Below are positions 1 to 64,000 of a stretch of 64,000 nt of DNA, one piece after another; position 1 is the first letter of the stretch, and the number at the start of each line of letters is the position of its first letter. Under the pieces are notes generated by a model, which worked only from the letters and a program-made list of their open reading frames with translations, made no database searches and was not told the origin of the DNA. The stretch comes from Artemia franciscana (Eukaryota > Arthropoda > Branchiopoda > Anostraca > Artemiidae), in the NCBI RefSeq assembly GCF_032884065.1, contig NC_088873.1, positions 26,955,658-27,019,657 of the forward strand, written 5' to 3'. A program made the translations under genes and the position numbers.

Positions 1-94
1 TTATTCCAAATTAGTTTCTAAGTGTTTCCTGAATTTTTTACTTCTGGCGATGAAATGCAAAATTATCCTACAGGATGGGCTAATAATATGAGTG

Positions 95-236
95 TCCTGT
101 GGTGGCGCAGTGGATTTGACCTTAGCTTGGTAATACGGGACCCAGAGATCGAATCACGCTGCAGGAATGCACTGCAGGGCCGACGAAGGGACCATAGTAG
201 TTAAGGAGCGTCGTTAATTCTTAAATAATAATAATA
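95..236 (+). repeat. tRNA-derived SINE
   Basis: A short retroposon with an internal RNA polymerase III promoter. An A box (TGGCGCAGTGG) lies at 103-113 and a B box (GATCGAATC) at 147-155, the spacing expected in a tRNA gene. A tRNA-unrelated body follows and the element ends in an (AAT)n tail at about 221-235. No cloverleaf acceptor stem was recognised, so a SINE is favoured over a true tRNA. It would be mobilised in trans by a LINE. It lies in an intron upstream of the first readable SPATA20-like exon. Confidence 0.75.
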
Positions 237-430
237 TGAGAACACCTCAAGCTGTTAGAACTAGATCTTTATTTTTGATGTGTCATAATGAGCCAAATGT
301 TTGGAATAACTTGCCCGAATTTTCAAAAAAGTTGGCATATGTATGTGATTTCTGTAGAGATCTGAAAACAGTTTGTCTTCGGTTGTACTGTTTTGAAGAA
401 AAGTTAAAATTGAATTTAATTTGCACTTTA

Positions 431-563
431 GTTCTGACCACCCAATACAGATGTGAGGATATTCTTTGTTTTAAACGTTTCTTATGGAAATGTTTGATTC
501 TTATAAAATGTCTTTTTTTACTCCAATCTTTAAGCTTCATTACTGTAGTCACTGTTAAGTCCT
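431..563 (+). repeat. Direct repeat copy 1 (duplicated exon end plus donor site)
   Basis: About 130 bases nearly identical to 1220-1347. The second copy contains the last 17 or so bases of a SPATA20-like exon, its donor site and the start of the following intron. This copy lies upstream of that exon in what should be intron, so it carries a decoy 5' splice site (GAT|GTGAGG) with no exon body attached. Confidence 0.85.
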
Positions 564-869
564 CCCCCTCCCCCTCACTTTACACACTGTAGTTCCCCCC
601 CCCCCTCCCCCAAAAAATGGATATAAATTGTTTAATGTTTTGTCGGATGGCAGAAGGGGTTTTTGAGTGTGTTGGCAGCGGAACGAGTTGTTGTTTGGAA
701 AGGTCGCTGCGACCAGGAGCAGGGCAAGTGTAGATTTTTTCTCTCTTTCTTTCTTTTTTTTTCTTTTTCTCTTTCTAAATTGTATCTATATGTTTAAGAA
801 GTTACTCGAAGGAAGCGAAAACTTACATTAAATATTTTGTTAAATTGCTTTTTTTTGGGTTTTCTTTGT

Positions 870-870
<1 letters not shown>

Positions 871-941
<71 letters not shown>
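871..941. repeat. Poly-T tract (71 bases)
   Basis: Uninterrupted run of T. On the - strand it could be the poly-A tail of a retroposed element, but no element body was recognised beside it. Assembly length is likely unreliable. Confidence 0.9.
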
Positions 942-942
<1 letters not shown>

Positions 943-1073
943 AATAAATCCGGTTATTCAGAGATTCAAAAGGATGCAGACCTGAAAAATTGTTGTGAAT
1001 CCCTGACGTAGTCTAAGTTGGAAAAATTTATATCAGAAAAGCAAGGATGCTCCCTGATTGTAAATTATTTTAG

Positions 1074-1236
1074 GTTTAATGTTGACTGGTTTTGCCCGAG
1101 CTGGATTTATATTCAATAACAAGAATTACTTGGATCGTGCGCAGCAAAATGCAGAATTTCTTGAAAAATACTTATGTACTGATGAAGGCACTCTCATCAG
1201 ATCCATATACAAAGGACCTGATCACCCAATACAGAT
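1074..1236 (+). CDS. SPATA20: SPATA20-like gene, internal exon (first of four readable)
   Basis: This gene encodes a spermatogenesis-associated protein 20-type protein: an N-terminal thioredoxin-like (DUF255) domain followed by an alpha/alpha six-hairpin glycosidase-like region. Its molecular function is not established. Only the C-terminal part is in the window (exons 1074-1236, 4633-4841, 7278-7477, 9964-10221). This exon translates to the family segment containing LTGFARAG and the following helix, ending in IYKGPDHPIQ. The acceptor is TTTTAG at 1073; the donor GTGAGG begins at 1237. It enters with two bases of a codon and leaves with two, which fits the next exon exactly. Upstream exons, including the thioredoxin domain, lie outside the window. 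I compared the translation with remembered vertebrate SPATA20; no alignment was run. Confidence 0.9.
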
Positions 1237-1347
1237 GTGAGGATATTCTTTTTTTTAAACGTTTCATATGGAAATGTTTGATTCTTATAAAATCTCTTTT
1301 TTTACTCCAATCTTTAAGCTTCATTACTGTAGTCACTGTTAAGTCCA
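1220..1347 (+). repeat. Direct repeat copy 2
   Basis: Partner of 431-563, about 789 bases downstream in the same orientation. It spans the 3' end of the SPATA20-like exon and about 110 bases of intron. It is probably the source copy, because here the sequence is continuous with the coding exon. Confidence 0.85.
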
Positions 1348-2814
1348 AATGAATTAGTAATGTGTCATTCTTTAGTGGATCAAATTGATTTTTAAGAAAA
1401 ATGCCTTTCAGGACACCGGCTTCTGAAGACAAGTGATTAAAATTGTGTCGTTAGGATGAACTTACTTACTTATACTTCCTGCGGGACCAGACATGGATTC
1501 ATCAACCGACATCTAGAATAGTCCTTATGGTTGACTTCCATTGGTCGGGATCTTGTGCCGGAGCCACCAGTTCCCCATATTCTGTTAAAGTTACAAAATC
1601 ACCAACGGTATCGAGGTATTTTTGACAGATTCTTCAATTCAACGCCAGGACGTCTATGCCAATCTGACAAAGGACCAATTTGAAGCACTTGCTTTATGAT
1701 ATACATGATTATAATACTAATAATATAATCCTTCCTATTGGATTTTGTTGCCTTAAACCTGAAATCGAGATTTACTAACTTTCGATGTCTCAACTTCACA
1801 TACATTATACATATTGGTAAAACTTTTAGCATATAATGACCATATGGTGATCATACATAATGATATTTCATGGTTCCATATTATGATCCCAGGCTAAAAT
1901 TTGTGTTAAACCAACGTAATTTGTGCATTAAGGTAGTTTGAAGAAAATTATCACTTTTCTAAACATTTTGATGAATGGTGCACATAATTTCCATTGAGTA
2001 TGTCTGTAAAAGACAAAGCCTATAACGATCTAGCTTTTTTAAAACCTGATCGGTTTCTCTGTAAGATTTGAAGCCAGTAAAAAGAACAGTAAGCTTTGAG
2101 TCACATAAATGTCAACAATTAAACTAAAATGTTAATTAATTAAACCAATAAGATACTAAATGATTAAACTCTTAAAATGTTACAATTAAACTCTTAACTT
2201 CTTTTCCCGATTCTGAATCAGGAAAATCTAGTCAGGGAAATAATTTGCTAATTTTTTCATCCTGATTCTCCTTCAGTCGGTAGTGCTATGCGTAATTGAG
2301 GGCTAATCCTCCGTCCCCCAAAAAATAGCGATAGATTACATAAAAACACTTAATGGAGTTGATTGGTTAGCAGAAAGGCTGCCACTTTTCCTAAAATATT
2401 GGAATTTCGGTCGTTAGCTAGGGATAATTGGAAAAGTTTTTATATCAAACATGAACCTTGAAAACTAAATTAGGCTCATATTATTTGAAATCTTTTCAAA
2501 CCTCAGGTTTTTCTTAAAGTGAATCTCGGGATATTGTTACCTTCTCAGTGGCAGCCACTTTTGGTGACAGCTAGGTTGGCAGTCTTTTGCCAACCATTGG
2601 AAATGTAACGTTTGAATTTTTAATTATTTGTGTTAGCAAAATTTTCTTGTGAATTGTATTGCCCTGCAATAACGTTACAAATTCCGAGAGATGCTCTCCT
2701 ATGAAGTTTTCCAAGCAGTATTTCGGCCCACTTTCGCCTGCAATCTGGTGTTAGCATCACAAGCAGATAATCTTTTACTACTTTTCTTTTCTTTTAACAC
2801 GGTCTTAAATTTTC

Positions 2815-3765
2815 AGGGTTAGTCCAGAAAGTATTTAAAAAAGGGCCTAACCCGAAACAAATTGCAAGAGAAATGCTTCTTTAACTACCCGACCCGGAAA
2901 ATGCGCTGATTCCAAATATGCGAAGTTTACTCATCAAGCTGCTCCACAAATACATGTTTTTTTTGGGTTAAGGTTGATTTTGAGAGTGTGAAAATCGTGC
3001 TTCCTTGTAAAGGCGTACAACAACAAAATTGATGTCTAAAAAAGGGTACTTGATTACAGTACAATCACCTTGCGAAAATCACCTTTATTTGAACGTACAA
3101 TTACAAGTCTCATTTAAATGTTCTATTAGTGTTAAGCTCAACTGAATCTGAAGAAGCTGAAGATGAATAATAAGGAGTTGAGGATCTGGATGATAACGAA
3201 GATCTATGAATATTGATATTTCGTTTTTCTATCACATTTGTGTATTATATAACCGAAAAAGTCAAGAATGTTTTAATCGTTAGTTAAACCATTGAAATGG
3301 GCCATAGTTGTCGTTCTACATTTTAAGATCTGTTTCTTCAGATTCAGCAGAGCTTAACACTGATGGAATATTTGATTGAAACTTAAATTTTACGTTGAAA
3401 TAAAGGTGATTTTCATTATCACCTTGGCTTAGTACGTTTTCTAAACAACTCCCAAAAATTAACTTCAACCTCAAAAACCCCAACTTTTCATTTTAAGCTC
3501 AAATAAAACTAATTCTTATAATCACCATGATTTATCACCCTATTCCAGACCTTAGTTTTGTTGCTGTACGCCTATATATGGAAACATGAATTTCACCCCC
3601 TCAAAATCAACCTCAACCTCAAAAAATATATATTTGTGAAACAGCTAGATGAGCAAACTTTGCATATTTGGAATCGTTGCATTTTTCTGATTTGGGTAGT
3701 CAAAGAATCATTTCTTTCTCAATTTGTTTCGGGTCAAACCGTTCCCTTCCTTGACTAGGTGTACA
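2815..3765. repeat. Long foldback (inverted repeat) element
   Basis: The left arm (about 2815-3170) and right arm (about 3330-3765) are diverged reverse complements. Shared blocks include ACCCGAAACAAATTG, GATTCCAAATATGC and AATCACCTTTATTT, with their complements in mirrored order on the right. A spacer of about 150 bases separates them. Arm identity looks like roughly 75-80 percent by eye. No ORF inside is credible. This is probably an old non-autonomous DNA transposon of the long-hairpin (MITE or foldback) type in a SPATA20-like intron. The exact ends and target duplication were not resolved. Confidence 0.75.
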
Positions 3766-3770
3766 GTTTA

Positions 3771-3773
<3 letters not shown>

Positions 3774-3859
<86 letters not shown>
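3774..3859. repeat. (CT)n microsatellite
   Basis: About 43 dinucleotide units of CT with no interruption. It borders the right arm of the long foldback. The apparent serine-leucine and arginine-glutamate reading frames across it are artefacts of the repeat. Confidence 0.97.
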
Positions 3860-3862
<3 letters not shown>

Positions 3863-4006
3863 ATCCCCCTCTTTCTCCTCTTCTTTTTCTTTCGATTCCT
3901 TCTGTTTCTCTGTGTATGTATACATAACATATCTTTATTGTGGGCTCAAAATATTGACATCTTAACATAAACCATAAAGTTCAGAATCATTGTCTTTTTT
4001 TTCAAC

Positions 4007-4014
<8 letters not shown>

Positions 4015-4080
<66 letters not shown>
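4015..4080. repeat. Poly-T tract (66 bases)
   Basis: Uninterrupted T run, about 155 bases after the CT microsatellite. No retroposon body was recognised at its side. Confidence 0.9.
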
Positions 4081-4083
<3 letters not shown>

Positions 4084-4632
4084 CAAATTCTTACTCTATA
4101 GCTGTTTGAAAAAATATTGGAATAAAGTTCATGTGTTATCCATCAAAAGCACATTCTTTTGCCTTTCAAGTGGTTTGGTTTTCGAAATTTTATCATGCCA
4201 TGCACAAAATCAGCATTACCTCTTTCTGAAGGGCACTCTGTTGCAGAAAGTTGAACTCCATTAACTAATTTTGTTAATGTGTTTATTCTGTTACCAAATG
4301 CTAGCTTGTAACGAATTATTTGGTTTTTCTTTTATTGTAACATATGGAAATTGAATTAATAAAAAATTTATTGTTGTCCAGAATACACTTTTTTGTATGA
4401 GGTAACATTATTTTCGGCAAATAACGAAATCTGTTCTACATTTTTCAAACGTTTATCTATACTTATTATAAGAAAACAGTTTGGTTTTAGACGCATTTTA
4501 AAGAAGAATTAGACCTAAACTCCACATCAATGTCGGTGCATTTCAATCGTTACCTATCTAAATTGCTTGTATAAATCTGTTTCTCACTATGACTCACTAT
4601 CTTTTGATGTTAATTTTTTTATTAAAATACAG

Positions 4633-4841
4633 TTCTGAACCGATTCATGGTTTTGCTGACGACTATGCTTTTGTTATTCGTGGGTTTTTGGACCTACATA
4701 TGGCACTCCAGGATGAACATTGGCTCCAGCTTGCCTACAACTTGCAAAAGAAAATGGATTCATTGTTTTGGGATGAAACTGAGGGTGCTTACTATCAGTC
4801 TCCTGCTGGCGACCCTCATATTATGATTAGGCTTAAGGAGG
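4633..4841 (+). CDS. SPATA20: SPATA20-like gene, exon
   Basis: Acceptor AATACAG precedes 4633. The first base completes a codon begun at 1235. The translation contains the family hallmark GFADDYAFVIRGFLDLH, then a helix with WLQLAYNLQKKMDSLFWD and the conserved end RLKE. The donor GTAAGA begins at 4842, leaving one base that joins the next exon to make the aspartate of DQDGAEP. The ORF runs on past the donor into intron, so the stop at about 4880 is not a protein end. Confidence 0.93.
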
Positions 4842-5521
4842 GTAAGATGCTTTCTCTTATTTTTTTATGTTCATATTTTTAAAGAGGTCTTATATGGCAT
4901 GCACTCCCTTAATATTGAAAATATTAATCTTTTCAGAACCAAAGGACACTAGACTTAAGTTGCCTATGCAACTTGAAATGTTGCTGGAACTCTTTGTCGG
5001 CTTTGTCCAAAAAACGTTGCAGGAGGAACACTTTGGTTGGCAATTCCAGGAAAGGATTTAAAAGGGTTATATTGTCATTTGAACTTTAAATTGATATTTG
5101 TAATATACCAAAGATAAAGACGGTCTTACAGGCGAATTCTACTTTCAAGTCTTTAAACTGCTTCAGACATTTAATCAGATTCCATCTTTCAAAATGCACA
5201 TTAAAGATGGAGTTAGTAACCCCCAGAAGGATTTTAAACTGTATATTTCATGCAAAAGCTCAAAGCTGGTGTTATTATTAAACCTAGTTTGCATTACTAA
5301 GCTATCTGTCGCTTTTCATGATCGTACTATGTTGGATAAACGCTGCAAAAATAAGAGAAGGATACACCAATCAGTAGAGTTTCTCAACCGCTATTTCCCG
5401 AAGAGAACAGTGGTCTAATAACCGATTCCTGACTAAAACTCACTCGCTTGTCTTTAAATTCTGTTCTTCCAATTACTTTCATTAGTTAACTACTTTGCAG
5501 AGGTTTCTAGCATTTTAAACA

Positions 5522-6060
5522 TGAAGATGACCATGGTCTACTGATTTATCCGTACTTGTACTTTTTTTCTCTGTAGCTGACCTGAAATGCACATTTTTCT
5601 TACCCTCAAATGCACCAGAAACAAACAATAAGTACACCAACTAGCAAAAGATACCAGCTCCTCATTGCAAAGATGAAGGTATAACAGCCAATTGTTACTT
5701 GCAAGTCCCTCACTTGGCTTAAAATTCGAACCTGATTTTTTTTTTCTTTCTAGTGTGACCACAAAACTGACTTTGTCAACCCCTTTGAAATTTTTTAAAT
5801 GGCGTATCTAACGCTTCAACCAAGAAGATGACCATGCTGTAAATCTATTCTGAATTGTACGTCCCTGTCTATAGTGAACATGAAACCGAGTTTAGGTGCA
5901 CCAACTAGCGGAAGTACTAAGGCTCATCGCAAAGGTGACCAAGCTATAACAGCCAACTGCTACCTGCATGTCCCTCCCTTGTCGGAAAATTTTAACCACT
6001 TTTTTTTCTAATGTGTACTAGAACACTAAAGTTGTCAACCCGTTGGAATTTTTTTTAATA
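5522..6060. repeat. Diverged two-copy tandem duplication
   Basis: Units at about 5522-5800 and 5822-6060 share ordered blocks such as AAGATGACCATG, CACCAACTAGC, TATAACAGCCAA and TTGTCAACCC. By eye the copies are roughly 70-75 percent alike. No coding sense is evident. This is an intronic duplication in the SPATA20-like gene. Confidence 0.7.
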
Positions 6061-7109
6061 TTAAATTGCATGAAAAATTTTTTGACAAAAAAAAACGATT
6101 TCTTATGCTTTGATCAACTCATCAAGGGGTAGAGATCGGCATTGAATAAAAAAGCATATCTGTCATGGTGAAAAAGTAAATTTTCTCGCCATGGGCAAAC
6201 TGTTTAGTATTACTTCTTAGAGAGAAGTAAAGCGAAAAATCGAATTTGTTGATGGGTTGAGTCGGGTAACCCTTGCAGATCTTAAGCACTTTCCGATTTT
6301 AATCCTACTCCAATTCGAAACTGGTGGCCGCCAGCTTGCCTTCTAGAACGCAGCTTCCCAGTCGAAAGCTGAGACATCGCTCAATGGAACGAAAGGTTTT
6401 GTGCATAACTTCAGATTATCCTCTCCGACTTGCACTATAAAACTCCAATTCAACTCAGACACTGTTGTCTCTGGCTAATAACTAGTTAAAACCATCCTCT
6501 TTGGCAAAGGCCAGAATTAAATATAGCGTTGCAAAATCTAATGTCGTATTAATCTATCCGGTATACGTTCCACACTTTCTGTAAAAACCGTCGAAGTTCG
6601 ACCTATACCACTTTTCTGCAATAATGTTGAAATTGGTGGACTAAAAAAAAAGGACAAAACCAAACTGCTGCTCCTCCGATACAGTTTCAGCTTCTTTTGA
6701 CAGGAAGAAAAAATCTTTTGCCGATATCTTTTGAAAAGTCTCGGTGATTTTTTTTTTCTTGGCTGCAATATTCAGCTTTGATTGACCAACTGCATACGAG
6801 GAAGCTTTTAATCAAATTTTGCTAAAATGTTCCTGCTCCACAGTCTCATGTTGACTTGGGGGTAAACCAAGGAGTATTATTGACTTAAAGGAAATGCAAA
6901 TTAATATCCCAAATCTAAAGGGAAAGGGCTTTTATCTTGACAAAATTATGAAGGGATATCCAAACATGAAATACGTAGGATTATCCTTAAGCAGGAAATA
7001 CGGGTAGAAAATATTGTCATAGATGGAGCATAAAATAGCGGGTTATTCTTCATGCGGTTCTACATTACACACTTACTCGTAGAGGATGTGAGGAGTCCAA
7101 GGAAAGATC

Positions 7110-7131
7110 TCTCTCTCTCTCTCTCTCTCTA
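7110..7131. repeat. Short (TC)n microsatellite
   Basis: About 11 TC units in intron, upstream of the exon at 7278. Confidence 0.85.
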
Positions 7132-7277
7132 AGGACTAAATAAGGACTCTTTCCTCCGTGAGTGTCCCAACCTACCTTGGAATATAATGGCTACTTTGAA
7201 ATTTGTCTGTTCGAGTTATCTTTTCTTTTTTCTGTTCCATATCAAATTTAGGAGTATAATTGAACATTTATTTTCAG

Positions 7278-7477
7278 ATCAAGATGGAGCAGAGCCAACA
7301 AGTAGCTCTGTAGCGGTTGAAAATTTGGTGCGATTGGGTGCGCTGCTTGATGACGCAACGTGCATGGAGAAAGCTCGCAAGACTTTAAGTGCATTTAAAG
7401 ATCGAATTGACAAAATTCCAGTTGCCTTAACGGAAATGCTGTGTGGCTTTATGATGTACAATCATGGGTTGACCGAG
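7278..7477 (+). CDS. SPATA20: SPATA20-like gene, exon
   Basis: The acceptor TTTTCAG ends at 7277. The translation begins DQDGAEPTSSSVAVENLVRL, the most conserved block of the SPATA20 C-terminal region, followed by a helical stretch ending in GFMMYNHGLTE. The donor GTATGG begins at 7478 and the exon ends on a codon boundary, which the next exon accepts. The 200 bases plus one borrowed base give 67 codons. Confidence 0.94.
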
Positions 7478-8848
7478 GTATGGTTAAACGGATATAAACT
7501 ATTGAATTTTTTCTTTGCTCAAAAATTTGTATTCATAATAATGAACTAGTCCGCCAATTTCTTTCATTGACTTTTGCAACAGAAAATATAGTTTAGAAGT
7601 TTTTCAATAGTAGGGCTTCTTTCTTTAGGAAAGGGTTTAAATCAGCTATTAATACTGTGTGCTTAGATGCCTTCGCACTTTAAATCAAAGTAGATCGAAG
7701 TTCGATAAATTGAAGGAAAAAGAACCTTCTGTTTGTGTGCATCTCTATAAAGTCAGAAAAACTTATTTTACAAAAAATTCACAACTTTTGTTTTAATCTT
7801 TTTACTCTTAAATGCATTGAAGTGGAATTAGGGATGATTTAGTTCTCAGTTCAATACCACAAAGAATGGTCTTGGAGTTTGGAATAAAAATTTAACTACT
7901 ATCGTTCATCCTACATTTTATTACCCTGGAGGTTTGTAATGTTGCGTGCAAGCTCCCATCGGGGACATTGCTGTTTTAATGAAAAAGTGGAGCGAAAACT
8001 GGAACGTAACAATTGTCCCTAAAGCGGGTTAATTCACTGTTCAAATCGCCACAAAATGATTATAACTTATTTATAACCTAAAATTCATGTTCTGCAATTT
8101 TTAGAATAACATTTAAATTAACTTTATAATGGCATTGCAAAGGACCAGTTGAAGCATTGCATTTTCCTTTATTTTATGCCTTATTATGCATAGCTTAAAG
8201 TTATCTGAAATATCTATCTGTAATTGTATAGAATCTTGTTCTATTACAATCTGTAATTGTAATTGTATAGAATCAATATGTAGGATGAGAATCTGAGTGT
8301 TTATATTTTGATTCCTTATCTGGAATATCTTTTTGAACCGGAAAACAAATTAGAATTAAAAAACAATGTTATGCGTGAAAAGTCAAAAGCGAATTCAAAA
8401 CTGAAAACGAACAAAAATTGGTTCAGATAAGATTTCAAATCTAAAATGAGTTGGAAATACTGTATAAAATGAACAGAAATTAGACCTTTGTTATTGTCTT
8501 TATAACTAGCTCTTATAAAGCTTTAGTTTCAAACGAGTTGATGAATCCCCACATGAAAGAGTCAATGTAAATTCGCTTTTCATTAGAGATTTTTTTTTGT
8601 CCATAAAATTACAGTAATTCAGAAACAAATAATTGTGTATTTGATTTTAATCTTTTTATTATTGAGTTAAAGAACATAAGTGAAGATGGAAGCAAAGGAA
8701 ACACAAAATATTTTGGCAATCTTAATCGTAAACGGGAAAAGTCCGGAAAGGGATAGACAAGAGAAAAGGATAGTTTCTTGGATTTAAGTTGGGAAAACTC
8801 TGAACTAAAGTAAAGAAGAATACTAACATGATTGTACAGAATCAAGAG

Positions 8849-8995
8849 CATACAGCTACGTTTATCGAACTAGTCGAAGAGTTATCGAAATTATGAGTTC
8901 AGAGTTATGAGTTAGCATACAGCTACGTTTATCGGACTAGTCGTTGTGTTATCGAAGTCATGAGTTAAGAGTTATCTGATTGATTAGTAGCAATG
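8849..8995. repeat. Two-unit tandem repeat of about 74 bases
   Basis: Two adjacent units, each beginning with CATACAGCTACGTTTATCG and containing ACTAGTCG and a GTTATCGAA block. They lie in the last SPATA20-like intron and are non-coding. Confidence 0.8.
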
Positions 8996-9963
8996 CTAGA
9001 CTTATTAAGTTTATTTATAACCAGCAGATTATGCCTAGGGTGTTTTTGGATTGGAATTAGTTTTTTTTACTAATTTTTACACACTTCAGACGCTCGAGAG
9101 TTAAAAGTATCTATAGCAGGTAAGAACGCAAAAACTATTGAGAAAGGCTTAAAACGTTTCGAGCCATCTGTCCATCTGTTAGAAAGTCCAGGAAAGCAGG
9201 TTGTACTTCAAGCAAAAGTAACATGCTCAAGCCGAACTCCGTTGCCATATTTTGATGGTAGAACGCCTGGTATGTGGTAGGTGGTAGGTGGTATGTGGTT
9301 TGGTGGGAATGATTTCTAATCATGATTTCTAAATCATGCAATGTCAAAGGGAACTTGCAATTCCTAAAGCATTGTAATTTGGCAGACTGAACACATTAAA
9401 AAAATTACACCCCAAAGTCTTTTTAATTCTGGAGTTCCTATTTCATGTGTTAAAGAGGAAAATAACCTGTTTGAGTTGAGTGGACGAGTATGAAGCGCAA
9501 TGTCCATTTTAGCTTAAAATGTCTATTTTATTTATAAATAAATTAAATATCGCTAATACCTTTCTTCAAACAGCCATAAAATTATATAAGAATGATAGGC
9601 AAACTCACGACATTCCAGATTATCTAGGTTTGAAAACCAGAGACTGCAGTCAAAACTCATGAAACCAGTTGCTTTTTTTGATCATGTGACTTAATTGGAA
9701 CTTTTAGAATGTTTTTATCAATCTTAGTTGACCTAACTCATTCTTTCTATCAGATATTTATTATTCTGTCTCAGCAGTTGTTCTTGTAAGGAAAAGAAGT
9801 TTTTTCTAACCCTTCCCACTGACTTATCTTGATTAACTTTATTCTTCTATGGAATAACTTTATTGAATTCTTGAAGGCGCATAATTATACTCTTCATTTT
9901 CAAACATGTCTCTTCTCTTATTCTTCTAAAGCCATCTTTTAATATTCATCTTCATCTTCAAAG

Positions 9964-10221
9964 GTATCTGTCGCCGGAAGAAGAAACTCCACAGATACTG
10001 CTGCTCTGGTAAACGTCCTCCGTGAAAATTTAATTCCTGATTTGGGATTCCTGTATTTTGACCAGGAGAGTAGTTATGACTTCATAAAATCAACAAAACC
10101 GGCATTTAAAGATTGTGTGATGATTGGTGAAGAAGCCACAGCATATGTGTGTAGAAATAAGTCTTGTGCCCCACCGTGCACAAACCGTGCAGACTTGGCA
10201 AATATATTGAAGACTATTTAA
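9964..10221 (+). CDS. SPATA20: SPATA20-like gene, terminal exon with stop
   Basis: The acceptor AAAG ends at 9963 and the exon starts in phase 0. It encodes 85 residues: VSVAGRRNSTDTAALVNVL, a middle segment with FLYFDQESSYDF, then the ATAYVCRNKSC cysteine-bearing motif that also ends vertebrate SPATA20, closing in LANILKTI and TAA at 10219-10221. All four exons join without a frameshift or stop, so the gene looks functional here. An AATAAA signal follows at 10284. Confidence 0.93.
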   Translation, partial: VSVAGRRNSTDTAALVNVLRENLIPDLGFLYFDQESSYDFIKSTKPAFKDCVMIGEEATAYVCRNKSCAPPCTNRADLANILKTI

Positions 10222-10283
10222 GCTGTGTTATAAAGGTTTTCTTTTTGTCATTCTTTTGGCTTTCGGTAATGCTTTAATTTTAG

Positions 10284-10289
10284 AATAAA
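10284..10289 (+). terminator. Polyadenylation signal of the SPATA20-like gene
   Basis: AATAAA 63 bases after the stop codon, in TTTTAGAATAAAAGTCG. The spacing suits a short 3' untranslated region. Cleavage would be expected around 10300-10320. Confidence 0.65.
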
Positions 10290-11039
10290 AGTCGTCATTT
10301 GAATAAGTAACATCTAGCACGCTTAACTGCCAAAAAAAGAAGAGAAATTAAATCAATCTTTAGGTTCAAATGTAGTGGTCTACCAAATCTTAACTGCATT
10401 GAGAAATTCTACATTAGCAGTTTTGCAAAAGTTCATGGCGCCTAAAATACTCCAACTCACAGAATTTACGAAATCCACGGGTTTTCGATGAACTAGTCTT
10501 CACTTTTTATTCTTGGTAATTCATTAATGTTAATATTTTGGAACCATTTTAAATATTACACGATTTTTGAAAGTGGGGCAGCTTCAAAAAAGGAGAAAAA
10601 AAGAAAATTGTGTAAAATATTCTATTCTAAGCTTTGGCTACGATACGATATGATACTTCATTATTCAACACAATTATGACTGTTTAAATTATGCATCTAC
10701 TGCAGTGATGGAAGAACATAAGTTTTTGTTGGCGTGCAATAGTAAAAATTTATCATTTTCTAAACACACAAAAAAATAACATAATAAATAACTAACAAAA
10801 TGAAAAAAACATGCCACAAAAAAAAAGTTAAAAAAAGATCAATCTCCTTCACAAGATCCCCTCAAAAAAAAAATTTCCCAGCGATCCTACTCCCTCACTA
10901 CCACCCATCCACCTACTCCTCCTTACCACCCCCAGCAAACCAGAACTCCCTACCACCTCCTGTCTCCTCACAAATAAACACAAATTCAACCCTTCTATAT
11001 TAAATAATCTTTTAACTTTGTCTTAAACTCCAGAAGATG

Positions 11040-13650
11040 CTCAGCCGCCCTGATGCTCACTGGTAGAAAATTCCAGATCGCAGTTCCGAGAAACTGCAAT
11101 CGAATTAAGCTCAATCACCAATTTATCACTATTCCTTCTATTATATTCATGAATACTACTGTTAGCACGGTAATTGTCACGAAAAACACATGGAACTAAA
11201 TTATACGCGCACTGGAAAACGAAAACTGCTGCTTGATAACCCCGCAGTTGACCCACATTAAACAAATTTAAAGACTCAAAACAAGCACTTGTGTCATTCA
11301 CATCCTTGACTTACTTATCTATGATCCTCACGACATTGTTCTGAAGAATTTGGACTCTTTTGAAATTACTGTAAAAATATCTGCTCCAAATCAGACAGCC
11401 ATATGAAATATATGGGCTAACATTTGAGTGATAAATCATTAGTAGAATCCACTTTGACAAGAAACGGTTCAATCTACGAAGCGTTCCAACTCCTCGGGCA
11501 ATTTTGAAATAACATCACTGTGATGCTTCCGTGAAAGGTTCGAATCAATGAAAAATCCTAAGTATCGCACTATATGAACTTGTTGAATAGGCTTTCCGGA
11601 CAAAATAACTAGATCTCTAGCATCAACTGGCATGCCTACTCTGCAGAAAGTCATTAGAAATGACTTTTTCACGTTAACACACAGCAAACTAAGGTTCATA
11701 AAAACCTTCTCAACGCATCATTTGCTTTCAGCACAACCTTTTCGGTGGATTTAGTACATACTATCAAAGCCGTATCATCAGGAAAGGTTGTTACACAGAC
11801 ATCTTGAAGATAAAAACGCATCGTATCTTCGTACACAAGATAAAGTAAGGGACCTAAACGGAACCTTGCGGAATTCCACATTTTAGTCGACAAGAAGATG
11901 AAGTCTCATCAATAAGTACTACACGCAGGGATCTTCCAAGGAGATAACTCTCAAACCACTATAAAGAAGTGTCACGAATTCCCAGACACTTGAGTCGATC
12001 CATCAAAATCTTGAAATCTACAATATCAAATGCTTTCCTTATATCAATGAAAATTGACATCAGTAAGTACCCTTTATCCAACACACCACTAACACATTCC
12101 ACCAGATGCTGCAAGGCATGGGTTGTGGAGTGTCCCTTTCGAAACCCAAATTGGTTTTCTTTTAATAATTCGTTAACCTGGAAAAAATCTTATAGGCATT
12201 TATGGACAACTTTTTCTAATATTTTTGAGAAAAGAGGTAAAATCTTTCGCCAGTTTTCAATATCGCTTTTGCAGCCACCCTTGTGGAGGAGTATGACCTT
12301 CGTGACTTTAAGCTGTTCAGGGAACTTACTTTTTTCTAAAGAAAAATTAATAAAAAAACACCAGACAGATTAGTACGTACCCTAAAATTGCTTTAAGCCC
12401 TCAAAGAGTTATCCCATCCATTCCAGCTGAATTAGACTTCAGCGACTTCACAATTTTACCTCACTAGTGCACAAATTAAAATACATTTCCAGAGATTCAC
12501 CTATTATATCACTAAAATTACTACCCCGCATTTCTTGATACTTGTCATAAACACTAGCTTGCACTTCAGGGCCAATATTCGAGAAAAATTTACCGAATTT
12601 ATCAACAGTTGTACTTTTATCATCACGGTCGCAACCGCTTAAACACACTTCTCCATTCTTCTCACCTCCTTTGTTACTAATAAGTTCATTTATTAATCAA
12701 TTATTTGCATCGACATCCATGGCTTTCGTGGAACAAGTTTTTTGGTCTTTATAGTCTTTAAGGGGCATGGTCTTTCATAAATAGGCAATATGGCTGACAT
12801 AAGGCTATCTAATGTTGTTGAAGAGTATTCTTTTCCTTCAAAAACAGGACTCCTCTTTTCCAAGAGATGCAAATTTCTGCAAATTTTAATCTCTTATAGA
12901 AATTTTTGGAGATTTTCTTTTTTCATTTGTGTAGTTACAATCTTCTTCTTTCGCAGTTTTTTTCACAGGGTGATTAATTGTAGCTATTAATGGAAGATGG
13001 TCAATTCCAGGGAAACTATTACACCAGCAAAGCTCCTGTGAAGATCACTCGATTGATCAAAGATATTGTGCATAAATGTTTCGCTTTGTGAAGTTATTCT
13101 CGTTGGTACGCCCACGAGGTGGTATAAATCATTCGAAATCATAAGATTCAAAAAATCACCATTCATTCCTGACAAATTAAGAAGATTAGAATTAAAGTCA
13201 CCCATCAGAATAGGGCTTTACTCGGGTGGTACTTTAGCAAGCAGCTCATTAACCCTTCAATAAAATCATCCAAGTGCACATTGGGCGGCTTATACATCAT
13301 ACTAATTATATATTTTTTTTACCATTTACCTGAATCTCTATTGAAAAAAATTCTACCTTACCTTCATTCCAAATACTTAAATCATCCCGTACGCTATACC
13401 CAACTCCTTCTTTTACCAAAAGTGCAATCCCTCCACAGCTCATGGAAGCTCGTTTCTTAACTTGGACATTGTACCCTGGTAATGAATAAATTGAAATAGA
13501 ATGATCTGTACTTAAAAACAATTCACAAGCACCAATTATATCAAATTTCGACGAAAAATCATTTAGTAGCTGATCCTGATAACTCGAAGTAATTTTTGCA
13601 CCATGTCGCAGAGAATAAGTACTGCATGATACACTAAAAATTTAGATTTC
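11040..13650 (-). mobile_element. Non-LTR retrotransposon (LINE), EN-RT ORF, decayed
   Basis: Read on the - strand, endonuclease pieces come first: about 13640-13310 (block SCGGIALLVKEG) and 13205-12990 starting MGDFNSN, the GDFN motif of apurinic-type LINE endonucleases. After a linker (12650-12450), reverse transcriptase follows at about 12430-11470. It includes NQFGFRKGHSTTHALQHL (antisense near 12170-12100), IDIRKAFD, a GIPQGSV-like motif B and a diverged DDTALIV motif C near 11790. A C-terminal piece lies at 11301-11041. Several stops and frame changes break the ORF, so it cannot encode an active protein. The FRKGHSTTHA block fits the CR1/L2/Jockey side of LINEs; the clade is inferred only. 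The element sits in reverse downstream of the SPATA20-like gene. Confidence 0.85.
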
Positions 13651-15225
13651 TATCTCGGAGCAAAATTATACGTTCAAAGGTTAGAGAAAAGTTGTAATTT
13701 GAATAAGCATTTGTGTCTAAATTTAATGAAGTTGAAATTTAAAATTTTAATTTAAATAAACATTATTGTAAAAATTAAATTGTCTTTGACAAGTTGATGG
13801 TGGAAAATACATAGGGTTTTATTATAAGATTGGTTTTAGTCAATTAAGATCACACCATTCACACCACTCTCCTGTGGGGTGTTTTTCTACTACTTCTTAA
13901 TTTTGTCTTGATTTACAACACTGGACCAAGTTTTCTCGCTTAATAGACTCAACTAAAAAAATCTTGACTAGTGGAGATTTTTAGTCACCTTTCTTGGCTT
14001 GCTTGTTCTCCAGATCACACCTTTGATTATGTCAATTTAACAGCAAGAACCAAAGGTAAATCGCCGTACATCTAGTCTCTGAGTAAAACAATCAGATTGA
14101 GTCAATGTATTTGAAGTGTTAGCATGTCTAAAATATTAGCCTTAGAGAGCCCTTGCTTGGAAGGCACTCAGGTCTACGGCTCTCACGTGCCATCATTCCA
14201 AGTCAAATTTTCTGCTTTTTGTCTTTTTTTCCTTATTATTTAAAATGATTATTTTTCTTCTCCCTCTCTGTATCCTTCGTCTTTTTCTTTGTTTTCTTTC
14301 TTCCTCGCATTTGATTATTACTTACATGGTTCTGCCCACTTTTAATAGCTTGCTGCTCGTATTCTCAATGTTTCTTTAGAAAAACGACTAGTCAGCTGGG
14401 TTTCAAATTCGAATGTAAAAGTTTTTCATAATGATGGGAGTATAACTTTGCATGTAACACTTGTCAAAATCAACGATTTCTTGAATGATTACGGTAATGC
14501 TAATTTCGTGCGAATTTTTAATTGGAAATCGGATTTTTTTTTTTCCCCAATTTTAGGTGATGAACGTGATCGAAGGGCGAGCACTCCCACTCCCATGCCC
14601 TTTTTTTGTCCTGACTCTCCTGTGGCCCTCTGGCCATCGATCAAAATTTTTAGATAACATTTCGCTGAAAATAGTCGAATTTCTAATAAAAGGCTTCTAG
14701 GAGTGACATTATGCATGTAGCCCTAGGGGCAACAACCATAAATTATGCAAATTTTCAGTTGTTTACGCATAGAATTTAGTTGGAAAAAGACAAGATTGTT
14801 TTATCTTGGTTCTCTGATAAGTTTTAAGCTCAGAGGAATCTCTCCCTGACCCAAGATACGCTAAATATATTGGTTGGAAAGGAAAAGGCTTTAGGGAACC
14901 TATAACTTTACTGGAAATGTTTTGCCTCTGATTGGTGTAAAATTTATTATGATTTATAAAACGAATTGAAGTATGGTCATGAGCCTCCAAAAACATGGGC
15001 TAGAAACTGTCTTTCAGATTTGTTTGAGACTCATAGTCGTAAATTCCTTAAGTTCTTGGGTCATTGGGACTATAATGCACCGAAAGATGAATAAATATCG
15101 CATCGTCCCGAAACAGGTCCAGGATAGAGTCCAAAGACTAGTTAGATCCGGTCAAGAATTCCCCTACAAACTCTAGGGGATTGTAAAAATTAATAGTTTG
15201 ATTGGCCAAAAGGGTCGGTATGAAC
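13651..15225. other. Gene-less intergenic stretch
   Basis: AT-rich DNA. Short ORFs on both strands have no recognisable domain or splice context. No RNA gene was seen. Confidence 0.5.
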
Positions 15226-16757
15226 ATTTAATTAAATAAAAAAATAAGTTTTTTTTAACTGAAAGTAAGGAGCGAAATTAAAACGAACAGAAATTATTCC
15301 GTATATGAAAGGGACTGTCCCCTCCTAAAAGCCCCGCTTTTTACGCTAAAGCTTTTTATTGTTTTAAAAAGTAGAGATGTGAGAAAAGTCAAAGTCATGG
15401 CCAATTGTAGAAAAAAGCCAAGACAGATTGTTTTAATTAAGTGGGCAGCCCAGTCAAGGTTAATTTTACCCCTTTGATTGCCGTTGTTACTGTCTCCTAT
15501 TTATGCTACACCTCTCCTTGAATTTAAAAATAGTTGTGGGAAAAGTCAAAGTCATGGCCAATTGTAGAAAAAAGCCAAGGCAGATTGTTTTAATTAAGTG
15601 GGCAGCCCAGTCAAGGTTAATTTTACCCCTTTGATTGCCGTTGTTACTGTCTCCTATTTATGCTACACCTCTCCGTGCATGCGTGTCCCTTCACAAATGC
15701 CGAACTAGAGTCGTTCGGTGTACAGTCCCTTTCATACACGGAATAATTTCTGTTCGTTTTAAGTTTCAATGTCGCTCCTTACTTTCATTGAAAAAAAATC
15801 TTTTTTTTATTTAATTTCTGAACGCTTTTGAATTAATGCAGATTTTGATTTTGGCTCACCGTACATGAATAATTAGAACAAAATTTGCGTATTTATTTTA
15901 CTTTTTCTGCTAAATGGCTTTCTCAAAGTTTTGATCTGACGATTTTGAAAAAAAAAAGGATGGAGGAGGGGCCTAGCTGTCATCCAATTTTTTGGTAACT
16001 TAAAAAAGCCACCAGAACTTTTAATTTTATTTACCAACGTTTTTATTAGTAATAAATATACATAGCTTACAAATTAACTTACGTAACGAACTTCTACATT
16101 CGTATTTTTTATTACTTATATTAGGGGGTTCACCCCCTCGTCAATACCTCCCTCTTTACACTAAAGATCGAATTTTGTTTCAATTCTTTAAGAATGACAT
16201 GAGTCAAAAAGGCCATTTAATTAGAATAAATGTCTCTTTTCAAATTACTGAAAATACTTTAGCGTAAAGAGCGAGGTATTGAGGAGGGGATGAACCCCTT
16301 CATATACGTAGTAATTTCTGTTCGTTTTAATTTTTAATGTTGGTCCTTTCTTTCACTTGAAAAAACTTTTTTTTTTAATTTCTCATTGTTTTTTAAATAA
16401 TGCTGGAAAATCCAGCACCCCCTTCAAGGAAATTCTCTTATCCCGTGATACATTTCTCCATGGAGAGATTCTCTCATGTAATTTCCGACTCCCCCCCCCC
16501 ACCATCAGAAAAAAATAATCCATGAAAACGTCAGTATACTTCGCCAATAACCAATATTATATGTAAAGAATGGGCAAAGTTCATAACTTGCAGCCCTTCT
16601 CCTGGGGACGATGGAAAATGATATGTAGTAATTTCTGTTCGTTTTAAGTTTTAATGTTGGTCCTTTCTTTCACTTGAAAAAACTTCTTTTTTTAATTTCT
16701 CATTGTTTTTTTAAATAATACTGGAAAATCCAGCACCCGCTTCAGGGAAACTCTGGG
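15226..16757 (-). mobile_element. Modular hairpin element, inverted partial copy (copy E)
   Basis: It starts with the ATTAAATAAAAAAATAAG-type end, then GAAAGTAAGGAGCGA and AACGAACAGAAATTA, and returns in inverted form near 15730-15810. The hairpin interior holds a 157-base-period tandem duplication (15382-15516 and 15539-15674) not seen in the other copies. Beyond about 16290 the GTAATTTCTGTTCG motif and the block with GGAAAATCCAGCACCC recur twice (about 16310-16430 and 16625-16745). The palindrome-bearing end is missing, so the copy is truncated. Confidence 0.75.
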
Positions 16758-18520
16758 TATTGGTTTGCCTAAATCCATAACCTCCTTACTAGTATCTTTG
16801 TAGAAAGGGCCTTGAAAAGTCTGAAAAATTAGTGTCTGATGTAGTTAATTTAATCATGTAATTTTCATCAAAATCATCAATCTACTTGGGACTCTTTTTG
16901 TTCTTCTTTGAAAATCAGGAAATTTTTGTCAGGCTAGTAACTTTTCGAGGTAAAATTTAAGTTTAACGAATCTTACATATTTAGAATGAACATAAGAAAC
17001 TGATTCTTTTGATGCATACATTGTTATAGAAAAACTAATTTTTTTTTATTCTGGTTACTATTATCGTGAGTCGCTCGATCTCTGCAGTTTGTCACCACGA
17101 ACTTTTTGAAAGTTTTCCTTTTACAAACGAGGGTACGAGCTCCCCTCCTTAATGGGATAAGGTATGTTTGTTTTAAGCTTTCAAGCTCCTCTTTAATTAT
17201 TACATTTGTTTTAATTTTATCTTTTTGACGCTATGTCTTACGAGTGTAAAATCTGTTTTATTCGAAAGTCTGAAGCAACTCATCAACTCATCAGTGTTTA
17301 TAGTAATGTCAAGTTTGCATTTAATCAATCCTTAGGGTATCAAAATATTTTTTAAAGGAAGGGGCGTAAACAAATCGAAATTTCAATTTTTGTTAAATTT
17401 TCAATTTTTGGAGGGTCCTTTATTGCAATTGTTATTGGGACTTTCCTTTACTCACCTATTGTGTTTACAAATATGTGTTGGATTTGGGAAAGTAGTGTAA
17501 AGCATTTTTGTTCCTTGTTTTGCCATGAATTATTAATAGTGATACTTCACGGGTAGTTCGATAGTACGGAGAAAAGCAGAGACTGGAGTTTTTGCAACTT
17601 CATCGCTTATGTTTCCCATTAATAATAATTAAATATTTGATAATTAAATTAAATTTTTCCCATTTAGCGTGTTACCTAATATACGTAATGCTTAAGGATT
17701 GCTCAGACCATCTGCTTCCCCTCTCATTATTCTGATCCGAACTGTGTCGATGCTATCCAAACCTTCCCTATCATTCCGTCCCACTTAAAATTCAACCTCC
17801 ATTAAGAGAAAATGATATTTTAAAGCCCTTCAGCAGCTGCTGTAATGTACATTTTTAGCTTTTGCCTAGTTTTTGCTTATTTTTCTAGGTAACTTCTGCT
17901 TAAGTTCGAATGTTGAAAAATTAAATTTTCCAAGATGTTAGTCAGAATCCCATCTAGTCTTTTCTTATCTAAAAATATGTGCTTCGAGTCTGAGATTAGG
18001 ACCTTACTGTATGTGTTTAGGGGAAAACATCTTAATAAAAGTATTTGTCCGTAATTTGGCACTATTCAATATTTTGCCTACCTACAAAATCACATTGTTG
18101 ATTGTGACGTCAAAATTTTGTGGTTTTTCAAATTTTTTACCTTGAGTAATAGCAATTCTTTATCAAGTGATGAAGGTTTATCAGACAAAACAATTAAATA
18201 GCTACAGGGGACAAATTCTAGAAGACAAGTCCATTTCCTAAGTTAATGTTAGTTTGTGTTCTCAAAGCTTGAAAAACATGAGCTTGAATTGGCTTAGTGA
18301 GTCTTTGGAAACAATGTATAATTGGCAAAAGTAGACAGCCTATTGCAATGAAAAGAATGTTTTTCATGTTCCAATGTTTGTTAACTAAATCATCAGCCCT
18401 TCAATTCTAAGAAAATCCCATATTAGCCTACGACTAGGGCTATTGATAGGGACGCATATTAAAAACAATTCCTAGTTATGTAGAAAAATTCTAATTACCG
18501 CACTTTTAAGGACTTTCCAC
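16758..18520. other. Gene-less intergenic stretch
   Basis: AT-rich sequence with no supportable ORF, RNA gene or repeat boundary. The missing 5' exon of the DNAI2-like gene could lie here, but I could not find it. Confidence 0.4.
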
Positions 18521-18523
18521 TCC

Positions 18524-18722
18524 CCCCTCCTAATCTGCTAATATGAAGCCCAAATTACAGATTTCCCAATCGTTTTGTTTCTCTTGTCATGTGTCACTCT
18601 TGTTTCAACTCATGTACCCGTTAATTGAATCAACGCTGACGAAATCAAGAAACACAAAAAAAAACATGGAAAATGTATAGTTTGGGCTATATATCTGTAT
18701 ATTAGGGGGAGGGGTAAAATAT
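18524..18722. repeat. Short foldback (MITE-like), family 2 copy 1
   Basis: The left arm holds TCCCCCCTCCTAATCTG and AGCCCAAATTA; the right arm holds the complements as TAGTTTGGGCTATATA and TATTAGGGGGAGGGG. About 110 bases separate the arms. A related foldback lies at 24427-24640. Confidence 0.65.
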
Positions 18723-19185
18723 AGCTACAGATTTCTGGATACTATAAAGTAAGAATTGCTTCTTTAACACATTTCCTTCTCAACAGCCCCAATTGTAGGC
18801 TAATACTGAAAAGTCAATAAAATAATTCAGTACTTTAAAAATAAATACTAAGAAATTATCATTACGAAAATATTATCTCCGAATTGATTTAATGCTTGCT
18901 TATCAGCGTGTATCTCTCGATTATATCCCCAGGCGAAAGTCGCCTTCTTTTCGCCCTTTACCACCCAATTTCTAGTTATGTTCCTGTTATTTAGTTTTTG
19001 ACATTATTAATCCCCCTAATTTCTTTAAAATTTCAGCTAATTAATCTCTATCGTCATCAACTGTAAAATTTTCCAAAGAAACATTTAGGTAGTATCTAAC
19101 CGTTCGATTCTAATGGATATTTACAAGTTCAGCTATTCCGTTGCCGTAGCATCAGTAAAACATTCTAAAGCTCTTGGCTTGTAAT

Positions 19186-19371
19186 ATGGATTGTAACTTT
19201 TTGCTGAGGTTATCAATAGAAGAGTTGAAAAACAGAAGCATTAACTTAAATGATAAATTCGAGGAAGGTATTAATATAAGCCCAGATGAAGAAGTTGCTG
19301 AAAGATTTGTAGTAAAAGCTACGCAGGAAAAGGGAATACAAGCAATTGATTGCACATATTCAGCTCACACA
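19186..19371 (+). CDS. DNAI2: Dynein axonemal intermediate chain (DNAI2-like), first readable exon
   Basis: N-terminal part of an outer-arm axonemal dynein intermediate chain, the WD-repeat protein that helps dock the motor on doublet microtubules. The translation has ISPDEEVAERFVVKATQEKG followed by IQAIDCTYSAHT. It lines up in order with the DNAI2/IC69 N-terminus and continues in phase into the exons at 22421 and 29746. The donor GTAAGA begins at 19372, on a codon boundary. The 5' limit is uncertain: an in-frame ATG is at 19186, but an acceptor-like TTTTTGCTGAG before 19209 is an equally good exon start, in which case the initiator is further upstream. Only three exons are visible, about 46 and then 54 and 47 codons. 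No WD repeats follow in the window. Confidence 0.75.
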
Positions 19372-19612
19372 GTAAGATTGCCTTGTTTGTTTGTTGTTTT
19401 ATTTGTTGTGTTTTTAGCATTAGTTCTAAATAATGGAATATTTTTCCCCTATGGCGAAATAATTTTGTCGTTTTAAAATTAATGTTATTATACATCACTG
19501 AGGGTACACTCATAATAAACTAACAGAAGTAAACTTGTGCCCCTTAGTTCCCCTCTGATTGTGCCCCTCTAAGTTCATACTCGAGTTAAGAACCTCCAAT
19601 AAAAAATATTGA

Positions 19613-19752
19613 AAATGAGCTCTTAAATGCATTTATTGATGTTGCGTCAAATTCAGAATATCAGAGAATCCTTTTGCAGAGGTTTCAAACACCTATCTAC
19701 AAAAATACGAATTTGTATATCTTTTCGAGAATGACTATTGTCATAGATGGTT

Positions 19753-19808
<56 letters not shown>

Positions 19809-19935
19809 GAGAGAGAGAGAGAGAGAGAGCTGGTGGGATTGAAGCAATGGGCTTGAAATATTGGAAGAGGCCTAATTCGAATGTAAATTGAAAGTTTTAA
19901 TGCTATTTTTAAGTATCTAAAGAGGTCACGCCGCT
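19613..19935 (+). repeat. Diverged fragment of the modular hairpin family (copy G), with poly-T and (AG)n
   Basis: It matches, in order, the part of full copies containing TCAGAGAATCC, GTTTCAAACACCTATCTAC, AAGTTTTAATGC and CGCTAGGTGCC. The T-rich tract present at this point in other copies is expanded to 52 T (19754-19805), followed by about 12 AG units (19806-19829). It lies in the first readable DNAI2-like intron and is older than the other copies. Confidence 0.65.
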
Positions 19936-20334
19936 AGGTGCCATTTTTGGAATTTTGTGGCGCAATAAAACTCTTTTGACCCAAAGATAACCAGAAAACT
20001 GTCGGGGGGAAATTATAAGATTGCCAATTTATCAGAAAAACTGTATACTGGGCACTGGTGCATACAGAAGGCCATGGGACCCTGGGCCCTTTATGCTTCT
20101 TATGCCACCCTCATTCCATGGTTTTTTGTTTTTCACTCTGTTTTAGATTGAATTAGTCAGTTTGGTCAATATTTGGCGTCCTTGTCACATTGGGCCCCCA
20201 AAATTTCTTGTTGGCACCCCTGTCACATTACACCCCACCCTCCCTTAAAATATGCTGCTCTAGATCCATCCTAGATATTAGGCTTCTCAGTTTCAAGTGT
20301 CATGATGCCACGTGCTGGTACATTCCTTCATAGA

Positions 20335-20728
20335 GATTAAATAAAAAAACCAAGTTTTTTTTTAAATGAAAGTAAGGAGCAACATTAAAACTTAAAACGA
20401 ACAGAAATTACTCCGTATATGAAAGGGGCTTTTCCTCCTCAACGCCCCGCTCTTTACGCTAAAGTTTGACTCTTTCTCTTAACTCTATTTTTAAAGCAGT
20501 AAGAAACTTTAGCGTAAAGAGCGGGGCGTTGAGGAGGAAAAGGCTCCTTACACTAAAGTTTGAGTATGTGTCCCAATTCTTTAAGAACGGTTACTAAAGC
20601 ACAAGGGCCATTTAATTAGAATAGGGAGTTTTTTTTTAAGTGCTAACAGCTTTAGCGTAAAGAGCAAGGTGTTGAGGAGGGGCAACCCTTCGTATACGAA
20701 ATAATTTCCGTTCGTTTTAAGGTTTAAG
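20335..20728. mobile_element. Modular hairpin element, foldback-only copy (copy F)
   Basis: It begins GATTAAATAAAAAAACC, then GAAAGTAAGGAGCAAC and AACGAACAGAAATTA. A hairpin is formed by the CCCGCTCTTTACGCTAAAG block at about 20443 and its complement near 20507-20526. A second hairpin block recurs near 20652-20675 before AATAATTTCCGTTCGTTTTA. Only the foldback end of the family is present. Confidence 0.75.
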
Positions 20729-22420
20729 CATTACCTCACCCTTTGCCCTAAAAGTCTAATGAGGGACTCTTTATCTAGCTCTAAAAAAAATTGCTTACAC
20801 GAAATTTCAAGTATCTGCAACTTCACACTGTTCTAAATATTTGCCCTACCATCCAAAATATTCAGATAGAAAGCCAAATCAAATTTTAATGACAAAATGA
20901 ATAGTCTTTACTTCAGCCTAGATTTAATGCCACTTGAACATTTTTAGGCTACTTAAGACACCATGATTAAATCAGGAGTGTAAATCCATTTTGGGCTGCA
21001 GTCAAAACAGTCAGAATGCAAAAATTAAAAACATGTTTGGCCAGTAATGTTTTCGTTTTAAAACCGTGTTTTAGTGAATGTACTTTCGTTATATCCTATA
21101 CTATCCAAGTCACTAAATAACATATCATTTTTGACCCGTTCGTCAATATTTTTTGGCCATATCCTCAAACTGAACTATTTCATCTGACAATGGCATTTCT
21201 TTAGTTCTTGCAATTTTCAGAGTTTTATTTTTGAAATCATTAAATAGTTGTTTGGTATAATTTATTAGTGTTAATGAAATTCGCTCAGAGTTTATTTTGT
21301 TTAATATAATTTATTTTGCTTTTACCAATATGTTCACATATATCTTCGTTTACCATTTCACTAACATCGTTGCGTTTTGAAGATAAGTGTCCGTTAGTAT
21401 TGTTGGTCCTGGCGGTAATTACGTCCATCTATACCAGTTTACCAATATTTTCAATATACCTACACTTTTCTGCTCACATAGCTTGAAATATCTCTTTTTT
21501 GCTTTTTGTTTGTCCATAGAGGTTGTTTTTTCGATAATAATAATAATTGTTTCAGTTCCGTACCCTTCTACCAACAATGCTAGCCATGTAACCTGGGTTG
21601 CCACCCCGGTCAGTTCCTAAAAGCGAAAAATTGTCCAAATTTGTGTGTGCTACACAGTGATTTTCTGTGCTACAGTCGAAATTTTTTTTTTTTTTTACTT
21701 TTTAAAAATATGTGACATGCGCATGGTCCGTTTAAGTGTACTTAGCGTTTTTAGGTCAATCTCTTAATCTACTTTAACAAAAGGAACAAAAATATTTCCT
21801 GAGCTTATTACACCCCTGAATAGGAAAATGTAGACGCACACGCATATCCCATATTTAATGTATTTATATTGCTGTCAGGCATAAAAAATGTTTTGATATA
21901 TATTTTAATGTGTGACAGATCATTTAAGTTTCATTATATATGTCTATATTTCCAATTTGGTCATATAAGAGAAAAAGTTCTACATTCAAAGTAGCACATG
22001 CTATACACGAGAACAGTGCTAAAATAGCACTTTCGTGCTAAAGGTGGCAGCTCTGCAGGTAATTGTGTCACTATCGTTTTGCTGCTGAACATGATCTAAA
22101 AATAGGAGAACGACACACGCTGCCCATTTAATTTGGTAAAATTTGTTCGGAAAATGTCGCTCTGGTCTGGTTAATATCATTATACCGCTAGTTTATTATT
22201 CAGCTAAAAGGTTTGTTTTAGTATTTATTCTCATCCTTTTTGTAATCACCAAATATTCATTTTGTGTTTATGTTTTGTAATGCACTAATACATATACAAC
22301 ACTTTTCCAGAACTTAAGTTAGTCGCTTAAAATTAGTAAACAGGTTGCTCTGTGATCTTAGAGTCGTTGGTTGTTGACCACTGGCCTAGATTTTAATATT
22401 TTGCTTGATTTATTTTTCAG
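20729..22420. other. Intron of the DNAI2-like gene
   Basis: No exon, RNA gene or clear repeat was recognised. It ends in the acceptor TATTTTTCAG before 22421. Confidence 0.5.
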
Positions 22421-22582
22421 GCTAACACAGAGCACAAGTCGTATGATTCTAGGGGGATAAACCACAAAGAGGGGGGTTGGCCAAAAGAGGTCAATCCATC
22501 AGACGCAGAACTAGTTGGACGCTTCAGAAAAAGAATTGAAAAAGATGATAGTTATATTGTGTCTGTTTTAAAACTAGCCAAA
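22421..22582 (+). CDS. DNAI2: DNAI2-like gene, second readable exon
   Basis: Exactly 54 codons in phase 0, flanked by TATTTTTCAG and GTAAGT. The translation has SRGINHKEGGWPKEVNPSDA, which matches the hallmark NH-EGGWPK-VN block of DNAI2-type intermediate chains, then RFRKRIEKDDSYIVSVLKLA, matching the following conserved helix. No stop or frameshift. Confidence 0.9.
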
Positions 22583-24426
22583 GTAAGTACGTTTTTTGTT
22601 CAATTGAGAATACCACCAATAAAAAAGAAGAATAAACCAAAATCAAGTCGGAGTAAGATTAAATATGCGTTACTTCTAGAATTTACTGTCAATTGTCTAG
22701 AATGGGTTGAATTTTCATTTCAGATTCAAATTTAAAAAGGAAATCAAAAACACAAAACATGGAAACAACAGTTTCCAACTTTTTGGGAAAATGACTAGGT
22801 AAAAGTGAAGTGGGCTACGGAGGCTCTATTGGTGAAACGTAAGAAATACTGTTTCTTTTCCTCAAGAGTGGCCATATTGCCTATGCAGAAAATGGATGTA
22901 TATGGGACTTAACCTTTATTAGAAATAATCCATAGACATCCAAATTTCTTGGCACAGCCAAACAAAAAGACTGGATCGGGAACTAACCCACACAGAGCAA
23001 TGTATTAGACCCTCAAACACAAAAATTTTGGAGCTCTATAGTACAATTACTTTGCTTAAAATTTAAACTGTATCTAATGTACCTGAATAGATTAGGGGAA
23101 TATGGTATAAGAGCCATCTGTCAGTCAGCTCCTTTAAAATGTCCGGATGCTGAACAAGATCGGCGTAATGAAGGATTGGGTGTACAAATATTAACAATAA
23201 TAGCATCAGTAATGCCTTCAAACATTTTTTACATACAAGATGCAATAAAAAGAGAATGTAGATACAGAAAAAAACGAGAAAAAAAAATCTTACCGGGGCA
23301 CACATACGTCAAAAAGAAAAACAATTGTGTAATTGAATTTGCTTCTATTCAGAAACGGTAAACGGCTTCCAAATATAAACAAGGAAGAAAACATGAGAGG
23401 TGAAAAATGTGTTATAACGTGGCCAGGGTTTTCTTGTCAAGTTAACCTTGAACTATAAAAAGAAGTCCAAAGGACTTTCTCATTTTTCCCTTTAGTGCCT
23501 TCATAGTGAGTAATCGTTTTGCAAGTATTTTTGTTTCGTATGGAAGTCCAGGAGCACCAGGATACTTAAGTTACGTAGATGCATAACTTGTGGAAGAGCC
23601 AGCCAGAATGTTGGAGTCTGGAGGCTGACGACTGCCAAAAATATTTAATTTAATTTGGAAAAGCAAATGATAAGCCACTATCAATAAAACCCAGGGATAT
23701 CTGAAATAGACCCGGTTTTCCTCCGTGCAAAGAAATGTCTTGCTTTTGACCAGTATTTTCATCTTCGTCAAAGGTTTTGAAGCCCTACTAATATCGTTTA
23801 CACACTATCCACGCCTTCTTAGCCTCAATTCAACACTTCCCTTCTTTCTTATCTTCTCAGAGTCTCGATTTTAGAACTAATATTTGTTCAGGCACCATAG
23901 GGTCTCTTTCTTTAAGTTTTAGAGTCGTTATTTTTCTGATGTATATCTTAGGCACAAACCCACAATCTTAGTCTCCCGGACATCAATGTCTTATGCTAGG
24001 ATGGTCACATGCCTTATTCAGGCCAAAGTAGAAGTTCTTTTTAATAACTGAGTTATGATGTAAGACAGTAAAGGGCACGTCTACCCCTCATAATTGGAAA
24101 TAAGCGGCGTAAGTTTAGCTTAAGTTTAATGTTGGCTCGACCTCAGGGGTAATAAAATTTGATGTTCCAATTATGGTAGACCAGAAATACATTATGAAGA
24201 AAACATATTCCACTTTTTTGCTTCACATGTAAAGAGTCTTAGAAAAAGACAGAATTTTATCAACCCATGGCCACATGATTTCTATACATACAGCATAATA
24301 ATTGGCACTTGTGTGGTATACCCCCTACCTAATATTCTTCTAATATTTTTCTCTGGCTTCTCTGGCGCTCAATCCTCAATCCTATGAAATATGCTAAATT
24401 AAGATAAAAGTGTAATATTGTAAAAA
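22583..24426. other. Intron of the DNAI2-like gene, no feature recognised
   Basis: It contains only short ORFs without recognisable domains (for example 23077-23361 on +) and no clear repeat. Confidence 0.4.
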
Positions 24427-24640
24427 CATATTTCGACTATATATTTGCACATTAGGGGCGAGGAGGTCTGCATATTAAGGTTATAGCTGGTCTGCATGCC
24501 TAATATGTTGGGTGAAATTATTCTGTATATTATGTAGTAACCATTATTTTGTAACTTCACACCGCCCAAATACTTTATCGCTCTCCTCCCTAATTTGCAA
24601 ATATATAGCCCAAATTATATATTTTCCATTTATTCTGTTA
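24427..24640. repeat. Short foldback (MITE-like), family 2 copy 2
   Basis: The left arm has CTATATATTTGCACATTAGG and GGCGAGGAGG; the right arm has CTCCTCCCTAATTTGC and ATATATAGCCCAAATTATA. The same motif order as 18524-18722 shows a repeat family. It lies in a DNAI2-like intron. Confidence 0.65.
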
Positions 24641-25228
24641 GTTCTCTTTGTCTTGTCTCACGCGAAACTGAAAGAAACTACCGGAAAAAACTAGTTACAT
24701 AATGCGTCAATTAATGAATAACGTGAGCCGTGGGGGTTTATCACACAAGTACCTAATAATTGTTCAGTAATGATGTACCGAATAGTCAGGTATTTTATGA
24801 AAAATATCGTTTTTTTTTCAGAATCTACTTAAAGGCTCAGTGAAGGCATTTTGGTTCTTATTACATTAAATTTTATCTATTACCTCATTTGTGTCTACAA
24901 CTTCTTATGAATTTTGTAAATCTAAAACAAAAATATATTAAGGTTTCAGGTAAAAATTTTCATTCCATGGGCAATGCAACTTTGAATAAAACATATTTAC
25001 CAATATAATGTGATAATCGCATTAATATCCAAATAATTCAGTCAAATATTTCCTGTTTTGTTAATACATGCATGAAGTACACAGTAGCCTACACGTAAAT
25101 GAGCCAAAAGTGCAGGATTTTCACTTCATATTTTTTAAACCCCTAAAAGGCTGGTGGTAAATCCGTAAAAATCCCAATTTTCAACACTAAAATCCGTATA
25201 AGTTCACCCATTTTTTTACTTCTTTCCA

Positions 25229-26960
25229 AATCAAACAGTTCGTGGTAACGAACTGTAGTAAGGAGCGACCCGGCTCAATAGAAACCAAAACTCTAAAAAA
25301 TGGAATTTTGATACCAATAGCTACATCAAAAGAATCGCATTTTAATGCTGATTTTAAATATATAAGTTTCATCAAGTTTAGTCTTACGCACCAAAAGTTA
25401 CGAGCCTGAGAAAATTTGTGTTATTTTAGAAAATAGGGGGAAACATCCCCTAAAGTAATAGAATCTTAACGAAAATTACACCATCAGATTCAGCGTATCA
25501 GAGAACCCTACTGTAGAAGTTTCAAGCTCCTATCTACAAAAATGTGGAATTTTGTATTTTTTTGCCAGAAGGCAGATCACGGATGCGTGTTTATTTGTTC
25601 GTTTTTTTTTTTTTTGTTTTTTTTTTCTTCTTTTTTCTTTTTCCCAGGGGTGTTCTTATGGACCAAGTTGCCCTAGAACGTTGCGAGAGGGTTCATTCTA
25701 ACGGAAATGAAAAGTTCTAGTGCCCTTTTTAAGTGACCGAAAAAATTGGAGGGCACCTAGGCCCCCTCCCACGCTAATTATTTTCCCAAAGTCAACGGAT
25801 CAAAATTCTGAGATAGCCATTTTATTCAACGTCTTTGAAAAACCTTATAACTATGTCTTTGGAAACGACTTACTCCTCGACAGCCCCCGTGGGAGGGGCT
25901 ACAATTTACAAACTTTGACCAGTGCTTACATATAGTAATGGTTATTGGGAAGTGTACAGGTATTTTCAGGAGGATTTTTTGGTTGGGGGGAGGGGTCTAG
26001 AAGAGGGGGATATACTGGGGGAACTTTCCATCGAGGAATTTGTCATGGGGGAAGAAAATTTCCATGAAGGGAGCGCAGGATTTACTAGCATTATTTAAAA
26101 AAAAAACAATGAAAAAATAAATATGAAAAAGTTTATTTCAGCTGGAAGTAAGGAGCAGCATTGAAACTTAAAACGAACAGAAATTATTACCCATATGAGG
26201 GGCTCACCTCCTCCTAATACCTCGCTCTTTACGCTAAAGTGTTTTTAGTAATGTCAACTATTTATTCTACGGCCTTTGTGATTCGGGGGTCATTCTTAAT
26301 GAATTGGGACAAAATTTAAGATTTAGTGTAAAGAGAGAGGTACTGACGAGGGGGCGAACCCTCTCATATGTGTAATAAAAACATGAGAATAAAACATTCT
26401 TTTCGTAAGCTAGTTTATGAGTTACGTATATCTTTTACTAATAAAAAGATTCGTAAAAAATTAAAAGTTCTAGTTGCCTTTTTAATTAACCAAAAATTGG
26501 AGGGCAACTAGGCTTCCTCCCTCGCTCTTTTTTTCTCAAAATCATTCGATCAAAATTATGAGAAAGCCATTTAGCCAAAAAAAAATATGCAAATTTCGTT
26601 TTAATTATTTCTCTGCAGAGAGCCAAAATTAAAACATGCATTGATTCAAAAACATTCAGAAATTAAATAAAAAAAACAAGTTTTTTCAACTGAAAGTAAG
26701 GAGCGACATTAAAACTTAAAACGAACAGAAATTACTTCGTATATGAAAGGGGCTGCTTCCTCATCAACGCCCCGCTCTTTACGATAAAGTTTTTTACTGT
26801 TTTAAAAAGGAGAGTTGAGAGAAAGAGTCAAACTTTAGCGTAAAGAGCGAGGCGTTGATGAGGAAGCGGCCCCTTTCATATACGAAGTAATTTCTGTTCG
26901 TTTTAAGTTTTAATGTCGCTCCTTACTTTCAGTTGAAAAAACTTGTTTTTTTTATTTAAT
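25229..26960 (+). mobile_element. Modular hairpin element, near-complete copy (copy A)
   Basis: Left end: ATCAAA then a perfect palindrome CAGTTCGTGGTAACGAACTG (25236-25255), followed at once by TAGTAAGGAGCGACCCGG. Right end: a long foldback (about 26690-26950) whose arms carry AAGTAAGGAGCGACATT and its complement, and CGCTCTTTACGNTAAAG blocks, closing in TTTTTTTATTTAAT. Two internal related modules hold AATTGGAGGGCA (near 25745 and 26493). A reading frame of about 64 codons (KNWRAPRPPPTLI onward) ends near 25933. No transposase was recognised, so the element is presumably non-autonomous. No target-site duplication was identified. Confidence 0.85.
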
Positions 26961-27715
26961 CACTACTTAAGCCTTGTTATGCTTTTGATAGACTTTTGAT
27001 AGCCTTTGTTCAACACGACTTGTTTTGCAACCCAAGAAATTCACTTGTATCAAAATGTCTTCTTTTGATGTTTAAAACTATACTTTATATTTATCGACTA
27101 GACAAGTTCAGTCTTGATATATAGGTTCTGATTCTAAATTTCGGGTTCTGGACCATAAAAAGATATTCTATTATTTTTTTCTTTGCTATTATTTTTTCCT
27201 TCTTTATTACCATTTTTGCAACGTCCCCGTTTATATTTGAATTGGTACAATGGATTGGCATTAATGATATCCAACCGGTCGATTTTTCAAGTATTATTTT
27301 GTTTTGATTTGTTTTCATACTGAGCTGTGTTTATATAAACAAAAATGTTTGTAACAAAGAAAATATTGTCTGTCGACAGATATGTCTAAATATAACTGAA
27401 AATATGAAGTTTAATGATAGAAAGCTGCTTAAGATGTATTTTCAACAATAAAGAAAAGGTAAAAAATAAAAGAAAAAACTCTTAGGCATTGTTCATATTC
27501 GTATAGCAAGCTTTAATAAGGCGCATTAAAAAATAGTAAGAAAAGTAAGAGAAATAGACTTCAATTCTGTTTTCTGTTACGCATGACCGATCAGAGTGCT
27601 TAACTGGTTGTGTAGGTACGTCAGCGGATATGGTGGTCAAAATAAACAAATATTTATTTTATATGTTTATTTTTTGTCATTTGTATTATAAGGCCACACT
27701 GCTTATCACACCAAA
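26961..27715. other. Intron of the DNAI2-like gene, nothing recognised
   Basis: AT-rich sequence without a supportable feature. Confidence 0.4.
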
Positions 27716-27723
27716 GTGTTGCC

Positions 27724-28640
27724 TCAGAATCTCGTTATATTGATAAGAAAAAAAAATCTGCGTATGATCAGAATCGGATTCAGCACCTTCATCCTTTTTT
27801 CGATAGTAGCTGAAGCCTTGACTCTTTTCATGTGCAGTAATAGCTTCTCGTCTCCACTAATGCAGAGAGCACTTTCTTGGGTCCGCTTCATACCATGTTT
27901 TGTTTTTAGAGTTCCACTTAATTTTTCCGTTTTAAGCTTGTTTCGTCTATCCATCTTTATGGTTTTTACTGCATTAAAAAACCTTTCGCCAACGACGTTA
28001 GACATAGGATGAGAAAGCACACATATTACTGCCAATTATATTTATGCGTACAGCTTGGATCTAGAAGAGTTTTTCTTCAAAAAAAAAAAACACACCAGTA
28101 CGGAACCGCAAACCTATTTTCAATATTTTCAACATTGATGAGACTTTGCTTACTCCATTCTTGTTCGATTTTGTTTCCATTCCATAACACTTTCCCATAC
28201 GAAGGGTTGGAGAGAACTAGGCCGTAATCACTGAGCTGATACAGGGTCAACCATTGTTAAACATTTGTAAATGTCAACATCGAAACAGAATCGAGTTTTG
28301 ATCTGCTGCACAGCTTCTATGCAAAAAGACTGTGCAACTCTGAGGATTTTTAAACTGCATCAGAGGACACACCAGGATCTAATTTTAATGTCTAGAGAGA
28401 CTCCTGCCCATTTGGACCCAAATTAATGCTTTCCACGAGAAGTTAAAAGCTTGGGTCTTTCACATTTAGCTGAAATTCATTTATTGACTTCACATAGTCC
28501 TTCTTCAACTCCTGGATTCATTGCGATGTACCTCTGCACCTTTGACATCATGGGTCCCTTATCTGCACCTCTATCAGGTTTTCTTCAAGTGATTAAGAGC
28601 GTTAAAAGAATTTTGAACCCCTCATCTCTTGACTTCTAGT
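27724..28640 (-). pseudogene. hAT-superfamily transposase remnant
   Basis: An uninterrupted - strand ORF at 28035-27724 contains LSHPMSNVVGERFFNAVKTI and KMDRRNKLKTEKLSGTLKTK. This is the layout of the hAT C-terminal dimerisation domain (hydrophobic P-S-V-ER-F-KTIK-R-L-EKLS). Upstream on the - strand (28040-28640), frames broken by stops read like the preceding part of a hAT transposase. The DDE catalytic residues were not located, and the stops rule out an active enzyme. It lies antisense within the last DNAI2-like intron. The family assignment rests on the dimerisation motif alone. Confidence 0.65.
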
Positions 28641-29745
28641 CCAATTTAGTTGACATTGTCGTCGTCCCCTAAAAGGCTCTATCCAGCATATAAAAGAATT
28701 CAAGAATTCCAACGGAAAACTACTTCCGTCCGATTTTCTTTTTTTGATTCAGGAAGAGTATTTTCTAGGGCCAAAACCCTAAAAATTCATTAAAAAATTC
28801 GGAAGACTTGTAAAAATCCCTAGAAATCCATAAATCCCTAAATGAAAAGTTCACCCATAAAAGACCTCAAATCCTCATTTCAGGGGGGAAATCCCTTAAC
28901 ACTGCACCAGTGAAGAATAAAAAATATTGCAGTGGGAAATTCCAAGGAATCATTGAGCAAATAGTTCTTGTCGCAAAATCACTTTCCCTATTTATAGATT
29001 CCAACTAAACCACTATATGAACACCCAGAAGGTTTTGTCAAATCTTTTAGGAGGTGAGTAGAAAAAGAACTGTCACATCCGATTACAGCGCTGCCTATTG
29101 GAGCTGCAGAAGAATATATATCGTGTATTATATTTGTTGGCTTTGGTGTGGTATTTTAAAAACGAAAAGTGAGAACTTGCGTCTGGAAAAAGCTCACCCA
29201 AAAAGTTCGTCGTTGAAAAACTACTCCCCAAGAAAACTTACAACAGGAAGCTTAGTTACCGGAAAATTTGTAACCCAAGATCTCTCCTCCCAATATTTTT
29301 GAGAAATCGCGCCAAGAAAACTCCCATGGAAAAATCATACTTCCCTCGCTCCAGTGGAAAAATGGCACTTGAACATTCGCTATAAAAAATACAGCTTGTC
29401 TCTTGGAAAAAAAAAATTCTCACAAAAAAACCAGCCTTAAAATTAATGAAAAGGGTGAACAGTGAGGTAAAAAAAAAATAACTGTGTAACGAATTCTAAC
29501 TGTGTTCAAGGCTTCTTGAACAGTAAAAGTAAGAGGGAACTTGTAAGAGGCAACAAAAACAGCTTTAGGATTTATAAAGACACACTGTAGAAACAATAAA
29601 CTTCTTTGTGAGAGACCTTAAATAAAAGAACTTGTCCAGAACTGAATTAACAGGCGTATCCTTGTGTAACTTTTCTCTTTTTTAATTTTTTTCCCCGATT
29701 CTATGAAATGCTCAATTTTAAATACTTCCTTATATCTTGTTGCAG
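28641..29745. other. Intron of the DNAI2-like gene, nothing recognised
   Basis: AT-rich sequence with short unassigned ORFs. It ends in the acceptor TTGTTGCAG before 29746. Confidence 0.4.
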
Positions 29746-29889
29746 AGTACAGAATTTTTGATTCGTCAGAATCTAATTATCGATATCCACGAAGACTATT
29801 TTGTTGAAGAAGACGACTACACCTTAGCAGAGTTAGAGCTGATACGCCCCATGTCAGAAGATAATATATTTGTCTCCAAAAGTAGCTAA
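29746..29889 (+). CDS. DNAI2: DNAI2-like gene, third readable exon ending in an in-frame stop
   Basis: It starts in phase 0 after TTGTTGCAG. The translation STEFLIRQNLIIDIHEDYFV matches the DNAI2 block with the QN-IDIYEEYF core, then an acidic stretch EEDDYTLAELELIRPMSEDN. The frame ends in IFVSKSS and TAA at 29887-29889. In complete family members the protein continues for several hundred residues of WD repeats. A GT inside the last codons (29882, GTAGCT) could be a weak donor, so the stop may be intronic. An AATAAA at 30087 would instead allow a short truncated transcript. Confidence 0.8.
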   Translation, partial: STEFLIRQNLIIDIHEDYFVEEDDYTLAELELIRPMSEDNIFVSKSS

Positions 29890-30086
29890 GCGGAAAGAAG
29901 AAACAGTTGAACAAAGATAAAGCCGATGATCCTTTTAAGAGTTTCTGTGGAAAGGTCTGAATGAGGTGAATCAACAAAATCATCTAACAGTCTTGATCGG
30001 ACAAGGTGAAACGTTGATAATGTAAACGCACTAGAAAAAAAAATTAGTAAATTTGTGTTTTGAGTCCTAATTGTCTGCTAAAAAGG

Positions 30087-30092
30087 AATAAA
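30087..30092 (+). terminator. Possible polyadenylation signal after the DNAI2-like stop
   Basis: AATAAA about 200 bases after the in-frame TAA, in AAAGGAATAAAGCTTC. In AT-rich DNA such hexamers occur by chance, so support is weak. Confidence 0.3.
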
Positions 30093-32330
30093 GCTTCTTT
30101 GTTGAAAATTTTACGCTTCTCGTTGTTAATATAAATAATTCATGACTATTTAGGAATTATCAAGCAGAATTCAGCGCGGTTGTGAGGTGTCACAAGACGG
30201 ATACATAATTAAAATTTACATTCCAAAAGGAGGAATGAACATTGTTTGTAATTAAATATTTGAAATTTGCCCCTAGTGAGATAAGGTAAGATTTATTACT
30301 GAAAATCGGCTGTCACAAGTCCAAATGAGCCGAATTCACACTTTAGCGTCAATAAGCAAAAAAAGAATCAAATCAAGCAACAAGCAAGTAAAAAATGGCA
30401 ATTCAGGGAAAATGAAATAGAAAATTATAAAAAGTTCAATATCAATCAGTAAAAATATAAAAAAAAATTCAAACTCGTGAAATTAAAATGTCAATGTTAA
30501 TCAGCAAATATGTCAAATAATTAAAACTTGTAAAATGTAAAAAGAGAATAAAATAATTAAAGCAAAAGGACAAGTTAGTTTTTCAACCAAGAAACAGAAA
30601 GCTTCTGTCATTTGCAAAATGAACAATAAAATTATAAGGTGAAAAGGGAGTGCAAGCTGCTAATGAGCGTTTAAAAATTTAGTTTCAGTGTTAAAGTACG
30701 ATGAAAAATGCAAAGAGGATAAACTTAAACATAAAAAGGAGTGATAAATTCATTAAGGACACCATCCATTGAATCCTTGAGACCCAATCTGTGGCTTCTC
30801 TACAAACCTGTTAAAGACCGTGATTCAACTGGACATTTATTTCCAATTCCACATGTTAGTCAGGTTTTAAGTCAAGGGAGGAGGCAAAGTTCACGTCATT
30901 ATCGTCCAATGTGTCTATCAGCCTTCCAAACAGAATTAAAATTAAAACACAACTTGAGGCACTGTAAGCGTCATGGGTACCAGTCCCTTTAGACGATTTT
31001 GTGTGACCGCACCATCTTGCAGTATAACAAGAAATTATTTTTTGTAGCTGTTACTTTGCTGCCTTGTAATAGCTTTATTGCATTGTGAAATACGAAAGAG
31101 ACAATCTGATTTGTCCTTCTTTTGTTTGATTATGTGGGAATACAAACAAATTACGCAATCAACACATAACTCATAAGTGGTGGGTAGGCCAGTCCGTGAA
31201 GCCACTCGTGGATAGCCTAGACAGTGAAGCCACAAGAACTTGGGATGATAGCAACTTTTTTGGCGTGATTACTGATATGTTTTGCTTTTCAGCTGCTGAC
31301 ACTTGTCACTGATCCTATAGGTGATAATAAGTTTGTGATACGACGTCAACAGTCTTTTTACTTACTCAGAATTTCGAATGAAAGGCTTGATGTGAACTTT
31401 TAACAAATTTTACTAAAACCTTCTTCTAAAGTGCTTTTAGCAGTTTGGGGCTGATATTGTGTAAGCCAAAGAGGGTCTATACAAGCGATCTTTATATTTC
31501 AAGCTATGAGCTTGGGCTCATATTTCCCGTCATTGCCATTGATATCATTCTCAGTTCGTAGAAAAATCAATTTAACTTAACTGCCGGTGAGCGTTTCTGA
31601 GTGATATGAGTGGCAAAAAGTTTTATCCTAATGTTCAAATGACACGATTTCGTCTCTTTTGGTACAATTTTAGTTGGAGAACTTGATAAAATTTAACTTC
31701 ACGCCTGACAACGTTGGAATCAAAAAAGTGCAAATTTGAAACCCCCTAGGTAGGTCCCAAATTTTAAGAATATAGTGTTGCCATCATAAAAGAAAGAATG
31801 ATCACAAAGCTATTGCTCAAGGAACATTCAAGCCAATATTTACACATAGTCCCAGGACTAGGGGTGTACAATGCCAAGGGTGCAAGAAAAAACACTGAAC
31901 AGTTTTTTCCTAACAAAACTGGGTAGCCTAGATGTAATTTATTGTTGAAGTGCCAGGTGCACTTTACTGCTATGTTGCATAATCACAGAAAAGTGATTTT
32001 AAAATAGCATAGAAATTCTGTAGCCACTTATAAACTGTCAGATGTCTCTCAAGAATGACAGCTGAGAGCTTGGAATCACCTCTCTCTTGCATTACTTTTG
32101 ACTTGTCACTCATCATTGCATTCTGTTTAGAGCTTCCACTATCCCTGAATTTTTTATAGGATTTTTCCATATATTTACATGTCTCTTAAAAAAATTGTTT
32201 GTGCCAAGGGTGTCCAAATGCTTGAGCATTGGGGCAGCCCTGGCACTGGCTCCAATGGCCAGCCTTGGGAATAATATCAATCATAATCCTTCCTAACAGA
32301 TCCAAATGTCATACCTGGTAATGATATATT
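30093..32330. other. Gene-less intergenic stretch
   Basis: No WD-repeat exon, RNA gene or clear repeat. The ORFs at 30741-30992 (+) and 31970-32170 (-) have no recognisable domain. Confidence 0.45.
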
Positions 32331-32339
32331 TCCATTTTT

Positions 32340-34500
32340 GGCAGTTTGTCAGGCTAAAGAGAGCCTGACAGCTAAGGACAATTTTATTACCAAAGACATA
32401 TTAAAGATGATAGAAAATGATAAGTTCAAAAGACAGGATACAAATCACAATTTAATGGCAAACAAAAAATAGGCCTACCATGACAAAAATGGCAATTTGG
32501 AAAAAATATATAAGATATCAGTTGAATCTGTCCTAAGGAATCAGAGGAGTAATTAAAGGTTTCTGAAAAGACTATGCTGATAAGGATATTCTAAAAGGCC
32601 TGCAGAGCCAAGTAGAAATTGTTCAAGTGAAAAGATTTTATATATTTGATAGGCTCAAAATAGAAAGAACTCCAAGCCTATCAGTCCAGATTTTATTCTG
32701 AGTCTCATGTGTTTCCAGGAACTATTCGGGTTGCTGGGAAAAGAAGGGATATATTTCAATATCATATAACCTTTATTCAATGGTTGATGTGTCAAAGTTT
32801 GGTCACATAAAAAATTAATTTAGAGCAAATAACTCTAACTGTAGAGATATAGCTGAAACCATGTGTCTAAAAATTATCCCCTGAAAGGTGGTGACTTTGC
32901 AAAATCAAAGGAACAGTACCAATGCAAAAACAACTTAGGAAATCACACAACAAGTTGATCAAAATGTCCAGTTAATCCAGAAGACAAGATGATGTCCAAC
33001 ATAGCAGAATGACAACAAAAAGGAAACAAGCATACTTCTTCAACTTATATGCACAAGCACATACATCATATACATTAGCAGTGAGCAAAGAATTCCTCAG
33101 AAACAGTTCATCAAGTCAAATTAGTAATCATAATGCATTAGCACCATATATATTTATTCCTTTCATTTCAGCCTTGGCAATGATACCTGAAAAGTTTTAA
33201 ATACAGGGCAGCAGAATAGATCAATAGTCACACTCACAATAATACACTTTAAAGACTCACAACAATGGTCAGGACAAATAATAATCTTAAGATTAAAACA
33301 TGGAACTTGTAATCATTTCCTACAAACAAAAAAGAAGTCTTCCAAAATTATATTGGTGATGAAAATGGCAACATTTCTTTATACAGGAAACTTGGCTTCA
33401 GTATAAAAAATTTAAAACTGTATCCTTGCACAATACAATGAAGGACAGAAGTATCAGGAATGGTATATTCATTCAAAGGAATCTATGAATGACAAAAGAA
33501 TAGAGGTAGTTGGGTGCACTGTATTCATAAAAGGTCAAAAATCTTGGTGTATAGTAAATATTTATAATCCTTCTGGGAATACTGACATTGGTACTGAATT
33601 ACTTGCTTTATTCAGTAGTTAGTGACTATGTTTTTGTAAATTACCTGAATGGCCATAGCAGTCTATGGTGTTAATGCCCAATTAGAAACCAAGCTGGTAC
33701 CAGTGTAGAAATCTACTCCTGGATAGCACATGTTGTTTGGTGACTCTCATAGGGTTGAGAAGTAGGCATAACTCCAAGAGGTTAGCAAATACTACCATTG
33801 GTATTCTGATTTATAACCTTAATATAGCAACTAAATCAAATATATTTGTTTTAGATGCTTCAGCTTTTTAAGTTACTTTAAATGTATCCTTATTGAAGTA
33901 GCTCAACATCTCACACCACAAAATAAAAAACACTGACTACCAAAATTTACTTTCAACAAAGCAAAATGAAATGAATACACAATGAAGTGTATACAAGCTG
34001 ATATAAAAGAAATAGTAAGTCATGGTATAAACAGGAGTGACTGTATAAACATTTTCCAAAGTAAAATTCTTAAAGTTACAGACAGCCGAGTGCCAAACAT
34101 TGATTGCAGAAACAAACTTAAATGGTCTAAATGGTGGAATGAAAGATGTGAGTGAGCAAAAAAAATTGTATGATCTTAAAAATAACTATTTTGATGTAAA
34201 CTATCTTGAAAATCTTATAGAACTAAGAAAGCAAGAGCCAACTTTGGGCATGCTGTAATTGAAACAAAAGAAGAGTCATGGAAAATATTCCACATCAACA
34301 GCCAGAGTAACGAAGAGCCTTATGCCAGCCACTGCACCAGTCAAGTACTGAATTTATCCCCAGATTTATCAAAAATCTCTCTTAGAGTTGGGTAGAAACT
34401 TTATTATGAATTACTAATTATTCATGGCTCCATGATTTATTTCTGGAAATATAGAAAGAAGGCGTGGTTGTTATTTTGCTCAAGCATGGTAAGGATCTAA
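32340..34500 (+). mobile_element. Heavily decayed LINE (gag-like and endonuclease remnants)
   Basis: Broken + strand frames carry a gag zinc-knuckle-like relic (KFGH followed by NNSNC, about 32800-32860). Then come endonuclease-like traces (VGCTVFIKGQKSWCIVNIYN with a following PSG, about 33500-33590) and the KWSKWWNERC block (about 34110-34150) typical of the spacer between LINE endonuclease and reverse transcriptase. Many stops interrupt the frames. The order ORF1, EN, spacer is what an I/Jockey-type LINE would show. The call rests on short motifs. Confidence 0.5.
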
Positions 34501-34582
34501 CTGTAATGTTTCCTATTTTGTCTATTTCAATAGTTTATTGGAGACCCAAACACCTACAAACAAAAGTGACAATAAGCATAAG

Positions 34583-34626
34583 CAAGCAAAGCACTATAGC
34601 AAGCAAAGCACTATAGCAAGCAAAGC
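34583..34626. repeat. Short tandem repeat, 22-base unit
   Basis: AGCAAGCAAAGCACTATAGC-type units repeated about twice with a partial third. Non-coding. Confidence 0.7.
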
Positions 34627-35131
34627 TGGGTGTAAACATAATTAAAATAAGCAAAACATTTCTTCTCCTTTCTTTTCAAAATTTATTTTCGTTTTGACTT
34701 CAAACGCTTGCCAGACTGATTTGGATGATTGATGCTGAGGTTCAGCCAGATGACTGGCTTCACAACAAGACCCAAGGTGGTGGTACAGGTGTGCAATGTG
34801 CTGGCAAATGGCTATGTGGTGCCACCTGCTGCAGTGGTGTCCTGTTCCACTTGCTGATTTGTGATAGTTAAAGGACTGCTGCCTGATTGGCTGTAAAAGA
34901 CTGACATCACCAGTCAGAGTTCACAAGGGGTTTGGAAGTATGACTCTTGTGGTTGGGGTGGGTCAAGTAGGAGCTTGAACTTGCAGTAATGTGCTACTCC
35001 TGTTGCCTTCTGCAACAAGCTTTATTGAGGTTTGTTTATCTGGCAGAGATGCTTGAAGTGATTGCCCCATGGGTGGTATGGTGTCAGCAGCACCTATTTG
35101 TTGCCCATTGTATGTTGTTGATGAGGCAAAT

Positions 35132-36396
35132 TCATATATATATATATTCCTCTTGTATTCTTATATTCCTCCTGTTTTGTCTGAAGGTGCCTCCACTTTC
35201 AAGGGAGAGCCTGTATGATTGAGGGGCTTTTTTGTAGTTTTGGTTGATGGTTGCTTTTTCCCATTTTGAGTCCTCAGAAAGTTTTACCCATACTTTCTGG
35301 TTTGGGTCAAGCATTGTTGCTGCCCTTGATCCTCAATCGTATGCAGTTTTCTGCTTCAGCTGAGATTTCCTCCTAGATTGCATAAATGTTGAGCTATCTA
35401 CCAGTTTGGGGGTAGGGCTTGTGGTAGAACTGGTAATACTGAACACAGCTGTGTGCTCATCAACAGTTGAGCTGGTGAGTATGCTCTGTTGACTGGGATG
35501 TTCTGGAATTCTAGTAACATCATGTATGGGTCTGTCCTGCTATCCATTGCCTTTGCCATGATGTGCTTGGCTGTTTAGACAACCTTCTTGCTGAGGCCAT
35601 TTGTCTGAGGGTGTTGTGGACTTGATGTGACCTTTTTAATGTTCCAGCTTGATGTAAATGTTTTGAATTCTTGTGATGAAAACTGTGGTCTGTTATTGGT
35701 TGCCATCTTTTCCAAGACACCATGACATGCAAACGCACCTTGAGTTCACTTATTACCTGTAATGAGGGGGTAAATGTCAACTTGTCAATCTCAAACCATT
35801 GGCTGTAGTAGTCTGTGGTGATAAGGTATTCTTGACCTCTAAATGTGAACAGATCTGCTCCAACATCCTGGAAAGGGTATGAAGGTATTTCCATGTTAAT
35901 TAAGTGATATTTTTGTTGCCTGTTTTGAAACTTGAAGGAAAAGTTCCTCATAAAGGAACTTTATGAGGTTCAGTTTCTTACTTGTTTGTGTGCTTAGGAT
36001 AGGTCCTTTATTTGTTTCTACAACATAGAAAACATGATTGTGGGGCACTGCTTTTTGTACTCTAGTATTAGATTAATGGTTCCAACAACCTTCATCTGTC
36101 CTCCACTATAATTTGTCAGAATGTCCTTAGTCTTGGTTGTTCATGGAGGGGTCCCCTTGAGATTGAGAAAATCTGCAGTAGGCAACACATTCACCTCTGT
36201 TCCTGTATTTATCTGGAACTTTATGTCAATGTTATACTGGGTAAGCCTTATTGCTATGAAGGGTTTCTCTGTAGCTTCTGCAGATAAACTGTCAATAGAT
36301 TCAACGCACAATTCTTCTCCTTCATCATCTTCTGCAGTCTCTACTTCATGTAAGTTCTCGTTTCTGCATACTCACTTTATCTTCAAAAGATTTTGA
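35132..36396 (-). pseudogene. Ty3/gypsy-type retroelement: protease and integrase remnant
   Basis: Read on the - strand, an aspartic protease-like segment (about 36390-36120) comes first. Its active-site triplet is NTG (codons at 36201-36209) in place of DTG. An integrase segment follows at 35951-35520, with the PF-VGADLF and DYYS-W motif order, then an SPAQLL motif near 35460 and the integrase C-terminal barrel (35314-35132, ending NRRNIR). Reverse transcriptase and RNase H, which normally lie between protease and integrase, are absent, so the copy carries a large internal deletion as well as stops and frame changes. It is inactive. No LTR pair was identified. Confidence 0.75.
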
Positions 36397-36655
36397 CCAG
36401 TGATAGTAACGCTATTAAAACAAGAATTATCAATACTGGTTGAATACTTACAACTATTCCAGCTAGAAAGGGGAATAAGCAGTATTGTATGGAATTTGCT
36501 CTTTCACTGTTATGAGAAAAAGATGCTAGATTGAACTCAACAATGGCATTGAATATTCTTATTATGATACAAATTCCCCCTTGGACATTGAAAACAGTAT
36601 CATAAAGTACTGAATTTCCTGCTTTCAAAAATACACATGTACCTCAAAAATTTAA
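36397..36655. other. Unassigned stretch between two retroelement remnants
   Basis: A - strand ORF (36628-36383) has a hydrophobic segment but no recognisable family. Confidence 0.35.
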
Positions 36656-38310
36656 GAGATGTGCAGAATCGTTATACTAGTATTGTGTCCATGTGTTTAC
36701 TGGTGGTTCAAAGGACCATCAGGGAATTGCTTGGCCTATTTAACTCCTAGTTTGCAAATAAGCAAACATTTTGGAACTAGGAATGTTACAATGTTAAAAA
36801 ATGGCTATTGTATCAACATTTTGACTGACAAATTCAGACAATTTGAATTAGACTTATTATGAGTTTCTAAAATTCATATCCCAGGGGTAGGAAGCATGAA
36901 GTTAGGTGATATAGAATTTGTTTATTCAGGCAGGAAGGATGGGGTACATTTACTGGGAGTAGGGTTCATGATGAATAAGGAAGCTGCTAAGTCTTGTTTA
37001 GGCTGGGAAGGTATTAATAATAGAATACACATTGCTCACATTATGACTAAATAGTTCAGGATATCAGTTATAGTAGTATATGCCCATATAGAACTGACTG
37101 ACAGATACAGTTACCAGAGCAAATAAACAGGGTCCCAGGTAGAAATATGATGTTTTTACTAGGAAATTTTAATGTCCAGGCTGGTAGAAATAGGGATAGA
37201 TGGTATCCTAGCCTTGGTAAATTTGGTGTAGGAAAAGAAAACAGTAATGGCTGCAGACTTTTGCAATTTTGTAGGTTTAACAATCTAGTTATGACAAATA
37301 CAGTGTTTGGTCATAAAATGGCCCATATGTTAACATGGTACTCACCTAATGGTGAGACAGCAAACCTTATTGATTATGTTATAGTAGACCAAAGACTGGC
37401 ATGATCAATACATGATACAAGGGTATATAGGAGTGCTGTTATTGATGTTAAAAGTAAAGGTCACCATCTAGTAGTGTCTAGGGTTAATTTAAAGCTGAAA
37501 CTTTGGAAGGGTAACTACCTCCCAGGAAGTTATGATGTTGGTAGACTCCAGGATGAGAATTCAAGGGAGACTTTCCAGGAACGGTTGAATACTAAACTTG
37601 ACAGTTTAGAATTTGACAATGTGGAATATGGTTGGAATAATTTTAGAAAAACAATTTGTGATCTTGTTGATGGTGTCATAGGGAACAAAGTTAGGACTGG
37701 AGGTAGGAATGCTAGTGAAAAGCTTTATGTTTACTAGAGAGGATAAGGGGCTTGTACAAGAATTATCTGAGTAATTGATCATATGAAAGCAAAAAGATTA
37801 TAAAGAAAGTAGAAAAAGCATTAAAATATGAACTAAAGAGGTTTGAAGCGGAGGCCATGGATAAAATTGCCAATGATCCGGAAGATGCAGATACATGGCA
37901 CAATAATAAAATATTGTACTGGCATGCTAATAAATTGAGAAGGAGTAGACAATCTGGAGTTGTCCCAGTTAAAGATAGGATAAAGCCACAATTAGTAATA
38001 AGAAAAGAGTTAAAGAGAGGTGGGCTGAACATTTTGAGAATGTCTTGAACCTAGATAGAGTTGCAGGAAAAGATACAGAGGAAACGGAAGAAGTTTGTGA
38101 TACCTTGGATGTGAAGGCAGATTTCTTTTGAGAGGAAGAATTAGCAACAGTACTAATAGGATAAAAAAAATAATAAGGCTCCTGGTGCTGATAGTGTGGT
38201 AAATGAGTTTCTTAAATATGGTGGCTCAGAGGTTGGAAATAAGTTACGGAAGATTATGAATATGATTCTTGAAAAAGGGGAATTAGCTAACGTGTAGGAA
38301 AACTTTAATT
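36656..38310 (+). mobile_element. RTE-type LINE fragment (endonuclease and start of RT)
   Basis: An endonuclease runs from about 36760 (FGTRNV, the N-terminal WNVRT-like motif) through LGNFNVQAG at about 37157 (the GDFN position, here GN) and NLIDYVIVDQRL near 37375-37400. A linker follows to about 38160, then the RT entry motif NNKAPGADSVVNEF (about 38170-38215). It stops about 100 bases into RT. Stops are scattered between 36860 and 38170. The motif wording is closest to RTE-clade ORFs. The copy lacks its 3' half, the opposite of the usual 5' truncation. Confidence 0.75.
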
Positions 38311-39058
38311 AAATCACATAATAAATAATTTTTAAGGTTAGTTACTCAAATATGGCTTTTTTTCTTCTAAAGGATTTGTATATTGTGATAAGCATTTGAG
38401 ACTCTGCTGTAACCTTATTATGGGTTTTATTTTCATTCCATAGCTAAGGAAACAGATTTATGTTTTTCATCCAAATAAAAGTAAATGTCATTTTTCTGAA
38501 CATACATTGCATATTTGTTTAGTAGAACATAGGAAATTTGTTCCATTATATAACTGAAATTTAATTGTTTAGGGAAACTTTTGAACATTAATCTGTGAAT
38601 TTTTTACACTTATATAAAAAAATGTGATTTATCATTTTTTTGAGCATTTAAAGAAAACTTTTTTGTGGAATTTAGGGAATTTGAACCATTATATAAAAGA
38701 AGTTTAATTGTTTTTGGAAATTTTGAACAACATTTTATGCTAATTCAAAAATATAATATGGTCTTCTCTATCACTCCGAGTTTTTTCGCATCCTTTTATT
38801 TTCAGTTTTCCTTCTGTAGATTTTTTGCTATTTCAATAAAATTAGTACATGGTAACCAAAGATTAAGGAAAATTTAAAAATTGTAGTGTGGAACTCAGCA
38901 TATGAAGTTCAAAGGAGACTCAGATATTTTAGTTCATACTATTGGCTGTAAACATCGTTATAGTTTCATTTTTCTTCTCAAGTAATGTCATGCATAGTAA
39001 TTAGTATCAGTTACCTAATTTTTTAATTATATGGTACTTGAGAATGCATGGTATTCCA
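38311..39058. other. Gene-less stretch
   Basis: AT-rich sequence, no feature recognised. Confidence 0.4.
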
Positions 39059-40819
39059 TATCAAATAGTTCATGGTAATGAACTGTAGTAAGGAGCGAGC
39101 CGGCTCAATAGTAATCAAAACTCTAAAAAATTGAATTTTGATATCAATAGCTACATCAAAAGAATCGCATTTTAATGCTCATTTTAAATATATAAGTTTC
39201 ATCAAGTTTAGTCTTACCCATCAAAAGTTACGAGCCTGAGAAAATTTGCCTTATTTAAGAAAATAGGGGGAAACACCCCCTAAAATTCGTAGAATCTTAA
39301 CGAAAATGACACCATCAGATTCAGCGTATCAGAGAACCCAACTGTAGAAGTTTCAAGCTCCTATCTACAAAAATGTGGAATTTTGTATTTTTTGCCAGAA
39401 GACAAATCATGGGTGCGTGTTTATTTGTTTGTTTTTTTTTTGTTTTTTTCTTTTTTCTTTTTCCCAGGGGTCATCGTATCGATCAAGTGGTCCTAGAATG
39501 TCGCAAGAGGGCTCATTCCAACGGAAATGAAAAGTTCTAGTGTCCTTTTTAAGTGACCAAAAAAATTGGAGGGCATCTAGGCCCCCTCCCACGCTCATTT
39601 TTTTCCCGAAGTCAAGGGATCAAAATTTTGAGATAGCCATTTTGTTCAGCATGGCCGAAAACCATAATAACTATGTCTTTGGGGATGACGTACTCCCCCA
39701 CAATCCCTAGGGGAGGGGCTGCAAGTTACAAACTTTAACCAGTGTTTACATATAGTAATGGTTATTGGGAAGTGTACAGACATTTTCAGGGGTATTTTAT
39801 TTTGTTTGGGGGTGGGGCTAAGGGGAGGGGGCTATGTTGTAGGATCTTTCCTTGGAGGAATCTGTCATGGGGGAAGAAAAATTCAATGGAAAGGGAGCAG
39901 GATTTTTTAGCAATACTATAAGAAAACAATGAAAAATAAGCATGAAAACGTTTTTTCAAATGAAAGGAAGAAGTAGCATTGAAACTTAAAACAAACAGAG
40001 ATTATTACGCATATGAGGGGTTCTAAAAATACTTTAGCATAAAGAACGAGGTATTTAGGAGGAGATAAATACCTCGCTCTTTATGCTAAAGTATTTTTAG
40101 TAATTTCAACTATTTATTCTACGGCTTTTCTGATTCAAGGGTCATTCTTAAAGAATTGGGACAAAACTTACGATTTAGTGTAAAAAGCGAGGTATTACCG
40201 AGGGTACAAACCCCCTCGTATACATAATAAAAATATAAGATTATGAAAGTTTGTTACGTAAGTTAATTCTTAAGTTACGTATATTTTTTACTAATAAAAA
40301 CGTTCGTTAAAAATTAAAAGTTCTAGTTGCCTTTTTAAGTAACCGAAAAATTGGAGGGCAACTAGGCCTCCTTCTCCACCCCTTATTTCTCAAAATCGTC
40401 TGATCAAAACTAAGAGAAAGCCATTTAGCCAAAAAAAGAATTAATATACAAATTTCATTTTAATAATTTATGTGTGGAGAGCCAAATCCAAACATGCATT
40501 AATTCAAAAACGTTCAGAAATTAAATAAAAAAAACTAATTTTTTTAGCTGAAAGTAAGGAGCGACATTAAAACTTAAAACGAACAGAAATTATTCCGTAT
40601 ATGAAATGGGTTGTCCCCTCCGCAATCCCTCGCTCTTTACGCTAAAGTTTGACTCTTTACCACAATTCTACTTTTTAAAACAATTAAAAGCTCTAGCGTA
40701 AAGAGCGGGGGATTGCGGAGGGGACAACCCATTTCATATACGGAATAATTTCTGTTCGTTTTAAGTTTTAATGTCGCTCCTTACTTTCAGATAAAAAAAT
40801 TAGGTTTTTTTATTTAATT
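39059..40819 (+). mobile_element. Modular hairpin element, near-complete copy (copy B)
   Basis: Same plan as copy A. The left palindrome is AGTTCATGGTAATGAACT (39067-39084), followed by GTAGTAAGGAGCGAGCCGG. Two AATTGGAGGGCA modules lie near 39566 and 40350. The terminal foldback runs from about 40545 to 40800 with GGAGCGACATTAAAACTT and its complement. The end is TTTTTTATTTAAT. The family reading frame is interrupted here by one stop (near 39712). The element ends 104 bases before the MTRF1L-like ATG, so it may contain or abut that promoter. Confidence 0.85.
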
Positions 40820-40922
40820 ATATTAGTGATGGTGAATTTTCCGTTTTGTCTTTTAGGTGCACCAAATGAAATTTTTATCTTGTTGAATTTTATTTTCAAA
40901 TTAGTTGGAAGTAAGTCTCAAA

Positions 40923-41163
40923 ATGATCACCTTTCAAATATTGACAACACTTGGAAGAAATAATAATTTACTTTTCAACATTGGAAGAATTCCACTTGTT
41001 TTATCATCTCGGAGCGCTTCAACAACGTTTGACCGTAGACTATTCAGAGTATTAGAAAAACGTTTGCACGATTGTGATGGAGCAACAAAAAGGAGAATTG
41101 ACAATTTGATGTCCATGTGGACCAAATATGAAGAAGATGAAAAAGAACTTCAATCAATGGAAG
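40923..41163 (+). CDS. MTRF1L: Mitochondrial peptide-chain release factor 1 (MTRF1L-like), first coding exon
   Basis: The gene encodes a class I release factor that reads UAA/UAG in the mitochondrial ribosome and triggers peptidyl-tRNA hydrolysis. Coding exons in the window: 40923-41163, 42163-42239, 51644-51827 and 63479-63760; the C-terminus lies beyond the right edge. This exon starts at ATG 40923. The first 30 or so residues are hydrophobic and basic with no acidic residue (ITFQILTTLGRNNN, RIPLVLSSRSAS), as expected of a mitochondrial targeting peptide. The helical N-terminal domain follows, ending DEKELQSME. The reading frame fits the next exon only if the exon ends at 41163, giving a GC donor (AAG|GCAGGT). 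The nearby GT at 41168 would shift the frame and give a stop. Confidence 0.85.
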
Positions 41164-42162
41164 GCAGGTGAATAATTCAAGCTTTTTATAGACTTCATTG
41201 GCTGTTCTAGTACATGAATGATTTGATAATGTAAATTACGAAAAGAACTTCGATTATTGCAAAAAAATAGTTTTTCGATATCTTGAAGGAGTGATGTTAT
41301 CGCTTTTCTTGTTTCGGTTTTCACTCGTCCAAACTCAAATTCATTTATTTGTAGATCATCTCTGTTTTATCTATTTAGCTTTCAGGGTGTAATAATTTTA
41401 CCTTAATGCCTTATTCTGCTGTCTTATTGCAAACGAGTTAAATTTAAGTAGTTTAGCATGTTTTGGCAAGAAGTACAGCTAAATTTAGCAAGATGTAGTA
41501 ATTGTAATTTACATTTTGAGAAGAAATATGCTTGAAAAAACTTAATAATTATAGAAATACCAATGGAATAAGAGTGAAGCTGAAAACTACAATCAAACTA
41601 GCAAAGACTGATTGTTTAACGGGGTGGTAGCGAAAGGAAGGTTATCGGCAATAATTGATCACCTAAAAAAATAACATACATCATGATGCTCGGGATGACG
41701 TCATTATGTCATGCTGGTTTTTCACCGGGAGTCAGCATGGTTGAAAGAAGTTGAGACAATATTTGGAAGTTTCAGAGCTATTTCATGCATCATATAGATA
41801 TGTGTATATGTATAGATATATGTGTATATGTATATGTCTATCATCATATAGATAGATTTATATATGTGTTTCAAACTACGTAAAAATTGCGAATATACAA
41901 CATTCTTGGCTTTCCCATTGTCTGTCCATATACAAAGCCGTATGTATTATGGCATTGTGTTACCTTAGATTTGGTCGACCTTCTTTTCGTTCGAAATTTT
42001 ACGCTTATTTTGGTTGATAATTTGGCTAAATTTGGCAACTACTATGGGATCGATTATGTATAGTCTCATACCATTGTTTAAGTGTATTTTAAATAACAAA
42101 ATAGCAATCCTATTTAGAATATTATCATTTGGAAAATCTTTTCCGTAAATTTTTCATTTTAG
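41164..42162 (+). other. Probable GC-AG intron of the MTRF1L-like gene
   Basis: The donor reads AAG|GCAGGTGA and the acceptor TTCATTTTAG. This boundary joins codons as E-D-D-V-D-F with no stop; the canonical GT four bases later reads AGA TGA across the junction. Positions 41865-41960 repeat a Helitron 3' subterminal segment also found at 42625-42730. Confidence 0.6.
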
Positions 42163-42239
42163 ATGATGTGGACTTTGCTGAATTAGTCACAGAGGAGAAG
42201 GATAAACTTTTCGAAAAGTTTCGGATACTGCACACAGAA
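42163..42239 (+). CDS. MTRF1L: MTRF1L-like gene, second coding exon
   Basis: A small exon of 77 bases, flanked by TTTTAG and a strong donor GTATGT (42240). It encodes DVDFAELVTEEKDKLFEKFR and then ILHTE, the coiled-coil end of the release-factor N-terminal domain. It enters with two bases of a codon and ends in phase 0. A (TA)n tract and the Helitron cluster start within 15 bases of the donor, so the donor sits beside a repeat-rich insertion site. Confidence 0.85.
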
Positions 42240-42247
42240 GTATGTCA

Positions 42248-42282
<35 letters not shown>
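42248..42282. repeat. (TA)n microsatellite at Helitron 3' boundary
   Basis: About 17 TA units immediately outside the CTAG end of the - strand Helitron. AT dinucleotides are the usual Helitron target. Confidence 0.85.
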
Positions 42283-42283
<1 letters not shown>

Positions 42284-42784
42284 TAGCTGTTGGGGTGGCG
42301 CTTCGTGCCACCCCAACAACTAGTTGGTGGGGGCGCTTCGCGCCCCCCCCCCCCAAGCCCCCCCGCGCGCGTAAGTCGTTACGCGCCATTGTAGTTGTGT
42401 CCCTATGTCCCACCTGTGAATATAGATAGATATAGATATATGTATATACTTGCTGTTGGGGTGGCGCTTCGCGCCACTCCAACACCTAGTTGGTGGAGCG
42501 CTTCGCGCCCCCCCAAGCCCCCCCGCGCGCGTAAGTCGTTACGCGCCATATTAGTTACGCGCCATATTAGTTACGCGCCATTGTAGTTGTGTCCCTGTGT
42601 CCCACCTCTGAATATAGATAGATTTATATATGTGTTTCAAACTACGTAAAAATTGCGAATATACAACATTCTTGGCTTTCCCATTGTCTGTCCATATACA
42701 AAGCCGTATGTACTAATAATGACGTCATATGCAAACGCTCTTTTTACAAACAAACAAACATGCATACACACAACTCGTGTTTAT

Positions 42785-42807
42785 ATAGATAGATAGATAG
42801 ATAGATA
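42785..42807. repeat. (TAGA)n microsatellite
   Basis: About five to six TAGA units inside the Helitron 3' region. Confidence 0.8.
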
Positions 42808-42816
42808 CAATACAAA

Positions 42817-43383
42817 TTAACTACGTAAAACTTGTGAATATACAACAGTCTTCGCTGTCCCATTGTCTGTGCGTATAAATAGATTGTCAGGTTTACCGAC
42901 CCTCAAAGATGCAACATACAATTGTACATTGGTAAAGCAATCTGTATTAAGATCTATACCGCATTTTTCTAGTGATTGCCCTTGAGCTTTGTTGATGGTG
43001 GTTGCAAATGCTAATCGAATTGGGAATTGCAATCTTTTAAATTGAAAAAGCAGATCCGTTGGAATCATGGGAATGCGAGGAATGAGAACAGCCTCACCCT
43101 CATAAGGCCCTGTCAAGATTGTGGCATCTATTAGGTTTTCCATTGTTTTTTTTTTTACGGCAAGTCGCGTGCCATTGCAAAGCTTTGGTGGGTTGATATT
43201 TCTTAAAAGTATTATTGGTACGCCTATTTTTAGTTGTAGCAGGTGTGGTGGACACCCTGAAGGATCTATGGAATTTAAAAATTCAGATGGATAATTAACC
43301 GCTTCATTTGGTTCCGAAATACAAATTAACTGCGTAAAACTTGCGAATATACAACATTCTTCGCTGTCCAATTCTCGCTGCAT
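42817..43383 (-). pseudogene. Helitron helicase, C-terminal part
   Basis: A 188-residue frame with the Pif1-like superfamily 1 helicase end. It has the KIGVPIILLRNINPPKLCNG block, typical of Helitron/Pif1 proteins, then FATTINKAQGQSLEKCGIDL, a motif near motif VI, and VASLRVGKPDNLFI at the end. Helicase C-terminal function in the intact family is DNA unwinding during rolling-circle transposition. Walker A is not in this ORF; it lies upstream near 43670, separated by the duplicated segment at 43577-43326. Confidence 0.85.
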
Positions 43384-43577
43384 ATAAATAGATTGTCAGG
43401 TTTACCGACCCTCGAACATGCAACGTACAATTGTCCATGGGAAAAACAATCAGTATTAAGATCAATACCACATTTTTCTAATGATTGACCTTGAGCTTTG
43501 TTAATGGTGATTGCAAATGCTAATCGAATTGGGAATTGCAATCTTTTAAATTGAAAAGGCAGATCTGTTAGAATCAT
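43326..43577 (-). repeat. Duplicate of the Helitron helicase C-terminal end
   Basis: An 83-residue frame near-identical to the end of the neighbouring helicase ORF, including INKAQGQSLEKCGIDLN and CSRVGKPDNLFI. It ends in the same stop context. It shows that two Helitron 3' halves are joined head to tail, probably by insertion of one copy in another or by unequal exchange. Confidence 0.8.
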
Positions 43578-43584
43578 GGGAATG

Positions 43585-43720
43585 CGAGGAAGGCTATTCC
43601 GGACGACGCAATTGCCAACGCTATATCATTTTTAGATCGAATTGATGCCAGAATCAGTTTTATCACAAACGTTTTATCAGTACCTCCTGGCGCATCCAAA
43701 AAGAAAATTTCTCCAACGTT
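43585..43720 (-). pseudogene. Helitron helicase Walker A segment, mutated
   Basis: Reading the - strand near 43687-43658 gives LDAPGGTDKTF, where the nucleotide-binding loop should read GGTGKT. The glycine-to-aspartate change would be expected to harm ATP binding. The segment follows directly on the truncated N-terminal domain in a different frame. Confidence 0.65.
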
Positions 43721-44394
43721 GTTATCGATGACGAAGGTAAAATTGTTAATCTTCCAACGTTTGTGGTATTACCGTCATTTATAACTGCATCTCGCAAATG
43801 AATGTATTGTTCAGAGCGGAGCTTGGTCTGATTCAGGCGGATATATAGCAAACGTTCTGATTCAATTTTAGCATACATATCCACGACAAATTGGTGAAAC
43901 AATTCACGGCATTTTAAAATATAATTTTCTTCATCCTGCCGAATCATTAGTCTATAGGAATAATAATGCATTGCACTGCATTTCTTATTCATTTCTTTGT
44001 TAGTGGCTGGATTCATCAATTTAATATTAAAGTGATAGCCGTCGGCTCCATCCCAAAAAATGATAGGATATTGTAGGGCATCGTAGCATCGATGAGTTTC
44101 AGCAATTCTTAACAACTGAGCGTTTCGTTTATGTAGAATAATATCTCGAGGTAAAAACTGATCACCGACCATAACGATTGCCACTTCGTCGATAGTCGGA
44201 GCATTGTATCTACGCACATGTTGGCCAGGAGGCGTTTTGTCAGCGGAAATAACAATTTTATGAGTATCAGTAGGCATCAAATCGATGGCTGTTTTGAACA
44301 GACGCACTAAATTATTATTTTTGTGGAAAAGATGTTGTAATTGGGAAACGATTGTCCTTTCAACGTTGGGAGAAATTTCGCAACGTGTATTCAA
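43663..44394 (-). pseudogene. Helitron N-terminal (Helitron_like_N) domain segment
   Basis: A 243-residue frame with family blocks DKTPPGQHVRRYNAPTIDEV, DGADGYHFNIKLMNPATNKE and AMHYYSYRLMIRQDEEN. It breaks off at RLTILPSS, just before the part that carries the HUH nuclease motifs, and then runs out of frame. It is joined upstream to the STPR ORF by a frameshift at about 44400-44430. It cannot give an active Rep protein. Confidence 0.8.
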
Positions 44395-44407
44395 TTCAGA
44401 ATTTCTA

Positions 44408-45487
44408 TCACTGATGAAAGTACAATTGTAAAAATTTATGATTCTCGCCTGAGGATGGTAGAAGGGACCCTGCTTTATGATAAATTTGCCCTTTTACTTT
44501 GAAAGTAGACATAAATTGATTTGGATTTTCGATTTGGGCTCCAAACGACGTCATTTGGAAACATGAGTTGTATTGTCTGATTTTTGACAAAAAACGCTTA
44601 GATTCTGACGTAGTTCCAGTAAGGAAAGTCTTCAATGGCTCTGGTGGTGCAGCCAATAGAGGAAGTTTAACTTTTCCTGAGGCGCAACACATTTCCATTG
44701 TTTCACCATTGAATTTCAAGGCCTTGCAATAGGGACAAATTTTAGACATTGTCCCGATTTGAACACATCTTCTCAAGCTATAATCATCGACTGGGTTGTA
44801 CCTGAATGCCAGGCGATAACTTTCAGATTGCTCTGATTCCTCGGCACGCTTTCTTTTCTTACTTTCTCTATCAGCAGCAAGCCTGATTTCTTGCTGTTCT
44901 TGTAATTCCTCGGCACGCTTTCTTTTCTTACTTTCTCTATCAGCAGCAAGCCTGATTTCTTGCTGTTCTTGTGATTCCTCGGCACGCTTTCTTTTCTTAC
45001 TTTCTCTATCAGCAGCAAGCCTGATTTCTTGCTGTTCTTGTAATTCCTCGGCACGCCTTCTTTTTTCGCATTCTCTTTTAGCAGCAAGTCTGCTTCTGCG
45101 TTGCTCTGGTAGTTCCTCGGCATGCTTTCTGTTCTTTCTTTCTCTATCAGCCTCAAGCCTGTTTCCCTTCTGGTCTTTTGATTCCTCGGCACGCCTTCTT
45201 TTTTCACTTTCTCTTTTAGCAGCAAGTCTGCTTCTGCTTTGCTCTGGTATTTCCTCGGCATGCTTTCTGTTCTTTCTTTCTCTAGCAGCCTCAAGCCTGT
45301 TTCCCTGCTGGTCTTTTGATTCCTCGGCACACCTTCTTTTTTTACTTTCTCTTGTAGCAGCAAGTCTGCTTTCGCGTTGCTCTGGTAGTTCCTCGGCACG
45401 CTTTCTTTTCTGACTTTCTCTATCAGCAGCAAGTTTTTTGGCATAGACTCTTTGAGCATCTTCATCAGTCATTGTAAACTTAAACAT
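44408..45487 (-). CDS. Helitron ORF N-terminus with STPR-type 23-residue repeats
   Basis: A 359-residue open frame starting MFKFTMTDEDAQRVYAKK. About nine tandem 23-residue units follow (roughly 45436-44815), each of the form RLAADRESKKRKRAEELQEQ plus three residues. This is the score-and-three peptide repeat (STPR) pattern, a basic helical DNA-binding repeat known from insect FMBP-1. A cysteine cluster follows (CPYC near 44735, then CC and C), and then a stretch ending GSLLPSSGENHKF known from Helitron proteins. The frame is lost at about 44410. The adjacent frame (45465-44773) is a repeat artefact. It probably provided DNA binding for the Rep/helicase protein. Confidence 0.8.
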   Translation of the reverse strand: MFKFTMTDEDAQRVYAKKLAADRESQKRKRAEELPEQRESRLAATRESKKRRCAEESKDQQGNRLEAARERKNRKHAEEIPEQSRSRLAAKRESEKRRRAEESKDQKGNRLEADRERKNRKHAEELPEQRRSRLAAKRECEKRRRAEELQEQQEIRLAADRESKKRKRAEESQEQQEIRLAADRESKKRKRAEELQEQQEIRLAADRESKKRKRAEESEQSESYRLAFRYNPVDDYSLRRCVQIGTMSKICPYCKALKFNGETMEMCCASGKVKLPLLAAPPEPLKTFLTGTTSESKRFLSKIRQYNSCFQMTSFGAQIENPNQFMSTFKVKGQIYHKAGSLLPSSGENHKFLQLYFHQ

Positions 45488-45654
45488 TAATAGATTTCTA
45501 CGCGAACATATGTCTTATATAACTTGAATGACGTCACCTTCAAAGCAAAAATGACGGCAACTAATTTCATGACGTCAGCCGAAACATGACGTCACCTTAT
45601 CCACAGATCCACAGACAGACAGACAACTTATTTTTTTATATATAGATAGATATA

Positions 45655-45735
45655 TATATGTTTTTAACTACGTAAAACTTGGGAATATACAACATTCTTT
45701 GCTGTCCCATTGTCTGTGCATATAAATAGATTGTC
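45655..45735 (-). repeat. Helitron helicase-end fragment at cluster junction
   Basis: It repeats the AACTACGTAAAACTTG and ATACAACATTC blocks seen at 42820 and 43325, cut off at 45737 where the GTGTCCC minisatellite begins. It marks the 3' part of another Helitron copy beside the 5' end of the - strand element. Confidence 0.7.
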
Positions 45736-45739
45736 AGGC

Positions 45740-45905
45740 GGTGTCCCAGTCTCTGATTTCTCTTTGAGTGTCCCGGGCGTCATTTATATTCCTTGTGTCC
45801 CGGTGTCCCGGTCTTCATTTATATCCCCCTGTGGCCCCCGGCGTCCCCGTTGTAGTTGTGTCATTTATATTCCCTGTGTCCCGGTCGTCATCCCGGTATA
45901 CATTC
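45740..45905 (-). repeat. Helitron-associated minisatellite (GGGACAC-rich)
   Basis: Irregular units of GACCGGGACACAGGGAATAT read on the - strand, with ATAAATGACG between them. The same units occur on the + strand at 47225-47325 and 47925-48145. Confidence 0.75.
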
Positions 45906-45934
45906 GTTTTTGAATTGGTATATGATGAAATAAA

Positions 45935-46380
45935 TTTTTAATTTTTTCCATTTTTTTCCTTTTAGTTTTTTTTTATTGGTTTTGACCTTTTTTTGGGTTT
46001 TTTAGTTTTTTTCTTTTTCTTTTTATTTTTTTTTGAAGTTTTTATCTTTTTAGTTTTTTTATTTTTATTTATATTTTTTTAGTTTTCTTTTTCTCCTTTA
46101 TTTTTCAGTTTTTTCCTTTTTTTAGTTTTTTTTTTCGTTTTAGTTCTTTTAGTTTTTACCTTTTTTAGTTTTTTAGATGAAAATTTTTTTAGTTTTATTC
46201 CTTTTTTTCTTTTCAGTTTTTTATTGGTTTTTACCTTTTTTTTTTAGCTTTTTAGTTTTTTTTCGTTTTTTTTTATTTTTATTCTTAATTTTTTTTTATT
46301 AGTTTTTAGTTTTTTTGTAGTTTTTGCCTTTTTTAGTTTTTTCAGTTTTTTTTTTAGTTTTTAGATTTTTACCTTTTTTA
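45935..46380 (-). repeat. T-rich low-complexity tract, (CTAAAAA)n-type on the - strand
   Basis: Irregular runs of TTTTTAGTTTTTT over about 450 bases. On the - strand it continues directly from the tRNA-like segment at 46455-46381, like an expanded retroposon tail. Complementary A-rich tracts lie at 46975-47220 and 47400-47690. Confidence 0.75.
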
Positions 46381-46455
46381 GCCTAACCAGGATTTGAACC
46401 TGGGACCTTCATTCTCCGTTCTGACACCCTCTCTCACCGAGTGACTACTCCAGCA
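46381..46455 (-). repeat. tRNA-like segment (SINE head or tRNA relic)
   Basis: On the - strand a perfect T-arm, CCAGG-TTCAAAT-CCTGG, holds a B box (GTTCAAATC), with a D-arm-like stretch (TAGTCACTCGGTGAG) about 35 bases upstream. The anticodon stem and acceptor stem do not pair, so it is not a functional tRNA gene. It is followed on the - strand by an A-rich tail. Most likely a tRNA-derived SINE carried in the Helitron cluster. Confidence 0.55.
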
Positions 46456-46622
46456 TGTTCATTTTGGTGTTTTAAATGGTATATTATTAACCAAATTAAT
46501 GTGTTTTACAATATACTAAGCATCGTCATAACAAAAATGACGACAACTAATTTCATGACGTCAGTCAACACAGAAATTAAGTTCTGAAATTAAGTCATGA
46601 AATTAGTTGCCGTCATTTTTGC

Positions 46623-46903
46623 TTTGATGGTGACGTCATTCAAGTTATATAAGACATATGTTCACGTAGAAATCTATTAATGTTTAAGTTTACAATGACT
46701 GATGAAGATGCTCAAAGAGTCTATGCCAAAAAACTTGCTGCTGATAGAGAAAGTCAGAAAAGAAAGCGTGCCGAGGAACTATCAGCAGCAAGTTTTTTGG
46801 CATAGACTCTTTGAGCATCTTCATCAGTCATTGTAAACTTAAACATTAATAGATTTCTACGTGAACATATGTCTTATATAACTTGAATGACGTCACCGTC
46901 AAA
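46623..46903. repeat. Near-perfect palindrome made of two Helitron 5' ends
   Basis: Arms 46623-46746 and 46780-46903 are nearly exact reverse complements around a 33-base loop. Each arm holds the Helitron leader (TGACGTCATTCAAGTT onward) and the first codons of the STPR ORF (MFKFTMTDEDAQRVYAKK). Confidence 0.85.
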
Positions 46904-47692
46904 CTATATATATAAAAATAAGTTGTCTGTGGATCTGTGGATCTGTGGATCAGGTTGACGTCATGACGTCAAAAACTACAAAAAAACTAAAAACTAATAA
47001 AAAAAATAAAAAAGCTAAAAAACTAAAAAAACTAAAAAACTAAAAAAACTAAAAACTAAAAAAAAAACTTAAAAAAAAGGAAAAAACTGAAAAATAGAAG
47101 AGAAAAAGAAAACTAATAAAATTAAGAATAAAAATTAAAAAAAATAAAAAAGATAAAAACTAAAAAAAGAAAAAGAAAACTGAAAAAAGAAAAAATGTAA
47201 AAAACTAAAAAATACTAAAAAGAAAAAACACTCAAAGAGAAATTACAGACCGGGACACTCAAAGAGAAATTACAGACTGGGATACCGGGACACAAATGAC
47301 GACCGGGACACAGGGAATATATCTTCTATCTATCTATATATATAAAAATAAGTTGTCTGTCTGTCTGTGGATCTGTGGATCTGTGGATCAGGTTGACGTC
47401 ATGACGTCAAAAACTACAAAAAAACTAAAAACTAATAAAAAAAATAAAAAAGCTAAAAAACTAAAAAAACTAAAAAACTAAAAAAACTAAAAACTTAAAA
47501 AAAAACTTAAAAAAAGGAAAAAACTGAAAAATAGAAGAGAAAAAGAAAACTAATAAAATTAAGAATAAAAATAAAAAAAATAAAAAAGATAAAAACTAAA
47601 AAAAAAGTAAGAAGAAAAAACGAAAAAAAATTAAAAAAGCTAAAAAAAAAAGGTAAAAACCAATTAAAAACTAAAAAGAAAAAAAGGAAAAA

Positions 47693-47860
47693 CCGCGCAG
47701 TTAGATGAAGATCCACCTGGACAGCGAGAGTCAAAACATATCAAAACTGAAAATGATAGCGATGATGATTGGGTTTGGGATTTTGACTTGGATAAGGTCA
47801 TCAATGCCTACCAGATTTTAGCTAAAAAAAACAAAGGTTCGGCGATATGTATTTCATAGT
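47693..47860 (+). other. Unassigned coding-like segment inside a Helitron
   Basis: An open frame reads QLDEDPPGQRESKHIKTEND, then SDDDWVWDFDLDKVINAYQI, ending at TAG near 47858. Its base composition is unlike the A-rich DNA on both sides. It could be captured host exon sequence or part of a Helitron protein. No family was recognised and no start codon is evident. Confidence 0.35.
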
Positions 47861-48215
47861 GAAGCTGAAAAATAAAAAAGAAAAAGAAAACTGAAAAAAG
47901 AAAAAATGTAAAAAACATGACGACAGGGACACAGGGAATATAAATGACGACCAGGACACGCTGAAAAATAAAAAGAAAACTGAAAAAAGAAAAAATGTAA
48001 AAAACTAAAAAATACTAAAAAGAAAAAACAATCAAAGAGAAATTACAGACCGGGACACTCAAAGAGAAATTACAGACTGGGATACCGGGACACAAATGAC
48101 GACCGGGACACAGGGAATATAAATGACGACCAGGACACAGGTATTTAAGAATATCGTTCAAACACAAATTTTTAATTATAAAAAGACCGTTGAAAGAGAA
48201 ATTTCTAATTTTAAA

Positions 48216-48341
48216 ATGACTGAAGAACCTACAATGGCAACACCTGAGGAAGCTGCTCAAAACGAATGTATTCAAGCCGAAGTAGCTGAGTTGGTAAAGC
48301 GTTATGTTTCAGGTTCTAGGTCCGAGAGACTCCAGGTTTGA
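48216..48341 (+). other. Short ORF in Helitron DNA, 41 codons
   Basis: ATG at 48216 opens MTEEPTMATPEEAAQNECIQ, then AEVAELVKRYVSG, ending TGA at 48339-48341. It is balanced in composition, preceded by A-rich DNA and followed by TGAACCTTGG and another A-rich tail. The family is unknown. Confidence 0.35.
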
Positions 48342-48756
48342 ACCTTGGCTTTAGCATTAATACAAAAGAAGAAAAAAACTAAAAAAGGTAAAAACTACAA
48401 AAAAACTAAAAAGAAAATATATATATATTTATATTTTATATATATATTTTCTATATATTGTCTGTCTGTGTAACGATGACTCTGGTCAAACATTTTCAGA
48501 TCAATTGCTGGCAATTGGAAACGAAAAGCTCCCAGTAGTGGGAAAGCCAAGAATGTTGTATATTCGCAATTTTTACGTAGTTTGAAACACATATATAAAT
48601 CTATCTATATTCACAGGTGGGACACAGGGACACAACTACAATGGCGCGTAACTAATATGGCGCGTAACGACTTACGCGCGCGGGGGGGCTTGGGGGGGCG
48701 CGAAGCGCCCCACCAACTAGGTGTTGGGGTGGCGCGAAGCGCCACCCCAACAGCTA

Positions 48757-51643
<2,887 letters not shown>

Positions 51644-51827
51644 GCTTTGGATGTCCTTGTTCCTGAAGATGTTGTAGAAAGAAGTGACACTATTCTAGAA
51701 GTAAGCGCTGGTGTGGGTGGACAAGAGGCTATGCTGTTTGCCGGAGAATTGTTTCATATGTATTCCTTATTTGCTGAGTCCAGACAATGGAAGTTCGAAG
51801 TTGCCTCATATGATGCAACTGAAATTG
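51644..51827 (+). CDS. MTRF1L: MTRF1L-like gene, third coding exon
   Basis: Phase 0 after TTTAAAG. It encodes ALDVLVPEDVVERSDTILEV followed by SAGVGGQEAMLFAGELFHMY, the conserved start of the release-factor core (A/V-G-VGGQEA block, not the catalytic GGQ). It ends KFEVASYDATEI with donor GTAATT at 51828, leaving one base of a glycine codon completed at 63479. Confidence 0.95.
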
Positions 51828-53280
51828 GTAATTAACAATTAAAACAGCTGATGTATTAAATAAAGGCTTATCTGCGAGATTGCGGGATCCATTTCCCTAA
51901 AAACCATGGTCAAAATTTTTAGTCTTTGTTAGAGAAGCGGGTCACAAAATAGTTTCAAAGGCATACAGGCTGAGACTGTCTTTTTTATCCTTTTTGCTCA
52001 AATTCTTTTTTTTTTAGCATATATACCTTTTTCTCAAAAGTTTCTGGAGAACGTCTGGACACTTTCTCGGGGGTCGAGTTTTCTCTTGTATCATCCTCTG
52101 CGCTGGGCTACATCATCTGCGCTGGGCTACATATGGCTATTCCCAATTCTGTCCTTTGTCTTGTGCTCTCATCGAGGTTAAGATTATCGAGAGACAAAAC
52201 TGTGCAAAGCTTCTTAGTAAATTTGGTTATTCCCTTCCGTACTAGTGCTAATTACCATAATTTGTAATGCTTAGTAAAAAGTTTTACGGAATTATTTTTG
52301 GTGGGGAATAGTATAGTCTTGATCAGTATATTTTGTTTCTAGAAAACTAACAAAAGATCAGTGAGAAAACGTCCATATTTATCATTTTAATCAAGCTTTA
52401 TGTGCTAAAAGAAAAAATTGTGACAGTAAAAGTTCCTTGTTTAAGAATGATTTTCCAGTGTTTGAGGACAATTCCTTGCCTGCATGCTTTCCAGAATGTA
52501 TCTCTGCTGCTTTTTGTTTTTCAACAACGTTCTTCTGTAAAAAGTTGCTTTTTTGAATTTACACTGAGGATCCATGAAGGACTGAATTGATTTCTTTGCA
52601 GATCTTCTAGCTTTGTTGACGGTGTAATATTTTTAATTATTGCTTTCATTGAATATTTTGTTCATTTTTTTTTTACTTTTGGCTTTTTAAGGCAGCCACT
52701 GTTTTGCTTTGCTGTTTCTTTTTTCTCTTTTTTTAATTTCCGGTGCAATTTTTTGTACTTTATGGCATTTGCTGTTTTCTTTTGTGTGAGCATTGAGACA
52801 TTAATCATTCAGTAGATTGTTAGACCTTATAATTGGCATAGATGTGCACGAGGGCTATCCAGAAAGTTACTTCTATCTTGGAATTAAAAATGAAAAGCAG
52901 AACTAAACGAAGTATTGTTAATAATTGACCGTTGATGGCCACACTATTTTACTAAGTTGGGGCTCGTTAATTTTTCTCCTTTAAATTTATTCACCGTAAA
53001 GATACAGTAACCATTCATTTATTTCTGCCGCCCTGAGAGTTGTACTACCTATTTAAGCCTGTCTATGGAATTGTGGAAATGTTTCCATCATTGTGAACAG
53101 TTGTGTCAGTTCACAAAAATTTAGGAGTGGAGGGTGGGGGCTGAAAAATTTCAATTCTGCTGAAGCACCTGAAGTGAACTCCTCCCCCCCCCCTACAGAC
53201 ACTCACGCCCTTCTTACGTTGTTGCTACACTCTTGAAGCTTATCAAGAAAATGTCTCTGTTCTTCAGTTCGCAAAAGTTT
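51828..53280. other. MTRF1L-like intron, left part
   Basis: AT-rich sequence without genes. A 17-base unit TCTGCGCTGGGCTACAT is tandemly duplicated near 52096-52131. Confidence 0.5.
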
Positions 53281-53289
53281 GATATAACA

Positions 53290-54240
53290 TTGTTATAAAT
53301 TAAATACAAGTTCAAGCGATTCTATTGAGCGTATGCTTAAACCAAGCGTACAAAATCCCTTTCTATTATTTATGGAACCAAGAAAACTCTTGTAATCTAA
53401 GCCCGTCGTGCATAGTATTTGCATGATTGACGATGATCTTCTCAATATTCTTAGATTTTTTTCAGACACGGAGTAATGGAATTGACTAAAAGCAGTATAA
53501 ACATGTTTTTCATCGCAAAGATGACCGATCAATTCCACCTAACTCTGCCTCAAAAACTTGATGTTTTCTTCCAAAGAGCTTAGGAATTTGATATGAGATT
53601 TGTCTGTTGTTTGCAAGTCTCGTGTGCTCAATCTTAAAATAAGAAAAAATGGAGAAACGACGTGACTAAAACCGAAACAGATGCTGATTTTTGAAAATCT
53701 TTGAAAAGAAAATGTTTATTAATACTTTGTAATGGTTGTGTAACGCGAGTACGCATTACCATGGAAAATCAATGGCATCTTTCTCAAGTGGAAACCCAGT
53801 GTCAGTGTTGAAATCACCAAACAAATATCGGAGCAAAAATTCCATAACAGAACCAGAAAGTGGGCAGTAAAGCTCCTCCGCTGGAACTTATGAATCGTGG
53901 GCAACGTTTATTTCTAGTAACAGCGATACAAAAACACCTTCAGGATTTAGACATAAGTCAAAATGTCGAAATAAATACAAGGAATCTCTTGTATAAATTA
54001 CTAAACCTCCTCTTTTTTGTTTTTTTTTATGATGAAAAAATTCTTAAAGATAATTTGGGAAATCAATACGATTTGCCTTTTGCTGATCTCAAAATGTTTC
54101 ATGAAGCCTAATGCCTTATTAGAATTTTCCACTTCAGTCAGAAGCTGTGTTTGTCTCGCCCAGTACTCCGTTAGAAAAATGATAATGGGACTTGAAATAT
54201 ACCTTATCCTAAAAAAAAGCAAAGCACAATTTTGTTGATT
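53290..54240 (-). mobile_element. LINE endonuclease fragment, - strand
   Basis: Broken - strand frames read RGGLVIYTRDSLYLF (about 54010-53965), EELYCPLSGSVMEFLLRYLF (about 53880-53820) and GDFNTD (about 53815-53798), the GDFN motif of LINE endonucleases. A linker follows down to about 53290. Stops and a frameshift are frequent. The same LINE family is found in the opposite orientation at 60180-61000. Confidence 0.7.
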
Positions 54241-54357
54241 TCATCATTGAACAGAAAAAATCATCATTATTGAACAGAAAATGTATCCTATTTTTCTCCA
54301 ACTGTGTGAAATCTAACTAGATCCCAATTTATTACCTTGCATTGCACCCATCTTTAA

Positions 54358-57300
54358 ATCAAACAGTTCGTGGTAACGAACTGTAGTAAGGAGCGACCCG
54401 GTTCAATAGTAACCGAAACTCTAAAAAATGGAATTTTGATGCCAATAGACACATCAAAAGAATTGCATTTTCATGTTGATTTAAAATATATAAGTTTCAC
54501 CAAGTTTAGTCTTACCCATCAAAAGTTACGAGCCTGAGAAAATTTGTCTCATTTTAGAAAATATGGAGAAACACCCCCTAAAAGTCATACAATCTAAATG
54601 AAAATCACACCATCAGATTCAGAAAACCTTATTGTAGAAGTTTCAAGCTCGTATCTACAAAAATGTGGAATTTCGTATTTTTTGCCAGAAAGATCACGGA
54701 TGCGTGTTTATTTGTTTTTTTTTTTGTTTTTTTCCCCAGGGGTAATCTTATCGACTGAGTAGTCCTAGAATATCGCGAGAGGGCTCATTCTAACCGAAAT
54801 TAAAAATTCTAGTGCCCTTTAAGTGACCCCCCAAAAAAATTGGAGGGCACCTAGGCCCCCTCCTACGCTCATTTTTTACCAAAAGTCACGGGATCAAAAT
54901 TCTGAGATAGCCATTTTATACACCATAGCTGAAAAATTTAATAACTATGTCTTTAGGGACGACTTACTCCCCCACAGTCCCCGTTGGAGGGGCTGCAAGT
55001 TACAAACTTTGACATGTGTTTACATGTCATATAAAATCGATGACTCTTCGTCAACAAGTAGCCCAATTAGTTCTGCTGCTTGGTGCAAATACTACGACCA
55101 GATTTTCAACACTATAAACCGTTTTGTTCATGCTATTTTTATGAGGTTTCTTATTTCTGCGCTTCTCATATCACTCCGCCAGAACCAGACCCTCCCAGTT
55201 AATTTAGTTTCGGTGGCACAAGCTATAAAGAAGCTTAAGTCTAGCTCTATTGATTGTGATGGTATAAGTGTCAAACACCTAAATGTTGATTGTCCAGCTC
55301 TAGTCCAACATTTACAACTTCTGTTTCAAATGTGCTTATGCACCTCGGTTGTGCCTGAAAGCTTTTTGTGTGGAACAGTTACTCTAATCCTGAAAAGAGG
55401 AAAGATTCCGACTGAGTGTGCATCTTACAGGCCTATAACGGTTTCCTGCAATATAAGCAAAATGTTTGAGTATCTTCTCCTGCCATCAGTTAATTCTTCG
55501 GCATATTTTGGTGAAAATCCGATTGGGTTTTCAGCTTGGGTAGGTTGCCAGCAGGCTCATCGAGTTTTGGCTAATGTTCTTAATGAGGCTACTAAAAAGG
55601 GATTCGAGTTACATTTATGTGCTTTGGACCTCTCCAAAGCCTTTGACACTGTTACGCATAAACCAAGCTATCTTTTCCCTTTTTAGTCACGGTATCAACA
55701 TATTGGTAATTTTTCTTCTTAGATTATAGTATTCAAATTCCTTTTTGCGGATTAAAACAGATATGAGGGTTTCAGATAGTAAAATTCCAATACGACGTGG
55801 GTTCCAGCAAGGTGCTGTCCTCTCCCCCTCTATTTTCAAACTTTGTATATCATCTGTCCTTTCCTCTATCCCACCTACGTGCATCCTCAATTCTGTAAAT
55901 ATTTCTTATCTTGCCTATGCGGATGATATTCTTTTGATCAGTAGGACTAAAAAAGGGCTCTCTTTGTGTGTTTCAACAGTAGCATCTAAGCTTCATGCGA
56001 TTGGACTTTCTCTTAATCTTTCAAAGTGTGAATATCTTTAATTTAATAGCAATATCACTACTCCTCTAATCTGTGGATCTTTTTCTATCCCGTCGGTTTC
56101 TTCATTTCGGTGGCTGGGAATTAACGTTAGTAAAACTCTAAAATCCTTACGGACTCTCACTGTTCCTGATTGCAAGAAGAAAATCCAATTAAGTTACTCT
56201 AAAATTGTTGCTAACCGAGGTAGATACAATAGAAAGTCTCTTGCTAAATTATGCTCGGTTTTTACAGATCATTCGGTTTTGTTTCTTTCTGGTATTTACC
56301 CTATTTTTCATAAAAAAGATATCAGTTCAATTCGTTCTTATTATTTCCGTTTTCCCGTTTTCTATTGTATCTGCCTCCATGGTATAGGAATAGGAGCCTC
56401 ATATCTATTTATAGTTTCCCGGATATTTGGTCGAAGCTCACAGAGCTTGCTGGCAAAAATACCCCAGTCTACTTATAAGTATCTGCCCGCCCACGGAGGC
56501 CTTACTCGTTTGCTTTGGTTTCTTGTTTTTTCTGTTTTGTGTAGTGTTTGTTTTGTTTCTTTTATTGACACTCCGCTTTGATTTTTTGTAGCGGGTCAAA
56601 AATAAATTATTATTATTATTATATAGTAATGGTTACTGGGAAGTGTACAGACGTCTTCAGGGGGTATTTTTTGGGTTTAAGGGGGAGAGTTGGGGGGATT
56701 ACTTGGGAGGATATTTCCACGGAGGAACTTCTCATGGGAGAAGAGAATTTCAATGAAGGAAGCGCAGGGTTTTCTAGCATTATTTAAAAAACAATGAAAA
56801 AATAAATATGAAAAGTTTTTTCTACTGAAAGTAAGGAGCAGTATTAAAACTTAAAACGAACAAAAACTATTACGCATATGAGAGGTTTATCTCCTCGTTA
56901 TACCTCACTCTTTACGCTAAAGTATTTTTAGTAATTTCAACTGTTTGTTCTACGGCCTTTGTGATTCAGAGGTCATTCTTAAGGAATTGGGACAAAATTT
57001 AAGCTATAGTGTAAAGACTGAGGTATCGACGAGGGTTGAACCCCCTCATATACGCAATAAAACATACGAATATGGAAGTTCGTTACGTAAGTTAATTCGT
57101 AAGTTACGTATATTTTTTACCAATGAAAACGTTTGTAAAAAATTAAAAGTTCTAGTTGCCTTTTTAAGTAATCAAAAAATTGGAGGACAACTAGGCCTCC
57201 TCCCTCGCTCCTTTTTCTCAAAATCTTCCGATTAATTACAATCAATTGATATGCAAGTTTCGTTTGAATTATTTATGTGAGAAGAGCCAAGATCAAAACA

Positions 57301-57627
57301 TGCATTAATTCAAAAACGTCCAGAAATTAAATAAAAAAAAGAAGTTTTTTTTAAAATGAAAGTAAGGAGCAACATTAAAATTTAAAACGGAAAGAAATTG
57401 CTTCGTATATGATAGATGCTTTTCCTCCTCAACACCCCGCTCTTTACGCTAAAGTTTCTTACTGTTTTAAAAAGTAGAGTTAAGAGAAAGAGTCAAACTT
57501 TAGCGTAAAGAGCGACACATTGAGAAGGAAAATCCCCTTTCATATACCGAGCAATTTCTGTCCGTTTTAAGTTTTAATGTTGCTCCTTACTTTCATTTAA
57601 AAAAACTTGTTTTTTTTATATTCAATT
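54358..57627 (+). mobile_element. Modular hairpin element, copy C, split by a LINE insertion
   Basis: The left palindrome CAGTTCGTGGTAACGAACTG is at 54364-54383, followed by TAGTAAGGAGCGACCCGG. The element is continuous to about 55023, then interrupted by a LINE until about 56622, and resumes with TAGTAATGGTTACTGGGAAG exactly where copies A and B continue. The terminal foldback is at about 57350-57610. The first part holds the family frame KNWRAPRPPPTLI onward. Confidence 0.85.
55024..56622 (+). mobile_element. LINE reverse transcriptase fragment nested in copy C
   Basis: A 5'-truncated non-LTR retrotransposon. RT finger and palm blocks are in order: AIKKLKSSSIDCDGISVKHL, ASYRPITVS, LCALDLSKAFD (motif A, near 55620-55650), GFQQGAVLSPSIF (motif B, near 55800) and AYADDILLIS (motif C with YADD, near 55912-55941), then LSLNLSKCEYL (motif D). 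C-terminal sequence follows to 56580 and the element ends in a (TTA)n tail (56605-56622). A frame break near 55680 and a stop at 56039 inactivate it. The clade was not determined; a TAA/TTA-type tail is known for some I-like and other LINEs. A clear target-site duplication was not found. Confidence 0.85.
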
Positions 57628-57867
57628 ACTTACCTAAATCAGGACGTCTACCTGAGCCCCCATCGACAAAAAAAGGGATTTTGAGGAAGATTGCAGTATA
57701 ATTGAGCCCATTTCTTCAGCACTGGGCGAAAAATATGGGACAGGAAAAAACAAATGAAAACGAAAACAGGAAACCTATCCAATAAACATTTTCAGTTTTC
57801 TATGTCTCAAGCTGCAGCTCGATGCCTCTGCGAAGTACTGCACAAATTTGTCATTTATTCAAGTTTG
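57628..57867. other. Spacer between two inverted hairpin-element copies
   Basis: About 240 bases of ordinary AT-rich sequence between the foldback ends of copies C and D. It is not part of either element as far as can be seen. Confidence 0.5.
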
Positions 57868-59484
57868 ATCAAATATACAAAAAAACAAGTTTTTTCAACT
57901 GAAAGTAAGGAGCGACATTAAAACTTAAAACGAACAGAAATTACTTCGTATATGAAAGGGGCTGCTTCCTCATGAACGCCCCGCTCTTTACGCTAAAGTT
58001 TGACTCTTACTCTCAACTCTTCTTTTTAAAACAGTAGCAAACTTTAGCGTAAAGAGCGGGGCGTTGATGAGGAAGCAGCCCCTTTCGTATACGAAGTAAT
58101 TTCTGTTCGTTTTAAGTTTTAATGTCGCTCCTTACTTTCAGTTGAAAAAACTTGTTTTTTTTTTATTTAATTTCTGAACGTTTTTGAATCAATGCATGTT
58201 TTGATTTTGGCTCTCCGCAGAGGAATAATTAAAACGAAATTTGCATATTTTTTTTTTTGGCTAAATGGCTTTCTCATAATTTTGATCGAATGATTTTGAT
58301 AAAAAAAAGAGCAAGGGAAGAACCCTAGTTGCCCTCTAATTTTTTGGCTAATTAAAAAGGCAACTAGAACTTTTAATTTTTTACGACTCTTTTTATTATT
58401 AAAAGATATAATTGTCCCAATTTTAATTCCAAAAAGATTTGTCCCAATTCATTAAGAATGATTCCTGAATTACAAAAGCCGTAGAATAAATAGTTGACAT
58501 TGCTAAAAATACTTTAGCGTAAAGATCGAGGTATTAGGAGGAGGTGAGCCCCTCATATGGGTAATAATTTCTGTTCGTTTTAAGTTTTAATGCTGCTCCT
58601 TACTTCCAGCTGAAAAAAACTTTTTCATATTTATTTTTTCATTGTTTTTTTTTAAGTAATACTAGTAAATCCTGCGCTCCCTTCATGGAAATTTTCTTCC
58701 CCCATGACAAATTCCTCGATGGAAAGCTCCCCCAGCATATCCTCCTCTTCTCAACCCCTCCCCCAACCAAAAAATCCTCCTGAAAACGCCTGTACACTCC
58801 CCAGTAACCATTACTATATGTAAGCACTGGTCAAAGTTTGTAACTTGTAGCCCCTCCCACGGGGATTGTGGGGGAGTAAGTCGTCCCCAAAGACATAGTT
58901 ATAAGGTTTATCGACTACGCTGAATAAAATGGCTATCTCAGAATTTTGATCCATTGACTTTGGGAAAATAATTAGCGTGGAAGGGGGCCTAGGTGCCCTC
59001 CAATTTTTTAGTCACTTAAAAAGGGCACTAGAACTTTTCATTTCCATTAGAATGAGCCCTCTCGCAACATTCTAGGACAACTTGGTCCATACGATCACCC
59101 CTGGGAAAAAAAACAAACAAATAAACACGCATCCGTGATCTGCCTTTTGGCAAAATATACAAAATTCCACATTTTTGTAGATAGGAGCTTGAAACTTCTA
59201 CAGTAGAGTTCCCTGATACGCTGAATCTGATGGTGTGATTTTCGTTAAGATTCTATGACTTTTAGGGGGTGTTTCCCCCTATTTTCTAAAATAAGGCAAA
59301 TTTTCTCAGGCTCGTAACTTTTGATGGGTAAGACTAAACTTGATGAAACTTATATATTTGAAATCAGCATTAAAATGCGATTCTTTTTATGTAGCTATTG
59401 GTATCAAAATTCCATTTTTTAGAGTTTTGGTTACTATTGAGCCGGGTCGCTCCTTACTACAGTTCGTTACCACGAACTGTTTGA
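57868..59484 (-). mobile_element. Modular hairpin element, near-complete inverted copy (copy D)
   Basis: It begins with the foldback end (AAAAAAACAAGTTTTTTC, arms to about 58165) and ends with the palindrome CAGTTCGTTACCACGAACTG (59460-59479) followed by TTTGAT. The family reading frame is intact on the - strand (about 59005-58810, KNWRAPRPPSTLI onward). The copy is the mirror image of copy C across a 240-base spacer, but the outer flanks differ, so two insertions are more likely than one inverted duplication. Confidence 0.87.
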
Positions 59485-60179
59485 TATCCTATACTTAGGA
59501 GCTCTTACACCCTCAAATGGCACATTAGCGGCTACGTTAATTTCCTGCTAGTTGGTTTTTGTTTAATAAGCTTCTTCCGGTTGCAGAAGATATCATGACG
59601 ATAGTTAGGCTTGGAAAATGCCTACAAATATAGTTTTAGTGCGAGTTTTGCCGCCCTTTGATTTCGTTGAGCTTATCACCGATTCAAGTTTTAAGCTCAA
59701 TCATTTTATTATTCAGATATACATGTATATATTTGACTAGGCCCGTAGAGAGACGAGTTCGAAAAACTAGGCCAATAAAAAGATAAAATAACACTACTGT
59801 ACAAAAATAAACACAACGACAAAGATACAATAACACAACAGTAATACGAAACTTGCAGCTAGCCCAGGATTCAAAAATAAATATTAATTTATATGTCATT
59901 TTTCAATATAGATGAATCACAAGTTGTCCCTCAGATAGTGTTCGGACTGAATCTTTCTGATCGTCGCTAGCAAGTAATCTATGTAGCCCATTTATTATAT
60001 TATGTTTTCTTATGTGGATGTCCATGCTCACACTTGGTAATTAAAAGTTTAATCCACCATTCAGGTGTAGCATTTTTCTTCTTTCAAAAGTTTATTTTCT
60101 TGCTGTAACTTTATGATAAGTCCTTCCATTTCATCCTTTTTTTGTCAAAATGATCTATTTTATCTATCTAAAAAATGAT

Positions 60180-61020
60180 TATCTTTCTGAATTTTTACAC
60201 CATAATACAAAAAAGAGGAGGTTTTGTAATTTATACAAGAGATTCCTTGTATTCATTTCGAAATTTTGACTTATCTCTAAATGTTGAAGGTGGGTTTGTA
60301 TCGCTGTTACTTGAAATAAACTTGGCCTGCGATTCATAGGTTCTTGTGGAGGAGCTTTACTGCCCACCTTCTGGTTCTGCTATGGAAGTTTTGCTGAGAT
60401 ATTTTTTTCTGGGTGATTTTAACACTGACATTGGTTTTCCGCTTAGGAAAGTTGCCATTGATTTTTAAGTAGTAATACCTACTCGTGTTACGCAACCATC
60501 ACAAAATATTAATTAGAAATCTTTTTCACAGATTGTCAAAAATCAGCGTCTGTTTCGGTTTCAGAAACGTCTGAAACCGTTTCTTTCGCCATTTTTTCTT
60601 CTTTTAAGATTGAGCACACAAATCTTGCAAACAACCGATAAATCAGCGTAAAAAATTCCTAAGCTCTCCGGATGAAAATATCAAGTTTTTAGGACTAGGT
60701 AGAATTGATCGGTCTTCTTTACGATGAAAAAGATGTTTGTACTACTTTCAGGCAAAAATGTCGTATCCGCTTTTCCTTTGACCTTTTAACCTAGTAGACG
60801 TCATCCAACAGAGCCAAAATTCCACCAACAGGTCTCTCTTAATAGCGGCTCTAAACCGACGTTTTGTTCGTTTTCTATCTATCGTGCGTTCAGCTACGCA
60901 ACAATCAATTTTTCAATTGCGTTTTTCTCGGAATTTTAAAAAGTGCGGTTACGACATTCTTGCTTTCACAAGGTGATTTTCTAAGGGTAATTGGTTAAGT
61001 GTACCCTTGTGAGATTTTGC
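60180..61020 (+). mobile_element. LINE endonuclease fragment, + strand
   Basis: Decayed + strand frames show RGGFVIYTRDSLYSF (about 60215-60260), EELYCPPSGSAMEVLLRYFF (about 60345-60408) and GDFNTDIGFP (about 60411-60440), with GDFN as in LINE endonucleases. A linker similar to that of 53290-54240 follows. Several stops are present. It belongs to the same family as 53290-54240. Confidence 0.7.
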
Positions 61021-61119
61021 TACTTTAGAAAAGCTAGCAAATTAGATTTCGCTCGCAAGGATATTCGTGTACTTTCACTGCTACTAAAGTATAATAATGG
61101 ATCAGCTATTATTATGGAG

Positions 61120-61470
61120 GCAGTGGTAGCTGCAACCTAGTAAGGGACGAACCTTGGCCAATAGCAACCCAAAATTGATTATTTTGAAACCAAATCGGAT
61201 CGAATTGAAAAGGATTTCGTAGGGGATTTGTAGGGGATTTCAGATCGAAATCCCCTACAAATGAAATTTGCAGTCCCTGGCATAAAAAACAAGGAAAATT
61301 ACTTTTTTTGCACGGGAAGTACTGATTTGTCCTCTTTTCTTCGTTTTTTTTTGTCCGCTGCTAGTGGGGCAGTGGAACATCATATAGAGTTGCACAAGGG
61401 CTCATATTAAAAGAATTTATTACATCTACTGCCTTATGAAATTAACGAAAAACAATATCTAAAATGAAAT
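61120..61470 (+). repeat. Dispersed intronic repeat, copy 1
   Basis: It shares ordered blocks with 62345-62700: GTGGTAGCTGCAACCTAGTA, CCCAAAATTGATTATTTTGA, AAATCGGATCGAA, GGAACATCATA and AAGGGCTCAT. Non-coding, same orientation as its partner about 1.2 kb away. Confidence 0.75.
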
Positions 61471-62344
61471 TACTTATTGCGACAAAATGAATCTTCGTAT
61501 ACAAGTTGAATAATGATGCCATAATCATTGGTTACAACCATAAATGGCGTTATAGTAAAATACTTTAAAGGGTGCCTTGGGTAGCGATGACAACGGAGTT
61601 CGTTCTTTACTAGTCATATTTTGCTATTCTGGCGTGTATGTCCTGGCTTATTCCGGCCAAAACTTAATGGTAAAACTTTGTTTTGAAAACAAATGCGATT
61701 TGCTGTTTTAACTGGTGGCTTAATATTTAAAGTTTGTAATTTGTGAAAACGTTTCTGAACATAATAGCGTCAAGAGAGTCTAGCTAAACGAAAGAGAAAC
61801 CGAAAGAAATATCAGAGCTAAGTCATCGAAACATCTTCTGCAAAAAAACAGCACTGCAATAAAAATACACAAAGAATCCTAGGATTTGGTACAGGACAAA
61901 GTCGCCAGAATACTCGTTTTTTATCAACCCAGCAAGAGCCTCAGATGCAAAATCAAAGTGTAGATCCCAGGAAAGATGTCGAAAAACATTTCGAAGAAAC
62001 CGAAGCATTATTTGAGGCTTCATCTCCAAAGTTACAAAAATCGGACGATTATAGATTGAATTGAGTGAAGAAGGATTTAGAAAAAGGGGGAGATATCAAT
62101 GCGCAAAGTGCAATTAGTAGTGACACCAGAAGTGCTGTGGAATAGTTAACATTAACACTTTCATTACCTTATAGAGTAGTTACATATTTAATTTTAGTGA
62201 TTGAAGGGAGAAAAGGTAACTTGTGGTATTGAAGTGCAAACACGAGATAAGTCCTGATTCGGTGCCGAAATGGGCAAAGTCTAAACGTCGGAATGGCTTG
62301 TTGCAAAAACGAAATAAGTACAAACTGCAGAATTTTGTAGTCGT
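61471..62344. other. MTRF1L-like intron, no feature recognised
   Basis: The - strand ORF 62029-61823 has no recognisable domain. Confidence 0.4.
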
Positions 62345-62700
62345 CAGGGTTGCAGTGGTTGCTGCACCTAGTAAAGGGCGAACCTCGGCCAAGAGTAACC
62401 CAAAATTAATTATTTTGAAAACAAATCGGATCGAAACAAAAAGTGCATCATTGGAATCGCCATGGCCGAAAACCCTACTAACTAACTACTAAGAAAACTC
62501 ATAGAGTCGTTTAGCTTGAACAACAAAGGAAATCTCTTTCACTTTTGCATGGGAAGCACTGATGTTTCCTCTCTTTTTTTCTTCTTAATTGTTAGAAGTG
62601 CTCTGGAACATCATAGAGAGCTGCTTAAGGGCTCATTTTAAAGGAAATTGCTGTATCTAGTGTCTTTTGTAATTAACAAAACACAATATTGAGAAATGAA
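62345..62700 (+). repeat. Dispersed intronic repeat, copy 2
   Basis: Partner of 61120-61470 in direct orientation. The blocks TGGTTGCTGCACCTAGTA, CCCAAAATTAATTATTTTGA, CTGGAACATCATAGAGAG and AAGGGCTCATTTTAAA match in order. Ends are undefined. Confidence 0.75.
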
Positions 62701-63478
62701 AGAATGTAAAAGTTAAAAATAATCCTTTTATTTTAGATGTTGACACCCTAAAATCTAGTTCAATACTGAACTAGAAATCCTTAAGTCTAATTCATTCTTT
62801 GGCCATTTTAGTCGTTCTACCTATATCCCACCTGAGGTAGCGGTGACAGCCTTCTTGTGGTACTCCTGAGAGTAGTAGGCTCAACTAAGCTCCTATTACC
62901 GCTAATTTTAACACTGCTCAGCTACTGGCTGTCCTGCTCTATATCGGCCCATAAAGCAAGGCATTTTGGGGAACAATTGCCGAGACTTGATAGACCGAAG
63001 CTATCAAGCTGCTAAAATCATGCTAAGGGGAAAGGATTCCTCTTGATATATGGAGCGCTGACCATGGTGAAAAGAAAAATCCATTGAGGAGCAATCTGAG
63101 GTGGGAGAAAAAATATATTTTTTTAGTGCAGATTCTGAGAATCAAATCAGATTTGTATGAAGTGATTCACAAATTTGATGTTTTTTCTTATTAAAAGAGT
63201 ACTCTCTTCATTAGTAGTGTGGGCCCAGTGGTGTTATACATTGTGGTTTTCTCTTGTATAGACAGTATTCCAAAAGTAGGTGTTTCAATTTTAGTTAATT
63301 GAGAAATTATTTTTTGATTAAGGACTAATTTTGGATGCTTCACAAAACTGGTGATTCTGGTCCAAATATCCGGATTGCCATTTTTAGTTAATATATTTTC
63401 TTTCCCATAATTTCCCAAATTCTAGGTGGAATTCCCTTCTATATGTAGGTGAGGAACTAACTATTTGTTATTTTACAG
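62701..63478. other. MTRF1L-like intron end
   Basis: No repeat or gene recognised. It ends in a good acceptor, TTATTTTACAG, before 63479. Confidence 0.5.
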
Positions 63479-63760
63479 GAGGCATTAGGAAAGCATCTGC
63501 GTCTATAACGGGTACCAGTGTCTTCAAGTACCTCCGCTATGAGGGTGGGATTCACCGGGTACAAAGAGTTCCGAAAACAGAGAGCAAAGGTCGTGTTCAT
63601 ACCAGTACAGCTGCGACTATTGTGCTGCCCCAGCCTACAGAACTTGTTGTTGAAATACATCCTAAAGATTTGAAGATAGAAACAAAAAGGGCTAGTGGAG
63701 CAGGTGGACAACATGTAAATACAACAGATAGTGCCGTTCGAATCGTCCATCTTCCCACAG
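63479..63760 (+). CDS. MTRF1L: MTRF1L-like gene, fourth coding exon with PxT and GGQ motifs
   Basis: Joins to the third exon through a split glycine codon. The translation has [40 protein letters not shown] and [20 protein letters not shown]. The PKT tripeptide (63571-63579) is the stop-codon-recognition PxT motif in the form seen in MTRF1L/mtRF1a, rather than the altered loop of vertebrate MTRF1. The catalytic GGQ is at 63703-63711. Donor GTAAGG follows at 63761. The remaining C-terminal exons lie outside the window. The ORF running on to 63963 is intron read-through. Confidence 0.96.
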
Positions 63761-64000
63761 GTAAGGCTGTCAAAATAAGTATGAAAAAAAGCATTTCCTC
63801 GCGCTTGTTTGAATTATTTAGGTTCGAAAATTTTAGAGAACATTTTAAGGCATTACATGTGAAAAATCAAAGTGAAAAAATGAAAATGTCAAAAAATCTC
63901 GCCATATTTCTTTCTGGTGAGGTAACTGTGGTGACCTGTGTCTTTCAGCCAGAGGACGCATAGGCTACCCTAATTTGGGGCTTTTTTCGAATGGGCTGGG
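63761..64000. other. Start of the next MTRF1L-like intron
   Basis: No further exon with the family C-terminal block was found before the window ends. Confidence 0.6.

Follow-up and report, generated by a model that had tools for sequence, protein, structure and literature searches.

The window analysed here (the whole stretch of 64,000 nucleotides of Artemia franciscana DNA) contains copies of a repeat that probably represents a very abundant, non-autonomous family of the Helitron class, i.e. of elements transposed by a rolling-circle, single-strand route, with Helitron2-like ends. The family is far larger than is seen in the window and has tens of thousands of genomic copies, with 107,138 occurrences of AGTAAGGAGCGA in the assembly of 1.27 Gb vs 62 for the reversed control. 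Its members share the end pair TCAAACAGTTCG...TTTAA, the 5' terminus consisting of TC and a 20-base hairpin, and the 3' terminus of a short hairpin and then TATTTAA.

Copies, termini and insertion sites

Five copies in the window are full length. Copies A (25231-26959, forward strand, with beta-type foldback arms), B (39061-40817, forward, alpha-type arms), C (54359-57625, forward, gamma-type arms, interrupted at 55026-56620) and D (57869-59484, reverse, beta-type arms, with a right end, TTTGA|T, that is uncertain by ~10 bases) had been described in an earlier, sequence-only reading as sharing a common plan, and all four are indeed present and can be aligned end to end. Copy E (15232-17109, reverse) is an old full-length copy with internal duplications and a K2P distance of ~0.34 to the majority, which, much older as it is, retains its own decayed 5' hairpin end. 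The partial copies reported in the same reading at 15226, 19613 and 20335 exist as well, except that the piece at 15226 is in fact the right end of full-length copy E. The partial sequences include a weak 5'-half fragment (19647-19805, forward; matching copy A at 76% along 161 bp) and copy F (20337-20727, reverse), which comprises a terminal foldback and an internal fragment. Allowing at most 1 mismatch, the motif singled out in that reading is found at 15 places in the window, against a background in 100 shuffles of 0.09 on average and 1 at most.

The 20-base palindrome that had been assigned to one end of the copies corresponds to the hairpin CAGTTCG-TGGTAA-CGAACTG, located at the 5' (TC) end; in copy A it folds at 25236-25255 (forward), 5 nt from the 5'-TC terminus. 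Across 26 left ends, each of the seven pairs of its stem is a standard one, G-T included, in 21 to 25, and in copy B the innermost pair is preserved through changes on both sides. The terminal dinucleotide is TC in 25 of the 26 left ends and CC in one, with the search pattern itself having started with TC, and most copies terminate at the 3' end in TTAA or GTAA. An asymmetric inverted repeat is seen in the sequence of copy A, its 5' copy, AACTG-T-AGTAAGGAGCGAC, being located at 25251-25269 and its 3' copy at 26915-26934, 25 nt from the 3' end (both forward). Just outside the latter lies the short 3' hairpin AAAAAA-CTTG-TTTTTT (26936-26951, forward), the stem of which has at least 6 pairs in 17/19 right ends, against an average of 2.8 and at most 8 in mononucleotide shuffles.

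The earlier statement that no transposase is visible holds for the copies read, the longest stop-to-stop frames being 79, 76, 115 and 143 aa in copies A, B, 9 and 10, respectively. The reverse-transcriptase-like sequence in copy C (55026-56620, forward), with a weak RVT_1 match (24.9 bits, the Pfam cut-off being 29.6), terminates in ATT repeats and was rejected as part of the family, being a nested insert. A pattern search returned 35 places with the same 5' end and other inner sequence, and the 3 of them that were read have no coding-looking frame; an autonomous partner, i.e. a RepHel-coding element with the family ends, was not found. Copy A had no match in the plasmid collection, nor had one exact 22-base arm sequence in viral_contigs or genome_contigs, and a text search of the literature for the 12-base motif returned one unrelated paper only. 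A description of the family was not found in the titles and abstracts searched, a set without subscription papers and Repbase that leaves its absence unproven, and Helitrons are not mentioned in the available part of the A. franciscana assembly paper (PMC10827361).

That the elements produce no obvious target-site duplication, as had been claimed, is correct and is backed by 23 paralogous, uninterrupted loci for 7 copies, all of them without target duplication or loss. Eighteen were fetched out of 21 junction-spanning matches listed (five for copy 1, one each for copies 2 and 3, three for copy 5, and eight for copy A), and 18/18 are gapless at the junction; five more came from the local sample (four for copy 9 and one for copy 10). 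T follows the junction at all 23; the preceding base is most often A (16 loci), with T in the copy 9 paralogues (four, reading T|T) and G in three loci of copy A. Genome-wide, A precedes 19,489 exact left ends, compared to 8,171 preceded by C, G or T, and the local left ends show A in 23/26 and T in 3/26. An A in front of the 5' end is preferred (70%) without being obligatory. Since a T was contained in the pattern by which most right ends were placed, it is the empty sites that support a T downstream of the 3' end; a non-T base follows the right end 147 times genome-wide, a count of the non-T cases alone.

The 3' foldback and joints between copies

The foldback that had been described as spanning 250 bases exists and bears the 3' end; in copies A and B, though, it measures ~296 bases, laid out as two arms of ~130 bases around a loop of ~37. 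In copy A it occupies 26663-26959 (forward), with arms that are 97.7% alike after reverse-complementing one of them, and the self-similarity of this copy reveals an internal, imperfect foldback module akin to the terminal arms at 26102-26378 (forward). Typing of the arms was tried in 16 copies, of which copy E dropped out with its left arm mostly deleted, and in 15/15 copies with both arms these were of the same type, as read by eye from the alignment. None of 20,000 permutations of arms within types matched the observed identity. Judged from their sequences, the arms of the 3' foldback (~300 bases) evolve in concert and are matched within lineages. A point on the other side is that the closest arm was the own partner of the same copy in only 15 of the 30 arms.

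Neighbouring copies are joined head-to-tail in 224 cases, head-to-head in 3, and tail-to-tail in at most 35, the three search patterns differing in strictness. Upon inspection, 7 of 8 joints were genuine, and the remaining one (L037) was a chance flank. Head-to-tail joints were dropped as a proof of rolling-circle concatemers, since in both pairs with readable arms the two copies belong to different subfamilies, and the joints therefore look like successive, oriented insertions; one pair in maize was likewise interpreted as consecutive insertions in the available part of its description (PMC2267711). One locus (L029) is an array of near-identical 510-base units. At C1:592571-595753, two 5' ends have one common foldback, and the possibility that this is a snap-back product was rejected because its halves are only 80.5% identical, so that the structure joins two different copies.

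Relation to known Helitrons and rival explanations

The plan of Helitron2, as far as the accessible text of its description goes, includes hairpins at both ends and an asymmetric inverted repeat (PMC3627910), and its representatives CRe and Helitron-1N_CQu also resemble the family in the 5' T, in the presence of both hairpins and in having non-coding derivatives. The 3' copy of the Helitron2 repeat is located ~25 bp from the 3' end, within a range of ~20-30 bp, immediately inside the hairpin (PMC3627910), and the family correspondingly has a 5'-terminal hairpin, and a 3' hairpin with the repeat inside it, 25 nt from the 3' end in copy A. It differs, however, in that the 5' repeat of Helitron2 starts 0-2 bp from the end, while that of the family occupies bases 21-39, downstream of the first arm of the hairpin, as well as in its 300-base 3' foldback with concerted arms and in that no RepHel was seen in the copies read. 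The Helitron2 target is given as TTTT|T or C in the available part of PMC5148889, unlike the mostly A|T target of the family, and CRe-1, 2 and 3 are described as flanked by duplications (PMC3627910), which the family is not.

The Fusarium oxysporum elements FoHeli1/2, the ends of which were verified by pre-insertion sites according to the part of the report available (PMC5148889), are similar to the family in their 5'-TC, a hairpin right at the 5' terminus, a T-rich 3' terminus and an inverted repeat some tens of bases upstream of it. They prefer to insert directly after TNAT, the base that follows being T or A (both are stated in the same source), and they are autonomous, whereas the family is non-coding, with an A|T target and a large foldback. 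The HINE/DINE-1 elements, as presented in the accessible part of PMC4067079, share with the family their non-coding nature, subterminal inverted repeats, a terminal palindrome, the lack of duplication and a very high copy number; they differ in a variable number of terminal T's, in hairpin geometry and in the TT target into which both Helentrons and HINEs insert. In the family, T precedes the 5' end in 3/26. Thus, the Helitron2/Helentron reading proposed originally stands as far as the non-autonomous Helitron class and most Helitron2 features are concerned, while its Helentron part is not supported, the site being mostly A|T and not TT.

Canonical Helitron1 elements insert at A|T without duplication, begin with 5'-TC and have a 3'-CTRR terminus preceded by a hairpin at 10-12 nt. 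The family has in common with them the A|T target (A before the junction in 16/23), the absence of duplication and the 5'-TC, and could accordingly consist of Helitron1 passengers merely resembling Helitron2, moved by the abundant canonical Helitron1 transposase of this genome through acceptance of divergent ends. Helitron_like_N loci are numerous in the genome (7,436 candidates at first look, with 150/150 of those scored being over the cut-off), and one canonical Helitron, broken and distinct from the family, lies inside the window itself, with a Helitron_like_N and a Pif1-type domain. The 3' end of the latter, to which the canonical comparison applies, consists of the GC-rich hairpin GGGGTGGCRCGAAGCGCCACCCC and then AACAGCTAGT and is unlike that of the family, for which reason this element was dropped as a partner; moreover, the family has the additional 5' hairpin and no CTRR, so that we consider the passenger explanation unlikely.

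It is far less plausible that these are cut-and-paste DNA transposons without target duplication and with degenerate inverted ends, such as those of the Spy group, which in the available part of their description likewise lack duplications and use AT-rich insertion sites (PMC4482050). The outermost 6 bases of the family are nearly inverted (ATCAAA / TTTAAT), but the terminal inverted repeat ends at ~6 bases, the two ends are otherwise unlike, with a small hairpin vs a 300-base foldback, and the flanks vary, with little fixed beyond A|T, whereas the Spy target is AAATTT. Foldback elements duplicate their target and have long inverted repeats at each of their two ends; neither is seen in the family. 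A Foldback-type origin, or amplification as an inverted or tandem satellite, is suggested by the long foldback at one end, the 510-base array and the double-5'-ended structure; yet the foldback is present at one end only, the copies are dispersed with common ends, the double-5'-ended structure joins two different copies, and the precise, clean empty sites largely refute this explanation, which is hardly credible.

Proposed mechanism and significance

Within the preferred Helitron-class reading, a RepHel transposase supplied in trans would nick at the A|TC 5' end, following which one strand would be peeled off up to a stop at the 3' end with its hairpin and inverted repeat, and the freed strand would be joined into an A|T site. 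The long 3' foldback could pair with itself while single-stranded or during conversion to duplex, and template switching or repair in this self-paired state may copy changes from arm to arm and so account for their concerted evolution. The edges of older copies, AA|T or A|TC, may also receive new copies oriented alike, which would give rise to head-to-tail neighbours.

If the class assignment is right, the family would account for roughly 6.5-7% of the 1.27-Gb genome, an estimate scaled from counts, and its ends can serve as a search handle for anyone annotating brine shrimp. It would also follow that hairpins at both ends are separable from a T-rich target, features that are usually taken together, and tens of thousands of natural foldbacks would provide a test bed for arm homogenisation by single-stranded transposition intermediates. 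It is conceivable, if somewhat doubtful, that the family constitutes a distinct Helitron lineage, combining Helitron2-type ends with Helitron1-type A|T integration, in which the 300-base foldback is matched by single-stranded snap-back copying. In that case, the homogeneity of the arms would be a readable scar of the passage of each source element through single-stranded DNA, and new insertions would use the edges of elements again as oriented landing sites.

Termini and insertion sites

The 26 recognisable left (5') ends, identified with up to six substitutions allowed, share a plan in which TCAAAC is followed by a 20-base hairpin with scattered changes; all but one (25/26) start with TC, and A precedes 23 of them and T the other 3. 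The innermost hairpin pair of copy B, one of the full-length copies in the window, is preserved by a two-sided change from G-C to A-T, but covariation deserves little weight here, since other copies show broken pairs in the pair tables and the two changes in copy B are transitions. Most right (3') ends take the form ...GTCGCTCCTTACTTTCAGTT-(A-run)CTWG(T-run)-TATTTAA or its terminal variants TATGTAA, AATGTAA and AATTTAA, and two copies, 6 and m2, have right ends of a different form. A short A/T hairpin of at least six pairs is found at 17 of 19 right ends (mononucleotide shuffles: mean 2.8, maximum 8). All 16 tabulated right flanks open with T, which is largely built into the placing pattern, as the right ends of 14 of 17 copies were set by a pattern requiring T afterwards, those of D, and later of t and F, being set by eye. 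Counted from the 5' end, the 5' copy of the inverted repeat AACTG..AGTAAGGAGCGAC spans bases 21-39; in copy A, the repeat's 3' copy stops 25 bases short of the 3' end.

A local sample consisting of the window and 200 kb of contig C1 (C1:400001-600000, 195,000 readable bases) yielded one uninterrupted paralogue for copy 10, TTCACAGTCTA|TCTAAC, and four for copy 9. None of the five has a gap at the junction; in the four paralogues of copy 9, T rather than A precedes it. A genome search with the joined flanks of 11 copies, in which 40 of 1,442 candidates were scored, gave at least 21 matches spanning a junction; these belong to copies A, 1, 2, 3 and 5, and for the other six copies the matches listed among those 40 were the filled loci themselves. 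Eighteen of the 21 were retrieved (three weaker copy 1 matches on contig C134 were omitted), and in all 18 the sequence continues across the junction with no base duplicated or lost at that point; G precedes it in three of the eight copy A loci, a 6-base gap lies 3 bases away in the copy 2 locus, and some other empty loci have gaps further off. The gapless junctions at paralogous loci therefore establish that insertion of the element is clean, mostly between A and T.

Classification and search for an enzyme

Clean A|T insertion, 5'-TC, hairpins at both ends and an asymmetric inverted repeat put the family in the Helitron class. The sequence-only reading had guessed a Helitron2/Helentron-type non-autonomous element; as a guess at the class it was good, and its Helentron half is not supported. 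The plan of the ends is closest to those of Helitron2 (PMC3627910) and FoHeli1/2 (PMC5148889). The family departs from Helitron2 in two listed features, since its 5' repeat is placed differently and its target is not T-rich; we would therefore say that it works like a Helitron2 passenger, without filing it as a member.

Stop-to-stop frames in four copies reach maxima of 79-143 aa. A pattern search found the exact 5' end with other inner sequence at 35 places, of which three were read, two being deletion variants of the family and the third having no frame above 74 aa within the 1,201 bases read. Canonical Helitron loci are abundant in the genome (150 scored of 7,436 candidates), and a broken one, with Pif1 2B and Helitron_like_N domains, lies in the window at 42283-45514 on the minus strand; its 3' end, apparently a GC-rich hairpin followed by AACAGCTAGT, is unlike that of the family. 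The domains of this broken Helitron have STPR (23-residue peptide repeat) modules upstream in an overlapping frame, and a tRNA match (48276-48356; 35.5 bits against a gathering score of 29) sits in a degenerate, T-rich region near the broken element. On the plus strand, a reverse-transcriptase-like element, apparently 5'-truncated and with an ATT-repeat end, lies inside copy C (55026-56620), and an open frame at 63388-63963, in which PCRF and RF-1 domains are recognised, probably belongs to a gene for a mitochondrial peptide-chain release factor.

Foldback arms and neighbouring copies

The 3' arm sequences fall, in an alignment read by eye, into three types (alpha, beta and gamma), and both arms are of one type in all 15 two-armed copies. 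When arms were shuffled among same-type copies and the A/T runs in the first 29 columns of the alignment were excluded, the mean within-copy arm identity of 94.06 exceeded all 20,000 permutations (mean 92.57, maximum 93.87), yet one-arm differences range in number from 0 to 18, and only 15 of 30 arms have their own copy's partner as nearest arm; copy D was taken three bases too far, to 57866, in this alignment and in the coverage and K2P computations. Read together, the single type per copy, the permutation result and the individual differences indicate that the arms were homogenised in source lineages and then decayed independently. The homogenisation may have occurred by snap-back during a single-stranded stage, and ordinary gene conversion could have had this effect too.

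Exact head-to-tail joints number 224 in the genome, against 3 head-to-head and at most 35 tail-to-tail sites (some of the latter on contigs of redundant appearance), as counted by three patterns of unequal strictness; random landing at edges would be expected to give a ratio of about 2:1:1. Five of six retrieved head-to-tail joints are genuine, L037 being a chance flank, and both joints at locus L029 are genuine. A foldback is present where the downstream copy's arms are expected at two of the five, the neighbours there being, by their arms, of different subfamilies (85% and 88%), and the stretch expected to hold those arms contains other sequence at the remaining three. Judging from these few pairs, most head-to-tail joints probably arose when a later copy inserted in a fixed orientation, which is also the case argued for one maize pair in PMC2267711.

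L029 itself (C4:50993700-50994700) is a head-to-tail array of two 510-base units that are almost identical and are joined exactly end to end; its motif variant is AGTAAGGAGTGAC. Locus L028 (C1:592571-595753) has two opposed 5' ends with one common foldback and no 3' end, its halves being 80.5% identical, and at L023 (C1:543300-544350) a mini-copy of ~331 bases adjoins a duplicated stretch of ~140 bases that contains the 5' hairpin end of a divergent relative plus flank.

Copy number and genome share

The short motif found beside the palindrome, internally and in both foldback arms has 15 occurrences in the window when one mismatch is allowed, against 0.09 expected, and 107,138 exact ones in the assembly (1,270,528,402 bases, 6,468 contigs), against 62 for the reversed control. 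Copies A-D, proposed from the sequence as near-complete, can indeed be aligned to each other over their whole length, and a fifth full-length copy, E, lies at 15232-17109 on the minus strand. Its K2P distance to the majority of 15 copies is 0.34, the remaining 14 lying at 0.058-0.145; inside this old copy there is a ~160-base tandem duplication (94%; window 15363-15680).

Exact 25-base left ends are preceded by A at 19,489 places in the genome and by another base at 8,171, and since 12 of the 26 recognisable left ends in the local sample are exact, the genome may hold an estimated ~60,000. The family covers 15.6% of the C1 sample and 14.4% of the window. The motif is denser in both, at 36 per 195 kb and 12 per 64 kb respectively, than the genome average of ~84 per Mb. 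Helitrons are given as 8.81% in the Artemia franciscana assembly paper (PMC11492255). When its coverage is scaled by motif count, the family amounts to about 82-90 Mb, or 6.5-7% of the assembly.
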